In this document: positions 1 through 64,000 of the stretch, piece after piece
Position numbering within the stretch: the first letter of the stretch is position 1
Layout: every line of letters starts with the position of its first letter
DNA from: Halichondria panicea
Lineage: Eukaryota; Porifera; Demospongiae; Suberitida; Halichondriidae
DNA: 64,000 nucleotides
Direction: 5' to 3'
Assembly (NCBI RefSeq): GCF_963675165.1
Contig: NC_087379.1
Location: 6,179,839-6,243,838, forward strand
The notes under the pieces: model-generated
The model's input: only the letters and a program-made list of their open reading frames with translations
Database searches by the model: none
Told to the model about the DNA's origin: nothing
Translations under genes and position numbers: made by a program

Positions 1-591
1 GAGCAGAAAGCTATGAACATCAAGCAACAAGCTCAAATTAACGAGCAACAAGACGACCTCGCAGAGCAGAAAGCTTTAAACATCAAGCAATACGAAGAGA
101 TTCGAGCATTGAGAATGCAATTAAACACTGTAACAATGGTTAGTACTCCAGTCCTCGCTCTGACCAATTACCGATATCACCAGACAAACAATGTCAGGTG
201 GTACTCCCGCCCCGTCTACACACACCATCAGGGATACAAGATCTGTCTAGGAATTGATGCTATTAGAGGGCCTTACATGTATGCACGTAGTATAGGATTA
301 AATACCATCAAGGTGTATGTGTTTTTCATGAGGGGAGAGTTTGATGATTCACTAACATGGCCATTTCAAGGGGAGATCTCGATACAATTGCTCAACCAGG
401 TCAACAGTGAGCAAAATGTGAAATTTGAAATGAACTACAATAGATCGACAATGATAAAAATGTGCAGCAGAGTGACAAAGGAAGAGAGGGCAACTGATGG
501 ACAAGTGCAGGAGGAAAAATACCTAATGGAGACCAAGTACTTACAAAATGACACTCTTCTCTTCCAAATATGCAGTGCTAGACTAAATTAA
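1..591 (+). CDS. TRAF-like protein, C-terminal part (coiled coil and MATH/TRAF-C domain), 5' end outside window
   Basis: The frame is open from the first base and stops at 589-591. The first 45 or so residues are a Gln/Glu/Lys-rich heptad-like stretch (NIKQQAQINEQQDD, then NIKQYEEIRALRMQLN). A MATH (TRAF-C) domain follows, with VRWYSRPVYTHHQGYKICL, VYVFFMRGEFDDSLTWPF and GEISIQLLNQ. TRAF-type MATH domains trimerise and bind receptor tails or partner proteins in cytoplasmic signalling. A close paralogue, the pseudogene at 3906-5191, has the same end preceded by RING and TRAF zinc fingers, so those probably lie left of the window. No break is visible here, but the copy belongs to a partial duplication, so it may be an inactive fragment. 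Confidence 0.6.
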   Translation, partial: EQKAMNIKQQAQINEQQDDLAEQKALNIKQYEEIRALRMQLNTVTMVSTPVLALTNYRYHQTNNVRWYSRPVYTHHQGYKICLGIDAIRGPYMYARSIGLNTIKVYVFFMRGEFDDSLTWPFQGEISIQLLNQVNSEQNVKFEMNYNRSTMIKMCSRVTKEERATDGQVQEEKYLMETKYLQNDTLLFQICSARLN

Positions 592-770
592 TGAACTAAC
601 TCTACATAAGTATTATACAGAGCTTTAAATTGCGCATGCAGTAAGTGGCTCGAGTAAGCTGTGTATAGTGAACATGCAGTAAGGTTTATTCACAACGAAG
701 AATTTATAAGAAAATCTGCCATGTATGATAGAAACGAGATGTCATCAGAGTCATGCATAAATTATTTGAA

Positions 771-843
771 CGCTAGTGTGACTCACCCATTCCGATGTGT
801 GGGCAGAGGACATTGGGTGATGAGGAGGGTGGCGGGTGGATGG
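771..843 (-). pseudogene. Stray copy of a TLE exon 3' end with its splice donor
   Basis: This stretch closely matches 6511-6580, the 3' end of the TLE exon at 6526-6673 plus its donor and some intron. Just left of it, 610-700 resembles 5580-5690 in the neighbouring TLE intron. The segment is therefore part of a duplication that carried the TRAF-like 3' end and adjoining TLE DNA with internal deletion. It is too short to code and its homology ends near 843. Confidence 0.7.
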
Positions 844-1584
844 AAGGTGTACATGTATCTATCACGAATACGGCATGTTAGATCGCAATAAGGCATTATA
901 ACAGTGGTACAGTACATGGCTTACTGTTGGTAACCATGCAGCTGCTCCTTGAGAACGGAGAATCATGCAGGGATTCAATATCAACTCTATCTCCTCACCT
1001 TATAGTCTCGTATATATATACCCAGCTAGCCTCTTTTTCTGTTGCTACTTTTACAGTTGTATTGGTACAGCTAACTATATACCTGTACATAGTATAGACT
1101 TCACTGCAGTGGCCATGCTGTTATAATTTTTGTGCTGAGAAGCTTGATTGCATGGTTACTATATAGCTACATGCATGTAGACATGGTTTTTTTCTACAAT
1201 TCCATGCACCACCCACCACCACTTGAGTTGATAATAATAGTCATAATAAACATTAGAACAGAAGATGATGAGAGGGATACAGAGTGCATGAGGAGCTAAC
1301 AAACATGTACAGGGTAGCAGAAACATGGACACACTAACAGTCTACCACCCTCAGTCACTAGCACTATAGGAGCGTTCATTGATATATAGGAGAAGAAAGA
1401 ATTTAGTAGATCAGGAACCTGCAAGGGAGAATGAATACATTGTAAGTACAAGGCCAGAAAAACTGGTTTACATGCAGCGACAAGTCTTGTACAAATAGAT
1501 CTATATGTAGATTAACCTGGTTACTGCATGGTACTGGCAGTATTACCTGTTCAGTATAATATAGCTATTAAGAAAAGGTCTCAC
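844..1584. other. Region downstream of TLE with no recognised gene
   Basis: No convincing coding region or structured RNA is seen. The TLE 3' untranslated region (minus strand) must lie in this interval. The TLE stop codon is followed directly by a GTGAG donor-like sequence, so a 3' UTR intron is possible. Confidence 0.5.
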
Positions 1585-12205
<10,621 letters not shown>

Positions 12206-12614
12206 TATCTGATGATGGTCACAGGTTCAGTACACAGGTCCCGACCTCTCTCAGCTCAGTACAGAACAGGGCTCTCGCTATATCGATGTAACAGCACTAG
12301 TAACGCTGATGATTGTAAAGCAGATCCACGTAACTTAGGCAGCAAATTCGACTTCCTTCTGGTTTTTGCAACGCTCATTTAGAAGCCCACAAATGGCAGC
12401 CTTATTGCAACACATGAATGGACTCTAGTATGTAAATTCATTTGCTTGTCTGCTGCACTAATCATCATGTGTATAAACTAACTCTGCCTACAATAGCATA
12501 ACTTCACCTGACTTCAGGTGACCACAGGGAAACCGTATTCACTCTACTTATCCATTTGACCGTGAAGTAAAGTAATATTATAATTGAAAAAGACCACTAC
12601 AGTCTAGTCTAGTC
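12206..12614. promoter_or_regulatory. Shared upstream region of the divergent TLE and OPA1 genes
   Basis: TLE (minus) and OPA1 (plus) are head to head, with about 410 bp between the proposed start codons, so both core promoters and 5' UTRs must fit here. No convincing TATA box was identified. If the short first TLE exon is wrong, the interval reaches back to 11606, about 1 kb. Confidence 0.5.
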
Positions 12615-15600
12615 ATGTCTGTATTGCAACTTTGCAGAAGATCTAGCAGGAATTTTCAGCTTGCAGCAAGACATACAGCTCTAGTATCCATTGGATCACC
12701 ATCCTGTCAGCTTGCAAGTCCTCATGTCAGCCATCTCAAGGCACAGCAACTCAACTCTGCCCTCTACCACATACACAATGATCACAGATACTACAGCTCA
12801 TCATCTCCTAAGTCGTTTGCTACTAAATGGTTGATGAGGAGGGTGTATGCTGCTCTAGCACTCCTGGGCATCACGGGCGGAGCTCTAATCCTGGTGTGTT
12901 CAACTATACTGTAGGGATTGATGACAAAACGAACCACATCATACAATAATACGTACTTCTAAATAATAATGTTTGCAACAATCTATGCGTTAATTTATAA
13001 GCCTTCTACATTTCTGATTTGCAGTTATAAACAAGGGCATGATTCCATTGGAACCACATAAACTTATCTCTTGTGTGCTAACTACTGTAATAATACATTA
13101 GTAACACTATGTGTAGACTCCTACTATTAATAGCTCAACCCCTCAAAGATGTTATCTCTCCACACAGATCCAAAGTCAGGTACGCTCTGCAGCGGACAAG
13201 CTCTCGTGGGTGGAGAACCTCTACCCCTCCGAGATAGCTGGGAGGATGGGCCGAGGATTTGACTCCATGTCAGAGTGGCTCAAGTCATCTCCACAGGAGA
13301 GCAGCCCCGCCCACAGTGGAGGGGATGTCCCTAACAGGACCTCAAGGTGAGGTGCTAGTCAGCACAGCTGGTGATGAGTTAATGTCTAATGAACTCAGGA
13401 ATGTAGAATGCCCATCTCAATATTTTGGTAGTTATCCATTTATGTAAGTGTCTGTAGAATTTTCTAATAATTATTTCATTCCCTCCACACACACATCCAC
13501 ACAGACTTTCTGCAAGCTCAGCCTCGCCTTCCCGCATCAGCGAGTCCAAAGACAGACTACTCACTAGTGAGATTAAAGAGCTTCAGGCAAAACTGCAGTC
13601 CATAGAGAAAGACAACTACAAGCTTAGACAAGACTTGGCCAAGGCTTCTGGAGTGGACCCGAGCAAAATACGTGGAGGAAGAAAGGTGTGTTCCTCTCTT
13701 GTGGCCATTCCTAGCTATATTATGGCTACTACTCTCTAGTACTAGTAAAGAAGAGAAGATGTGTTACTAGTTTGCTCATGTGGCATGTGGTACAGATTCC
13801 TAAGAAGTCTATCCTCTAAATATGCGACACCAGGACTTCAACATAATTGTTCAACCTCCAAAAGAAACGACCTCTGGCTTCGTAAAATTTGAATAAGTAC
13901 AGTAGTTAAGTTCTCAGGGACTCCTGCTGTATTGCTTAAAATAAATACTGTGCCTTTGCAGTGTAGACTATACAGTAGAGCCCTATAGTTAGCCCATGTG
14001 TAGCTATAGCTATGCTTCTGCTATGTATTTATTAAATGTGTGCTGCAGCGGTCGCTGATTGAGATGTACACGGACATTCTGAATCTGCTCACTGACTTTG
14101 ATGCCAAGTCCAACAGGAAGGACGGGAAATTCATCAACACTCTGCCTCAGGTGAAGAAGTACATTAGCTAGCATATGCTGTAGAGTGTATTAGCATTATT
14201 TAACAGGAGCAATGAGTTGACCTCCATACACATTTCTTGCAGGTGGTGGTGGTTGGAGACCAGAGTGCTGGCAAGACGAGTGTCCTGGAGATGGTTGCTA
14301 ATGCTCGTATATTCCCACGGGGAGGAGGGGAGATGATGACTCGTAGTCCCACCATGGTTACCCTTAGCGACGGACCAGAGCATGTTGCAATATTCCACGG
14401 TAGCAGTAAGGTGGGTTACAAATCGCTACATAGCTGCTGTCTAGTTGATAGGCATGCTTTTCAAGAATATACTTGTAAAATATTTCGTAACTTTAATATT
14501 TCAGGAACTAACCATTAATATGATCTTGCTCTGCTCCTGTCCACAGGTGTATGATCTCACCAAGGAGAGGGACCTTTGTGCCATCCGCACCGAGATTGAG
14601 CGTCAGATGAGAGTCAGCGTCCAATCAGGGAAGACCGTGAGCTCTCAGCCCATCTCCCTCACCGTGTACGGACCCCACCTCAAGAGAATGGTCCTGGTTG
14701 ACCTCCCAGGAATCATCAGTGTGAGTGTCATGTAGGGTTGGTAGATCATGTTTTGAGCATTAGCAAGGGCGTATATACGCCCTTGGCATTAGGTACATTT
14801 TTGTGTGAGAATTATTATGATTATTATTATAAATTTATAAATTATTATGTGTGAGAAATTATGCTGGCATAATATATGGCACCTTCTAAACAAAATTAAT
14901 GTGAGAATAATAGGCAGGATTTCGGTAATAAGTTTGTAAGAGTACTACGGGTAATTTCTCAGGTTGGTGGATAATTATCTCGACACGATTTGAGTCATAG
15001 TTTCATGCTCAGCTCTGTATGGCATTAGAATGGGTTGTAGTCTACATGGACCTGTATATTGTGCTTGTGGTTTACACTATGGGAATAAGAGAGGATAAAG
15101 AAATATAGACAGTGTCTTAAGCATAATCTACCCACCCCTAGCCACACTGGCATGTGACTGTACACTCACATCATGTGACTGTGTATATCTGTACAGACTG
15201 TGACCACTGGTATGGCTGTTAACACAAGAGAAGATATCATCAAAATGTGCAGGTGCGTTGTGTGTGGTGACTGTAGTGTGGAAAGTGTCTAGTATGTAAT
15301 TCCTGTTCCTCCACAGACAGTACATGCAGAACCCAAACGCCATCATCATGTGCATACAAGGTAAGTGCTGTAATTGAAGCAAATACGATAATCTCATAAC
15401 CATACGACTATAAGCCTTATGCATTTGTACATGTATGTACTTTGTACTGTGTTCTTTAAGGGATCAGGTAGTAAATTGAAGTCCAAATTCTGGATGTCAC
15501 TGTTACCATGCAATAGTGTATGTGCAGATTAGCATATTGCAACAGTATAATTATTAGTGGCAGATCTCTGCTGGTATAATCTCGTTTATCAGTGCTCTTG

Positions 15601-18600
15601 AGACATGGATTTCAATTCACTGGCCAGATTCCTTTCCATTAGTACGATTGTTGTGACTTTGGCAGGGCAGGTGATATTGAAAAGCACATTGGCATGTGTA
15701 ATGTTTATGTACATGCACTTGACTCAGTATCACTACGTACTTGTAACATCGACCATTGAAGGAATACAGCTTGTGTGCAATGGTCTATTGTGTTCATTAT
15801 TAATTAATTGTACAGTTTATCATTGTACAGTTTAGTTTCATCCAACCTCTGACCTATATAGTGTCCTGCCAGCGTATAATTATATAATGATGTTATTATC
15901 TTACAGATGGTTCGGTGGATGCTGAGAGGAGCATAGTGACAGACATTGTCAGTCAGATGGACCCAGAAGGTTCCTATAGATTGCCTGTACTGTCCGAACT
16001 ATTATTGTTGTATTAGTGTGTACCCTCAATACCTACACAGCCTTGTCCTCGCGACTGCCTTACTTTTGTTGAAGGAACCTCAAAACTCTAGCTTGTCGTG
16101 ATTCTAGTGATGGTATTAATTGTCTCTCTTTTCTCCAGGCTCTCGTACGATATTTGTGCTCACCAAAGTTGACCTGGCGGAGAAGGGTGGAGTCAAACAA
16201 GACAGGGTGAGTGTTTGTGACCAATCAGATTGATGCTATAATTATAACTGATTACCCCTGCAGATGCTCTCAATTCTGGATGGCCAGTTGTTTCCAATGA
16301 AGGCCCTTGGATACTATGCCGTGGTTACTGGGAGAGGTATATGTTCTATAGTACTTACATAATTATATGAACTGACTCAGTAGCATGTTTTGTGTAGGGC
16401 TAAGGCTCTTGTCAAATTGACGTGTTTCTGTGCTCGTAGGTAACAGTGGGGAGGGCATTGATGAGATACACAAGTACGAGAGAGACTACTTTGCTCGCTC
16501 CAAACTATTCCAGTGAGTCCCCTCTTCCCCCCTAGCTACTTAGCTGCCTAGCTGCCTGCCTACCTCACATGCATGGTGTACTGTAAATATAATGCAGGAA
16601 TGGTATGCTGAGAGAATCCCAGCTGTCCACACGTAACATGGTGACGGCTGTGACGGAAGAGTTCTGGAAGATGGTCCGGGGGTCCATCAACGATCAGGCA
16701 CTTCACTTCAAGAGTGAGAGTTGTAGCTAGTGAATGATTGCAGAGTAGTACTGTACAAGTACATGTACATGCAGGGTGACTAGGTTATGTAACGTGTAGT
16801 TTCTCAACCCAAATGCAGCTCTGCGGTACAACCTAGAGGCTGAGTGGCGTAATAGGTACCCTGGGGGAAGGACACTGGACAGAGACGACCTTTTTGAGCT
16901 GGGCAAAGCAGATATCTTGACCGAGGTCGCCAGTCTGCAGGTGAGGGGATACTGTACACATACGTAGGTATGAACAATTACAAAATCTGTAGTTCAGTTT
17001 TTAGAAATAAGAATGTGCATTCTATTTGACAGTTGAGTTTTATTATAACCTTTAAATTGTTTAATTTGAAAAGGAACATTTTCTTCATTAGAGGAGTTCA
17101 AAACTCCCCTCCATGTATTATTTCTGCTGTAGGTTCTCCCACCCAACAAGTGGGAGATGATTCTGAGCGAGGGACTCTGGGACAGAATGGCCCCCAAAGT
17201 GTTGGACATCTTTATGGCAGCTGCTCAAGGACGTTCGCCAGGGTGAGGGGTGATATAGTGTCATTGTGTGGGATTTCATTTTGTAATGGATGCCATGGTT
17301 GTATAGTGTATATCATACCAATAGCGTACCTAACACTAAAACATTATTTCATGATTCATTCAGAGAATTCAACACATCAGCTGATATCCAACTGCATAAG
17401 TGGGCTGACAGCCAAGAGCTGGCGAAGCTGTGCACTGAGGTATGTACCTGTGTTACATGAGCTCACACTGAGCACCTTTGACTGCATGGGCATGCATTTT
17501 TGTCAGTGGCTTTAAACATTAATGATAATTACGGTTTGTGGTTATTATTTAGAGACATACATCACTCGTGTACACGCAGTGACACACGTACACACTGTTC
17601 TCAGGTTGGTCTGGAGACAATGTTTGAACAGCTACACACCAAACTGGAGGATGGGGGAGAGGGAGGGGCCAATCGGTTCCACTCCCTGAGTCAGGGCCTT
17701 CGTGAGGAGATAGAGAGACTGGGCAGGACACAACACCAGTGGGAGGGGTACAACGTCGATCAGCTGGTACGTCTGTGGAAAGGAGCAGGGTGTCATACAG
17801 GGGGGGAAGGGGGATATCCCCCCTAGCTCAAATTCCCCCCCCCCTTTCAATTATGACTGAGTGTCCATAGCTGGGTATTGAAATAACAGTTGATCTTTTT
17901 TTAGCAACATTTTCTGGTTACTTTTCTCATTTCCCCCCTCTACTTCAAAATCCTGTATGACACGCTGAGGAGTAACAGTTTTTTTAGAGATAATAATTAT
18001 CATTGACAAACTAACTTCACCCTCTCTCCCCCCACAGAAATACGTTCAGATGTCAGCACTGGATGACAAGGACGTCCAGACAGCGGAACAGTGGGAAGCA
18101 GCCGTCCAGTTCATGAGCTCCTCTCTTAAGAAGCAGATACGAGTGGCAGAGGAGGAGATGCAGAGGATGGAGGGACCCACGTCTTATTACGATCGCTGGA
18201 TCAGGTGGAAGGGGCAGAATGAGTTGGAGATCAAGAGGCAAGCCGTCGCTAATGAACTCAATAACTTCCTACGAGCAGAGCCGGTGAGGGTGTGTGTGTG
18301 TTTGCGGAGGATTTCATTCAGTTATCACACTCGACATTGTCTGACTATTCACATGGTTACACTCTCTCTTAATTAATGCTCCTCACACAGTCCCACCCGA
18401 ACAAGCTCTACGCTGATGAAGTGATGACAGTGCAGAGAGTGCTCAAGACCAACGGATATTCTGTCTCTGAAGAGGATGTCAGTCAATTTAATCTATGCAT
18501 TGCATGCTCATAATTATTTGCCCTCTGTGTGCATGTAACTTTGTATGATATGAAATGTGTTGGCATTGACCTTTTTAGCATTTTTTAAGTATAACTTTTC

Positions 18601-19916
18601 TTGTGTTATCCTATGCTCTCTGCATGCCAGTAAACGCTATTGTGATTTCTCTTGACAGGTACAGTACGTGTGGGAGCGTGTGTACGACCTCCACTTTCTA
18701 CGAGAGGCTGAGGAAGTGGCCAACAAGTGTCAGTGGGGGTTCAACCTACGCCACCACAGCACTGAGGTACATTTGGTTGTCCCTTTGATGTGGCTTTGTC
18801 TGTATCACTATGCCTATAATTATACTAACGGATGTAATAGTAGTTAAAGTGCCTCGATGGTGTTTTGCACATCGTTTGTACATGTAGGATGTATTTTTAG
18901 CTGCTACGTGGGATGTGAGCTTCTATAGTATGGTTATAGCACCTTGGACTTTGTATCCAAAAATCTGAGTTCAAGCCTCGGCACGACTTTTATTTTTTAC
19001 ACATGCTTAATTGTCATTCTGTTTCTATATAGTACACGTGTTCGGAGGTAGAGTTTTTCTGGCGAGTGGAGCAGGTCATCAAGAGCTCGGCCCGTACACT
19101 CAGAGTACAGATACTGGACAGAGAGGGTGAGTCATTCACTTAAGAGTCATGTGAAGGTCATGTGACTATATCATGCAGTGCGACAGCTAGAGCAACAGGT
19201 GAAGACAACACTGGACTCCATTGCTGGGGATGAGGGGAGAAAGAGAGAGGTGATCAGGGGAGATGCCGTGGACAAGGCAGAGCAACTAAGTGAGTTTGCT
19301 TTGTCTACCATTCAACTAAACTAATTTTGAAATTTGAGTGTCTTTAGATTTGGTGGTTTGGAGGATATGTACCGTATAGCGCGAAATTTTCAAAGGGCTT
19401 AATTTTCGCTGTTTTTGTGGGTATTAGTAGCAATCCTACACGAAAATTAAGTCCATGAATATTGGAATTATCTGCTAAACGTGTACAGATTAAAGACGTG
19501 ACTTCCGGTACGCAGTCATCTCACGAACATTGTGCAACGAAATGCTTTTAGAGGAATTATCAGTTCCTCGAAAGAACATTTCGAGCTACAATGTATACAG
19601 TATTTTAAAATTATTAGCTTTGGTTTTGTTTAAAGTCCCATCGCATTGGCTACCGTATAGCAGGTAATTTTCGTGGGGTAAAATATTCGTTATTTTTGTA
19701 GGCAAGCTGATCGACCTCCACGAAATTTTTCCCTTACCGGAACGCATGCAATGCAGTGCAGGCAATGAAATCAAACGAAATGTTACGCACGAAAATCACA
19801 GTTTTTGAGTTAAACAAATTTTTTAGCTGACGAAAATTACCCGCTATACAGTATGTATAAGCCTCTCATTCTCACTCCATCTCCAACACACACACACACA
19901 CACGCACGCACACACA

Positions 19917-19985
<69 letters not shown>

Positions 19986-20054
19986 CAAGTGCGTATGATT
20001 CAAGAGAAGTTGGACACATTCAGAGAAGCACTCAAGACACAACAAAGAGACTGA
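12615..20054 (+). CDS. OPA1: Mitochondrial dynamin-like GTPase OPA1
   Basis: Exons: 12615-12893, 13168-13346, 13505-13685, 14049-14150, 14243-14410, 14547-14720, 15197-15252, 15317-15360, 15907-15969, 16139-16206, 16264-16336, 16440-16512, 16598-16713, 16819-16940, 17133-17242, 17364-17439, 17605-17766, 18038-18283, 18391-18477, 18659-18766, 19033-19126, 19179-19289, 19984-20054. All are GT-AG and in phase, giving 920 aa (human 960). Residues 1-70 are Arg/Ser-rich with few acids, like a mitochondrial presequence, and a membrane segment lies at about 77-95. A coiled coil (about 160-210) precedes the GTPase domain: GDQSAGKTS at 252-260, Thr280 in MMTRSP, DLPG at 355-358, TKVD at 424-427. The rest follows the OPA1 stalk and paddle and ends in the family-typical [12 protein letters not shown]. 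Family role: inner-membrane fusion and cristae shape. This is the only complete copy in the window; many relics of its exons lie downstream. Confidence 0.95.
14764..14785. repeat. Short perfect palindrome in OPA1 intron 6
   Basis: A 22-bp self-complementary sequence (arm CAAGGGCGTAT) within the intron. It may be a scar of a small hairpin element. No flanking target duplication was recognised. Confidence 0.4.
17786..17967. mobile_element. 182-bp non-autonomous DNA element with terminal inverted repeats, in OPA1 intron 17
   Basis: The ends are CAGGGTGTCATACAGG and the near-perfect reverse complement CCTGTATGACACGCTG. AGGAG is repeated on both sides (17781-17785 and 17968-17972). The duplicated copy of this intron at 44666-44749 lacks the element and has a single AGGAG, so the insertion (or less likely a precise excision) postdates the 10-kb duplication. 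It has no coding capacity. The CAGG-type ends recall hAT-like elements, but a 5-bp duplication is shorter than the usual 8, so the family is left open. Confidence 0.75.
18930..18988 (+). pseudogene. tRNA-Gln-like relic in OPA1 intron 20
   Basis: GGACTTTGTATCC forms a Gln-type anticodon arm (TTG) and GAGTTCAAGCCTC a T arm. The 5' acceptor and D-arm part is mostly lost. The paralogous intron at 45613-45685 keeps a more complete version. Confidence 0.6.
19370..19602. mobile_element. MITE of the CCGTATAGCGCGAAATTT family in OPA1 intron 22
   Basis: It begins ACCGTATAGCGCGAAATTTT and ends in a diverged inverted version of this near 19602. It resembles better preserved elements at 36302-36505 and 41570-41862. 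There is no coding sequence. The copy in the paralogous intron (46029-46256) has lost its left tip. Confidence 0.6.
19653..19851. mobile_element. MITE with TA target duplication in OPA1 intron 22
   Basis: Ends CCGTATAGCAGGTAATTTTC and the inverted GAAAATTACCCGCTATACAG, each bordered by TA (19651-19652 and 19852-19853). TA flanks are typical of Tc1/mariner-type non-autonomous elements. A second copy occupies 46301-46476 at the same place in the duplicated intron. Confidence 0.7.
19885..19982. repeat. (CA)n microsatellite next to the last OPA1 acceptor
   Basis: About 98 bp of CA repeat with a few interruptions runs up to the CAG of the exon 23 acceptor at 19984, in place of a normal pyrimidine tract. 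The duplicated copy at 46506-46528 is only about a quarter as long. Confidence 0.9.
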
Positions 20055-20571
20055 ATGAACCCTCTATAATTATAGTAACTTCCGTTTGTATGTATACAGT
20101 AATACTGATTGATTCATTTAGTGATTGTTCATAACTGCATGTAGATCATTAATATCTCACTGTATAATTATTTGTAATTGTTGTGTATAGTTCCAAATTA
20201 ATTTTACAGCATGCATGCATGTACAATTTAGAGTTTCTTCGCGTTTATTATACAGCATCACTCTAGACTTATGCTCTTTAAGTTATTATCTAATCTTGGT
20301 AACAATGGTTGTCAAAACTGTGGGTGCATGGTATACATATTTGTAATGTTGAACTGTGTGGATGTAACTATAATAGAGCTACAGTATAATTAATCCTGTA
20401 TATATATATAGCCATTGCAGTTCAATGTACACGTGTTAATTCTGTACAGCTCTATAATTATGGTTAAAGGCATGTGAGTGAAGTATACTTATATAACAAC
20501 ACACACACAATCATGCACACACACATGCATGCATGCACATGCATGCACACTTGCTGTGAAGTTGCGTGCAG
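20055..20571. other. OPA1 3' flank, no gene
   Basis: Nothing coding is seen. The interval is almost identical to 46601-47120 in the duplicated block. It holds the OPA1 3' UTR and GCATGC-rich simple sequence. Confidence 0.5.
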
Positions 20572-20690
20572 GTAGTGTTGGTTGGAGACCATGCAGAGTG
20601 TCCTGGGGATGGTTGCTAATTCTCGCGAGGAGGATGATGACTCGTATATAGCCAGCAGCAGGCCAGAGCATGTTGCAATGATATCTCGAA
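20572..20690 (+). pseudogene. Relic of OPA1 exon 5 (G1 motif exon)
   Basis: The relic starts after a GCAG acceptor with the GTAGTGTTGGTTGGAGACC beginning of exon 5. It keeps scattered matches through the GGATGGTTGCTAAT and GATGATGACTCGTA parts. The P-loop codons are deleted, so it cannot encode a GTPase. Its twin in the duplicated block is 47121-47239. Confidence 0.7.
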
Positions 20691-21299
20691 TAGCCAATGC
20701 CCATGGAACTACACGCATTGCACATAATTACCTATAATACTGTGCAGTGTCGGATTCTAATGTGATGCATGCATGCATGCATGTTCTTTTGATTGCAAAT
20801 TGCCAGTTTTAACACAAATTGCAATCGAAAGATCTAGAAACGCAAAGATTGAGCATGCCGCATGCAATTTACTATAGTTAGCGATCGGGCTTGTATACAG
20901 TGTCAAATGCATGCGAAATCCGGTATACGATACCGTTATAATTACATAATCTGTTTGAGTGAACTAGACACTTCTTAATTGTTAATGCGACAGTGGTTAA
21001 AATTACACATGTTGAAACTTGTAGATGCATGATCTTCAAGGCGACTGTTTTCTAAAGTTATCGCGTCAACGCGCCTAGGGTGAATATGCAGTCTGGCACT
21101 AAAAATTCATTTGAAGTAGTCCTTTGAAATCCAAGTTTGATATTTCAGAGAGAACGCAATGAGTACACCTCCTGCTCTTTGAGATGATTCTAGGGTAAGA
21201 TGATTCCAGCGGCCTGGTTCGAGCTACCAACTGCTGCGTAAGCGTGGGGTAATAACGATTACATCATCGTAAATACGCCTGGATGACCACACCCATCGT

Positions 21300-21525
21300 T
21301 TCCAAAATTGAATTCTCTGGCTTGAATTTGGCGGTGAGTCTGAGTACAGTATCTAGTATGGGTCTATGGTGTCACTGTACTAGATCTAGGATACGTGAGG
21401 ATTATGTGTAGATTTAATAATTATGTTTAGTGCATTTATTTGACACAACAATGTCCAATTTTCCCTTGCAGATATTAAACAAAGAGTAACAATTAAGCCT
21501 TAGCCTTCTTACGGCACTCAACACT
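21300..21525 (+). promoter_or_regulatory. 5' UTR with an intron, upstream of the first TRIM-NHL gene
   Basis: A non-coding exon ends in GCG followed by GTGAGT (donor at 21334). A pyrimidine-rich acceptor CCCTTGCAG ends at 21481, leaving a short second 5' UTR segment before the ATG at 21526. The same arrangement is present at 48290-48522. The upstream exon differs from the one used by the other five TRIM copies, so the array has two promoter types. Confidence 0.5.
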
Positions 21526-23751
21526 ATGGCCGAGAGAGTGACTACGAAAGAAGCTCTCAAGAAACTCGATGCTCAACTCGAATGCTCCATTTGTCTCGAC
21601 AATTTCAAGCAGCCGAAACTCTTGCCTTGTTTTCACGTATTTTGCAAGTCCCCGTGTCTGGAGAAACTAGTGACCAAGGATGGACGCTCCCTCACTTGTC
21701 CCACCTGTCGACACATTGTCCCACTGTCAGAGAGGGGAGTGGCTGGACTGCAATCAGACTTCCACATCGACCACTTGTTTGAGATACAAGACGCTTTCAA
21801 CAAGGTCGAAGACGACAATGATACGAACTGTGGCTGTGAGGATGGCAAAGCCACTGGGTACTGTAACGACTGTGGGGACTTTTTATGTGACGAATGTCAA
21901 GCTGCTCACAAAAGAGTTAAATACACACGTGATCATAGACTAAATTCGCTCGATGAACTCAAAGCTCAAGTGACTAGCCTGATTCCCCCCAAGAAGGCTG
22001 TCCCCCGTTGCCCCAAACACTCGGAGAATTCTCTCAAGATATACTGTGATACTTGCTCCACTCTCATTTGCACGGACTGCACTATTCGTCTCCACAAAGA
22101 CCACAACTACGACCTGGTGCCTGATGTGCTGACCAAGCACAAAGAAGAACTTGTCTCCAGTCTCAAACCAGTCAAAGAGAAGCTGGACAGTGTACAACGA
22201 GCTCTGAAGGACTTTGACACAAGAGCCAAGGCAATCCACAATCAGAGGGCCGCGATTGAAGCCAACATCCACAAGGAGATTGACGAACAACATCGACTGT
22301 TGGACCAACGAAGGGCAGAGCTTGTAGGAGAGCTAGAGATGCTGACTCAGCAGAAGCTGAAGGATCTGGCGGCACAGAAGGACCAAGTGGAGATTACTCA
22401 GGTGAAACTGACTAGCTGTCTGGAGTACGCTGAAGTGGGTCTCAAAACAGGCACAGACGGTGAAGTACTCGAAATGAAATCTTCCATTGTTAAGAGAGTT
22501 AAACAAATCACTGCAGAATTCGAATCAAATGCTATTCAGCCAGAGACAAAGGCTGACATGGAACTGATCACTGAAGGAAAAGAACCTCTCCAACAAGCTT
22601 ACCAAGATTTCCTAGAAATTGATCACAATCGATCATTCAGCTTAGAGAACAGCCACATGACAGGAGATTGTCTGAAAGATGCTACCTCTGAAGAAACCAA
22701 AACTTTATCCTATCAAGGAATGACCAAAAATAACAAGAAATTCAAAGACAAACTTAACATCAAAGCTGAACTTGTGCATATCGAAAGCGAAGGCATATTG
22801 AAATGTGAAGCGATCGAGGAACCACATGGCCAACACAAGATCAACTATCGTCCTGTGAAACGAGGAAAGCATGAACTACACATCACTGTCAATGGGGACC
22901 CAGTACGAGGCAGTCCATTCCCAATAGCTGTAGTCTCATCACCACAGAGTTTCGTCAAGCCTTCCCGAGTTGTACGAGGTGTGAACAAACCACGAGGCAC
23001 TGTCTTCAACAGTAAGGGGCAGCTGGTTGTTGTTGAAGGTGAAGGAACTACTGTCTCTGTATTGACACCAGAGGGTGAGAAGATACGAACGTTTGGAAAG
23101 CTGAAAAATGCATTTGGAGTGACTGTCGACAAAGACGACAACATCTATGTTGTGGAGAATGGCAATCATCGTTTGAATAAGTTCTCATCCGCCGGAAAGT
23201 TTGTGGCGGTTGTTGGTAGTCAAGGCAGTGGTAACCTTCAGTTTCTGCACCCTGCTGGTATCTGTTATAACAGAAGAGACAATAACCTGTATGTGACTGA
23301 TAATTGTAACCACAGAATACAAGTGCTTACCACTGATCTGAAGTTTGTACGGTGTTTCGGTACACCTGGCAATGGGAATGGACAATTACAAAACCCATTT
23401 TATGCAACATTTGATAGTGCCAACAACCTCTATGTGACTGAACACACTAACCATCGAGTACAAGTCTTCACTGCTGAAGGTCATTTCCTGAGAACCTTCT
23501 CACAAAAAGCCGACGGTCAGAAGCTGAGTTATCCCTGGGCCATAGCCATCGATAGCAATGACACAGTGTACGTCAGTGAGAATGGACCGCATCATGTGAG
23601 TGTGTTCACATCTCAGGGAGCCTACATCACCACGTTTGGTGGGCAAGGAACGAAAGAGGGACAGTTTAATATCATTTATGGACTCTCTATTGATTGCAAT
23701 GATTCTGTTGTTGTATCCGATCAAGGCAACGGGCTACTGCAGATATTCTAA
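21526..23751 (+). CDS. TRIM-NHL protein, array copy 1 (741 aa)
   Basis: Single uninterrupted frame. The RING has Cys20, Cys23, Cys35, His37, Cys40, Cys44, Cys58 and Cys61; the spacing between Cys40 and Cys44 is one residue longer than the usual C-x2-C. B-box 1 is at about 102-140 (CGCEDGK, one residue shorter than in most copies) and B-box 2 at about 162-196 (CPKH, CDTCSTLICTDC, HKDHNY). A coiled coil at about 200-310 and a filamin-type Ig domain at about 396-470 (YRPVKRGKHELHITV, GSPFPIAV) follow. NHL repeats run from about 480 to the end. This is the TRIM2/TRIM3/TRIM71 architecture: a RING ubiquitin ligase whose NHL beta-propeller binds RNA or protein. Loops in the NHL part differ sharply from the sister genes (574-577 LHPA, 592-596 DNCNH, 639-643 EHTNH). 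Substrate unknown. Confidence 0.93.
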   Translation: MAERVTTKEALKKLDAQLECSICLDNFKQPKLLPCFHVFCKSPCLEKLVTKDGRSLTCPTCRHIVPLSERGVAGLQSDFHIDHLFEIQDAFNKVEDDNDTNCGCEDGKATGYCNDCGDFLCDECQAAHKRVKYTRDHRLNSLDELKAQVTSLIPPKKAVPRCPKHSENSLKIYCDTCSTLICTDCTIRLHKDHNYDLVPDVLTKHKEELVSSLKPVKEKLDSVQRALKDFDTRAKAIHNQRAAIEANIHKEIDEQHRLLDQRRAELVGELEMLTQQKLKDLAAQKDQVEITQVKLTSCLEYAEVGLKTGTDGEVLEMKSSIVKRVKQITAEFESNAIQPETKADMELITEGKEPLQQAYQDFLEIDHNRSFSLENSHMTGDCLKDATSEETKTLSYQGMTKNNKKFKDKLNIKAELVHIESEGILKCEAIEEPHGQHKINYRPVKRGKHELHITVNGDPVRGSPFPIAVVSSPQSFVKPSRVVRGVNKPRGTVFNSKGQLVVVEGEGTTVSVLTPEGEKIRTFGKLKNAFGVTVDKDDNIYVVENGNHRLNKFSSAGKFVAVVGSQGSGNLQFLHPAGICYNRRDNNLYVTDNCNHRIQVLTTDLKFVRCFGTPGNGNGQLQNPFYATFDSANNLYVTEHTNHRVQVFTAEGHFLRTFSQKADGQKLSYPWAIAIDSNDTVYVSENGPHHVSVFTSQGAYITTFGGQGTKEGQFNIIYGLSIDCNDSVVVSDQGNGLLQIF

Positions 23752-23998
23752 GGAGATATATACATGTAGTACAGTCAAGCCAAGAACTTGTGTTTGTTGC
23801 TTATAGTTAGACTAGTGTAGAATGTGTTGGTATATAATTACATGTAGCGTTTTATAATGGCATTGTGAAATCAACCTTGAACTTGTGTGAATCTGTAATT
23901 ATGACATGAATTCAAACTCTGACCTTCCATGCAGTCAATGCATGCATATTAATTTTTGATTCTTTTAAACTGAACTAGCTTCTAGCCTCATGCATACT

Positions 23999-25101
23999 GA
24001 TGGTTCAGTGGATGCTAAGAAGAGCACAGTTATAGTCAAATAGATGGACAGAAGGTTCCTTCCGATCTATGTGTTTGTGTGACAGTGTGCCCTCCATACG
24101 TACCAATACAATAGTAAGGGAGGAACCTTAAAACTTTTGTCATTGTTTCTAGAACTATTATTGATTATTGATTGTTTCCAGGCTCTTACGATATTTGTGC
24201 TTGCCAAAGTTGACCTGGCGGAGAAGGGTGGAGTCAAACAAGACAGGTGAGTGTGTGTGACCAATCAGATTGATGCTATATAGTTTGACCCTGCAGATGC
24301 TCTCAATTCTGAATCAATGGTCAGTTGTTCCCGATAATTAAAGGCCCTTGGATACTATGCCCTGGTTACCGGGAGAGGTATCATATCTTTCCCTGCATTG
24401 TACACATGCATGTGAGGTAGGCAGCTAGATAGCTGTAGGGGGGGGGGGGGGGGGGGGGGAGGAGGGGACTCACTGGAATAGTTTGGACAAAGTAGTCTCT
24501 CTCGTACCAGAACATGTATATGTGTTCTGCCTACTCTACATGGTGTATACTGTAAATATAATGCAGGAATGGTATGCTGAGAGAGTCCCAGCTGTCCACA
24601 CGTAACATGGTGACGGCTTTGATGGAGGAGTTTTGGAAGATGGTCCGGGGGTCCATCAACGATCAGGCACTGCACTTCAAGAGTGAAAGTTGTAGCTAGT
24701 AAATGATTGCAGAGTGGTACTGCAGACACATGCATGCAGGTAGTGTATGTTATGAAGTGATGTGAAAAGAGTTGCGTAGTCATACAAGTACTATTTGTGT
24801 GGGTGTGTCTGAGGTGTGGGTGTGTATATATACCTGATGCACAAACTTGTGCTGGTCCCAGGTCTGTACCGTAGATTATTGGTCAATATTCACTGAATTT
24901 TTCTAGTGTACATACTTTATTTTTCCGGAGGATCGAGGTTCTTTGTATAACATATGCTCTTTACTCGAATACAGCTCGGCGGTACAACCTAGAGGCTGAG
25001 TGGCGTAATAGCATTAGGTACCCTGTGGGGAGAACACTGGACAGAGACGACCTCTTTGAGTTGGGTAAGGCGGACATCTTGACCAAGGTCGCCAGTTTGC
25101 A
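23999..25101 (+). pseudogene. OPA1 exon relics 9, 10, 11, 13 and 14 in original order
   Basis: Recognisable exons: 9 at about 24000-24060, 10 at 24180-24247, 11 at 24297-24377, 13 at 24566-24682, 14 at 24974-25101. Exon 12 is missing, exons 9-11 carry small deletions, and exon 14 has an extra insertion before TACCCTG. Exons 13 and 14 keep good splice signals, but exons 1-8 are not joined upstream, so no OPA1 protein can be made. A G-run at about 24438-24460 lies in the exon 11-13 gap. The segment shows that TRIM copy 1 sits where OPA1 intron 8 would be. Confidence 0.8.
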
Positions 25102-25299
25102 GGTGAGGGGATACTGTGTAGTTCAGTTTTTAGTAATGTGGATAATAATGACTCACGGCAATAACACTTTGCACAACGGACACACACACACACATACATT
25201 CAATATAATATCATATAATTATATGACTCAGCTTCTTATACTATCATGGTACAGTACATTGCACATGGGGGGGGGGGGGGGTGGTAAAAAGGTAAAAAG

Positions 25300-25525
25300 G
25301 TAAAAAGCTAAACTCACCCTGGGCCATAGCCATCGATAGCAATGACACAGTGATAATGGACCGCATCATGTGAGTGTGTTCACATCCCAGGGAGCCTACA
25401 TTACCACGTTTGGTGGGCAAGGAACGAAAGAGGGACAGTTTAATATCATTTATGGACTCTCTATTGATCGCAATGACTCTGTTGTTGTATCCGATCAAGA
25501 CAACGGGCGACTGCAGATATTCTAA
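25300..25525 (+). pseudogene. Detached NHL cassette (last two blades of a TRIM-NHL gene)
   Basis: The cassette matches the last 75 or so codons of the TRIM-NHL genes, from CTGGGCCATAGCCATCGATA to the stop codon. A small deletion near 25350 breaks the frame, and there is no start, RING or promoter. It ends DQDNGRLQIF, like copy 6 and unlike the adjacent copy 1 (DQGNGLLQIF). A twin lies at 52464-52689. Confidence 0.8.
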
Positions 25526-25600
25526 CGAGATAAGTAGTTAAACCATTATAGTTAGACTAACTGTATATAGTTAGTCCATATATTTCACGATATGACAGTA

Positions 25601-25675
25601 GCATTTTTGGACTCTCTATTGATTGCAATGATTCTGTTGTTGTGTCCGATCAACAGGCGACTGCAGATATTTTAT
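25601..25675 (+). pseudogene. Second, shorter NHL 3'-end fragment
   Basis: About 75 bp matching the final blade (GGACTCTCTATTGATTGCAA through CTGCAGATATTTTA), with an internal deletion, 75 bp downstream of the longer cassette. Its twin is 52764-52838. Not coding. Confidence 0.7.
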
Positions 25676-26171
25676 TATGTGGTTACGTCAAATCATTAAC
25701 TTTATTGGTTAATGTAGAAATTGTTGTTATTATTTGTGTATGCATTCTGTATAGTTTGATTTAACTGCGTTCAAACTCTGACGTACATATAGAACTAGCT
25801 TCCAGCCTGCATGTTTTTATCCTACAGATACAGCCATGCATAGATTGTCTGTACTAGCTGTTTGTTTGTGTGGACCTTCAAGATTTACACAGCCTCCCCC
25901 TCATGTGACAATACCTCTCTCGAATACATGTAGTCTGTTTTTTTTTACTACCGTAATTTGATGAATGAGGCAATTGAATTACGATCATGTTGCTGGCATT
26001 ATAGATCTCATGCAATATACAGAGACTCTGTACTAAGCTAAAACATTGGCATCCCTCACCCCTTTGACTCGCCAAATCGGCTATAAATTCAGCACCAAAT
26101 TTTACCTGCTATACGGCATTGTTGAAGGAATTAAAACTATTGTCTTGATTTCTAGTCTGTCTTTCTTTTTC

Positions 26172-26551
26172 AATGCTCTCGTACAATATTCGTAAGTTGA
26201 CTTGGTGCAGAGAAGGATGGAGTCAAACAATACTGAATGTGAGTGTGTGACCAATCAGATTGATGCTGATTGCCCCTGCAGATGATCTCAATTTTGAATG
26301 GCCAATGATACTATGCCGCAGTTACTGAGAGAGGTGTGTCATAGGAATTTTAGTTTATATGAGCAATGTTCTAAGCAATTATGAGTGTGTGTGTTCTTGT
26401 CATTATGTACGTGTGCTGTAAGTGTGTATAGTGTTTCTTTGTGTAGGCTATTGTCAGTTTGCCGTGTTTCTTTGCTCGTACAGTTGGGAGGGCATTGATG
26501 AGATACAGAAGTACGAGGGAGACTACTTTGCTCGCTCCAAACTATTCCAGT
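26172..26551 (+). pseudogene. OPA1 exon relics 10, 11 and 12
   Basis: Degraded matches to exon 10 (about 26172-26235), exon 11 (26281-26332, internally deleted) and exon 12 (26480-26551, ending at the same CCAGTGAGT donor as the intact gene). The frames are broken in exons 10 and 11. Twin at 53340-53717. Confidence 0.75.
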
Positions 26552-26699
26552 GAGTCCCCTCTTCCCCCCTAGCTATACAATTAGCCTATGCTTTTTTGCT
26601 TATAAAATGAAGTGAAAAAAGTCGTACAAGCACTGCATGTGTGTGTGTGTGTGTGTGAGGTGTGTGTTGGGGTGTATGTGTATCTGAATTGTGTAGTAT

Positions 26700-26776
26700 A
26701 CCGTATAGCGCGAAATTTTTCGAGGCACTTAAATTTCGTAGAATGGCCTCTAAAAACATTTCGTTGAATAGCAGTT
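26700..26776. mobile_element. Partial MITE of the CCGTATAGCGCGAAATTT family
   Basis: It starts ACCGTATAGCGCGAAATTTT and continues as in the element at 36302, but breaks off after about 75 bp. It sits between relic exons 12 and 6. Confidence 0.55.
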
Positions 26777-26807
26777 AAGAACAACTGTACATGTAGGATT
26801 GCTAACC

Positions 26808-27053
26808 CAGGGATCATCAGTGTGAGTGTCATGTGACTGCACTCAAGTCACGTACGTGACTATGCCGGTGTATCCGTACAGACTGTGACCACTGGTATAG
26901 GCGGTATGGCCGTTAACAAAGAGGTTATTAAAATGTGCAGGTGTGTTGTGTGTGCATGTGGATATGTGTAGTGTGGAAGGTGTAGTAAGTAATTCCTGTT
27001 CCTCCACAGACAGTACATGCAGAATCCGAACGCCATCAGCATGTGCATACAGG
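26808..27053 (+). pseudogene. OPA1 exon relics 6 (end), 7 and 8
   Basis: The exon 6 tail (CCCAGGGATCATCAGT with its donor), exon 7 (26881-26942, with a small insertion and deletions) and exon 8 (27010-27052) lie in original order. They are followed by sequence homologous to OPA1 intron 8 and then by TRIM copy 2. Confidence 0.8.
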
Positions 27054-28155
27054 TAAGTGCTGTAGTTGAAGCTTATGGTTATGGTGCCCCTGAGTGCTAC
27101 CAATATAACTACCCTTATAGATAACCTATTATTATAGTCTTCGAAGTTGGTAGTTCCGTCTTACGCAAAGTCTACCCTCAGATAAACAACTGCGCTTCTC
27201 TCTCTCAATTCACAGAAGTATAATAGCATTATTAATTCTTCATAGTACGTAGCTTTTCTACTACTGCCTCCTATTAACCTAACTTTCTCAAGAAAGATTG
27301 TTTGTGCTCTGAAACAGCTTCAAAATGCTAGGTACATTGTAGCAATTTCAACATAAAATGTAAGCTAATACTAATCTGAGACCTGATACTATAATAATTT
27401 ATACAGACAGAGAAAGACTAGCGATTGCAACAGTATAATTATAAGGAACTACTCATTTCTATCTTTTACATTTGTACAGTGCATGTACATTGATATCAAA
27501 GGGTGATATTGAAAGCACGTTGGCATATGTACTGTATAGCGGGAAATTTTTATGGGTGCAACATTTCGCGGGCAGAGCAGTTAACGCTATGAAAAATCCG
27601 GTATTTCACATGCAAAGCTATTGGTGGGTGTGATTTCCTGGCATTGAAACGCGAATATTGAAGAACCCACAACATTTCTGCTGAGATCTGTGGTCAATGC
27701 ATGTGTTTTCGCACACTCGAGTTTGTAGTTGTCTTTAAAATACATGTGAACGTAGATAAACGTTTATAGGATGTGTGATATGAAACAATCATGGTTGCTA
27801 TGAATATTGTTGCATGCTCATATTTGACATAATTATGGTGAACCCCACCCATTCTGTTCTGAATGTCCTCAATCAGTCAACAAAGAATTGTGAGTTAATC
27901 CCTCAAATGTGCATGACCTGTACTCTATATATGTATGCTAACAGACTTTGTATTAGGACAGACTAGTTCTATAATTATATTGACTTTGTTGTGTGTGTAT
28001 TAATTTAATATGTAGACTATTTGTACCAGGAGTACATGAATACATGTACTCCTGTTTGTACATATAGATAAATTGACACAATAATGTTTGCCGATGTTCC
28101 CTCACAGATATCGCCCAGTAAAAAATCTTACAGCATTCAATAAATTCCCAAAGCC
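27054..28155 (+). promoter_or_regulatory. Intron-8-derived spacer and 5' UTR of TRIM copy 2
   Basis: GCAACAGTATAATTAT and GGTGATATTGAAAGCAC match OPA1 intron 8, followed by a fragment of a CCGTATAGC-type MITE near 27532-27600. A block at 27826-27889 (AACCCCACCCATTCTGTTCT, then ACAAAGAATT) precedes a GTGAGT donor at 27890. The acceptor CCCTCACAG ends at 28107 and the ATG is at 28156. The same block, donor and acceptor recur before copies 3, 4 and 6, so it is probably the first non-coding exon and core promoter. Confidence 0.5.
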
Positions 28156-30381
28156 ATGGCTGAGAGAGTGACTACGAAAGAAGCTCTCAAGAAACTCGAT
28201 GCTCAACTCGAATGCTCCCTTTGTCTTGACACTTTCAAGCAACCGAAACTCTTGCCTTGTTTTCACGTATTTTGCAAGTCCCCGTGTCTGGAGAAACTAG
28301 TGACCAAGGATGGACGCTCCCTCACTTGTCCCACCTGTCGACACATTGTCCCACTATCAGAGAGGGGAGTGACTGGACTGCAATCAGACTTCCACATTGA
28401 CCACTTGTTTGAGATACAAGATGCTTTCAACAAGGCCGAAGACGAAAATGATACAAACTGTGGCAACTGTGAGAATGGCAAAGCCACTGGATATTGTAAC
28501 GACTGTGGAGACTTTTTGTGTGATGAATGTCAAGCTGCTCATAAGAAAATGAAGTATCTACATAGTCATAAACTAATTTCGCTGGATGAACTCAAAGCTC
28601 AAGTGACTAGCCTGATTCCCCCTAAGAAAGCCGTCCCCCATTGCCACAAACACTCGGGGAATAACCTCAAGATATACTGCGATACCTGCTCCACTCTCAT
28701 TTGCACGGACTGCACCATTCGACTCCACAAAGACCACAACTACGACCTGGTGGCTGATGTGCTGACCAAGCACAAGGAAGAACTTGTCTCCAGTCTCAAA
28801 CCAGTCAAAGAGAAGCTGGACATCGTGCAACAAGCTCTGAAGGACTTTGACACAAGAGCCAAGGCAATCCACGATCAGAGGGCCACGATTGAAGCCAACA
28901 TCCACAAGGAGATTGACGAACAACATCGATTGTTAGACCAACGAAGGGCAGAACTTGTAGGAGAGCTAGAGATGCTGACTCAACAGAAGCTGAAGGATCT
29001 GGCAGCACAGAAGGACCAAGTGGAGATCACTCAAGTGAAACTGACCAGCTGTCTGGAGTACGCTGAGGGTGGTCTCAAAACAGGCACAGATGGTGAAGTA
29101 CTAGAAATGAAATCTTCCGTTCTCAAGAGAGTTAAACAGATCACTGCGGAATTCGAATCAAATGCTATTCAGCCAGAGACAAAGGCTAACGTGGAACTAA
29201 TCACTAAAGGAAAAGAACCTCTCCAAAAAGCTTGTCGAAATTTCCTAGAGGTTGATCACAGTGGATCATTCAGCTTAGAGAACAGCCACATGACAGGAGA
29301 TTGTCTGAAAAATGCTACCTCTGAAGAAACAAAAACTTTATCCTATCAAGGAATGACCAAAAATAACAAGAAATTCAAAGACAAACTTAACCTCAAAGCT
29401 GAACTTGTGCATATCGAGAGCAAAGACAAATTGAAATGTGAAGTGATCAAGCAACAACATGGCCAACACAAGGTCAACTATCGCCCTGTGAAACGAGGAA
29501 AGCATGAACTACACATCACTGTCAATGGGGACGCAGTACGAGGCAGTCCATTCCCAATAGCTGTAGCCCCATCACCACAGAGCTTCCTCAAGCCTTCCCA
29601 AGTTGTACGAGGTTTGAACAAGCCACGAGGCACTGTCTTCAACAGTAAGGGACAGTTGGTTGTTGTTGTTGAAGGAGCTACTGTCTCTGTATTGACACCA
29701 AAGGGTGAGAAGATACGATCGTTTAGACAGCTGAATGATGCGCATGGAGTAACTGTGGACAAAGACGACAACATCTATGTAGTGGAGCCTGACAATCATT
29801 GTGTGAATAAGTTTTCGTCTGACGGAGAGTTTGTGGCAGCTGTTGGTAGTCAAGGCAGTGGTAACCTTCAGTTTCTTTACCCAATTGGTATCTGTTATAA
29901 CAGAAGAGACAACAACCTGTATGTGCCTGATAACGGAAACAACAGAATACAAGTGCTCTCTACTGATCTGAAATTTGTACGATGTTTCGATACACTTGGC
30001 AATGGGAACGGACAATTACAAAACCCACTGTATGCAACATTTGATAGTTCCAACAACCTCTATGTGACTGATTACGTTAACGATCGAGTACAAGTCTTCA
30101 CTGCTGAAGGTAAATTCCTGAGAGCCTTCTCACAAAAAGCCAACGGTCAGAAGTTAAGTAATCCTCGAGCCATAGCCATCGACAGCAGTAATACAGTGTA
30201 CGTCAGTGAGAATGGACCGCATTATGTGAGTGTGTTCACGTCTCAGGGAGCCTACATCACCACATTTGGTGGACTAGGATCAAAAGAGGGGCAATTTAAT
30301 CAAATTTCCGGACTCTCTGTTGATCGCAATGACTCTGTTGTTGTGTCCGATCAAGTCAACGGGCGACTGCAGATATTCTAA
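28156..30381 (+). CDS. TRIM-NHL protein, array copy 2 (741 aa)
   Basis: Single-exon gene with RING, two B-boxes, coiled coil, filamin-type Ig and NHL repeats. B-box 1 here is CGNCENGKATGYC with both spaced Cys present, and AHKKMKYLHSH follows. The NHL loops are the most distinctive in the array: VEPDNHCVNKF, LYPIGICYN, DNGNNRIQV, DYVNDRVQVF, SNPRAIAID, NQISGLSVD. A conserved His is replaced by Asn or Asp in two blades and Arg by Cys in a third. All framework residues remain, so it looks functional with a changed binding face. It probably acts as a cytoplasmic E3 ligase, as other TRIM-NHL proteins do; the ligand is unknown. Confidence 0.93.
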   Translation: MAERVTTKEALKKLDAQLECSLCLDTFKQPKLLPCFHVFCKSPCLEKLVTKDGRSLTCPTCRHIVPLSERGVTGLQSDFHIDHLFEIQDAFNKAEDENDTNCGNCENGKATGYCNDCGDFLCDECQAAHKKMKYLHSHKLISLDELKAQVTSLIPPKKAVPHCHKHSGNNLKIYCDTCSTLICTDCTIRLHKDHNYDLVADVLTKHKEELVSSLKPVKEKLDIVQQALKDFDTRAKAIHDQRATIEANIHKEIDEQHRLLDQRRAELVGELEMLTQQKLKDLAAQKDQVEITQVKLTSCLEYAEGGLKTGTDGEVLEMKSSVLKRVKQITAEFESNAIQPETKANVELITKGKEPLQKACRNFLEVDHSGSFSLENSHMTGDCLKNATSEETKTLSYQGMTKNNKKFKDKLNLKAELVHIESKDKLKCEVIKQQHGQHKVNYRPVKRGKHELHITVNGDAVRGSPFPIAVAPSPQSFLKPSQVVRGLNKPRGTVFNSKGQLVVVVEGATVSVLTPKGEKIRSFRQLNDAHGVTVDKDDNIYVVEPDNHCVNKFSSDGEFVAAVGSQGSGNLQFLYPIGICYNRRDNNLYVPDNGNNRIQVLSTDLKFVRCFDTLGNGNGQLQNPLYATFDSSNNLYVTDYVNDRVQVFTAEGKFLRAFSQKANGQKLSNPRAIAIDSSNTVYVSENGPHYVSVFTSQGAYITTFGGLGSKEGQFNQISGLSVDRNDSVVVSDQVNGRLQIF

Positions 30382-30707
30382 TAGGATAAGTGCAGTCAAG
30401 CCAAGAACGGACTGTGTTTGTAGATTTAATAGCGTTAATAATTTGTTTAATAGCGTTAATAATTTGTTAGTTGCGTTGTTATTAATGGAACATCTTGAAA
30501 TAGTTGTTACGAAGTTTTTTTCTATGTTTGTAGCCTATGTTTCTATTGAACTCTTGGACCATGCATATGTTTGTAGCTTAAATAGTGCACTTGCGGCCTA
30601 TTGTGAAATCTAATTTTGTTCTCGTTATCAGCTGTGCGATTTTTTTGTGAGTGAATGTTTATTCAGCACAATCGCGATTATTTCATTTAAACTTTATAAT
30701 ACTCGAA

Positions 30708-30760
30708 TACAGCTCTGCGGTACAACTTAGAGGCGTATTGTAATGTACCCTGGGGGGAGT
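30708..30760 (+). pseudogene. OPA1 exon 14 relic (5' part)
   Basis: It begins at the acceptor AATACAGCTCTGCGGTACAA, followed by a collapsed version of the GGCTGAGTGGCGTAATAGG part. Most of the exon is gone. Similar stubs follow copies 3 and 4. Confidence 0.7.
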
Positions 30761-31329
30761 ACAAGCACATACGTAGGTATGAAATTACTAGTAATAAAAA
30801 TGTCCGTAATACTAAACCTTCTCTTTGCTTGTAATGCTAACACTTTGAACGGAGGACTGTGTCACTGTGAGTCACTAGAAATAATTATATAGCAAGGTTT
30901 TCAGCATAGTTGCTAGCTGATTGCAATAATAAACAAGCTGGCGCTGTGCTAATGCCTCTCGCCATGTTTTTGCTTTCGCTGAAAAGTATTAGAGTGTTAT
31001 ATTAGTTTCTATAATGAATTTTATATTAAAGTTAGCTTATCTATATAAAGTCACTGAGAAGAAAAGACTTATTTACATGCATCTATTGTTGTATTATGTG
31101 GCTTACCAGGACCTCAAGAAAGAAGAAAATTGATTCTTCCAGGATCTGTGTAGTTCAGTGTATATAATATCTAAGAAGAAAAGACCTGTGCACATGCATA
31201 TTGTTATCTATATTGTTATATGGTAGTGTTTTGTGGCTTACCAGGCCTTCAAGACAAAGATGATTCTGCCAGGAGGTCTTGGATATTATTTCTCACACAT
31301 GGGGAATGAGCGCGCATGCGCATTACATC

Positions 31330-31752
31330 CACAGGAATAATTAAAGGGTGTGTCCAAAGAGATCAATTTTCACAAATGGCTACTGCTAGCTAGCTGTTTT
31401 AACAGATATTTTCTGAGTATTGTAGCTAACAAAAAGCTAGCGCTTTAGTGCAAGGCTAACTCATATGTTGAATAGAAAGTTTGTGCGGACAGATGATGCT
31501 ATAAAAGATTCTGAAGAGACTGCAACAGCCTTCAATGTGAATCAAACTAGCCATAACTCGAGAAAGAAGCTTTAGTTTGCTAATCCACGAATCAAAATCC
31601 AAGAGAACGTGGCTAAAAGCCTATAGAAGCTGTTAGCTTTCGTCGCATTGCAACCGTTGAGCAGTTACAGCTGGAACAGACACACACACAGACACACACG
31701 TACACACACTCAGCTTTACCGTATCCCTCGTGCGGCTACGCCTCGAGGCATA
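31330..31752 (-). repeat. Dispersed repeat related to 61566-61850
   Basis: Read on the minus strand, it begins ATGCCTCGAGGCGTAGC, runs through a (TG)-rich stretch, and contains ATTCGTGGATTAGCAAA and GCAGTCTCTTCAGAA. These match 61566-61800 on the plus strand in the same order. No coding capacity was seen; the ends could not be fixed exactly. Confidence 0.5.
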
Positions 31753-31843
31753 ACTACAATCCTTGCTATATACCCACTGTTCAATTATGTCTAATGCATA
31801 TTAGTGAAGTACTAATACACAACAAACACACACACACTTACAG

Positions 31844-32580
31844 GTGGTGGTGGTTGGAGACCAGAGTGCTGGCAAGACGAGTGTCCTCGAGATGGTTGCT
31901 AATGCTCGTATATTCCCACGGGGAGGAGGGGAGATGATGACTCGTAGCCCCACCATGATTACCCTTAGCGACGGACCAGAGCGTGTTGCAATGATCTATC
32001 TATTAATGTCAGCCAATGACAAGTTTGAAGTACATACACACCATGCACACATGTACACCTACGTAGATCCCAAATGCTCTAAACATTCATCTACATGTAT
32101 GTGTTGTCTCTCCTTAAAAAATGGTATGTATGACTGTATATTATTTCTGTCAGCACTTTATTTTTACTGGTACATTTACTGCGGTATTGTAAAATTTGGT
32201 TCATGGCATGCATGTACATCGATCCACTGCATGTAAATTGTCTCTGACATTCATAGCTATATTCATTGGTACCCGTACAAGACATTATAGTGATGTAACG
32301 TGACCATGTACTCTCCCAGCCCACAGGTGTATGACCTCACCAAGGAGGGGAACCTTCGTAGCCTTTGCACTGAGATTGAGCGTCAAATGAGGGCCAGCGT
32401 CCAATCAGGGAAGACCGTGACCTCTTAGCCCATCTCCCTCACCGTGTACGGACCCCATCTCAAGAGAATGGTCCTGGTCGACCTCCCAGAGATCATTAGT
32501 GTGAGTGTCATGTGACTGTACACTCAAATCATGTGACTGTGTGTATTCGTACAGACTGTGACCACCGGTATGGCAATTAA
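31844..32580 (+). pseudogene. OPA1 exon relics 5, 6 and 7 (partial)
   Basis: The exon 5 relic (about 31844-31990) is very well kept and still encodes [20 protein letters not shown] and the MMTRSP switch. Its 3' end and donor differ. The exon 6 relic (32328-32501) contains a stop (TCTTAGCC). Exon 7 is cut after about 27 bases (32553-32580). No exons 1-4 are attached. Confidence 0.8.
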
Positions 32581-33671
32581 TTCACCATTCACGGTAGTAT
32601 TATTAATTCTTCATTTTAATTATTGTTATCACATAGCCTATAGTGCTTTTGTACCACTGCCTCCTCCATGTATTAACCTCTGTACCCACTTTTTACTCCT
32701 ATTAACGTTCTCAAGAAAGCTTGTTTGTGCTCCGAAACAGCTTCAAAATGCTAGGTACATTGTATCTATCAACTTCAATTTCAACTCACTATAATTATGT
32801 ACTATCATGGTACACTGCACATCAGGGAGGGGGCGATGTTCTGTAAAGTGAAACAATGTGCTTGATAACTCATGCATGCAGTTAGTGGTTTAACTGTGTG
32901 TGTTTATGCTGACTAGCAATTGCAACAGTATAATTATAAGGAACTACTCATTTCTATATTTTACATTTGTACAGTGCATGTACATTGATATCAAAGGGTG
33001 ATATTGAAAGCACGTTGGGATGCACCGTATAGCGGGAAATGTTCGTGGGTAAGAGAGGCCTTGGATCGAGGCTAATCTGTGCTATGATCCAGTTAAAATG
33101 TGCTAAGCCTATAAAATATGTCCTACACTGTATTTGTGCTGTTTAGTTTTTTAGAGGTGACCGTGCAACAGTACAATTGAACGTACATGACTGTGTTCAG
33201 AATAGTTCATTGTGAAACAACGAAGAAACTGAAGAGCACCTCAGAATGTCAATCTACGTATAATGCTTGCACTTGACTGTGGTTAGGTCAATGTGAATTT
33301 ACGCACACTCGAGTTTGTGGTTGTCTTCAAAATACATGTGAACGTAAATAAACGTTTATATGATGTGTGAACAATCTAGATGTATGAATATTGTTGCTCA
33401 TATTTGACATAATTATGGTGAACCCCACCCATTCTGTTCTGAATGTCATCAACAAAGAACTGTGAGTTAATCCCTCAAATGTGCATGACCTGTACTCTAT
33501 ATATATGTATATGCTAACAGACTTTGTTTTAAGATATGTATAACAGACTAGTTCTATATAAATTATTGACTTTGGGTGTGTGTATTTAATATGTAGAATC
33601 TACAATAATTTTTGCCGATGTTCCCTCACAGATATCGCCCAGTAAAAAACCTTTAATAAATTCTCAAAGCC
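32581..33671 (+). promoter_or_regulatory. Spacer and 5' UTR of TRIM copy 3
   Basis: OPA1 intron-8-like DNA (32920-33020) is followed by a MITE stub at about 33023-33055. The conserved promoter-like block is at 33404-33461, with a donor at 33462. The CCCTCACAG acceptor ends at 33631, and the ATG is at 33672. Confidence 0.45.
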
Positions 33672-35624
33672 ATGGCCGAGAGAGTGACAACAAAAGAAGC
33701 TCTCAAGAAACTCGATGCTCAACTCGAATGCTCCCTTTGTCTCAACACTTTCAAGCAGCCAAAACTCTTACCTTGTTTTCATGTGTTTTGCAAGTCCCCG
33801 TGTCTGGAGAAACTAGTGACCAAGGATGGACGCTCCCTCACTTGTCCCACCTGTCGACACATTGTCCCACTGTCAGAGAGGGGAGTGGCTGGACTGCAAT
33901 CAGACTTCCACATCGACCACTTGTTTGAGATACAAGATGCTTTCAACAAAGCTGAAGACGACAATGATACAAACTGTGGCAGCTGTGAGGATGGTAAAGC
34001 CACCAGGTACTGTAACGACTGTGGGGACTTTTTATGTGACGAATGTCAAACTGCTCACAAGAGACTCAAATACACAAGGAATCATAAACTAATTTCGCTG
34101 GATGAACTCAAAGCTCAAGTGACTAGCCTGGTTCCCCCCAAGAAAGCCATCCCCCATTGCTCCAAACACTCGGAGAATGCCCTCAAGATATACTGTGATA
34201 CTTGCTCCACTCTCATTTGCATGGACTGCACCATTCGTCTCCACAAAGACCACAACTACGACCTGGTGGCTGATGTGCTGACCAAGCACAAAGAAGAACT
34301 TGTCTCCAGTCTCAAACCAGTCAAAGAGAAGCTGGACAGTGTACAACGAGCTCTGAAGGATTTTGACACAAGAGCCAAGGCAATCCACAATCAAAGGGCC
34401 GCGATTGAAGCCAACATCCACAAGGAGATTGACGGACAGCATCGACTGTTAGATCAACGAAGGGCAGAGCTTGTAGGAGAGCTAGAGGTGCTGACTCAGC
34501 AGAAACTGAAGGATCTGGCGGCACAGAGGGACCAAGTAGAGATCACTCAGGTGAAACTGACCAGCTGTCTGGAGTACGCTGAGGGGGGTCTCAAAACAGG
34601 CACAGACGGTGAAGTACTCGAAATGAAAACTTCCGTTCTCAAGAGAGTCCAACAAATTTCTACTGAATTCGATCGAAACACAATTCAGCCAGAAACAAAG
34701 GCTGACATGGAACTGATCACAAAAGGAAAAGAACCTCTCCAACAAGCTTGCCGAAGTTTCCTAGAGGTTGATCACAGTGGATCATTTAGCTTAGAGAACA
34801 GTCACACGACAGGAGATGGTCTGAAGGGTGCTACAACTGGAGAAACAAAAACTGTATCGTTTCAAGCAAAAACCAAGAGTAACAGAAATGTCAAACGCAA
34901 ATTCGACCTCAAAGCTGAACTCGTGCGTTTGGAGAGCAAAGATATATTGAAATGTGAAGTGATCGATCAACAACACGGCCAACACAAGATCAACTATCGC
35001 CCAATGAAACGAGGAAAGCATGAACTACACATCACTGTCAATGAGGACGCAGTACGAGGCAGTCCATTCCCAATAGCTGTAGCCCCATCACCACAGAGCT
35101 TCGTCAAGCCTTCCCGAGTTGTACGAGGTGTGAACAGACCACGAGGCACTGTCTCCAACAGTAAGGGACAGTTGGTTGTTGTTAAAGGAGCTACTGTCTC
35201 TGTATTGACACCAGAGGGTGAGAAGATACGAACGTTTGGACAGCTGAATGATGCGTATGGAGTGACTGTGGACAAAGATGACAACATTTATGTAGTGGAA
35301 CATGGTAATAATCGTGTGAATAAATTCTCGTCCGACGGAGAGTTTGTGGCAGCTGTTGGTAGTCAAGGCAGTGGTAACCTTCAGTTTAGTAGCCCATTTG
35401 GTATCTGTTATAACAGAAAAGACAACAACCTGTATGTTCCTGATCAGTGTAACCACAGAATACAAGTGCTCTCTACTGAATTGAAGTTTGTACGGTGTTT
35501 CGGTACACCTGGCAATGGGAACGGACAATTAAAAAACCCACTGTATGCATCATTTGATAGTTCTAACAACCTCTATGTGACTGAGTACACTAACCATCGA
35601 GTACAAGTCTTCACTGCTTCCTGA
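33672..35624 (+). CDS. TRIM-NHL protein, array copy 3, truncated (650 aa)
   Basis: RING, both B-boxes, coiled coil, filamin-type Ig and the first NHL blades are intact. A deletion of about 10 bases after CTTCACTGCT (near 35620) puts a TGA directly in frame, removing about the last 90 residues. The missing part is still recognisable at 35625-35884. The copy is intact up to the break and has normal 5' signals, so the loss is recent. An incomplete propeller is unlikely to fold normally; a RING-competent truncated or dominant-negative protein is possible. Distinctive loops: VEHGNNRVNKF, SSPFGICYN, DQCNHRIQV, EYTNHRVQVF. Confidence 0.8.
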   Translation: MAERVTTKEALKKLDAQLECSLCLNTFKQPKLLPCFHVFCKSPCLEKLVTKDGRSLTCPTCRHIVPLSERGVAGLQSDFHIDHLFEIQDAFNKAEDDNDTNCGSCEDGKATRYCNDCGDFLCDECQTAHKRLKYTRNHKLISLDELKAQVTSLVPPKKAIPHCSKHSENALKIYCDTCSTLICMDCTIRLHKDHNYDLVADVLTKHKEELVSSLKPVKEKLDSVQRALKDFDTRAKAIHNQRAAIEANIHKEIDGQHRLLDQRRAELVGELEVLTQQKLKDLAAQRDQVEITQVKLTSCLEYAEGGLKTGTDGEVLEMKTSVLKRVQQISTEFDRNTIQPETKADMELITKGKEPLQQACRSFLEVDHSGSFSLENSHTTGDGLKGATTGETKTVSFQAKTKSNRNVKRKFDLKAELVRLESKDILKCEVIDQQHGQHKINYRPMKRGKHELHITVNEDAVRGSPFPIAVAPSPQSFVKPSRVVRGVNRPRGTVSNSKGQLVVVKGATVSVLTPEGEKIRTFGQLNDAYGVTVDKDDNIYVVEHGNNRVNKFSSDGEFVAAVGSQGSGNLQFSSPFGICYNRKDNNLYVPDQCNHRIQVLSTELKFVRCFGTPGNGNGQLKNPLYASFDSSNNLYVTEYTNHRVQVFTAS

Positions 35625-35884
35625 GAACCTTCTCACAAAAAGCCAACGGTCAGAAGTTGAGCTCACCCTATGCCATAGCCATCGACAGCAGTGACACAGT
35701 CTACGTCAGTGAGAATGGACCGGATCATGTGAGTGTGTTCACATCTCAGGGAGCCTACATCACCACGTTTGGTGGGTCAGGAACGAAAGAGGGACAGTTT
35801 AATGGCATTTTTGGACTCGCTATTTATTGCAATTATTCTATTGCTGTATCTGATCTGAACAACGGGCGACTGCAGATATTTTAG
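35625..35884 (+). pseudogene. Out-of-frame remainder of TRIM copy 3 (last NHL blades)
   Basis: It encodes, in another frame, SPYAIAIDSSDTVYVSENG to the terminal LNNGRLQIF and stop. Two framework residues also differ (AIYCNYSIAVSD), consistent with relaxed selection after the frame break. Confidence 0.75.
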
Positions 35885-36179
35885 ATTCTGCAGTCAAGCC
35901 AAGAACTTGAAGTGGACTGTAGGTTTAATAGTGTTAATAATGTTTAGATGCGTTGTAATTCATTTGTGTTCTATTTTGAAGTATGTAAATGTTAAAAAGT
36001 TTATTGCTATGTTTGTAGCCATGTTCCTATTGAACTTGGACCATGTTTGTAGCTTGAATAAGTGCACTTGCAGCGTGTTTTGAAATCCAATTTTGTTCTC
36101 GTTATCAGCTGTGCGATTTTTTGTGAATGTTTCAGCACAATCACGATTATTTCATTCAAACTTTACTTGTTTTTTAACT

Positions 36180-36245
36180 CGAATGCAGCTCTGCGGTACA
36201 ACTTGAGGCTGAGTGTCGTAATGCACCCTGGGGGGAGTACAAGCA
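36180..36245 (+). pseudogene. OPA1 exon 14 stub
   Basis: Acceptor and first codons (GCAGCTCTGCGGTACAACTT), then a shortened GAGTGTCGTAATGCACCCTG. It follows TRIM copy 3 just as similar stubs follow copies 2 and 4. Confidence 0.7.
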
Positions 36246-36301
36246 CATAAGTAGGTACAAAATTTGTGATTCAGTGTTTAGTAACGAGAATGTGCGTAAT
36301 A

Positions 36302-36505
36302 CCGTATAGAGCGAAATTTTCGAGGCACTTATATTTCATGGACTGGCCTCTAAAAGCATTTCGTTGCACAATGTTCGCAGAATGACTGCATGCTTACCGG
36401 AAGCCACGTCTTTAAATCTTTGCACGTTATAGCAGATAATTCCATGGACTTAATTTTCACGAAATCCACGAAAATTAAGCCCCTCGAAAATTTCGCGCTA
36501 TACGG
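36302..36505. mobile_element. Well preserved MITE, TA-flanked, CCGTATAG family
   Basis: Left end CCGTATAGAGCGAAATTTTC, right end the inverted GAAAATTTCGCGCTATACGG, with TA on both sides (36300-36301 and 36506-36507). 204 bp, no coding capacity. It sits just 3' of the exon 14 stub, in the intron 14 position. Confidence 0.75.
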
Positions 36506-36737
36506 TATCTAACCTTCTCTTTGCTTGTAATGCTAACACTTTGAGTGGTGGACTGTGTGAGTGGATGCCACTAGAAATATAATTATAGCAAGGTTTTCAG
36601 TCTATTTCAGTGCTAGCTAATAAACTACACGCCTTCAATTAAGGCTTGCTACCCACTGTTCATCACATTCCCTAGCCCAATGTCTAATGCATGTTAGTGA
36701 ATTACTCACTAACTGAACAGACACACACACACTTACA

Positions 36738-37661
36738 GGTGGTGGTGGATGGATACCAGAGTACTGGTAAGACAAGTGTGGTGCATGGAGATTGTGCTCG
36801 TATATTTCCCACGGGGAGGAGGGGAGATGATGACTCGTAGCCCCACTACCCTTAGCAACAGACCAGAGCGTGTTGCAATGGTCTCTTTATTAATGTCAGC
36901 CAATAAACTACATACACACCATGCACACATGTACACCTATACGTAGATCCCAAATGCTCTAAACATTCATCTACATGTATGTGTTGTCTCTCCTTAAAAA
37001 TTGGTATATAGAGTATTTCTGTGTTTAACTCAGCACTCTATTTGTACTGGTACTTTTACTGTGATGCTGTACAATTTGGTTGATGGCATGCATGTACGTC
37101 AATCTATTGCATGTAAATTATCTCTGATATTCATAGCTATATAATAATTTCATTGGGTACCCGTACAAGACATTATAGTGATGTAATGTGACCATGTACT
37201 CTCCTAGTCTCGCGAGCAGACGTGGGAGGGAGGGAACGTTCCCTCTAGGACAAGTCTGCTCGCGAGACTAGTACTCTCCCAGCCCCCAGGTATATGACCT
37301 CACCAAGGAGAGGGACCTTTGTGCTATCCCCACTGAGATTGACCGTCAGATGAGGGTCAGCGTCCAATCAGGGAAGACCATGAGATCTCACCCCATCTCC
37401 CTCACCATGTACGGGCCCCACCTCAAGATAATGGTCCTGGTCGACCTCCCAGGGATCATCAGTGTGAGTGTCATGTGACTGTGTGTATTTGTACAGACTG
37501 TGACCACCGGTATGGCCGTTAACACAAGAGAAGATATCATCAAAATGTGCAGGTGTGTTGTGTGTGTGGATATGTATAGTGTGGAAGGCGTAGTCAGTAA
37601 TTCCTGTTCTTCCACAGACAGTACATGCAGAATCCGAACGCCATCATCATGTGCATACAAG
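36738..37661 (+). pseudogene. OPA1 exon relics 5, 6, 7 and 8
   Basis: Exon 5 (about 36738-36885) has lost its P-loop spacing. Exon 6 (37291-37463) and exon 7 (37498-37552) remain close to the intact gene. Exon 8 (37618-37661) still ends CATACAAG with a good donor. The order matches OPA1, and TRIM copy 4 follows in the intron 8 position. Confidence 0.8.
37205..37270. mobile_element. 66-bp palindromic element with 9-bp target duplication
   Basis: Ends TAGTCTCGCGAGCAGAC and its exact reverse complement GTCTGCTCGCGAGACTA, 32 bp apart. GTACTCTCC is repeated on both sides (37196-37204, 37271-37279). Related relic introns (such as the one before 32328) lack it. A 9-bp duplication suggests Mutator-like mobilisation. 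Confidence 0.8.
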
Positions 37662-38935
37662 GTAAATGCTGTAATAGTTACGGTGGCCCTGAGTGCTCAA
37701 TATTACAGTTCATTTAGCTACAGCCTTTCGAAGTTGGTAGTTCTGTCTCACGCAGAGTCTACCCTTAAATAAACAACTGCACTTCACTCTCAATTAATTC
37801 ACGGTAGCATTATTAATTCTAATAATTATTATTACGTAGTCTATACCACTGCATCCTACATTTTGCTCCTATTAACTTTCTCAAGAAAGCTTGTTTGTGC
37901 TCTGAAACAACTTCAAAATGCTAGGTACATTGTAGCTATCAACTTCAATTTCAACTCACTATAATTATGTACTATCATGGTACATTGCACATCAGGGAGA
38001 TGTTCTGTAAAGTGAAACAATGTGCTTGATAACTCATGCATGCAGTTAGTGGTTTAACTGTGTGTGTTTATGCTGACTAGCGATTGCAACAGTATAATTA
38101 TAAGGAACTACTCATTTCTATATTTTACATTTGTACAGTGCATGTACATTGATATCAAAGGGTGATATTGAAAGCACGTCGGCATGTATAGCAGCAGGAA
38201 ATTTTTGTGGGGTGCAAAACTTCGTGGATAGAGCAGTTAACGCTGGGATAAACTCCCACGCACCGGTATTTCACATGCAAAGCTATTGGTGGGTGTGGTT
38301 TCCTGGCATTAAATACCTGTGCTATGATCAAGTTAAAAATAATGTGCTAAGCCTATAATAATTATGTCCTACACTATTTTTGTGCTGTTTAGTTTTTTGG
38401 GTGACCATGCAACGGTACAATTGAACGTACATGACTGTGTTCGGAATAGTTCATCGTGAAACAATGGAGAAACTGAAGAGCACCTCAGAATGTAAACCTA
38501 CGTATGATGCTTGCACTTGACTGTGGTTAGGTCAATGTGAATTTAGGCACACTCGAGTTTGTGATAGTCTTCAAAATACATGTGAACATAGATAAACGTT
38601 TATATGATGTGTGAACAATCATGGCTGCTAGATCTATGAATATTGTTGCATGCTCATATTTGACATAATTATGGTGAACCCCACCCATTCTGTTCTGAAT
38701 GTCCTCAATCAGTCAACAAAGAATTGTGAGTTAATCCCTCAAATGTGCATGACCTGTACTCTATATGTGTATGCTAACAGACTTTGTATTAGGACAGACT
38801 AGTTCTATATTGTAATAATTATGTATTTGTACATAATAGATCTAGAATCTATTTGACACAATAATGTTTGCCCCATGTTCCCTCACAGATATCGCCCAGT
38901 AACAACCTTACAGCATTCGATAAATTCCCAAAGCC
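37662..38935 (+). promoter_or_regulatory. Spacer and 5' UTR of TRIM copy 4
   Basis: OPA1 intron-8-derived DNA, then the promoter-like block and donor near 38665-38730 (ACAAAGAATT before GTGAGT). The CCCTCACAG acceptor ends at 38888 and the ATG is at 38936. A MITE-derived stretch lies around 38186-38280. Confidence 0.45.
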
Positions 38936-41161
38936 ATGGCCGAGAGAGTGACAACAAAAGAAGCTCTCAAGAAACTCGATGCTCAACTCGAATGCTCCCT
39001 TTGTCTCGACACTTTCAAGCAACCGAAACTCTTGCCTTGTTTTCACGTATTTTGCAAGTCCCCGTGTCTGGAGAAACTAGTGACCAAGGATGGACGCTCC
39101 CTCACTTGTCCCACCTGTCGACACATTGTCCCACTATCGGAGAGGGGAGTGGCTGGACTGCAATCAGACTTCCACATCGACCACTTGTTTGAGATACAAG
39201 ATGCTTTCAACAAGGCCGAAGATGACAATGATACAAATTGTGGTAACTGTGAGAATGGCAAAGCCACGGGATACTGTAACGACTGTGGAGACTTTTTGTG
39301 TGATGAATGTCAAGCTGCTCATAAGAAAATGAAGTATCTACAGAGTCATAAACTAGTTTCGCTGGATGAACTCAGAGCTCAAGTGACTAGCCTGGTTCCC
39401 CTCAAGAAGGCCGTCCCCCATTGCCCCAAACACTCGGAGAATGCCCTCAAGATATACTGCGATACCTGCTCCACTCTCATTTGCACGGACTGCACCATTC
39501 GTCTCCACAAAGACCATAACTACGACCTGGTGGCTGATGTACTGACTAAGCACAAAGAAGAACTTGTTTCCAGCCTCAAACCAGTCAAAGAGAAGCTGGA
39601 CATCGTGCAACAAGGTCTGAAGGACTTTGACACAAGAGCCAAAGCAATCCACAATCAAAAGGCCACGATTGAAGCCAACATTCACAAAGAGATTGACGAA
39701 CAACATCGACTGTTGGACCAACGAAGGGCAGAGCTTGTAGGAGAGCTAGAGATGCTGACTCAGCAGAAGCTGAAGGATCTGGCGGCACAGAGGGACCAAG
39801 TGGAGATCACTCAGGTGAAACTGGCCAGCTGTCTGGAATACGCTGAGGGGGGTCTTAAAACAGGCACAGATGGTGAAGTACTCGAAATGAAATCTTCTGT
39901 TCTCAAGAGAGTCCAACAAATTTCTACTGAATTCGATCGAAACACGATTAAGCCAGAAACAAAGGCTGACATGGAACTGATCACTAAAGGAAAAGAACCT
40001 CTCCAACATACTTGCCAAGATTTCCTAGAGGTTGATCACAGTGGATCATTCAGCTTAGAGAACAGCCACACGACAGGAGATGGTCTGAAAGGTGCTACAA
40101 ATGGAGAAACAAAAAGTGTATCCTTTCAAGCAGTGACCAAGAAAAATAAGAAATTCAATGTCAAACTCGACCTCAAAGCTGAACTCGTGCGTTTAGAGAG
40201 CAAAGACAGATTGAAATGTGAAGTGATCAAGCAACAACATGGCCAACACAAGATCAACTATCAGCCTATGAAACGAGGAAAGCATGAACTACACATCACT
40301 GTCAATGGGGACGCAGTACGAGCAAGTCCATTCCCAATAGCTGTAGCCCCATCACCACAGAGCTTCGTCAAGCCTTCCCGAGTTGTACGAGGTGTGAACA
40401 GCCCACGAGGTACTGTCTTCAACAGTAAGGGACAGTTGGTTGTTGTTGAAGGAGCTACTGTCTCTGTATTGACACCAGAGGGTGAGAAGATACGAACGTT
40501 CGGAAAGCTGAATAATGCGTATGGAGTGACTGTGGACAAAGACGACAACATCTATGTAATGGAGTGTAGCAGCAATCATCGTGTGAATAAATTCTCATCC
40601 GACGGAGAGTTTGTGGCAGCTGTTGGCAGTAAAGGCAGTAGTAACCTTCAGTTTAATAGCCCATTTGGTATTTGTTATAACAGAAAAGACAACAACCTGT
40701 ATGTGCCTGATCAGGGTAACCACAGAATACAAGTGCTCTCTACTGAACTGAAGTTTGTACGATGTTTCGGTACCATAGGCAATGGAAACGGACAATTACA
40801 AAACCCATTTGATGTAACATTTGATAGTGCCAACAACCTCTATGTGACTGATCATGGTAACCATCGAGTACAAGTCTTCACTGCTGAAGGTCAATTCCTG
40901 AGAACCTTTTCACAAAAAGCCAACGGTCAGAAGCTGAGCTCACCCTATGCCATAGCCATCGACAGCAGTGACACAGTCTACGTCAATGAGAATGGACTGG
41001 ATCATGTGAGTGTGTTCACATCTCAGGGAGCCTACATCACCACGTTTGATGGGTCAGGAACGAAAGAGGGACAGTTTAATAGCATTTATGGACTCTCTAT
41101 TGATCGCAATGACTCTATTGCTGTATCTGATCTGAACAACGGGCGACTGCAGATATTTTAG
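38936..41161 (+). CDS. TRIM-NHL protein, array copy 4 (741 aa)
   Basis: Complete single-exon TRIM-NHL gene. The N-terminal region resembles copy 2 (AHKKMKYLQSHKL), while the filamin part and NHL framework are closer to copy 3 (QISTEFDRNTI, DQGNHRIQV, SDLNNGRLQIF), so it looks like a mosaic. One NHL loop has an extra residue (MECSSNHRVNKF), and others read NSPFGICYN, NPFDVTFD, DHGNHRVQVF and ENGLDHVSVF. All RING and B-box metal ligands are present. Expected to be a cytoplasmic RING-type ubiquitin ligase; substrate unknown. Confidence 0.93.
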   Translation: MAERVTTKEALKKLDAQLECSLCLDTFKQPKLLPCFHVFCKSPCLEKLVTKDGRSLTCPTCRHIVPLSERGVAGLQSDFHIDHLFEIQDAFNKAEDDNDTNCGNCENGKATGYCNDCGDFLCDECQAAHKKMKYLQSHKLVSLDELRAQVTSLVPLKKAVPHCPKHSENALKIYCDTCSTLICTDCTIRLHKDHNYDLVADVLTKHKEELVSSLKPVKEKLDIVQQGLKDFDTRAKAIHNQKATIEANIHKEIDEQHRLLDQRRAELVGELEMLTQQKLKDLAAQRDQVEITQVKLASCLEYAEGGLKTGTDGEVLEMKSSVLKRVQQISTEFDRNTIKPETKADMELITKGKEPLQHTCQDFLEVDHSGSFSLENSHTTGDGLKGATNGETKSVSFQAVTKKNKKFNVKLDLKAELVRLESKDRLKCEVIKQQHGQHKINYQPMKRGKHELHITVNGDAVRASPFPIAVAPSPQSFVKPSRVVRGVNSPRGTVFNSKGQLVVVEGATVSVLTPEGEKIRTFGKLNNAYGVTVDKDDNIYVMECSSNHRVNKFSSDGEFVAAVGSKGSSNLQFNSPFGICYNRKDNNLYVPDQGNHRIQVLSTELKFVRCFGTIGNGNGQLQNPFDVTFDSANNLYVTDHGNHRVQVFTAEGQFLRTFSQKANGQKLSSPYAIAIDSSDTVYVNENGLDHVSVFTSQGAYITTFDGSGTKEGQFNSIYGLSIDRNDSIAVSDLNNGRLQIF

Positions 41162-41459
41162 ATACTGCAGTCAAGCCAAGAACTTGAAGTGGACTGTGTT
41201 TGTAGGTGTAATAGCGTTAATAATGTTTAGCTGCGTTGTATTTCTAATGTGAATATTTTGAAGTATGTAAATGTTACAAAGTTAGTTTCTATGTTTGTAG
41301 CCATGTTCCTATCGAACTTGGACCATGTTTGTAGCTTAAATAAGTGCACTTGCGGCGTATTTTGAAATCCAATTTTGTTCTCGTTATCAGTTGTGCGATT
41401 TTTTATGAATGTTTCAGCACAATCGCGGTTATTTCATTCAAACTTTACTTGTTTTTTAA

Positions 41460-41525
41460 CTCGAATTCAGCTCTGCAGTATAACTTGAGGCTGAGTGGCG
41501 TAATGCACCCTGGGGGGGGGGAGTA
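41460..41525 (+). pseudogene. OPA1 exon 14 stub
   Basis: Acceptor-like TCAGCTCTGCAGTATAACTT, a shortened exon body and a G-run before GAGTACAAAA. Third stub of this kind after a TRIM copy. Confidence 0.65.
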
Positions 41526-41569
41526 CAAAATTTGTGGTTCAGTGTTTAGTAACGAGAATGTGCGTAATA

Positions 41570-41862
41570 CCGTATAGAGCGAAATTTTTGAGGCACTTAT
41601 ATTTCGTGGACTGCAATGCATGGCCTCTAATTAAAAGCATTTCGTTGCACAATGTTCGCAGAATGGCTGCTAGCCTCGTACTCGTGAAGTGGGAAGTGCG
41701 GCCTGGGATCGAGGCTAAATGGCTGCATGCTTATACCGGAAGCCACGCCTTTAAATCTTTGCATGTTATAGCAGATAATTCTAATTAAAGAACAATTTCT
41801 GTGGACTTAATTTTCACGAAATCCACGAAAATTAAGCCCCTCGAAAATTTCGCGCTATACGG
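41570..41862. mobile_element. TA-flanked MITE, CCGTATAG family, with a nested insertion
   Basis: Ends CCGTATAGAGCGAAATTTTT and GAAAATTTCGCGCTATACGG, bordered by TA (41568-41569, 41863-41864). It is about 90 bp longer than the sister copy at 36302, mainly because of the small element at 41671-41717 and its target duplication. Confidence 0.75.
41671..41717. mobile_element. 47-bp palindromic-ended element inside a MITE
   Basis: Ends TAGCCTCG and CGAGGCTA, flanked by AATGGCTGC on both sides (41662-41670, 41718-41726). The sister MITE at 36302 has one uninterrupted site. Same end type and 9-bp duplication as the 66-bp element. Confidence 0.7.
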
Positions 41863-42103
41863 TATCTAAACCTTCTCTTTGCTTGTAATGCTAACACTTT
41901 GAGTGGTGAACTGTGTGAGTGGATGCCACTAGAAATATATAGCAAGGTTTTCAGTCTATTTCAGTGCTAGCTTATAAACTACACGCCTTCAATTTAGGCT
42001 TGCTACCCACTGTTCAATGCATTCCCTAGCTCAATGTCTAATGCATGTTAGTGAAGTACTTACTAACTGAACAGACACACACACACATGCAGTGACACTT
42101 GCA

Positions 42104-42995
42104 GGTGGTGGTGGTTGGAGAAAAGAGTACTGGCAAGACAAGTGTGGCGCGTGGAGATGGTGCTCGTATATTTCCCACGGGGAGAAGGGGAGATGATGAC
42201 TCGTAGCCCCACTACCCTTAGCAACAGACCAGAGCGTGTTGCAATGGTCTCTCTATTAATGTCAGCCAATGATAAGTTTGAACTACATACACACCATGCA
42301 CACATGCACACCTACGTAGATCCCAAATGCTCTAAACATTCATCTACATGTATGTGTTGTCTCTCCTTAAAAATTGGTATGTAGAGTATTTCTGTGTTTA
42401 ACTCAGCACTCTATTTGTACTGGTACTTTTACTGTGATGCTGTACAATTTGGTTGATGGCATGTATGTACGTCAATCCATTGCATGTAAATTATCTCTGA
42501 TATTCAATAATTTCATTGGGTACCCGTACAAGACATTATGGTGATGTAATGTGACCATGTACTCTCCTAGTCTCGCGAGCAGACGTGGGAGGGAGGGAAC
42601 GTTCCCTCTAGGACAAGTCTGCTCGCGAGGCTAGTGCTATCCCCACTGAGATTGACCGTCAGATGAGGGTCAGCGTCTAATGAGGGAAGACCATGAGCTC
42701 TCAGCCCATCTCCCTCACCATGTACGGGCCCCACCTCAAGATAATGGTCCTGGTCGACCTCCCAGGGATCATCAGTGTGAGTGTCATGTGACTGTACACT
42801 CAAATCATTTGACTGTGTGTATCTGTACAGACTGTGACCACTGGTATGGCCGTTAACACAAGAGAAGATATCATCAAAATGTGCAGGTGTGTTGTGTGTG
42901 TGGAGACTGTAGTGTGGCAGGTGTAGTCAGTAATTCCTGTTCTTCCACAGACAGTACATGCAGAACCCGAACGCCATCATCATGTGCATACAAGG
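42104..42995 (+). pseudogene. OPA1 exon relics 5-8 before the partial OPA1 copy
   Basis: Exon 5 (about 42104-42246) keeps a P-loop-like GEKSTGKTS, then the frame slips and the switch I region is lost. The first half of exon 6 is deleted next to the 66-bp element; the rest (42634-42777) has a TAA. Exons 7 (42830-42886) and 8 (42952-42995) look normal. Exons 9-11 are absent, and sequence like OPA1 intron 8 leads straight into exon 12 at 43367. There is no TRIM gene in this intron 8, as in the intact gene. Confidence 0.8.
42568..42633. mobile_element. Second copy of the 66-bp palindromic element
   Basis: It has the same sequence as 37205-37270 apart from one base in the right end. The left target flank (ACTCTCC) is present, but the right one is lost in a deletion that also removed the start of relic exon 6. 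Confidence 0.75.
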
Positions 42996-45612
42996 TAAGT
43001 GCTGTAATTGAAGCAAATACGATAATCTCATCACTATTATGATTATAAGCCTTACATGTGTATGTACTTTGTACTGTGTTCTTAGGAATGGGTAGTAGAT
43101 TGAAGTCCAAATTGTGGTTGTCACTGCTACCATTCAATAGAGATTAGCATATTGCAACAGTATATTAGTGGCAGATCTCCTGGTATTAATCTCATTTATC
43201 AGTGCTCTTGAGACATGAACTTCTATTCACTGGCCAGATTCCTTTGCATTAGTACGATTGTTGTGACTTTGGCAGGGCAGGTGATATTGAAAAGCACATT
43301 GGCATATCTGTACACTTACTCAGTCCCATTGTACATCGACTATTAGAGCTTGTGTGCAATTACAAGTACACAAGTACGAGAGAGACTACTTTGCTCGTTC
43401 CAAACTATTCCAGTGAGTTCTCGCCCTAGCTACCTAGCTGCCAACCTCACATGCATGGTGTACTGTAAATATAATGCAGGAATGGTATGCTGAGAGAATC
43501 CCAGCTGTCCACACGTAACATGGTGACAGCTGTGACGGAGGAGTTCTGGAAGATGGTCCGGGGGTCCATCAACGATCAGGCACTCCACTTCAAGAGTGAG
43601 AGTTGTAGCTAGTGAATGATTGCAGAGTAGTACTGTACAAGTACATGTACATGCAGGGTGACTAGGTTATTTAATGTGTTGTTTATTTAGTTTCTCAACC
43701 CAAATGCAGCTCTGCGGTACAACCTAGAGGCTGAGTGGCGTAATAGGTACCCTGGGGGAAGGACACTGGACAGAGACGACCTTTTTGAGCTGGGAAAAGC
43801 GGACATCTTGACCGAGGTCGCCAGTCTGCAGGTGAGGGGATACTGTACACATACGGAGGTATGAACAATTACAAAATCTGTAGTTTAGTTTTTAGAAATA
43901 AGAATGTGCATTCTATTTGACAGTTGAGTTTTATTATAATGACCTTCACCAAATTTGAAAAGGAACATTTTTTTCATTAGAGGAGTTCTACATGGCATGT
44001 TCAAAACTCCCCTCCATGTATTATATCTGCTGTAGGTCCTCCCACCCAACAAGTGGGAGATGATTCTGAGCGAGGGACTCTGGGACAGAATGGCCCCCAA
44101 AGTGTTGGACATCTTTATGGCAGCTGCTCAAGGACGTTCGCCAGGGTGAGGGGTGATATAGTGTCATTGTGTGGATTCCATGTAATGGATGCCATGGTTG
44201 TATAGTGTATATCATACCAATAGTGTACCTAGCACTAAAACATTATTTCATGATTCCTTCAGAGAATTCAACACATCAGCTGATATCCAACTGCACAAGT
44301 GGGCTGACAGCCAAGAGCTGGCGAAGCTGTGCACTGAGGTATGTACCTGTGTTACATGAGCTCACACTGAGCACCTTTGACTGCATGGGCATGCATTTTT
44401 GTCAGTGGCTTTAAACATTAATGATAATTATGGTTTGTGGTTATTGTTTAGAGACATACATCACGCGTGTGCACGCAGTGACACACATACACACTGTTCT
44501 CAGGTTGGTCTGGAGACAATGTTTGAGCAGCTACACACCAAACTGGAGGATGGGGGAGAGGGTGGGGCCAATCGGTTCCACTCCCTGAGTCAGGGCCTTC
44601 GTGAGGAGATAGAGAGACTGGGCAGAACACAACACCAGTGGGAGGGGTACAATGTTGATCAACTGGTACGTCTGTGGAAAGGAGTAACAGTTTTTTTAGA
44701 GATAATAATTATCATTGACAAACTAACTTCACCCTCTCTCCCCCCACAGAAATACGTTCAGATGTCAGCTCTGGATGACAAGGACGTCCAGACAGCGGAA
44801 CAGTGGGAAGCAGCCGTCCAGTTCATGAGCTCCTCTCTTAAGAAGCAGATACGAGTGGCGGAGGAGGAGATGCAGAGGATGGAGGGACCCACGTCTTATT
44901 ACGACCGCTGGATCAGGTGGAAGGGGCAGAATGAGTTGGAGATCAAGAGGCAAGCCGTCGCTAATGAACTCAATAACTTCCTACGAGCAGAACCGGTGAG
45001 GGTATGTGTGTTTGCGGAGGATTTCATTCAGTTATCACACTCAACATTGTCTGACTATTCACACGATTACACTATCTCTTAATGCTCCTCACACAGTCCC
45101 ACCCGAACAAGCTCTACGCTGATGAAGTGATGACAGTGCAGAGAGTGCTCAAGACCAACGGATATTCTGTCTCTGAAGAGGATGTCAGTCAATTTAATCT
45201 ATGCATTGCATGCTCATAATTATTTGCCCTCTGTGTGCATGTAACTTTGTATGACATGAAATGTGTTGGCATTGACCTTTTTAAGTATAACTTTTCTTGT
45301 GTTATCCTATGCTCTCTGCATGCCAGTAAACGCTATATTGTGATTCTCTTGACAGGTACAGTACGTGTGGGAGCGTGTGTACGACCTCCACTTTCTACGA
45401 GAAGCTGAGGAAGTGGCCAACAAGTGTCAGTGGGGGTTCAACCTACGCCACCACAGCACTGAGGTACATTTGTCCCTTTGATGTGGCTTTGTCTATATCA
45501 CTATGCCTATAATTATACTAACAGATGTAGTAGTGAAAGTGCCTCGATGGTGTTTTGCACATCGTTTGTGCATGTAGGATGTGAACTTCTATAGTGTGAT
45601 TAGCTGTGCTTT

Positions 45613-45685
45613 GGTCCTGTTGTAATGCATGGTTAGCACCTTGGACTTTGTATCCAAAAATCCGAGTTCAAGCTTCGGCACGACT
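45613..45685 (+). pseudogene. tRNA-Gln (TTG)-like pseudogene or tRNA-derived SINE head
   Basis: GGTCCTG at the 5' end, GTAATGCATGGTTAGCAC as D arm, GGACTTTGTATCC as anticodon arm, CCGAGTTCAAGCTTCGG as T arm. The order and spacing match eukaryotic tRNA-Gln, but acceptor pairing is imperfect and a base or two are extra in the D arm. It lies in intron 20 of the partial OPA1 copy. Confidence 0.65.
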
Positions 45686-46028
45686 TTTATTTTTTACACA
45701 TGCTCTAAGTATTAATTGTCATTCTGTTTCTATATAGTACACGTGTTCGGAGGTAGAGTTTTTCTGGCGAGTGGAGCAGGTCATCAAGAGCTCGGCCCGT
45801 ACACTCAGAGTACAGATACTGGACAGAGAGGGTGAGTCATTCACTTGAGAGTTATGTGAAGGTCATATGACTATATCATGCAGTGCGACAGCTAGAGCAA
45901 CAGGTGAAGACAACACTGGACTCCATTGCTGGGGATGAGGGGAGAAAGAGAGAGGTGATCAGGGGAGATGCCGTGGACAAGGCAGAGCAACTAAGTGAGT
46001 TTGCTTTGTCTACCATTCAACTAAACTA

Positions 46029-46256
46029 ATTTTGAAATTTTCAAAGGGCTTAATTTTCGCTGTTTTTGTGGGTATTAGTAGTAATCCTACACAAAAATTA
46101 AGTCCACGAATATTGTTAGAATTATCTGCTATAACGTGTAAAGATTAAAGACGTGACTTCCGGTACGCAGTCATCTCACGAACATTGTGCAATGAAATGC
46201 TTTTAGAGGAATTTAATTATAAGTTCCTCTAAAGAAAATTTCGAGCTATATATACA
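46029..46256. mobile_element. MITE copy lacking its left tip
   Basis: Twin of 19370-19602 in the duplicated intron. The first bases of the terminal repeat and about 50 bp of flank are deleted between two GAAATTT sequences. Confidence 0.55.
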
Positions 46257-46300
46257 GATTATTAGCTTTGGTTTTGTTTAAAGTCCCATCGCATTGGCTA

Positions 46301-46476
46301 CCGTATAGCGGGTAATATTCGTGGGGTAAAATATTAATTATTTTTGTAGGCAAGCTGACCTCCACGAAATGTTTCCCTTACCGGAACGCATGCAATGCAA
46401 ACGAAATGTTACACATGAAAATCACAGTTTTCGAGTTAAACTAATTTTTTGGCTGACGAAAATTACCCGCTATACA
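46301..46476. mobile_element. TA-flanked MITE, twin of 19653-19851
   Basis: Ends CCGTATAGCGGGTAAT and ATTACCCGCTATACAG, with TA at 46299-46300 and 46477-46478. It differs from its twin by a few small deletions. Confidence 0.7.
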
Positions 46477-47120
46477 GTATGTATAAGCCTCTCATTCAAT
46501 CTCCAACACACACACACACACACACACAGAGCAAGTGCGTATGATTCAAGAGAAGTTGGACACATTCAGAGAAGCACTCAAGACACAACAGAGAGACTGA
46601 ATGAACCCTCTATAATTATAGTAACTTCCGTTTGTATGTATACAGTAATACTGATTGATTCATTTAGTGATTGTTCATAACTGCACTGATGTAGATCATT
46701 AATCTCTCACTGTATAATTATTTGTAATTGTCGTGTATAGTTCCAAATTAATTTTACAGCATGCATGCATGTACAATTTAGAGTTTCTTCGCGTTTATTA
46801 TACAGCATCACTCTAGACTTATGCTCTTTAAGTTATTATCTAATCTTGGTAACAATGGTTGTCAAAACTGTGGGTGCATGGTATACATATTTGTAATGTT
46901 GAATGTGTGGATGTAACTATAATAGAGCTACAGTATAATTAATCCTGTATATATATATAGCCATTGCAGTTCAATGTACACGTGTTAATTCTGTACAGCT
47001 CTATAATTATGGTTAAAGGCATGTGAGTGAAGTATACTTATATAACAACACACACACAATCATGCACACACGCATGCATGCATGCACATATATGCACACT
47101 TGCTGTGAAGTTGCGTGCAG

Positions 47121-47239
47121 GTAGTGTTGGTTGGAGACCATGCAGAGTGTCCTGGGGATGGTTGCTAATTCTCGCGAGGAGGATGATGACTCGTATATAG
47201 CCAGCAGCAGGCCAGAGCATGTTGCAATGATATCTCGAA
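47121..47239 (+). pseudogene. OPA1 exon 5 relic, twin of 20572-20690
   Basis: Practically identical to its twin, including the missing P-loop, so the loss predates the 10-kb duplication. Confidence 0.7.
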
Positions 47240-47801
47240 TAGCCAATGCCCATGGAACTACACGCATTGCACATAATTACCTATAATACTGTGCAGTGTC
47301 AGATTCTAATGTGATGCATGCATGTTCTTTTGATTGCAAATTGCCAGTTTTAACACAAATTGCAATCGAAAGATCTAGAAACGCAAAGATTGAGCATGCC
47401 GCATGCAATTTACTATAGTTAGCGATCGGGCTTGTATACAGTGTCAAATGCATGCGAAATCCGGTATACGATACCGTTAAAATTACATAATCTGTTTGAG
47501 TGAACTAGACACTTCTTAATTGTTAATGCGACAGTGGTTAAAATTACACATGTTGAAACTTGTAGATGCATGATCTTCAAGGCGACTGTTTTCTAAAGTT
47601 ATCGCGTCAACGCGCCTAGGGTGAATATGCAGTCTGGCACTAAAAATTCATTTGAAGTAGTCCTTTGAAATCCAAGTTTGATATTTCAGAGAGAACGCAA
47701 TGAGTACACCTCCTGCTCTTTGAGATGATTCTAGGGTAAGATGATTCCAGCGGCCTGGTTCGAGCTACCAACTGCTGCGTAAGCGTGGGGTAATAACGAT
47801 T

Positions 47802-48241
47802 TTTTTTTTTTCCATGTAAAGGTTAGAGGGTACAAAGCTAGACAAAATAAAATGAAAAATAATGACAAAATAATTACAATGTGGATGCTGAGTTCAGTTG
47901 ATTTGCAGTTCTGACATAGCCAGGTCCATAGGGGGCGGTGTCTTCATGGCTTGACCAACGCTTGAGCGGGCACCACGAATGCACTGGATTGCTGATCTTA
48001 GTAAAGAAAAATTTAGGCGGCAGCGTAGCCAGGACAGTGTGGAGGAGTAGGGTTGATCCCATTTCATTGCAAGTAGGGAGGCAAGTCTTTTGTAAAAAAC
48101 AGTCGCTTCAACTGCAAGACCTCCGGTGGCAGAGAGAACGAGTGGGGTGAATGAGGCATTCTCAATTTCTCTTATCCTTTGCTCGTAGGCACGTTTTTTT
48201 ATTAATTCATGTTTGCGGTAGCAGGCTGTAAGGTTGGATGT
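47802..48241 (-). mobile_element. 5'-truncated non-LTR retrotransposon (LINE-like) 3' end
   Basis: A T-run at 47802-47812 is the poly(A) tail of a minus-strand insertion. TGGGGTAATAACGATT is repeated at 47786-47801 and 48242-48257. The equivalent site in the older block (near 21246-21261) is uninterrupted. About 117 codons are open on the minus strand, with FYKRLASLLAMKWDQPYS and LRCRLNFSLLRSAIQCIRGA, resembling the C-terminal region of retroelement proteins in sponges and cnidarians; the exact clade is not assigned. Only the 3' end is present, so it is dead on arrival. It lies about 280 bp upstream of TRIM copy 5. Confidence 0.8.
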
Positions 48242-48289
48242 TGGGGTAATAACGATTACATCATCGTAAATACGCCTGGATGACCACAC

Positions 48290-48522
48290 CCATCGTTTCC
48301 AAAATTGAATTCTCTGGCTTGAATTTGGCGGTGAGTCTGAGTACAGTATCTAGTATGGGTCTATGGTGTCACTGTACTAGATCTAGGATACGTGAGGATT
48401 ATGTGTAGATTTAATAATTATGTTTAGTGCATTTATTTGACACAACAATGTCCAATTTTCCCTTGCAGATATTAAACAAAGAGTAACAATTAAGCCTTAG
48501 CCTTCTTACGGCACTCAAAACC
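48290..48522 (+). promoter_or_regulatory. 5' UTR with an intron, upstream of TRIM copy 5
   Basis: Nearly identical to the region before copy 1: donor GTGAGT at 48331, acceptor CCCTTGCAG ending at 48468, ATG at 48523. The LINE-like insertion lies just upstream and may separate this promoter from distal elements. Confidence 0.5.
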
Positions 48523-50748
48523 ATGGCCGAGAGAGTGACTACGAAAGAAGCTCTCAAGAAACTCGATGCTCAACTCGAATGCTCCATTTGTCTCGACAAT
48601 TTCAAGCAGCCGAAACTCTTGCCTTGTTTTCACGTATTTTGCAAGTCCCCGTGTCTGGATAAACTAGTGACCAAGGATGGACGCTCCCTCACTTGTCCCA
48701 CCTGTCGACACATTGTCCCACTGTCAGAGAGGGGAGTGGCTGGACTGCAATCAGACTTCCACATCGACCACTTGTTTGAGATACAAGATGCTTTCAACAA
48801 GGCTGAAGACGACAATGATACGAACTGTGGCTGTGAGGATGGCAAAGCCACTGGATACTGTAACGACTGTGGGGACTTTTTATGTGACGAATGTCAAGCT
48901 GCTCACAAAAGAGTTAAATATACACGTGATCATAGACTAAATTCGCTCGATGAACTCAAAGCTCAAGTGACTAGCCTGGTTCCCCCCAAGAAGGCTGTCC
49001 CCCATTGCCCCAAACACTCGGAGAATTCTCTCAAGATATACTGTGATACTTGCTCCACTCTCATTTGCACGGACTGCACTATTCGTCTCCACAAAGACCA
49101 TAACTACGACCTGGTGCCTGATGTGCTGACCAAGCACAAGGAAGAACTTGTCTCCAGTCTCAAACCAGTCAAAGAGAAGCTGGACAGTGTACAACGAGCT
49201 CTGAAGGACTTTGACACAAGAGCCAAGGCAATCCACGAACAGAGGGCCGCGATTGAAGCCAACATCCACAAGGAGATTGACGAACAACATCGACTGTTGG
49301 ATCAACGAAGGGCAGAGCTTGTGGGAGAGCTAGAGATACTGACTCAGCTGAAGCTGAAGGATCTGGCGGCACAGAGGGACCAAGTGGAGATCACTCAGGT
49401 GAAACTGACTAGCTGTCTGGAGTACGCTGAAGTGGGTCTCAAAACAGGCACAGACGGTGAAGTACTCGAAATGAAATCTTCCATTGTTAAGAGAGTTAAA
49501 CAAATCACTGCAGAATTCAAATCAAGTGCTATTCAGCCAGAGACAAAGGCTGACATGGAACTGATCACTGAAGGAAAAGAACCTCTCCAACAAGCTTACC
49601 AAGATTTCCTAGAAATTGATCACAATCGATCATTCAGCTTAGAGAACAGCCACATGACAAGAGATTGTCTGAAAGATGCTACCTCTGAAGAAACCAAAAC
49701 TTTATCCTATCAAGGAATGACCAAAAATAACAAGAAATTCAAAGATAAACTTAACATCAAAGCTGAACTTGTGCATATCGAAAGCGAAGGCATATTGAAA
49801 TGTGAAGTGATCGAGGAACCACATGGCCAACACAAGATCAACTATCGCCCTGTGAAACGAGGAAAGCATGAACTACACATCACTGTCAATGGGGACGCAG
49901 TACGAGGCAGTCCATTCCCAATAGCTGTAGTCTCATCACCACAGAGCTTCGTCAAGCCTTCCCGAGTTGTACGAGGTGTGAACAAACCACGAGGCACTGT
50001 CTTCAACAGTAAGGGGCAGTTGGTTGTTGTTGAAGGTGAAGGAACTACTGTCTCTGTATTTACACCAGAGGGTGAGAAGATACGAACGTTTGGAAAGCTG
50101 AAAAATGCATTTGGAGTGACTGTCGACAAAGACAACAACATCTATGTTGTGGAGAATGGCAATCATCGTTTGAATAAGTTCTCATCCGCCGGAAAGTTTG
50201 TAGCGGTTGTTGGTAGTCAAGGCAGTGGTAACCTTCAGTTTCTGCACCCTGCTGGTATCTGTTATAACAGAAGAGACAACAACCTGTATGTGACTGATAA
50301 TTGTAACCACAGAATACAAGTGCTTACCACTGATCTGAAGCTTGTGCGATGTTTCGGTACACCTGGCAATGGGAATGGACAATTACAAAACCCATTTTAT
50401 CCAACATTTGACAGTGCCAACAACCTCTATGTGACTGAGCACACTAACCATCGAGTACAAGTCTTCACTGCTGAAGGTCAATTCCTGAGAACCTTCTCAC
50501 AAAAAGCCAAAAGTAAAAAGCTGAACTCACCCTGGGCCATAGCCATCGATAGCAATGACACAGTGTACGTCAGTGAGAATGGACCGCATCATGTGAGTGT
50601 ATTCACATCCCAGGGAGCCTACATCACCACGTTTGGTGGGCAAGGAACGAAAGAGGGACAGTTTAATATCGTTTATGGACTCTCTATTGATCGCAATGAT
50701 TCTGTTGTTGTATCCGATGAAGGCAACGGGCTACTGCAGATATTCTAA
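48523..50748 (+). CDS. TRIM-NHL protein, array copy 5 (741 aa)
   Basis: Closest relative of copy 1, with which it was duplicated in the 10-kb block; it shares the shortened B-box 1 (CGCEDGK). All domains are complete. Differences from copy 1 include Pro for Ala in NPFYPTFD, and a run reading KAKSKKLNSPWAIAID where copy 1 has KADGQKLSYPWAIAID. That run is identical at DNA level to the silent cassette at 52464, suggesting a conversion tract. Terminal blade: SDEGNGLLQIF. Expected role as for the other TRIM-NHL ligases; ligand unknown. Confidence 0.93.
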   Translation: MAERVTTKEALKKLDAQLECSICLDNFKQPKLLPCFHVFCKSPCLDKLVTKDGRSLTCPTCRHIVPLSERGVAGLQSDFHIDHLFEIQDAFNKAEDDNDTNCGCEDGKATGYCNDCGDFLCDECQAAHKRVKYTRDHRLNSLDELKAQVTSLVPPKKAVPHCPKHSENSLKIYCDTCSTLICTDCTIRLHKDHNYDLVPDVLTKHKEELVSSLKPVKEKLDSVQRALKDFDTRAKAIHEQRAAIEANIHKEIDEQHRLLDQRRAELVGELEILTQLKLKDLAAQRDQVEITQVKLTSCLEYAEVGLKTGTDGEVLEMKSSIVKRVKQITAEFKSSAIQPETKADMELITEGKEPLQQAYQDFLEIDHNRSFSLENSHMTRDCLKDATSEETKTLSYQGMTKNNKKFKDKLNIKAELVHIESEGILKCEVIEEPHGQHKINYRPVKRGKHELHITVNGDAVRGSPFPIAVVSSPQSFVKPSRVVRGVNKPRGTVFNSKGQLVVVEGEGTTVSVFTPEGEKIRTFGKLKNAFGVTVDKDNNIYVVENGNHRLNKFSSAGKFVAVVGSQGSGNLQFLHPAGICYNRRDNNLYVTDNCNHRIQVLTTDLKLVRCFGTPGNGNGQLQNPFYPTFDSANNLYVTEHTNHRVQVFTAEGQFLRTFSQKAKSKKLNSPWAIAIDSNDTVYVSENGPHHVSVFTSQGAYITTFGGQGTKEGQFNIVYGLSIDRNDSVVVSDEGNGLLQIF

Positions 50749-51002
50749 GGAGATATATACATGTAGTACAGTCAAGCCAAGAACTTGTGTTTGTTGCTTA
50801 TAGTTAGACTAGTGTAGAATGTGTTGGTATATAATTATACACATGTAGCGTTTTATAATGGCATTGTGAAATCAACCTTGAACTTATCATATTTGTGTGA
50901 ATCTGTAATTATGACATGAATTCAAACTCTGACCTTCTATGCAGTCAATGCATGCATATTTGATTCTTTTAAACTGAACTAGCTTCTAGCCTCATGCATA
51001 CT

Positions 51003-52099
51003 GATGGCTCAGTGGATGCTAAGAAGAGCACAGTTATAGTCAAATAGATGTCAAATAGATGGACAGAAGGTTCCTTCCAATCTATGTGTTTGTGTGACAG
51101 TGTGCCCTCCATACGTACCAATACAATAGTAAGGGAGGAACCTTAAAACTTTTGTCATTGTTTCTAGTACTATTATTGATTATTGATTGTTTCCAGGCTC
51201 TTACGATATTTGTGCTCGCCAAATGGCGGAGATGGGTGGAGTCAAACAAGACAGGGTGAGTGTTTGTGACCAATCAGATTGATGCTATATAGTTTGACCC
51301 TGCAGATGCTCTCAATTCTGAATCAATGGTCAGTTGTTCCGATAATTAAAGGCCATTGGATACTATGCCCTGGTTACCGGGAGAGGTATCATAATTATCT
51401 TTCCCTGCATTGTACACATGTGCATGTGAGGTAGGCAGCTAAATAGCTAGGGGAGGAGGGGGGGGGGCTCACTGGAATAGTTTGGACAAAGTAGTCTCTC
51501 TCGTACCAGAACATGTATATATGTTCTGCCTACTCTACATGGTGTATACTGTAAATATAATGCAGGAATGGTATGCTGAGAGAGTCCCAACTGTCCACAC
51601 GTAACATGGTGACGGCTTTGATGGAGGAGTTTTGGAAGATGGTCCGGGGGTCCATCAACGATCAGGCACTGCACTTCAAGAGTGAAAGTTGTAGCTAGTA
51701 AATGATTGCAGAGTGGTACTGCAGACACATGCATGCAGGTAGTGTATGTTATGAAGTGAAGTGAAAAGAGTTGCGTAGTCATACAAGCACTATTTGTGTG
51801 GGTGTGTCTGAGGTGTGGGTGTGTATATATACCTGATGCACAAACTTGTGCTGGTCCCGGGTCTGTACAATAGATTATTGGTCAATATTCACTGAATTTT
51901 TCTAGTGTACATACTTTATTTTTCCGGAGGATCGAGGCTCTTTGTATAACATATGCTTTACTCGAATACAGCTCTGCGGTACAACCTAGAGGCTGAGTGG
52001 CGTAATAGCATTAGGTACCCTGTGGGGAGAACACTGGACAGAGACGATCTCTTTGAGCTGGGTAAGGCGGACATCTTGACCAAGGTCGCCAGTTTGCAG
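51003..52099 (+). pseudogene. OPA1 exon relics 9, 10, 11, 13 and 14
   Basis: Twin of 23999-25101. Exon 9 is near 51003-51065 with a small internal tandem repeat, exon 10 at 51198-51257 with a further deletion, exon 11 at 51306-51388, exon 13 at 51567-51682, exon 14 at 51971-52099. Confidence 0.8.
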
Positions 52100-52463
52100 G
52101 TGAGGGGATACTGTGTAGTTCAGTTTTTAGTAATGTGGATAATAATGACTCACGGCAATAACACTTTGAGTGGTGGACTGTGTCACTGTGAGTCACTAGA
52201 AATATGTAGCAAAATTTGCAGTATATAGTTGCCCTGTAGCTGATTGCAGTAATAATTATACTATACACTAGCTCCTTGCTATACCCACTGTTCAATGTAC
52301 TTCCTAGCCAAATGTCTAATGCATGTTAGTGAAGTACTTGCACACAACGGACACACACACACACATACATTCAATATAATATCATATAATTCTATGACTC
52401 AGCTTCTTATACTATCATGGTACAGTACATTGCACATGGGGGGGGTGGTAAAAAGGTAAAAAG

Positions 52464-52689
52464 GTAAAAAGCTGAACTCACCCTGGGCCATAGCCATCGA
52501 TAGCAATGACACAGTGATAATGGACCGCATCATGTGAGTGTGTTCACATCCCAGGGAGCCTACATTACCACGTTTGGTGGGCAAGGAACGAAAGAGGGAG
52601 AGTTTAATATCATTTATGGACTCTCTATTGATCGCAATGACTCTGTTGTTGTATCCGATCAAGACAACGGGCGACTGCAGATATTCTAA
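52464..52689 (+). pseudogene. Detached NHL cassette, twin of 25300-25525
   Basis: It starts GTAAAAAGCTGAACTCACCC and runs to the terminal stop of the NHL coding sequence, with the same small internal deletion as its twin. It has no promoter and no RING part. Copy 5, 1.7 kb upstream, shares private variants with it. Confidence 0.8.
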
Positions 52690-52763
52690 CGAGATAAGTA
52701 GTTAAACCATTATAGTTAGACTAACTGTATACAGTTAGTCCATATATTTCACGATATGACAGT

Positions 52764-52838
52764 AGCATTTTTGGACTCTCTATTGATTGCAATGATTCTG
52801 TTGTTGTGTCCGATCAACAGGCGACTGCAGATATTTTA
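52764..52838 (+). pseudogene. Short NHL 3'-end fragment, twin of 25601-25675
   Basis: Final-blade sequence with an internal deletion, immediately downstream of the cassette. Not coding. Confidence 0.7.
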
Positions 52839-53339
52839 TTATGTGGTTACGTCAAATCATTAACTTTATTGGTTAATGTAGAAATTGTTGTTATTATTTG
52901 TGTATGCATTCTGTATAGTTTGATTTAACTGCGTTCAAACTCTGACCTACGTATAGAACTAGCTTCCAGCCTGCATGTTTTTATCCTACAGATGACAGCC
53001 ATGCATAGATTGTCTGTACTAGCTGTTTGTTTGTGTGGACCTTCAAGATTTACACAGCCTCCCCCTCATGTGACAATACCTCTCTCGAATACATGTAGTC
53101 TGTTCTTTTTTACTACCGTAATTTGATGAATGAGGCAATTGAATTACGGATCATGTTGCTGGCATTATAGATCTCATGCAATATACAGAGACTCTGTACT
53201 AAGCTAAAACATTGGCATCCCTCACCCCTTTGACTCGCCAAATCGGCTATAAATTCAGCACCAAATTTTACCTGCTATACGGCATTGTTGAAGGAATTAA
53301 AACTATTGTCTTGATTTCTAGTCTGTCTTTCTTTTTCAA

Positions 53340-53717
53340 TGCTCTCGTACAATATTCGTAAGTTGACTTGGCGCGGAGAAGGATGGAGTCAAACAATACT
53401 GAATGTGAGTGTGTGACCAATCAGATTGATGCTGATTGCCCCTGCAGATGATCTCAATTTTGAATGGCCAATGATACTATGCCGCAGTTACTGAGAGAGG
53501 TGTGTCATAGGAATTTTAGTTTATATGAGCAATGTTTTAAGCAATTATGAGTGTGTCTATGTTCTTGTCATTATGTACGTGTGCTGTAAGTGTGTATATA
53601 GTGTTTCTTTGTGTAGGCTATTGTCAGTTTGCCGTGTTTCTTTGCTCGTACAGTTGGGAGGGCATTGATGAGATACACAAGTACGAGAGAGACTACTTTG
53701 CTCGCTCCAAACTATTC
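53340..53717 (+). pseudogene. OPA1 exon relics 10, 11 and 12, twin of 26172-26551
   Basis: Exon 12 (about 53648-53717) is the best preserved, reading CACAAGTACGAGAGAGACTA as in the intact gene. Exons 10 and 11 share the deletions of the twin. Confidence 0.75.
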
Positions 53718-53881
53718 CAGTGAGTCCCCTCCTCCCCCTAGACAATTAGCCTATAGCATTTTTGCATTTCGCTTTTAAAATGAAGTGAAAAGAGTTGTGT
53801 AGTCGTACGTGTGTGTGGGTGTGTACATTATTGTGTGTGTGTGGGTGTGTACATTACTGTGTGTGTGTGGGTGTGTGCATT

Positions 53882-53885
<4 letters not shown>

Positions 53886-53966
<81 letters not shown>
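53886..53966. repeat. (GT)n microsatellite
   Basis: About 80 bp of GT repeat with a few GC interruptions, preceded by three imperfect copies of a GTGGGTGTGTACATTA-type unit. It lies near the end of the 10-kb block. Confidence 0.9.
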
Positions 53967-53987
53967 ACCTGATGCATGAACTTGTAA

Positions 53988-54415
53988 CAACCTTTTTTTT
54001 CTTTTTTTCTTTATCAATGTTTGATGCAAAGGAAGCATACAGGATATGACAAGGTAGCTAAATAAGGCTAATAATGAAGTCAGTCCATGACCGAAAAGTA
54101 AAGGTTCAGGTGCAGGTGTACTTAAGTGAAAAAAATAAAAAAGAACTTAGTTTTGACAGGGATAGTTTGAAAGCAGATGGGCTAGGGCTACTGATAACAT
54201 TTAGGGGAAGGGAGTTCCATGCAAATAGGGATTATGCTTACAAAAAAGGAATGTCTATGCATGGGCTAGGGTTTTAACAAATGGTTTAAAAATAATTTGA
54301 TTATAAGGGTGACGGGGGGGAAGGGCGAGGATGGAGGGTGAAAACAATTATAGATAGATTATTAAAGCAGACTTTTAGTTTTTGGTTCTTCCTTCGAGAT
54401 GACCTAGGGTTATAA
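53988..54415 (-). mobile_element. Possible retroposed insertion with T-rich left end
   Basis: The block begins with a T-rich run after AACAACC and interrupts sequence otherwise like the relic intron before OPA1 exon 14. The orientation suggests a minus-strand retroposon with an A-rich tail. No clear target duplication or known coding domain was found, so this is tentative. Confidence 0.35.
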
Positions 54416-54511
54416 AAGTGGCGTAATAGGTACCCTGGGAGGACACTGGAGAGAGACGACCTCTTTGAACTGGGAAAGGCGGACATCTTGACCGAGGTCG
54501 CCAGTCTGCAG
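54416..54511 (+). pseudogene. OPA1 exon 14 relic (3' part)
   Basis: From AAGTGGCGTAATAGGTACCC to GTCTGCAG with a normal GTGAGG donor. The 5' third is replaced by the T-rich block. Confidence 0.75.
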
Positions 54512-54542
54512 GTGAGGGGATACTGTACATGCACATATGTAA

Positions 54543-54619
54543 CTAAAAACTGAACCCCACAGATTCGGTAAAATAATACCTAGTAGGTATTATACAGAGT
54601 CTGTGGGTTCAGTTTTTAG
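54543..54619. repeat. Imperfect 77-bp palindrome derived from OPA1 intron 14
   Basis: Arms CTAAAAACTGAACCCCACAGA and TCTGTGGGTTCAGTTTTTAG around a second smaller palindrome (AATACCTAGTAGGTATT). The right arm equals the start of OPA1 intron 14, so the left arm is an inverted local duplicate. Confidence 0.7.
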
Positions 54620-54833
54620 GAACAAGCCTTTAGAATATGAGAATAACAATGCCTTTTCTTTTCTTGTAATGCTAACTTTGAGTGCATGGGGGACTGTGTG
54701 AGTGGATAATTATAGCAATTAATTAACCGTTTAACGCGAAATTTAACGCCTTGTTCCTTACAGCTCAGATGCATGTTAGTGAAGTATTTACTAACAACGG
54801 ACCCCCCCCCCACACACACACACACACTTACAG

Positions 54834-55065
54834 GTGGTGGTGGTGGTTGGAGATCAGAGTGCTGGCAAGACGAGCGTCCTCGAGATGGTTGCTAATGCTC
54901 GTATATTCCCACGGGGAGGAGGGGAGATGATGACTCGTAGCCCCACCATGGTTACCCTTAGCAACAGACCAGAGTGTATTGCAATGGTCTCTCGAGGACA
55001 AGTTTGAACTACACACATTACATGCAGAACCAGAACACCATCATCATGTGGCTTGTGCATACATG
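54834..55065 (+). pseudogene. OPA1 exon relics 5 and 8
   Basis: Exon 5 (54834-54990) still encodes [20 protein letters not shown] and the MMTRSP switch with one extra GTG at the start. Exons 6 and 7 are gone, and a decayed exon 8 (about 55018-55065) follows directly. Confidence 0.75.
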
Positions 55066-55574
55066 TAAGTGCTGTAATTGAAGCTTTAACACTGAGTGCT
55101 AACATGGGCTAAGCTTACAGTTCGCTTCACCCTCAATAATTATAGACATAATTCTTCAAGGTTCAAAAGTGGTTTGAATTCTGCAACAGCTTCGAAATGC
55201 TAGGTACACTGTAGGCTAGCTAAGTCAACTGAACTCAGGGCCTTGTAAAATAAACAATCTGATTTCAATACGGGCCATTTAGTTCCATCGGGAGTTCATA
55301 AAGAGGAGTATCCAACTGTAGCCTGGTGGGTACCGTAGTTTTTCAATATGAACTCCTTGGTTCCACGTAAATATTCCCCGGCCTCTAGAATGTGCTTCCA
55401 CTCTGAAATCCCACTCTGGAATGCCACTTACATTCTACTAAACTTCCACTAAACTTCAATTCTAAACTTCTAAACATCCACTCTGAAATTCCATTGTGCG
55501 TATGTGGCATTGCACATGGGGGGAATGTGAATTTGTGGAAATTGTGAAATGAAATTGTGTACTGTGTTGGTTGT

Positions 55575-55622
55575 AGCCTCGATCTCAGGCCGCACTTCAT
55601 CTGGCCTGTGAAGGAGGCTAGG
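55575..55622. mobile_element. Small TAGCCTC/GAGGCTA element
   Basis: Ends TAGCCTCGATC and GAGGCTA in the style of 41671-41717, about 48 bp long. A clean target duplication was not seen. Confidence 0.45.
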
Positions 55623-55758
55623 TTGGTGGGTGACCATGCAACAGTGTGTGTGTTTGCTGATTATAGTGGATTGCAACAGTTTGTCCTTGCAAGGTCTTGA
55701 TAAACTGCCAGCTCAGCAAACGTCATCACAATGGAAACAGAGGGTCTGAGGGAAACAA

Positions 55759-55822
55759 TAGTTTCGCGGCCCAACTCCACAATCTGATACTACCAGATTG
55801 TGGAGTATGGCCCGCGAGACTA
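55759..55822. mobile_element. 64-bp palindromic element with 9-bp target duplication
   Basis: Ends TAGTTTCGCGG and CCGCGAGACTA, with a long inner hairpin (ACTCCACAATCTG paired with CAGATTGTGGAGT). Flanks GGGAAACAA and AGGAAACAA match at 8 of 9 positions. Same end type as the 66-bp elements. Confidence 0.75.
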
Positions 55823-55859
55823 AGGAAACAATTTAACACCTTATTTCTCTGTAGAATGA

Positions 55860-56654
55860 TTGCTATGAATATTGTTACCCATTATTGGTGAACCCCACCC
55901 CACATGACATCACCCTATTCTATGCTTCAAGCTAATGTCATCAACAAAGAATTGTGAGTTAATCCCTCAATGACTTGTGTTTGACTGTCTGTATGTACTA
56001 GGAATATACCGTACTTTTTCGAAATAAGGCACCCTTCCAATAATGCACCCCCTTGGAATTTGCTCATGAATCAGCCGCACTTGGAAAGTCCGTCTGAGCA
56101 CTTTAGTCATGACTTTTTTGGTCAGGTCGAAATTCCGACCTGACCAATCAGATCGAAGATTGACAAAATTAAAGGAAATAAAGAATGACAAGAAGCGTAT
56201 GCGTTCTATACAGTAGGACGCATTTATAGCTAGCCGCTAACAGCCTAACTGTGGCTACTGTTAGCCAGTCAAAGAGCTATAGTAAGTTGAGTTGACTGCA
56301 CAATAGTGCTGTGCAACCTTTTCTTGTTCTTTTAGCAACGTTATTGGAGCAAGCCAAACAAAAATTCATAGCTGCTAGTCAAGAATTCGCCGTTGACCTT
56401 TTGCATGCGTTAAATTCTTTTGGTTTTGACACTGACGTAATGACAATTAACATTCCATTGTGGAATGACCTCTATACTAAAGTGCTCAGACGTACTTTCC
56501 AAGTGCGGCTGATTAATGAGACTAATAGAACTGTATAAATTCACAGATCTATAATAGAAGAAATACAGTAAGTGCAGTTTGAAAAACTTTCAATGTTCCC
56601 TCACAGATATCACCCAGTAACAAACCTTACGGCACTCGATAAATTCCCAAAGCC
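55860..56654 (+). promoter_or_regulatory. Upstream region and 5' UTR of TRIM copy 6, with an inserted repeat
   Basis: The promoter-like block ends in ACAAAGAATT with a GTGAGT donor near 55951. The CCCTCACAG acceptor ends at 56606 and the ATG is at 56655. The putative 5' UTR intron is longer than in other copies because a repeat (56006-56525) has been inserted. Confidence 0.45.
56006..56525. mobile_element. Inverted-repeat element of the TACCGTACTT family
   Basis: It begins TACCGTACTTTTTCGAAATA followed by AAGGCACCC. AATCAGCCGCACTTGGAAAG near 56071 reappears inverted near 56495. Short open frames on both strands are products of this repeat. A related left end occurs near 62980, upstream of copy 7. 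Confidence 0.5.
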
Positions 56655-58883
56655 ATGGCCGAGAGAGTGACTACAAAAGAAGCTCTCAAGAAACTCGATG
56701 CTCAACTCGAATGCTCCCTTTGTCTCGACACTTTCAAGCAGCCGAAACTCTTGCCTTGTTTTCACGTGTTTTGCAAGTCCCCGTGTCTGGAGAAACTAAT
56801 GACCAAGGATGGACGCTCCCTCACTTGTCCCACCTGTCGACACATTGTGCCACTGTCAGAGAGGGGAGTGGCTGGACTGCAATCAGACTTCCACATTGAC
56901 CACTTGTTTGAGATACAAGATGCTTTCAACAAGGCTGATGACGACAATGATACGAACTGTGGCAACTGTGAGGATGGCAAAGCCACTGGGTACTGTAACG
57001 ACTGTGGGGACTTTTTGTGTGACAAGTGTCAAGCTGCTCATAAGATAGTTAAGCTGTCAAGGAATCATAAACTAATTTCGCTGGATGAACTCAAAGCTCA
57101 AGTGACTAGCCTCGTTCCTCCCAAAAAGGCCATCCCTCATTGCCCCAAACACTCGGAGAATGCCCTTAAGATATACTGTGATACTTGCTCCACTCTCATT
57201 TGCATGGACTGCACCATTCGTCTCCACAAAGACCACAACTACGACCTGGTGGCTGATGTGCTGACCGAGCACAAAGAAAAACTTGTCTCCAGTCTCAAAC
57301 CAGTCAAAGAGAAGCTGGACAGTGTAAAACGAGCTCTGAAGGATTTTGACACAAGAGCCAAGGCAATCCATGATCAGAGGGCCATGATTGAAGCCAACAT
57401 CCACAAGGAGATTGACAAACAACATCGACTGTTGGACCAACGAAGGGCAGAGCTTGTGGGAGAGCTAGAGATGCTGACTCAGCAAAAGCTAAAGGATCTG
57501 ACGGCACAGAGGGACCAAGTGGAGATCACTCAGGTGAAATTGACCAGCTGTCTGGAGTACGCTGAAGGGGGGCTCAAAACAGGCACAGACGGTGAAATAC
57601 TCAAAATGAAATTTTCTGTTGTTAAGAGAGTCGAACAGATCACTACCGAATTCAAATCAAAAACTATTCAGCCAGAGACAAAGGCTGACATGGAACTGAC
57701 CACAAAAGGAAAAGAACCTCTCCAACAAGCTTGTCAAAATTTCCTAGAGGTTGATGACAGTGGATCATTCAACTTAGAGAACAGCCACACGACAGGAGAA
57801 GGTCTGAAAGTTGCTACAATTAGAGAAATAAAAACTATGTCCTTTCAAGTAATGACCAAGAAAAACAAGAAATTCAACGGCAAACTCGACCTCAAAGCTG
57901 AACTTGTGCATATCGTGGGCAAAGACAGATTGAAATGTGAAGTGATCGAGCAACAACATGGCCAACACAAGATCAACTATCGCCCTATGAAACGAGGAAA
58001 GCATGAACTACACATCACTGTCAATGGGGACGCAGTACGAGGCAGTCCATTCCCAATAGCTGTAGCCCCATCACCACAGAGCTTCCTCAAGCCTTCCCAA
58101 GTTGTACGAGGTTTAAACAAGCCACGAGGCACAGTCTTCAACAGTAAGGGACAGTTGGTTGTTGTTGAAGGTGAAGGAGCTACTGTCTCTGTGTTGACAC
58201 CAGAGGGTGAGAAGATACGAACGTTTGGACATCTAAATGACGCGTATGGAGTGACTGTGGACAAAGATGACAACATCTATGTAGTAGAGCGTAGCAATTA
58301 TCGTGTGAATAAGTTCTCATCCGACGGAGAGTTTGTGGCGGTTGTTGGTAGTCAAGGCAACGGTAACCTTCAGTTTTCTAACCCACATGGTATCTGTTAT
58401 AACAGAAGAGACAACAACCTGTATGTGCCTGATAACATGAATCACAGAATACAAGTGCTCTCTACTGAACTAAAGTTCGTACGATGTTTCGGTACACCTG
58501 GCAATGGGAACGGACAATTACAAAACCCAGTGTATGCATCATTTGATAATGCCAACAACTTCTATGTGACTGACTACTGTAACCATCGAGTACAAGTCTT
58601 CACTGCTGAAGGTCAATTCCTGAGAACCTTCTCACAAAAAGCCAACGGTCAGAAGTTGAGCTCACCCTATGCCATAGCCATCGAAAGCAGTGACACAGTG
58701 CACGTCAGTGAGAATGGATCGCATTATGTGAGTGTGTTCACATCTCAGGGAGCCTATATCACTGCGTTTGGTGGACCAGGAACGAAAGAGGGACAGTTTA
58801 ATGGCATTTACGGACTCTCTATTGATCGCAATGACTCTGTTGTTGTGTCCGATCAAGACAACGGGCGACTGCAGATATTCTAA
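56655..58883 (+). CDS. TRIM-NHL protein, array copy 6 (742 aa)
   Basis: Complete single-exon gene. B-box 1 contains DKCQAAHKIVKLSRNHKL, unlike any sister. The filamin part (MTKKNKKFNGKLDLKAELV) is followed by NHL repeats with private loops: VERSNYRVNKF, SNPHGICYN, DNMNHRIQV, NPVYASFDN, DYCNHRVQVF, ENGSHYVSVF, terminal DQDNGRLQIF. One framework Asp is Glu (AIAIESSDTVHV). All metal ligands of RING and B-boxes remain. It shares the extra Glu-Gly pair (VEGEGATVSV) with copies 1 and 5, although the rest is closer to copies 3 and 4, another sign of exchange between copies. Confidence 0.93.
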   Translation: MAERVTTKEALKKLDAQLECSLCLDTFKQPKLLPCFHVFCKSPCLEKLMTKDGRSLTCPTCRHIVPLSERGVAGLQSDFHIDHLFEIQDAFNKADDDNDTNCGNCEDGKATGYCNDCGDFLCDKCQAAHKIVKLSRNHKLISLDELKAQVTSLVPPKKAIPHCPKHSENALKIYCDTCSTLICMDCTIRLHKDHNYDLVADVLTEHKEKLVSSLKPVKEKLDSVKRALKDFDTRAKAIHDQRAMIEANIHKEIDKQHRLLDQRRAELVGELEMLTQQKLKDLTAQRDQVEITQVKLTSCLEYAEGGLKTGTDGEILKMKFSVVKRVEQITTEFKSKTIQPETKADMELTTKGKEPLQQACQNFLEVDDSGSFNLENSHTTGEGLKVATIREIKTMSFQVMTKKNKKFNGKLDLKAELVHIVGKDRLKCEVIEQQHGQHKINYRPMKRGKHELHITVNGDAVRGSPFPIAVAPSPQSFLKPSQVVRGLNKPRGTVFNSKGQLVVVEGEGATVSVLTPEGEKIRTFGHLNDAYGVTVDKDDNIYVVERSNYRVNKFSSDGEFVAVVGSQGNGNLQFSNPHGICYNRRDNNLYVPDNMNHRIQVLSTELKFVRCFGTPGNGNGQLQNPVYASFDNANNFYVTDYCNHRVQVFTAEGQFLRTFSQKANGQKLSSPYAIAIESSDTVHVSENGSHYVSVFTSQGAYITAFGGPGTKEGQFNGIYGLSIDRNDSVVVSDQDNGRLQIF

Positions 58884-59156
58884 CGAGATAAAAACTTTAA
58901 GTACTGTGTACATTTTTTGTAGTGTTATTTTGTGTTCTAGTCTGAAATCCAACAAGTGAACCTGGTTTGGCTTAGTGTGAAAATTGTTGTAACGTCTTTG
59001 TACGTCTTTAAGTTTTGATATGTTTTGATATGTTTGAAATCTGTGGTTATTAGTCTGTTTTAGCACATGAAGTATGCGTGGAAAATTCACTGTTTACTTG
59101 ATTCTATTTATTGCACTCACACTCTGCCAGCACATGTCATTAATATGTTACAAATG

Positions 59157-60130
59157 GTTCAGTGGATGCTGAGAGAAGCATAATATTATATTGACAGACA
59201 TTGTCAGTCAACTATGGTCAAATGGACCCAGAATTAGATTCCTATAGATTGCCTGTACTGTCGGGTTACCTCAAACTATTACTGTTGTATTAGTGTGTAT
59301 ACCCTCAATCACAGCCTTGTCCTCGTGACTGCCTTACTGACTATATAATTATACTAATACTAATACCTACACAGCCTTGCATTGTCTAACCTCAAAACTC
59401 TTCTCATGATTTCCAGCACTGTTTTATAATTATCTCTCCTTTTCTCAAGGCTCTCGTACGATACTTGTGCTCACCAAAGTTGACCTGGCGGAGAAGGGTG
59501 GAGTCAAACAAGACAGGGTGAGTGTGTGACCAATCAGATTGATGCTATAGTTTGCCCCTGCAGATGCTCTCAATTCTGGATGGCCAGTTGTTCTCAATGA
59601 AGGCCCTTGGATACTATGCCTGGTTACTGGGAGAGGTACGTATATATGTATGTGTACTGTACTTATTGTGAACACTCTAGCGGAGCAGTTTCTAAGTGAT
59701 TTTGTTTTCATATGTCCTAGTTGTTAATGTATAATTATATAGAATGTATAGGGAGTCCATCAACAATCAGGCACTGCACTTTAAGAGCTAGTGAGCATGC
59801 GTTGGATATTAATATTGTACATAACCATGATAACTATAGTGAACTGGGCTTCGACTCTTTAATAGCTGGTTCTTTATAATTATGGATTTTTATATGTGAG
59901 CACGTTAGACTTTGAATCTAAGTTCAATTCTCGGCAGGACCTTTATTATTTTATAGTGCAGCTCATTGTGATTTTCTGCATATTCAGTACACGTTTTCTG
60001 AGGTAGTGGCAAGCTAGCGAACTCTGGCAGGTCAACAGGTCAGAGAAGCTCTCAATTGTAAAGACACATGCAGACAGCAATTAAAGAGACTGACTGCGTG
60101 CATGTGTGAACCTCTATAATTATGTAGTAT
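59157..60130 (+). pseudogene. OPA1 relics: exons 9, 10, 11, part of 13, tRNA-like piece, ends of 21 and 23
   Basis: Exon 9 near 59157-59235 (enlarged), exon 10 at 59450-59518, exon 11 at 59565-59636, a stub of exon 13 at 59752-59793, a tRNA-Gln-like 3' half at 59897-59941, the start of exon 21 near 59988-60006 and an exon 23/3' UTR remnant at about 60035-60130. The order follows OPA1 with large deletions, so a once complete 3' half has decayed here. Confidence 0.7.
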
Positions 60131-60462
60131 CTTCCGAAAAATGTATACATAATTGTGATACCGTAGGTCATCAAAGTATCTCTACTATTAGTATTCTTTT
60201 GGTACGGTATGAAGTTTACGATTAATTAACAGAAATCAGCAACATACGTGTAATTCCCGGTATATATACAATACTATATTGTCAAAAACAATTACTCAAA
60301 CAGCATAATATATATATACAGTTAAAAATAACGTGTACAACAGAGCAAAAACTGACAATTAAATACAAAATATTGTTAACAGTAGTGATGATGTTTTGAA
60401 AACCTACTACATATTATTGTATAGAATTAAGTCCTAGCTACATAGATCTACATGCAGTGGGT
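60131..60462. other. AT-rich interval, no gene seen
   Basis: Contains TATATA runs and short A-rich stretches. No repeat family recognised. Confidence 0.4.
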
Positions 60463-60705
60463 GATTCACACAGTCACAGATGGCTGCCTAGTGAGTTGAG
60501 TCTGAGCCTTCTCTATACTGCTAGTGATACGATACAAGTGCCCCGAGAGTGTGATCCCCATGGTCTTAAGGTCGGCCTCTGTGAGCTGCAACACTTGGTT
60601 GATGTCGTTCAGCTCGGCTTCATCGAATTTGACCTTATAACATTCCATCTTGATGGCTATATGAGCCACTTCTCAACGGGGGTAGTCGAGGGGATTGAGG
60701 ATGTT
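60463..60705 (-). pseudogene. SAM-domain terminal exon, Eph-receptor-like, frame disrupted
   Basis: On the minus strand, TSSIPSTTPVEKWL is followed, in another frame, by AIKMECYKVKFDEAELND, VLQLTEADLKTMGITLSGH and LYRITSSIEKAQTQL, with a stop after QPSVTV. WL, IKM..Y, the DL..GITL.GH turn and a hydrophobic C-terminus of PDZ-ligand type are the pattern of the SAM domain ending Eph receptor tyrosine kinases. The frame changes between WL and AIKM (about 60665-60670), and no kinase exon was seen nearby. It is probably an orphan relic carried by rearrangement. A non-Eph SAM protein remains possible. Confidence 0.5.
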
Positions 60706-60987
60706 TAGGCATGTCTCTCTAGTGTCAGCCAATGACAAGTTCACACATGTAGCAATATATACCTTCAACTACACCTACGTATGTAGATCCCTACTATGCT
60801 CTATAACGTTCATCCATGTATTGTCTCCATTGTCTCTACTCATGTGTACATGACTTGTGGGGTGCTGTAAAATAGGTTGATGGTATGTACATGCATAATT
60901 ATGCATATGCTATTATTAATAGTAATGTACACCCGTATAAGATATAGTAACGTAACGTGACCATGTACTCTCCCTCCCCATGCACAG

Positions 60988-61405
60988 GTGTATGATCTCA
61001 CCAAGGAGGGGGACCTTCGTAGCCTCTGCACTGAGATTGAGCGTCAGATGAGGGTCAGTGTCCAATCAGGGAAGACCGTGACCTCTCAGCTCATCTCCCT
61101 CACTGTGTACGGGCCCCACCTCAGCATTAGTAACCTCAAGAGAATGGTCCTGGTTGACCTCCCAGAGATAGTCAGTGTGAGTGTCATGTGACTGTGTATA
61201 TCTGTACAGACTGTGACCACTGGTATGGCTGTTAACACAAGAGAAGATATCATCAAAATGTGCAGGTGTGTTGTGTGTGGATATGTAAATGTGCAGGTGT
61301 GTTGTGTGTGGAGACTGTAGTGTGGAAGGTGTAGTAAGTAATTCCTGTTCTTCCCACAGACAGTACATGCAGAACCCGAACAACATCATCATGTGCATAT
61401 ACAAG
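60988..61405 (+). pseudogene. OPA1 exon relics 6, 7 and 8
   Basis: Exon 6 (60988-61176) has a 12-base in-frame insertion after GPHL. Exon 7 is at 61210-61265 and exon 8 at 61370-61405 with small changes. Open frames and splice sites are largely kept, but nothing upstream supplies exons 1-5. TRIM copy 7 follows in the intron 8 position. Confidence 0.8.
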
Positions 61406-61565
61406 GTAAGTGCTGTAATTGAATCTTATGGTTACTTACGGTGGCCCTGAGTGCTACCAAGAGTTAAACAGTTATAGCTACCTATAGTTTTTCAAAGTTG
61501 GTATATAGTTCAGTACCAGAGTCTACCCTCGGATAAACAACTTTGCTTCACCCTCTGATATTCAC

Positions 61566-61850
61566 ATAATTATGCCTCGGTGCGCATGCGCAAGCGAGAT
61601 ATTATATGGTAGTGTGTGTATGTGTGTCTGTGTGTGCTGCTCAAGGATCAATAAAGTGCAGTAAGAGTTTATTCTAGCTACAGGTTTCAAGTCTTAGATT
61701 TTAATTCGTGGATTTGCAAAATAATGCTTCGTTCTCGATTTATACCTGTTTTGCTTACTTGGGGAATGTTATTGCAGCCTTTTCAGAAGAGTGCGTAGCA
61801 AAACTTTCTATGGAGTGTTTCTACTCTACTTAGTAGTTAGCTAGCTATTG
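61566..61850 (+). repeat. Dispersed repeat, related to 31330-31752 in reverse orientation
   Basis: Starts TTATGCCTCGGTGCGCATGC, then a TG-rich stretch, then TTCGTGGATTTGCAAAATAA and ATTGCAGCCTTTTCAGAAG. Same order of blocks as the minus strand of the other copy. No coding capacity. Confidence 0.5.
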
Positions 61851-62762
61851 GTAGCTGCAAGAGTTTGAACAGAGCTGCACGCCTCTGCTGACGTGACATG
61901 ATGCAGCAGCCATTAATTTTCACTTTTATACTAGTACTTTTGGCATTCCTTTTAGCACCATTGCTATCATGGTCAATTATTTCCCACTATTGAGTTTTCC
62001 CGTAATTCCGTGATTATTATGCGGCAAAGTCTCGAGACTAGCAATAATGTAGTAGCAATAGTAGCTTTATGCTATGTCAACGTATACCGAGGTATTCAGC
62101 ACCCGTGGTGCTTTCGTATATATTCTTCAAGTGTTCAAACAATTTTTAGGGAATTCCGCAACAGCTTAAAATGCTATAGGTGCATATAATTATAGGAGCT
62201 ATCAACTTCAGAGTCAACTCACGGTTAGCACTCAAGGCCTCGTAAAATACAACACCGAATTACGACCCATCCTCTCATGTATACGATATGGTGCATTGCA
62301 CATGAGGGAATGTGAAATTGTGGGAATTGTGGACTGAAATTGTTTGAGTTTTAGTGTATATAACTAAAACTGCAATGTATTGATCATCGAATGTTGAATT
62401 GAAAGCACAAATATAATAATCCAGTTTTATATACTTGTACATTGACCATTGGGAGGAGAGGCTGTAAAATTGCAACGTATGACTTTTTGCGGGTGACCAC
62501 GCTAGATCTACGGTGTGTGTAAGTGATTTCGTTTGTATTGCAACAGTAGACTTGTAGCAGCTCGATTTTTTTTTTTTAAAGAGAAGTTGAAGAGCACATC
62601 AAAATGTGCGAATACTGTGTAGAATGCTTGGTTAAGTAGTCGGTTCTAGTCTGAGTTTGTGAATTTTTATCAAGCCTGGAGAGTAGAGGGAAACAACACA
62701 TCTTCCTGCTATTGTGGAAATGGTTGCTATGAATAGATCTATTGTTACATTATTGACATCTG

Positions 62763-62842
62763 GTGAATCTCACATGACATTCTGTGTTGCTTCTCTTAAT
62801 AATTATTAAGAGAAGCAACACAGAATGTCATGTGAGATTCAC
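62763..62842. repeat. Perfect 80-bp palindrome upstream of TRIM copy 7
   Basis: Two 40-bp arms that are exact reverse complements with no spacer (centre TTAATAATTATTAA). The arms include CACATGACATTCTGTG, related to the promoter-like block of the other copies, so it looks like an inverted duplication of that block. Confidence 0.9.
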
Positions 62843-63167
62843 TAGCTGAATGTCCTACACAAGGAATTGTGAGTTTATCCCTTAATGTGCTGACTTGTAT
62901 GACTGTACATGTATGTGTTGACTTTCTGTATGTGTGCTATAGTATGTGTACTAGGAATGAATAATATATGTATATAAATACCGTACTTCCCAATAAGGCA
63001 CCCCCTGAGAATTTGCATACATGTAGAACCGTCTAAATTTTGAATACACTAGATCAAGCGGCACCTTTAATATTTAAGAAAATTAATACAGTGCAGTTTG
63101 TAAAACTTCAAATTTTCCTTCACATGCCAGTAAGAAGCCTTACAAGACTTGATCATATCCCAAAACC

Positions 63168-64000
63168 ATGGCCGAGAGAGTGACGACAAAAGAAGCTCTC
63201 AAGAAACTCGATGCTCAACTCAAATGCTCCCTTTGTCTCGATACTTTCAAGCAGCCGAAACTCTTGCCTTGTTTTCATGTGTTTTGCAAGTCCCCGTGTC
63301 TGGAGAAACTAGTGACTAAGGATGGACGCTCCCTCACTTGTCCCACCTGTCGACACATTGTCCCACTGTCAGAGAGGGGAGTGGCTGGACTGCAATCAGA
63401 CTTCCACATCGACCACTTGTTTGAGATACAAGATGCTTTCAACAAGGCCGAAAACAACAATGATATGAACTGTGGCAGCTGTGAGGATGGCAAAGCCACC
63501 GGATACAGTAACGACTGTGGGGACTTTTTGTGTGAGGAATGTCAAACTGCTCATAAGAGACTCAAATACACGAGGAATCATTATCTCATTTCGCTCAACG
63601 CACTCAAAGCTCAAATGACGGGCCTGGTTCCCCCCCAAAAATCCGCCCCCAATTGCCCCGAACACTCGAAGAATGACCTCAAGATATACTGCGATACTTG
63701 CTCCACTCTCATTTGCATGGACTGCACCATTCATCTACACAAAGACCACAACTATGACCTGGTGGCTGATGTGCTGACCAAGCACAAGGAAGAACTTGTC
63801 TCCAGTCTCAAACCAGTCAAAAACTATTCAGCCAGAGACAAAGGCTGACATGGAACTGACCACAAAAGGAAAAGAACCTCTTCAACAAGCTTGCCGAAGT
63901 TTCCTAGAGGTTGATCACAGTGGATCATTCAGCTTAGAGAACAGCCACACGACAGGAGATGGTCTGAAAGGTGCTATAACTGGAGAAACAAAAACTGTAT
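63168..64000 (+). pseudogene. TRIM-NHL array copy 7, coiled coil deleted, continues past window
   Basis: RING and B-box parts resemble the other copies. After codons for LKPVK, about 350 bp encoding the coiled coil is missing, joined at a short TCAAA microhomology near 63820. The frame shifts and ends at 63848. The following DNA still matches the filamin-proximal region (QPETKADMEL, SGSFSLENSHTTGDGLKGA) up to the window edge. One B-box 1 Cys is Ser (GYSNDCGDF), and the CCCTCACAG acceptor found upstream of other copies is altered. The downstream NHL part may still serve as a sequence donor. Confidence 0.8.

What the first reader, a model, noticed from the sequence alone, without database searches (positions are those of the whole stretch)
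21526..58883. TRIM-NHL array whose variation is concentrated on one face of the beta-propeller
Seen: in the six copies that reach the NHL part, replacements cluster in two short stretches per blade. Copy 1 numbering: 526-530, 544-550, 574-577, 592-596, 624-628, 639-643, 668-671, 687-690, 715-718, 733-737. Examples before GICYN: LHPA, LYPI, SSPF, NSPF, SNPH. Examples before NHRVQVF-type strands: EHT, DYV, EYT, DHG, DYC. Strand residues between them hardly change. Known: in NHL propellers (Brat, LIN-41, TRIM71) the loops before the first strand and between the second and third strand of each blade form the top, ligand-binding face. Inference: the array encodes RING ligases sharing one effector end with diversified recognition faces, as expected of an innate recognition or antiviral repertoire. 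I know of no described system of this kind in sponges.
Basis: partly seen in the sequence, partly recalled or inferred. Interest (0 to 1): 0.85.

Follow-up and report, generated by a model that had tools for sequence, protein, structure and literature searches.

The report
Animal gene repertoire with hypervariable recognition faces
Dozens of near-identical ubiquitin-ligase genes in an animal genome differ mainly at one ring of residues on the binding face of their propeller domain, where selection favours change, so they look like a built-in repertoire of recognition molecules, probably against microbes or viruses.

Summary
The window holds seven copies of a single-exon RING / two B-box / filamin / six-bladed NHL gene: five intact, one frame-broken, one with an internal deletion. 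They belong to a family (A) of at least 30 near-full-length members. Two sister families, 37% (B) and 31% (C) identical to A, have at least 23 and 51. In all three, replacements concentrate on the top face of the propeller. Site-wise likelihood tests find positive selection at 13 of 87 top, 0 of 50 bottom and 2 of 129 strand sites in A, and 10 of 85, 0 of 44 and 2 of 131 in C. Hits centre on the 30 blade positions equivalent to those that touch RNA in LIN41 (joint omega about 5 in C, 2 in A). Those positions differ in 55-62% of comparisons, other NHL positions in 9-13%. RING and B-boxes are constrained. An AlphaFold model supports the topology. Face residues are rarely basic, which argues against LIN41-like RNA binding. 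Best reading: a germline repertoire of cytosolic E3 ligases with diversified recognition faces, most likely innate defence. Ligand, immune role and species remain unproven.

The parts
21526..23751 (+). copy c1 (=L031), intact 741-aa RING-Bbox-Bbox-filamin-NHL gene
28156..30381 (+). copy c2 (=L020), intact, 741 aa
33672..35884 (+). copy c3: ORF to 35624 then frame break inside the NHL domain; homology runs on to ~35884
38936..41161 (+). copy c4 (=L009), intact, 741 aa; reference numbering and AlphaFold model (residues 359-741)
40346..41158 (+). NHL six-bladed propeller of c4 (residues 471-741), the diversified recognition domain
48523..50748 (+). copy c5 (=L034), intact, 741 aa, recent duplicate of c1 (dS 0.03-0.07)
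56655..58883 (+). copy c6 (=L018), intact, 742 aa
63168..64000 (+). copy c7: RING and B-boxes present, 353-nt deletion in the region between B-boxes and filamin, frame broken; continues past the window end

Best explanation
A multigene repertoire of cytosolic TRIM-NHL (class VII type: RING, two B-boxes, filamin, NHL) E3 ubiquitin ligases. SHOWN by sequence: at least 104 near-full-length members in three families (seven with an internal stop); conserved RING; exchange between copies; positive selection concentrated on a ring of about five residues per blade, three around the d-a loop proline and two in the b-c turn, on the top face of the six-bladed propeller. INFERRED: each gene's face binds a different or fast-changing intracellular protein (or other non-nucleic) ligand; the long region after the B-boxes makes a coiled-coil dimer as in other TRIMs, the filamin-NHL end captures the ligand, and the RING ubiquitinates it or signals. 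New faces arise by duplication, point replacement under selection and blade-scale gene conversion. Most likely role: innate recognition of viral or microbial molecules.
Against: No expression, binding or infection data. In A the average over all top sites is omega 1.0 with one tree (1.28 with blade trees), face pN/pS is only 1.32 over all pairs and 1.11 over disjoint nearest pairs, and the synonymous rate at A face codons is raised (mean 2.9), so A is weaker than B and C. With structure-derived classes A has 0/51 bottom hits but 4/117 strand hits against 11/91 top (top vs bottom p=0.008); three of the four strand hits lie near the top ends of strands. After FDR (q<0.1) only 9 sites remain in A and 2 in C. 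In B the NHL remainder outside face and bottom is also above 1 (1.23) and rests on six sequences. The less strict empirical-Bayes scan also marks 6 of 205 RING/B-box and 8 of 160 coiled-coil-region sites in A. Gene conversion complicates tree-based tests. The face-position set was drawn from LIN41 after the A and C scans had been seen.
Confidence: 0.7

Rival explanations
1. RNA-binding regulators: as in LIN41 and Brat the top face binds RNA, and the copies diversify in mRNA or viral-RNA specificity.
For: The selected blade positions are those that contact RNA in LIN41, and the nearest solved folds include LIN41-RNA and Brat-RNA complexes.
Against: Lys+Arg make up 8% (A) and 11% (C) of face residues against 8 of the 14 contacts named for LIN41. 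N, Q, S and T are the largest group (44% and 34%).
Confidence: 0.12
2. Allorecognition or self/non-self recognition between conspecifics, like fungal HNWD genes, rather than defence against microbes.
For: HNWD WD40 propellers show the same geometry of selected sites (PMC1805685 passages).
Against: Pfam scans show no membrane or secreted domain (no transmembrane or signal-peptide predictor was run), so an intracellular partner is expected. Polymorphism was not tested.
Confidence: 0.12
3. Conflict with the host's own transposons or endogenous viruses: the ligases recognise changing capsid-like proteins, a genome-defence role.
For: Arrays, turnover and positive selection fit an arms race equally well.
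Against: No direct evidence either way.
Confidence: 0.15
4. Relaxed constraint: the top face is simply the least constrained surface of drifting duplicates.
For: Top loops are exposed; some copies are broken. In A the average over all top sites is omega 1.0.
Against: Face omega well above 1 in C (2dlnL 52.3) and face pN/pS 2.3 in B; bottom loops stay at about 0.2-0.5 in A and C and 0.77 in B. Of 104 near-full-length members 7 carry an internal stop.
Confidence: 0.03
5. Targeted hypermutation of face codons (a diversity-generating mechanism), suggested by codons such as A575 in which positions 1-2 are highly mixed and position 3 is C in 31 of 31.
For: Hypervariable codons have base entropy 1.14, 1.24 and 0.70 bits at positions 1, 2 and 3 in A. 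Total third-position difference is also raised there (A 0.283 against 0.116; C 0.339 against 0.065), mostly by transversions.
Against: Third-position transitions, the mostly silent class, are close to background in A (0.090 against 0.077) and less than doubled in C (0.079 against 0.045), while positions 1-2 rise about seven- to thirteen-fold. By eye no single base is favoured as the target. Selection suffices.
Confidence: 0.02

Closest known systems
HNWD (HET-D/HET-E) NLR family of Podospora anserina, WD40 propeller
   Same: Multigene recognition family; four positively selected codons per repeat, one pair in the d-a loop and one pair in the b-c turn, each flanking a constrained residue, on the top face; exchange between members (PMC1805685, abstract and passages).
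   Different: WD40 not NHL; NACHT/HET effector not RING ligase; repeats within a gene are homogenised there, whereas here the six blades of a gene differ and exchange is between genes; a fungus.
finTRIM family of teleost fish
   Same: TRIM ligases, near-identical RING/B-box, 84 zebrafish genes in clusters, positive selection in the C-terminal recognition domain (PMC2657112, abstract and outline).
   Different: Recognition domain is B30.2, no NHL.
LIN41/TRIM71, Brat, TRIM2/3, Thin (TRIM-NHL)
   Same: Same NHL fold, nearest solved structures; LIN41 binds RNA through the same blade positions (PMC5908797, passages and part 3 of section 3).
   Different: The majority of LIN41 RNA contacts are identical across species; here the equivalent positions are among the most variable. 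Those genes are few per genome (recalled; human and fly lists in PMC3503706 passages).
Sponge and other invertebrate NLR/SRCR expansions
   Same: Lineage-specific innate-receptor expansions; this genome also has at least 102 NACHT matches.
   Different: Unrelated protein families.

Membership tests
TRIM class VII (TRIM-NHL) | RING, B-box 1, B-box 2 in order | tested here: met
   Pfam RING and B-box stretches; RING zinc ligands conserved
TRIM class VII (TRIM-NHL) | Coiled coil after the B-boxes | not tested
   No coiled-coil predictor was run; a region of about 160 residues lies there
TRIM class VII (TRIM-NHL) | Filamin and NHL propeller at the C-terminus | tested here: met
TRIM class VII (TRIM-NHL) | E3 ubiquitin ligase activity | not testable with these tools
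   needs an in-vitro assay
LIN41-type RNA-binding NHL | Basic top-face cavity with conserved Arg/Lys contacts | tested here: not met
   K+R 8-11% at the equivalent positions, and these positions hypervariable; LIN41 contacts. Judged from sequence; no electrostatics computed
Diversified innate recognition repertoire | Many copies, conserved effector, positive selection concentrated on the ligand-binding surface | tested here: met
   strongest in C, weaker in A
Diversified innate recognition repertoire | Binds non-self or responds to infection | not testable with these tools
   no expression or binding data

The most novel reading that the evidence does not exclude
An animal lineage has evolved, independently of fungal HNWD WD40s and fish B30.2 finTRIMs, a germline repertoire of about 100 cytosolic ubiquitin ligases in which the NHL propeller face works as a variable-region-like combining site: about 30 residues on a constant six-bladed scaffold, nearly every gene with its own face, faces reshuffled blade by blade by gene conversion, all coupled to a shared RING effector for destroying intracellular invaders.
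Probability: 0.5. Interest if true: 0.9.

Novelty: new variant of a known kind. Interest (0 to 1): 0.8.

Why it matters
NHL-type TRIMs are known mainly as regulators of development and RNA (recalled). Evidence that NHL faces can become a diversified recognition repertoire would add a recognition fold to animal innate immunity, show convergence on the same propeller face as fungal allorecognition genes, and make TRIM-NHL E3s a testable candidate for cytosolic defence in an invertebrate. The faces are compact and predictable, so ligand discovery is practical.

Tried and rejected
Tried: the empirical-Bayes (FUBAR-type) scan on C of 261 NHL sites, including singletons. I judged it over-confident and rely on FEL and class tests instead. 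Hypermutation idea: the third-position control gives little support. Filamin as a second recognition module: dN/dS about 0.5-0.65 over all A, B and C pairs, few significant sites in A and none in C; not pursued. Naming the species: no named eukaryote collection is held. Not done: polymorphism, expression, a standard PAML/HyPhy run (own MG94 code used), coiled-coil, membrane or signal-peptide prediction, structure of the full-length protein. Papers seen: PMC5908797 passages and part 3 of section 3; PMC1805685, PMC11229196, PMC8242945, PMC6208332, PMC5094078, PMC3503706, PMC3137616, PMC3386278, PMC11639872 passages only; PMC2657112 abstract and outline; others listing only. Claims of absence rest on paper searches of an open-licence library without preprints.

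Full report
WHAT IS THERE. The window is bases 6179839-6243838 of contig C3 of a 131.5-Mb, 39-contig genome. It carries seven tandem copies of one gene on the + strand. Pfam finds a RING, two B-box stretches, a filamin domain and NHL repeats. Five copies are intact (741-742 aa, one open frame), copy 3 is frame-broken in the NHL domain, and copy 7 has lost 353 nt between B-boxes and filamin. Genome search with copy c4 gives 30 near-full-length relatives at 82-100% identity, itself included (two with an internal stop, one lacking the first 20 residues), and five broken ones, mostly at C3:5.88-6.31 Mb. Two sister families lie at C3:0.07-1.92 Mb (B, 23 near-full-length, one with a stop, plus a 75% relative on C8) and on C11 (C, 51 near-full-length, four with a TAG). 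One member of each compared: A-B 37%, A-C 31%, B-C 30% identity. Counts are lower bounds, as the tool says.

CHECKING THE OBSERVATION. In the six window copies the 30 face codons give pN/pS 1.18, other top loops 0.39, bottom loops 0.29, strands 0.31.

SELECTION IN FAMILY A (31 sequences). With an MG94-type codon model of my own, site-wise LRTs give positive selection at 15 of 271 NHL sites (p<0.05): 13 of 87 top (d-a and b-c loops), 0 of 50 bottom (a-b and c-d loops), 2 of 129 strand. Nine pass q<0.1, eight of them top. Separate trees for each blade, to allow for recombination, give 12, 0 and 2. Simulated neutral data on the same tree give 2.6% false positives, purifying data 0.4%. Mean dN/dS is 0.22 for RING/B-box, 0.35 for the next region, 0.61 for filamin, 0.61 for NHL. 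Averaged over every top residue A is at omega 1.0 (one tree) or 1.28 (blade trees). Pair counts that use no tree give face pN/pS 1.32 (all pairs) and 1.11 (disjoint nearest pairs), bottom 0.29 and 0.24. So in A the excess is at particular sites, not the whole face.

FAMILY C (17 sequences). FEL: 10 of 85 top, 0 of 44 bottom, 2 of 131 strand (two pass q<0.1); whole top class omega 2.94, 2dlnL 54.7 against neutral. Tree-free face pN/pS 2.22 and 2.32, other top loops 1.34 and 1.93, bottom 0.31 and 0.23. FAMILY B (6 sequences): face pN/pS 2.30, bottom 0.77, rest of NHL 1.23.

WHICH RESIDUES. In the zebrafish LIN41-RNA structure the paper names 14 contact residues (PMC5908797). Counting along the TRIM71 sequences aligned, all 14 fall at five blade positions: two before, one before and one after the d-a loop proline, and the two residues after the b-c aspartate. 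This mapping was made by hand, after the A and C scans had been seen. The 30 equivalents hold 9 of 15 FEL sites in A and 8 of 12 in C, with joint alpha,beta of 2,4 and 1.3,7. Sliding the mask by one residue drops the amino-acid difference from 0.55 to 0.26-0.32 (A) and from 0.62 to 0.29-0.33 (C). Pairs of genes differ at 55% (A), 62% (C) and 61% (B) of face positions against 13%, 9% and 11% of other NHL positions; 30 of 31 A faces (L023 and L025 share one; c3 is partial) and 17 of 17 C faces are distinct. The most variable columns coincide between the three families, 15, 14 and 10 of the top 25 against 2.5 expected.

HOW VARIATION ARISES. Four-gamete incompatibility rises with distance (p=0.002 in A and in C), and C genes share single blade faces while the rest differs, for example L052/L053 share blade 3 with the rest of the face 20% identical. 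So copies appear to exchange blade-sized pieces. Third-position transitions within hypervariable codons are close to background in A (0.090 against 0.077) and less than doubled in C (0.079 against 0.045), though third-position transversions are raised; local hypermutation is not needed but not excluded.

FUNCTION. The RING is conserved and the Pfam scans show no membrane domain, so a cytosolic ligase is expected (inference). Few face residues are basic (8-11%), unlike LIN41. A passage in PMC11229196 reports a LIN41-annotated ubiquitin ligase among genes with lower expression in the sponge Aplysina aerophoba given symbionts; a hint only. Innate recognition is the most likely role; genome defence and allorecognition remain open.

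KNOWN AND NEW. The geometry of selected sites matches fungal HNWD WD40 propellers (PMC1805685), and the arrangement of constant RING/B-box with a selected C-terminal domain matches finTRIMs (PMC2657112). Multi-copy NHL/B-box proteins have been glimpsed, apparently in Amphimedon (nine-protein cluster in a table of PMC3386278), and NHL and B-box orthogroups expanded in merulinid corals (PMC11639872). I found no report of an NHL-face repertoire in searches. I file it as a new variant of a known kind.

Noticed in passing
window 13-591 and 3906-5191: TRAF-like pieces upstream of the TRIM array: a MATH domain at 13-591, and a RING ORF followed by an overlapping TRAF zinc-finger/MATH ORF at 3906-5191, probably exons or frame-broken copies.
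   Followed up: partly
window 44399-45082: OPA1 C-terminal (dynamin-like GTPase) fragment between copies c4 and c5.
   Followed up: no
G000:C11:945229, 1034592, 1102294, 1193187, 1240596: Five 99-100% identical C-family copies, four of them with a TAG-interrupted copy about 4 kb away: recent segmental duplications or an assembly effect.
   Followed up: no
family C filamin domain, L039-L060: Two divergent filamin types (9 and 8 of 17 sequences; codon difference 0.43 between, 0.22 within) that do not follow the RING or NHL grouping; mean dS 0.34 against 0.10 for NHL, dS correlation 0.08: filamin and NHL modules appear to be reassorted.
   Followed up: partly
whole genome G000: At least 102 NACHT-domain matches, with clusters on C7, C13 and C14: a large NLR-like expansion in the same genome.
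   Followed up: no
c4 residue 575 and family members: Codon with 11 different residues in 31 copies but third base C in all 31.
   Followed up: partly
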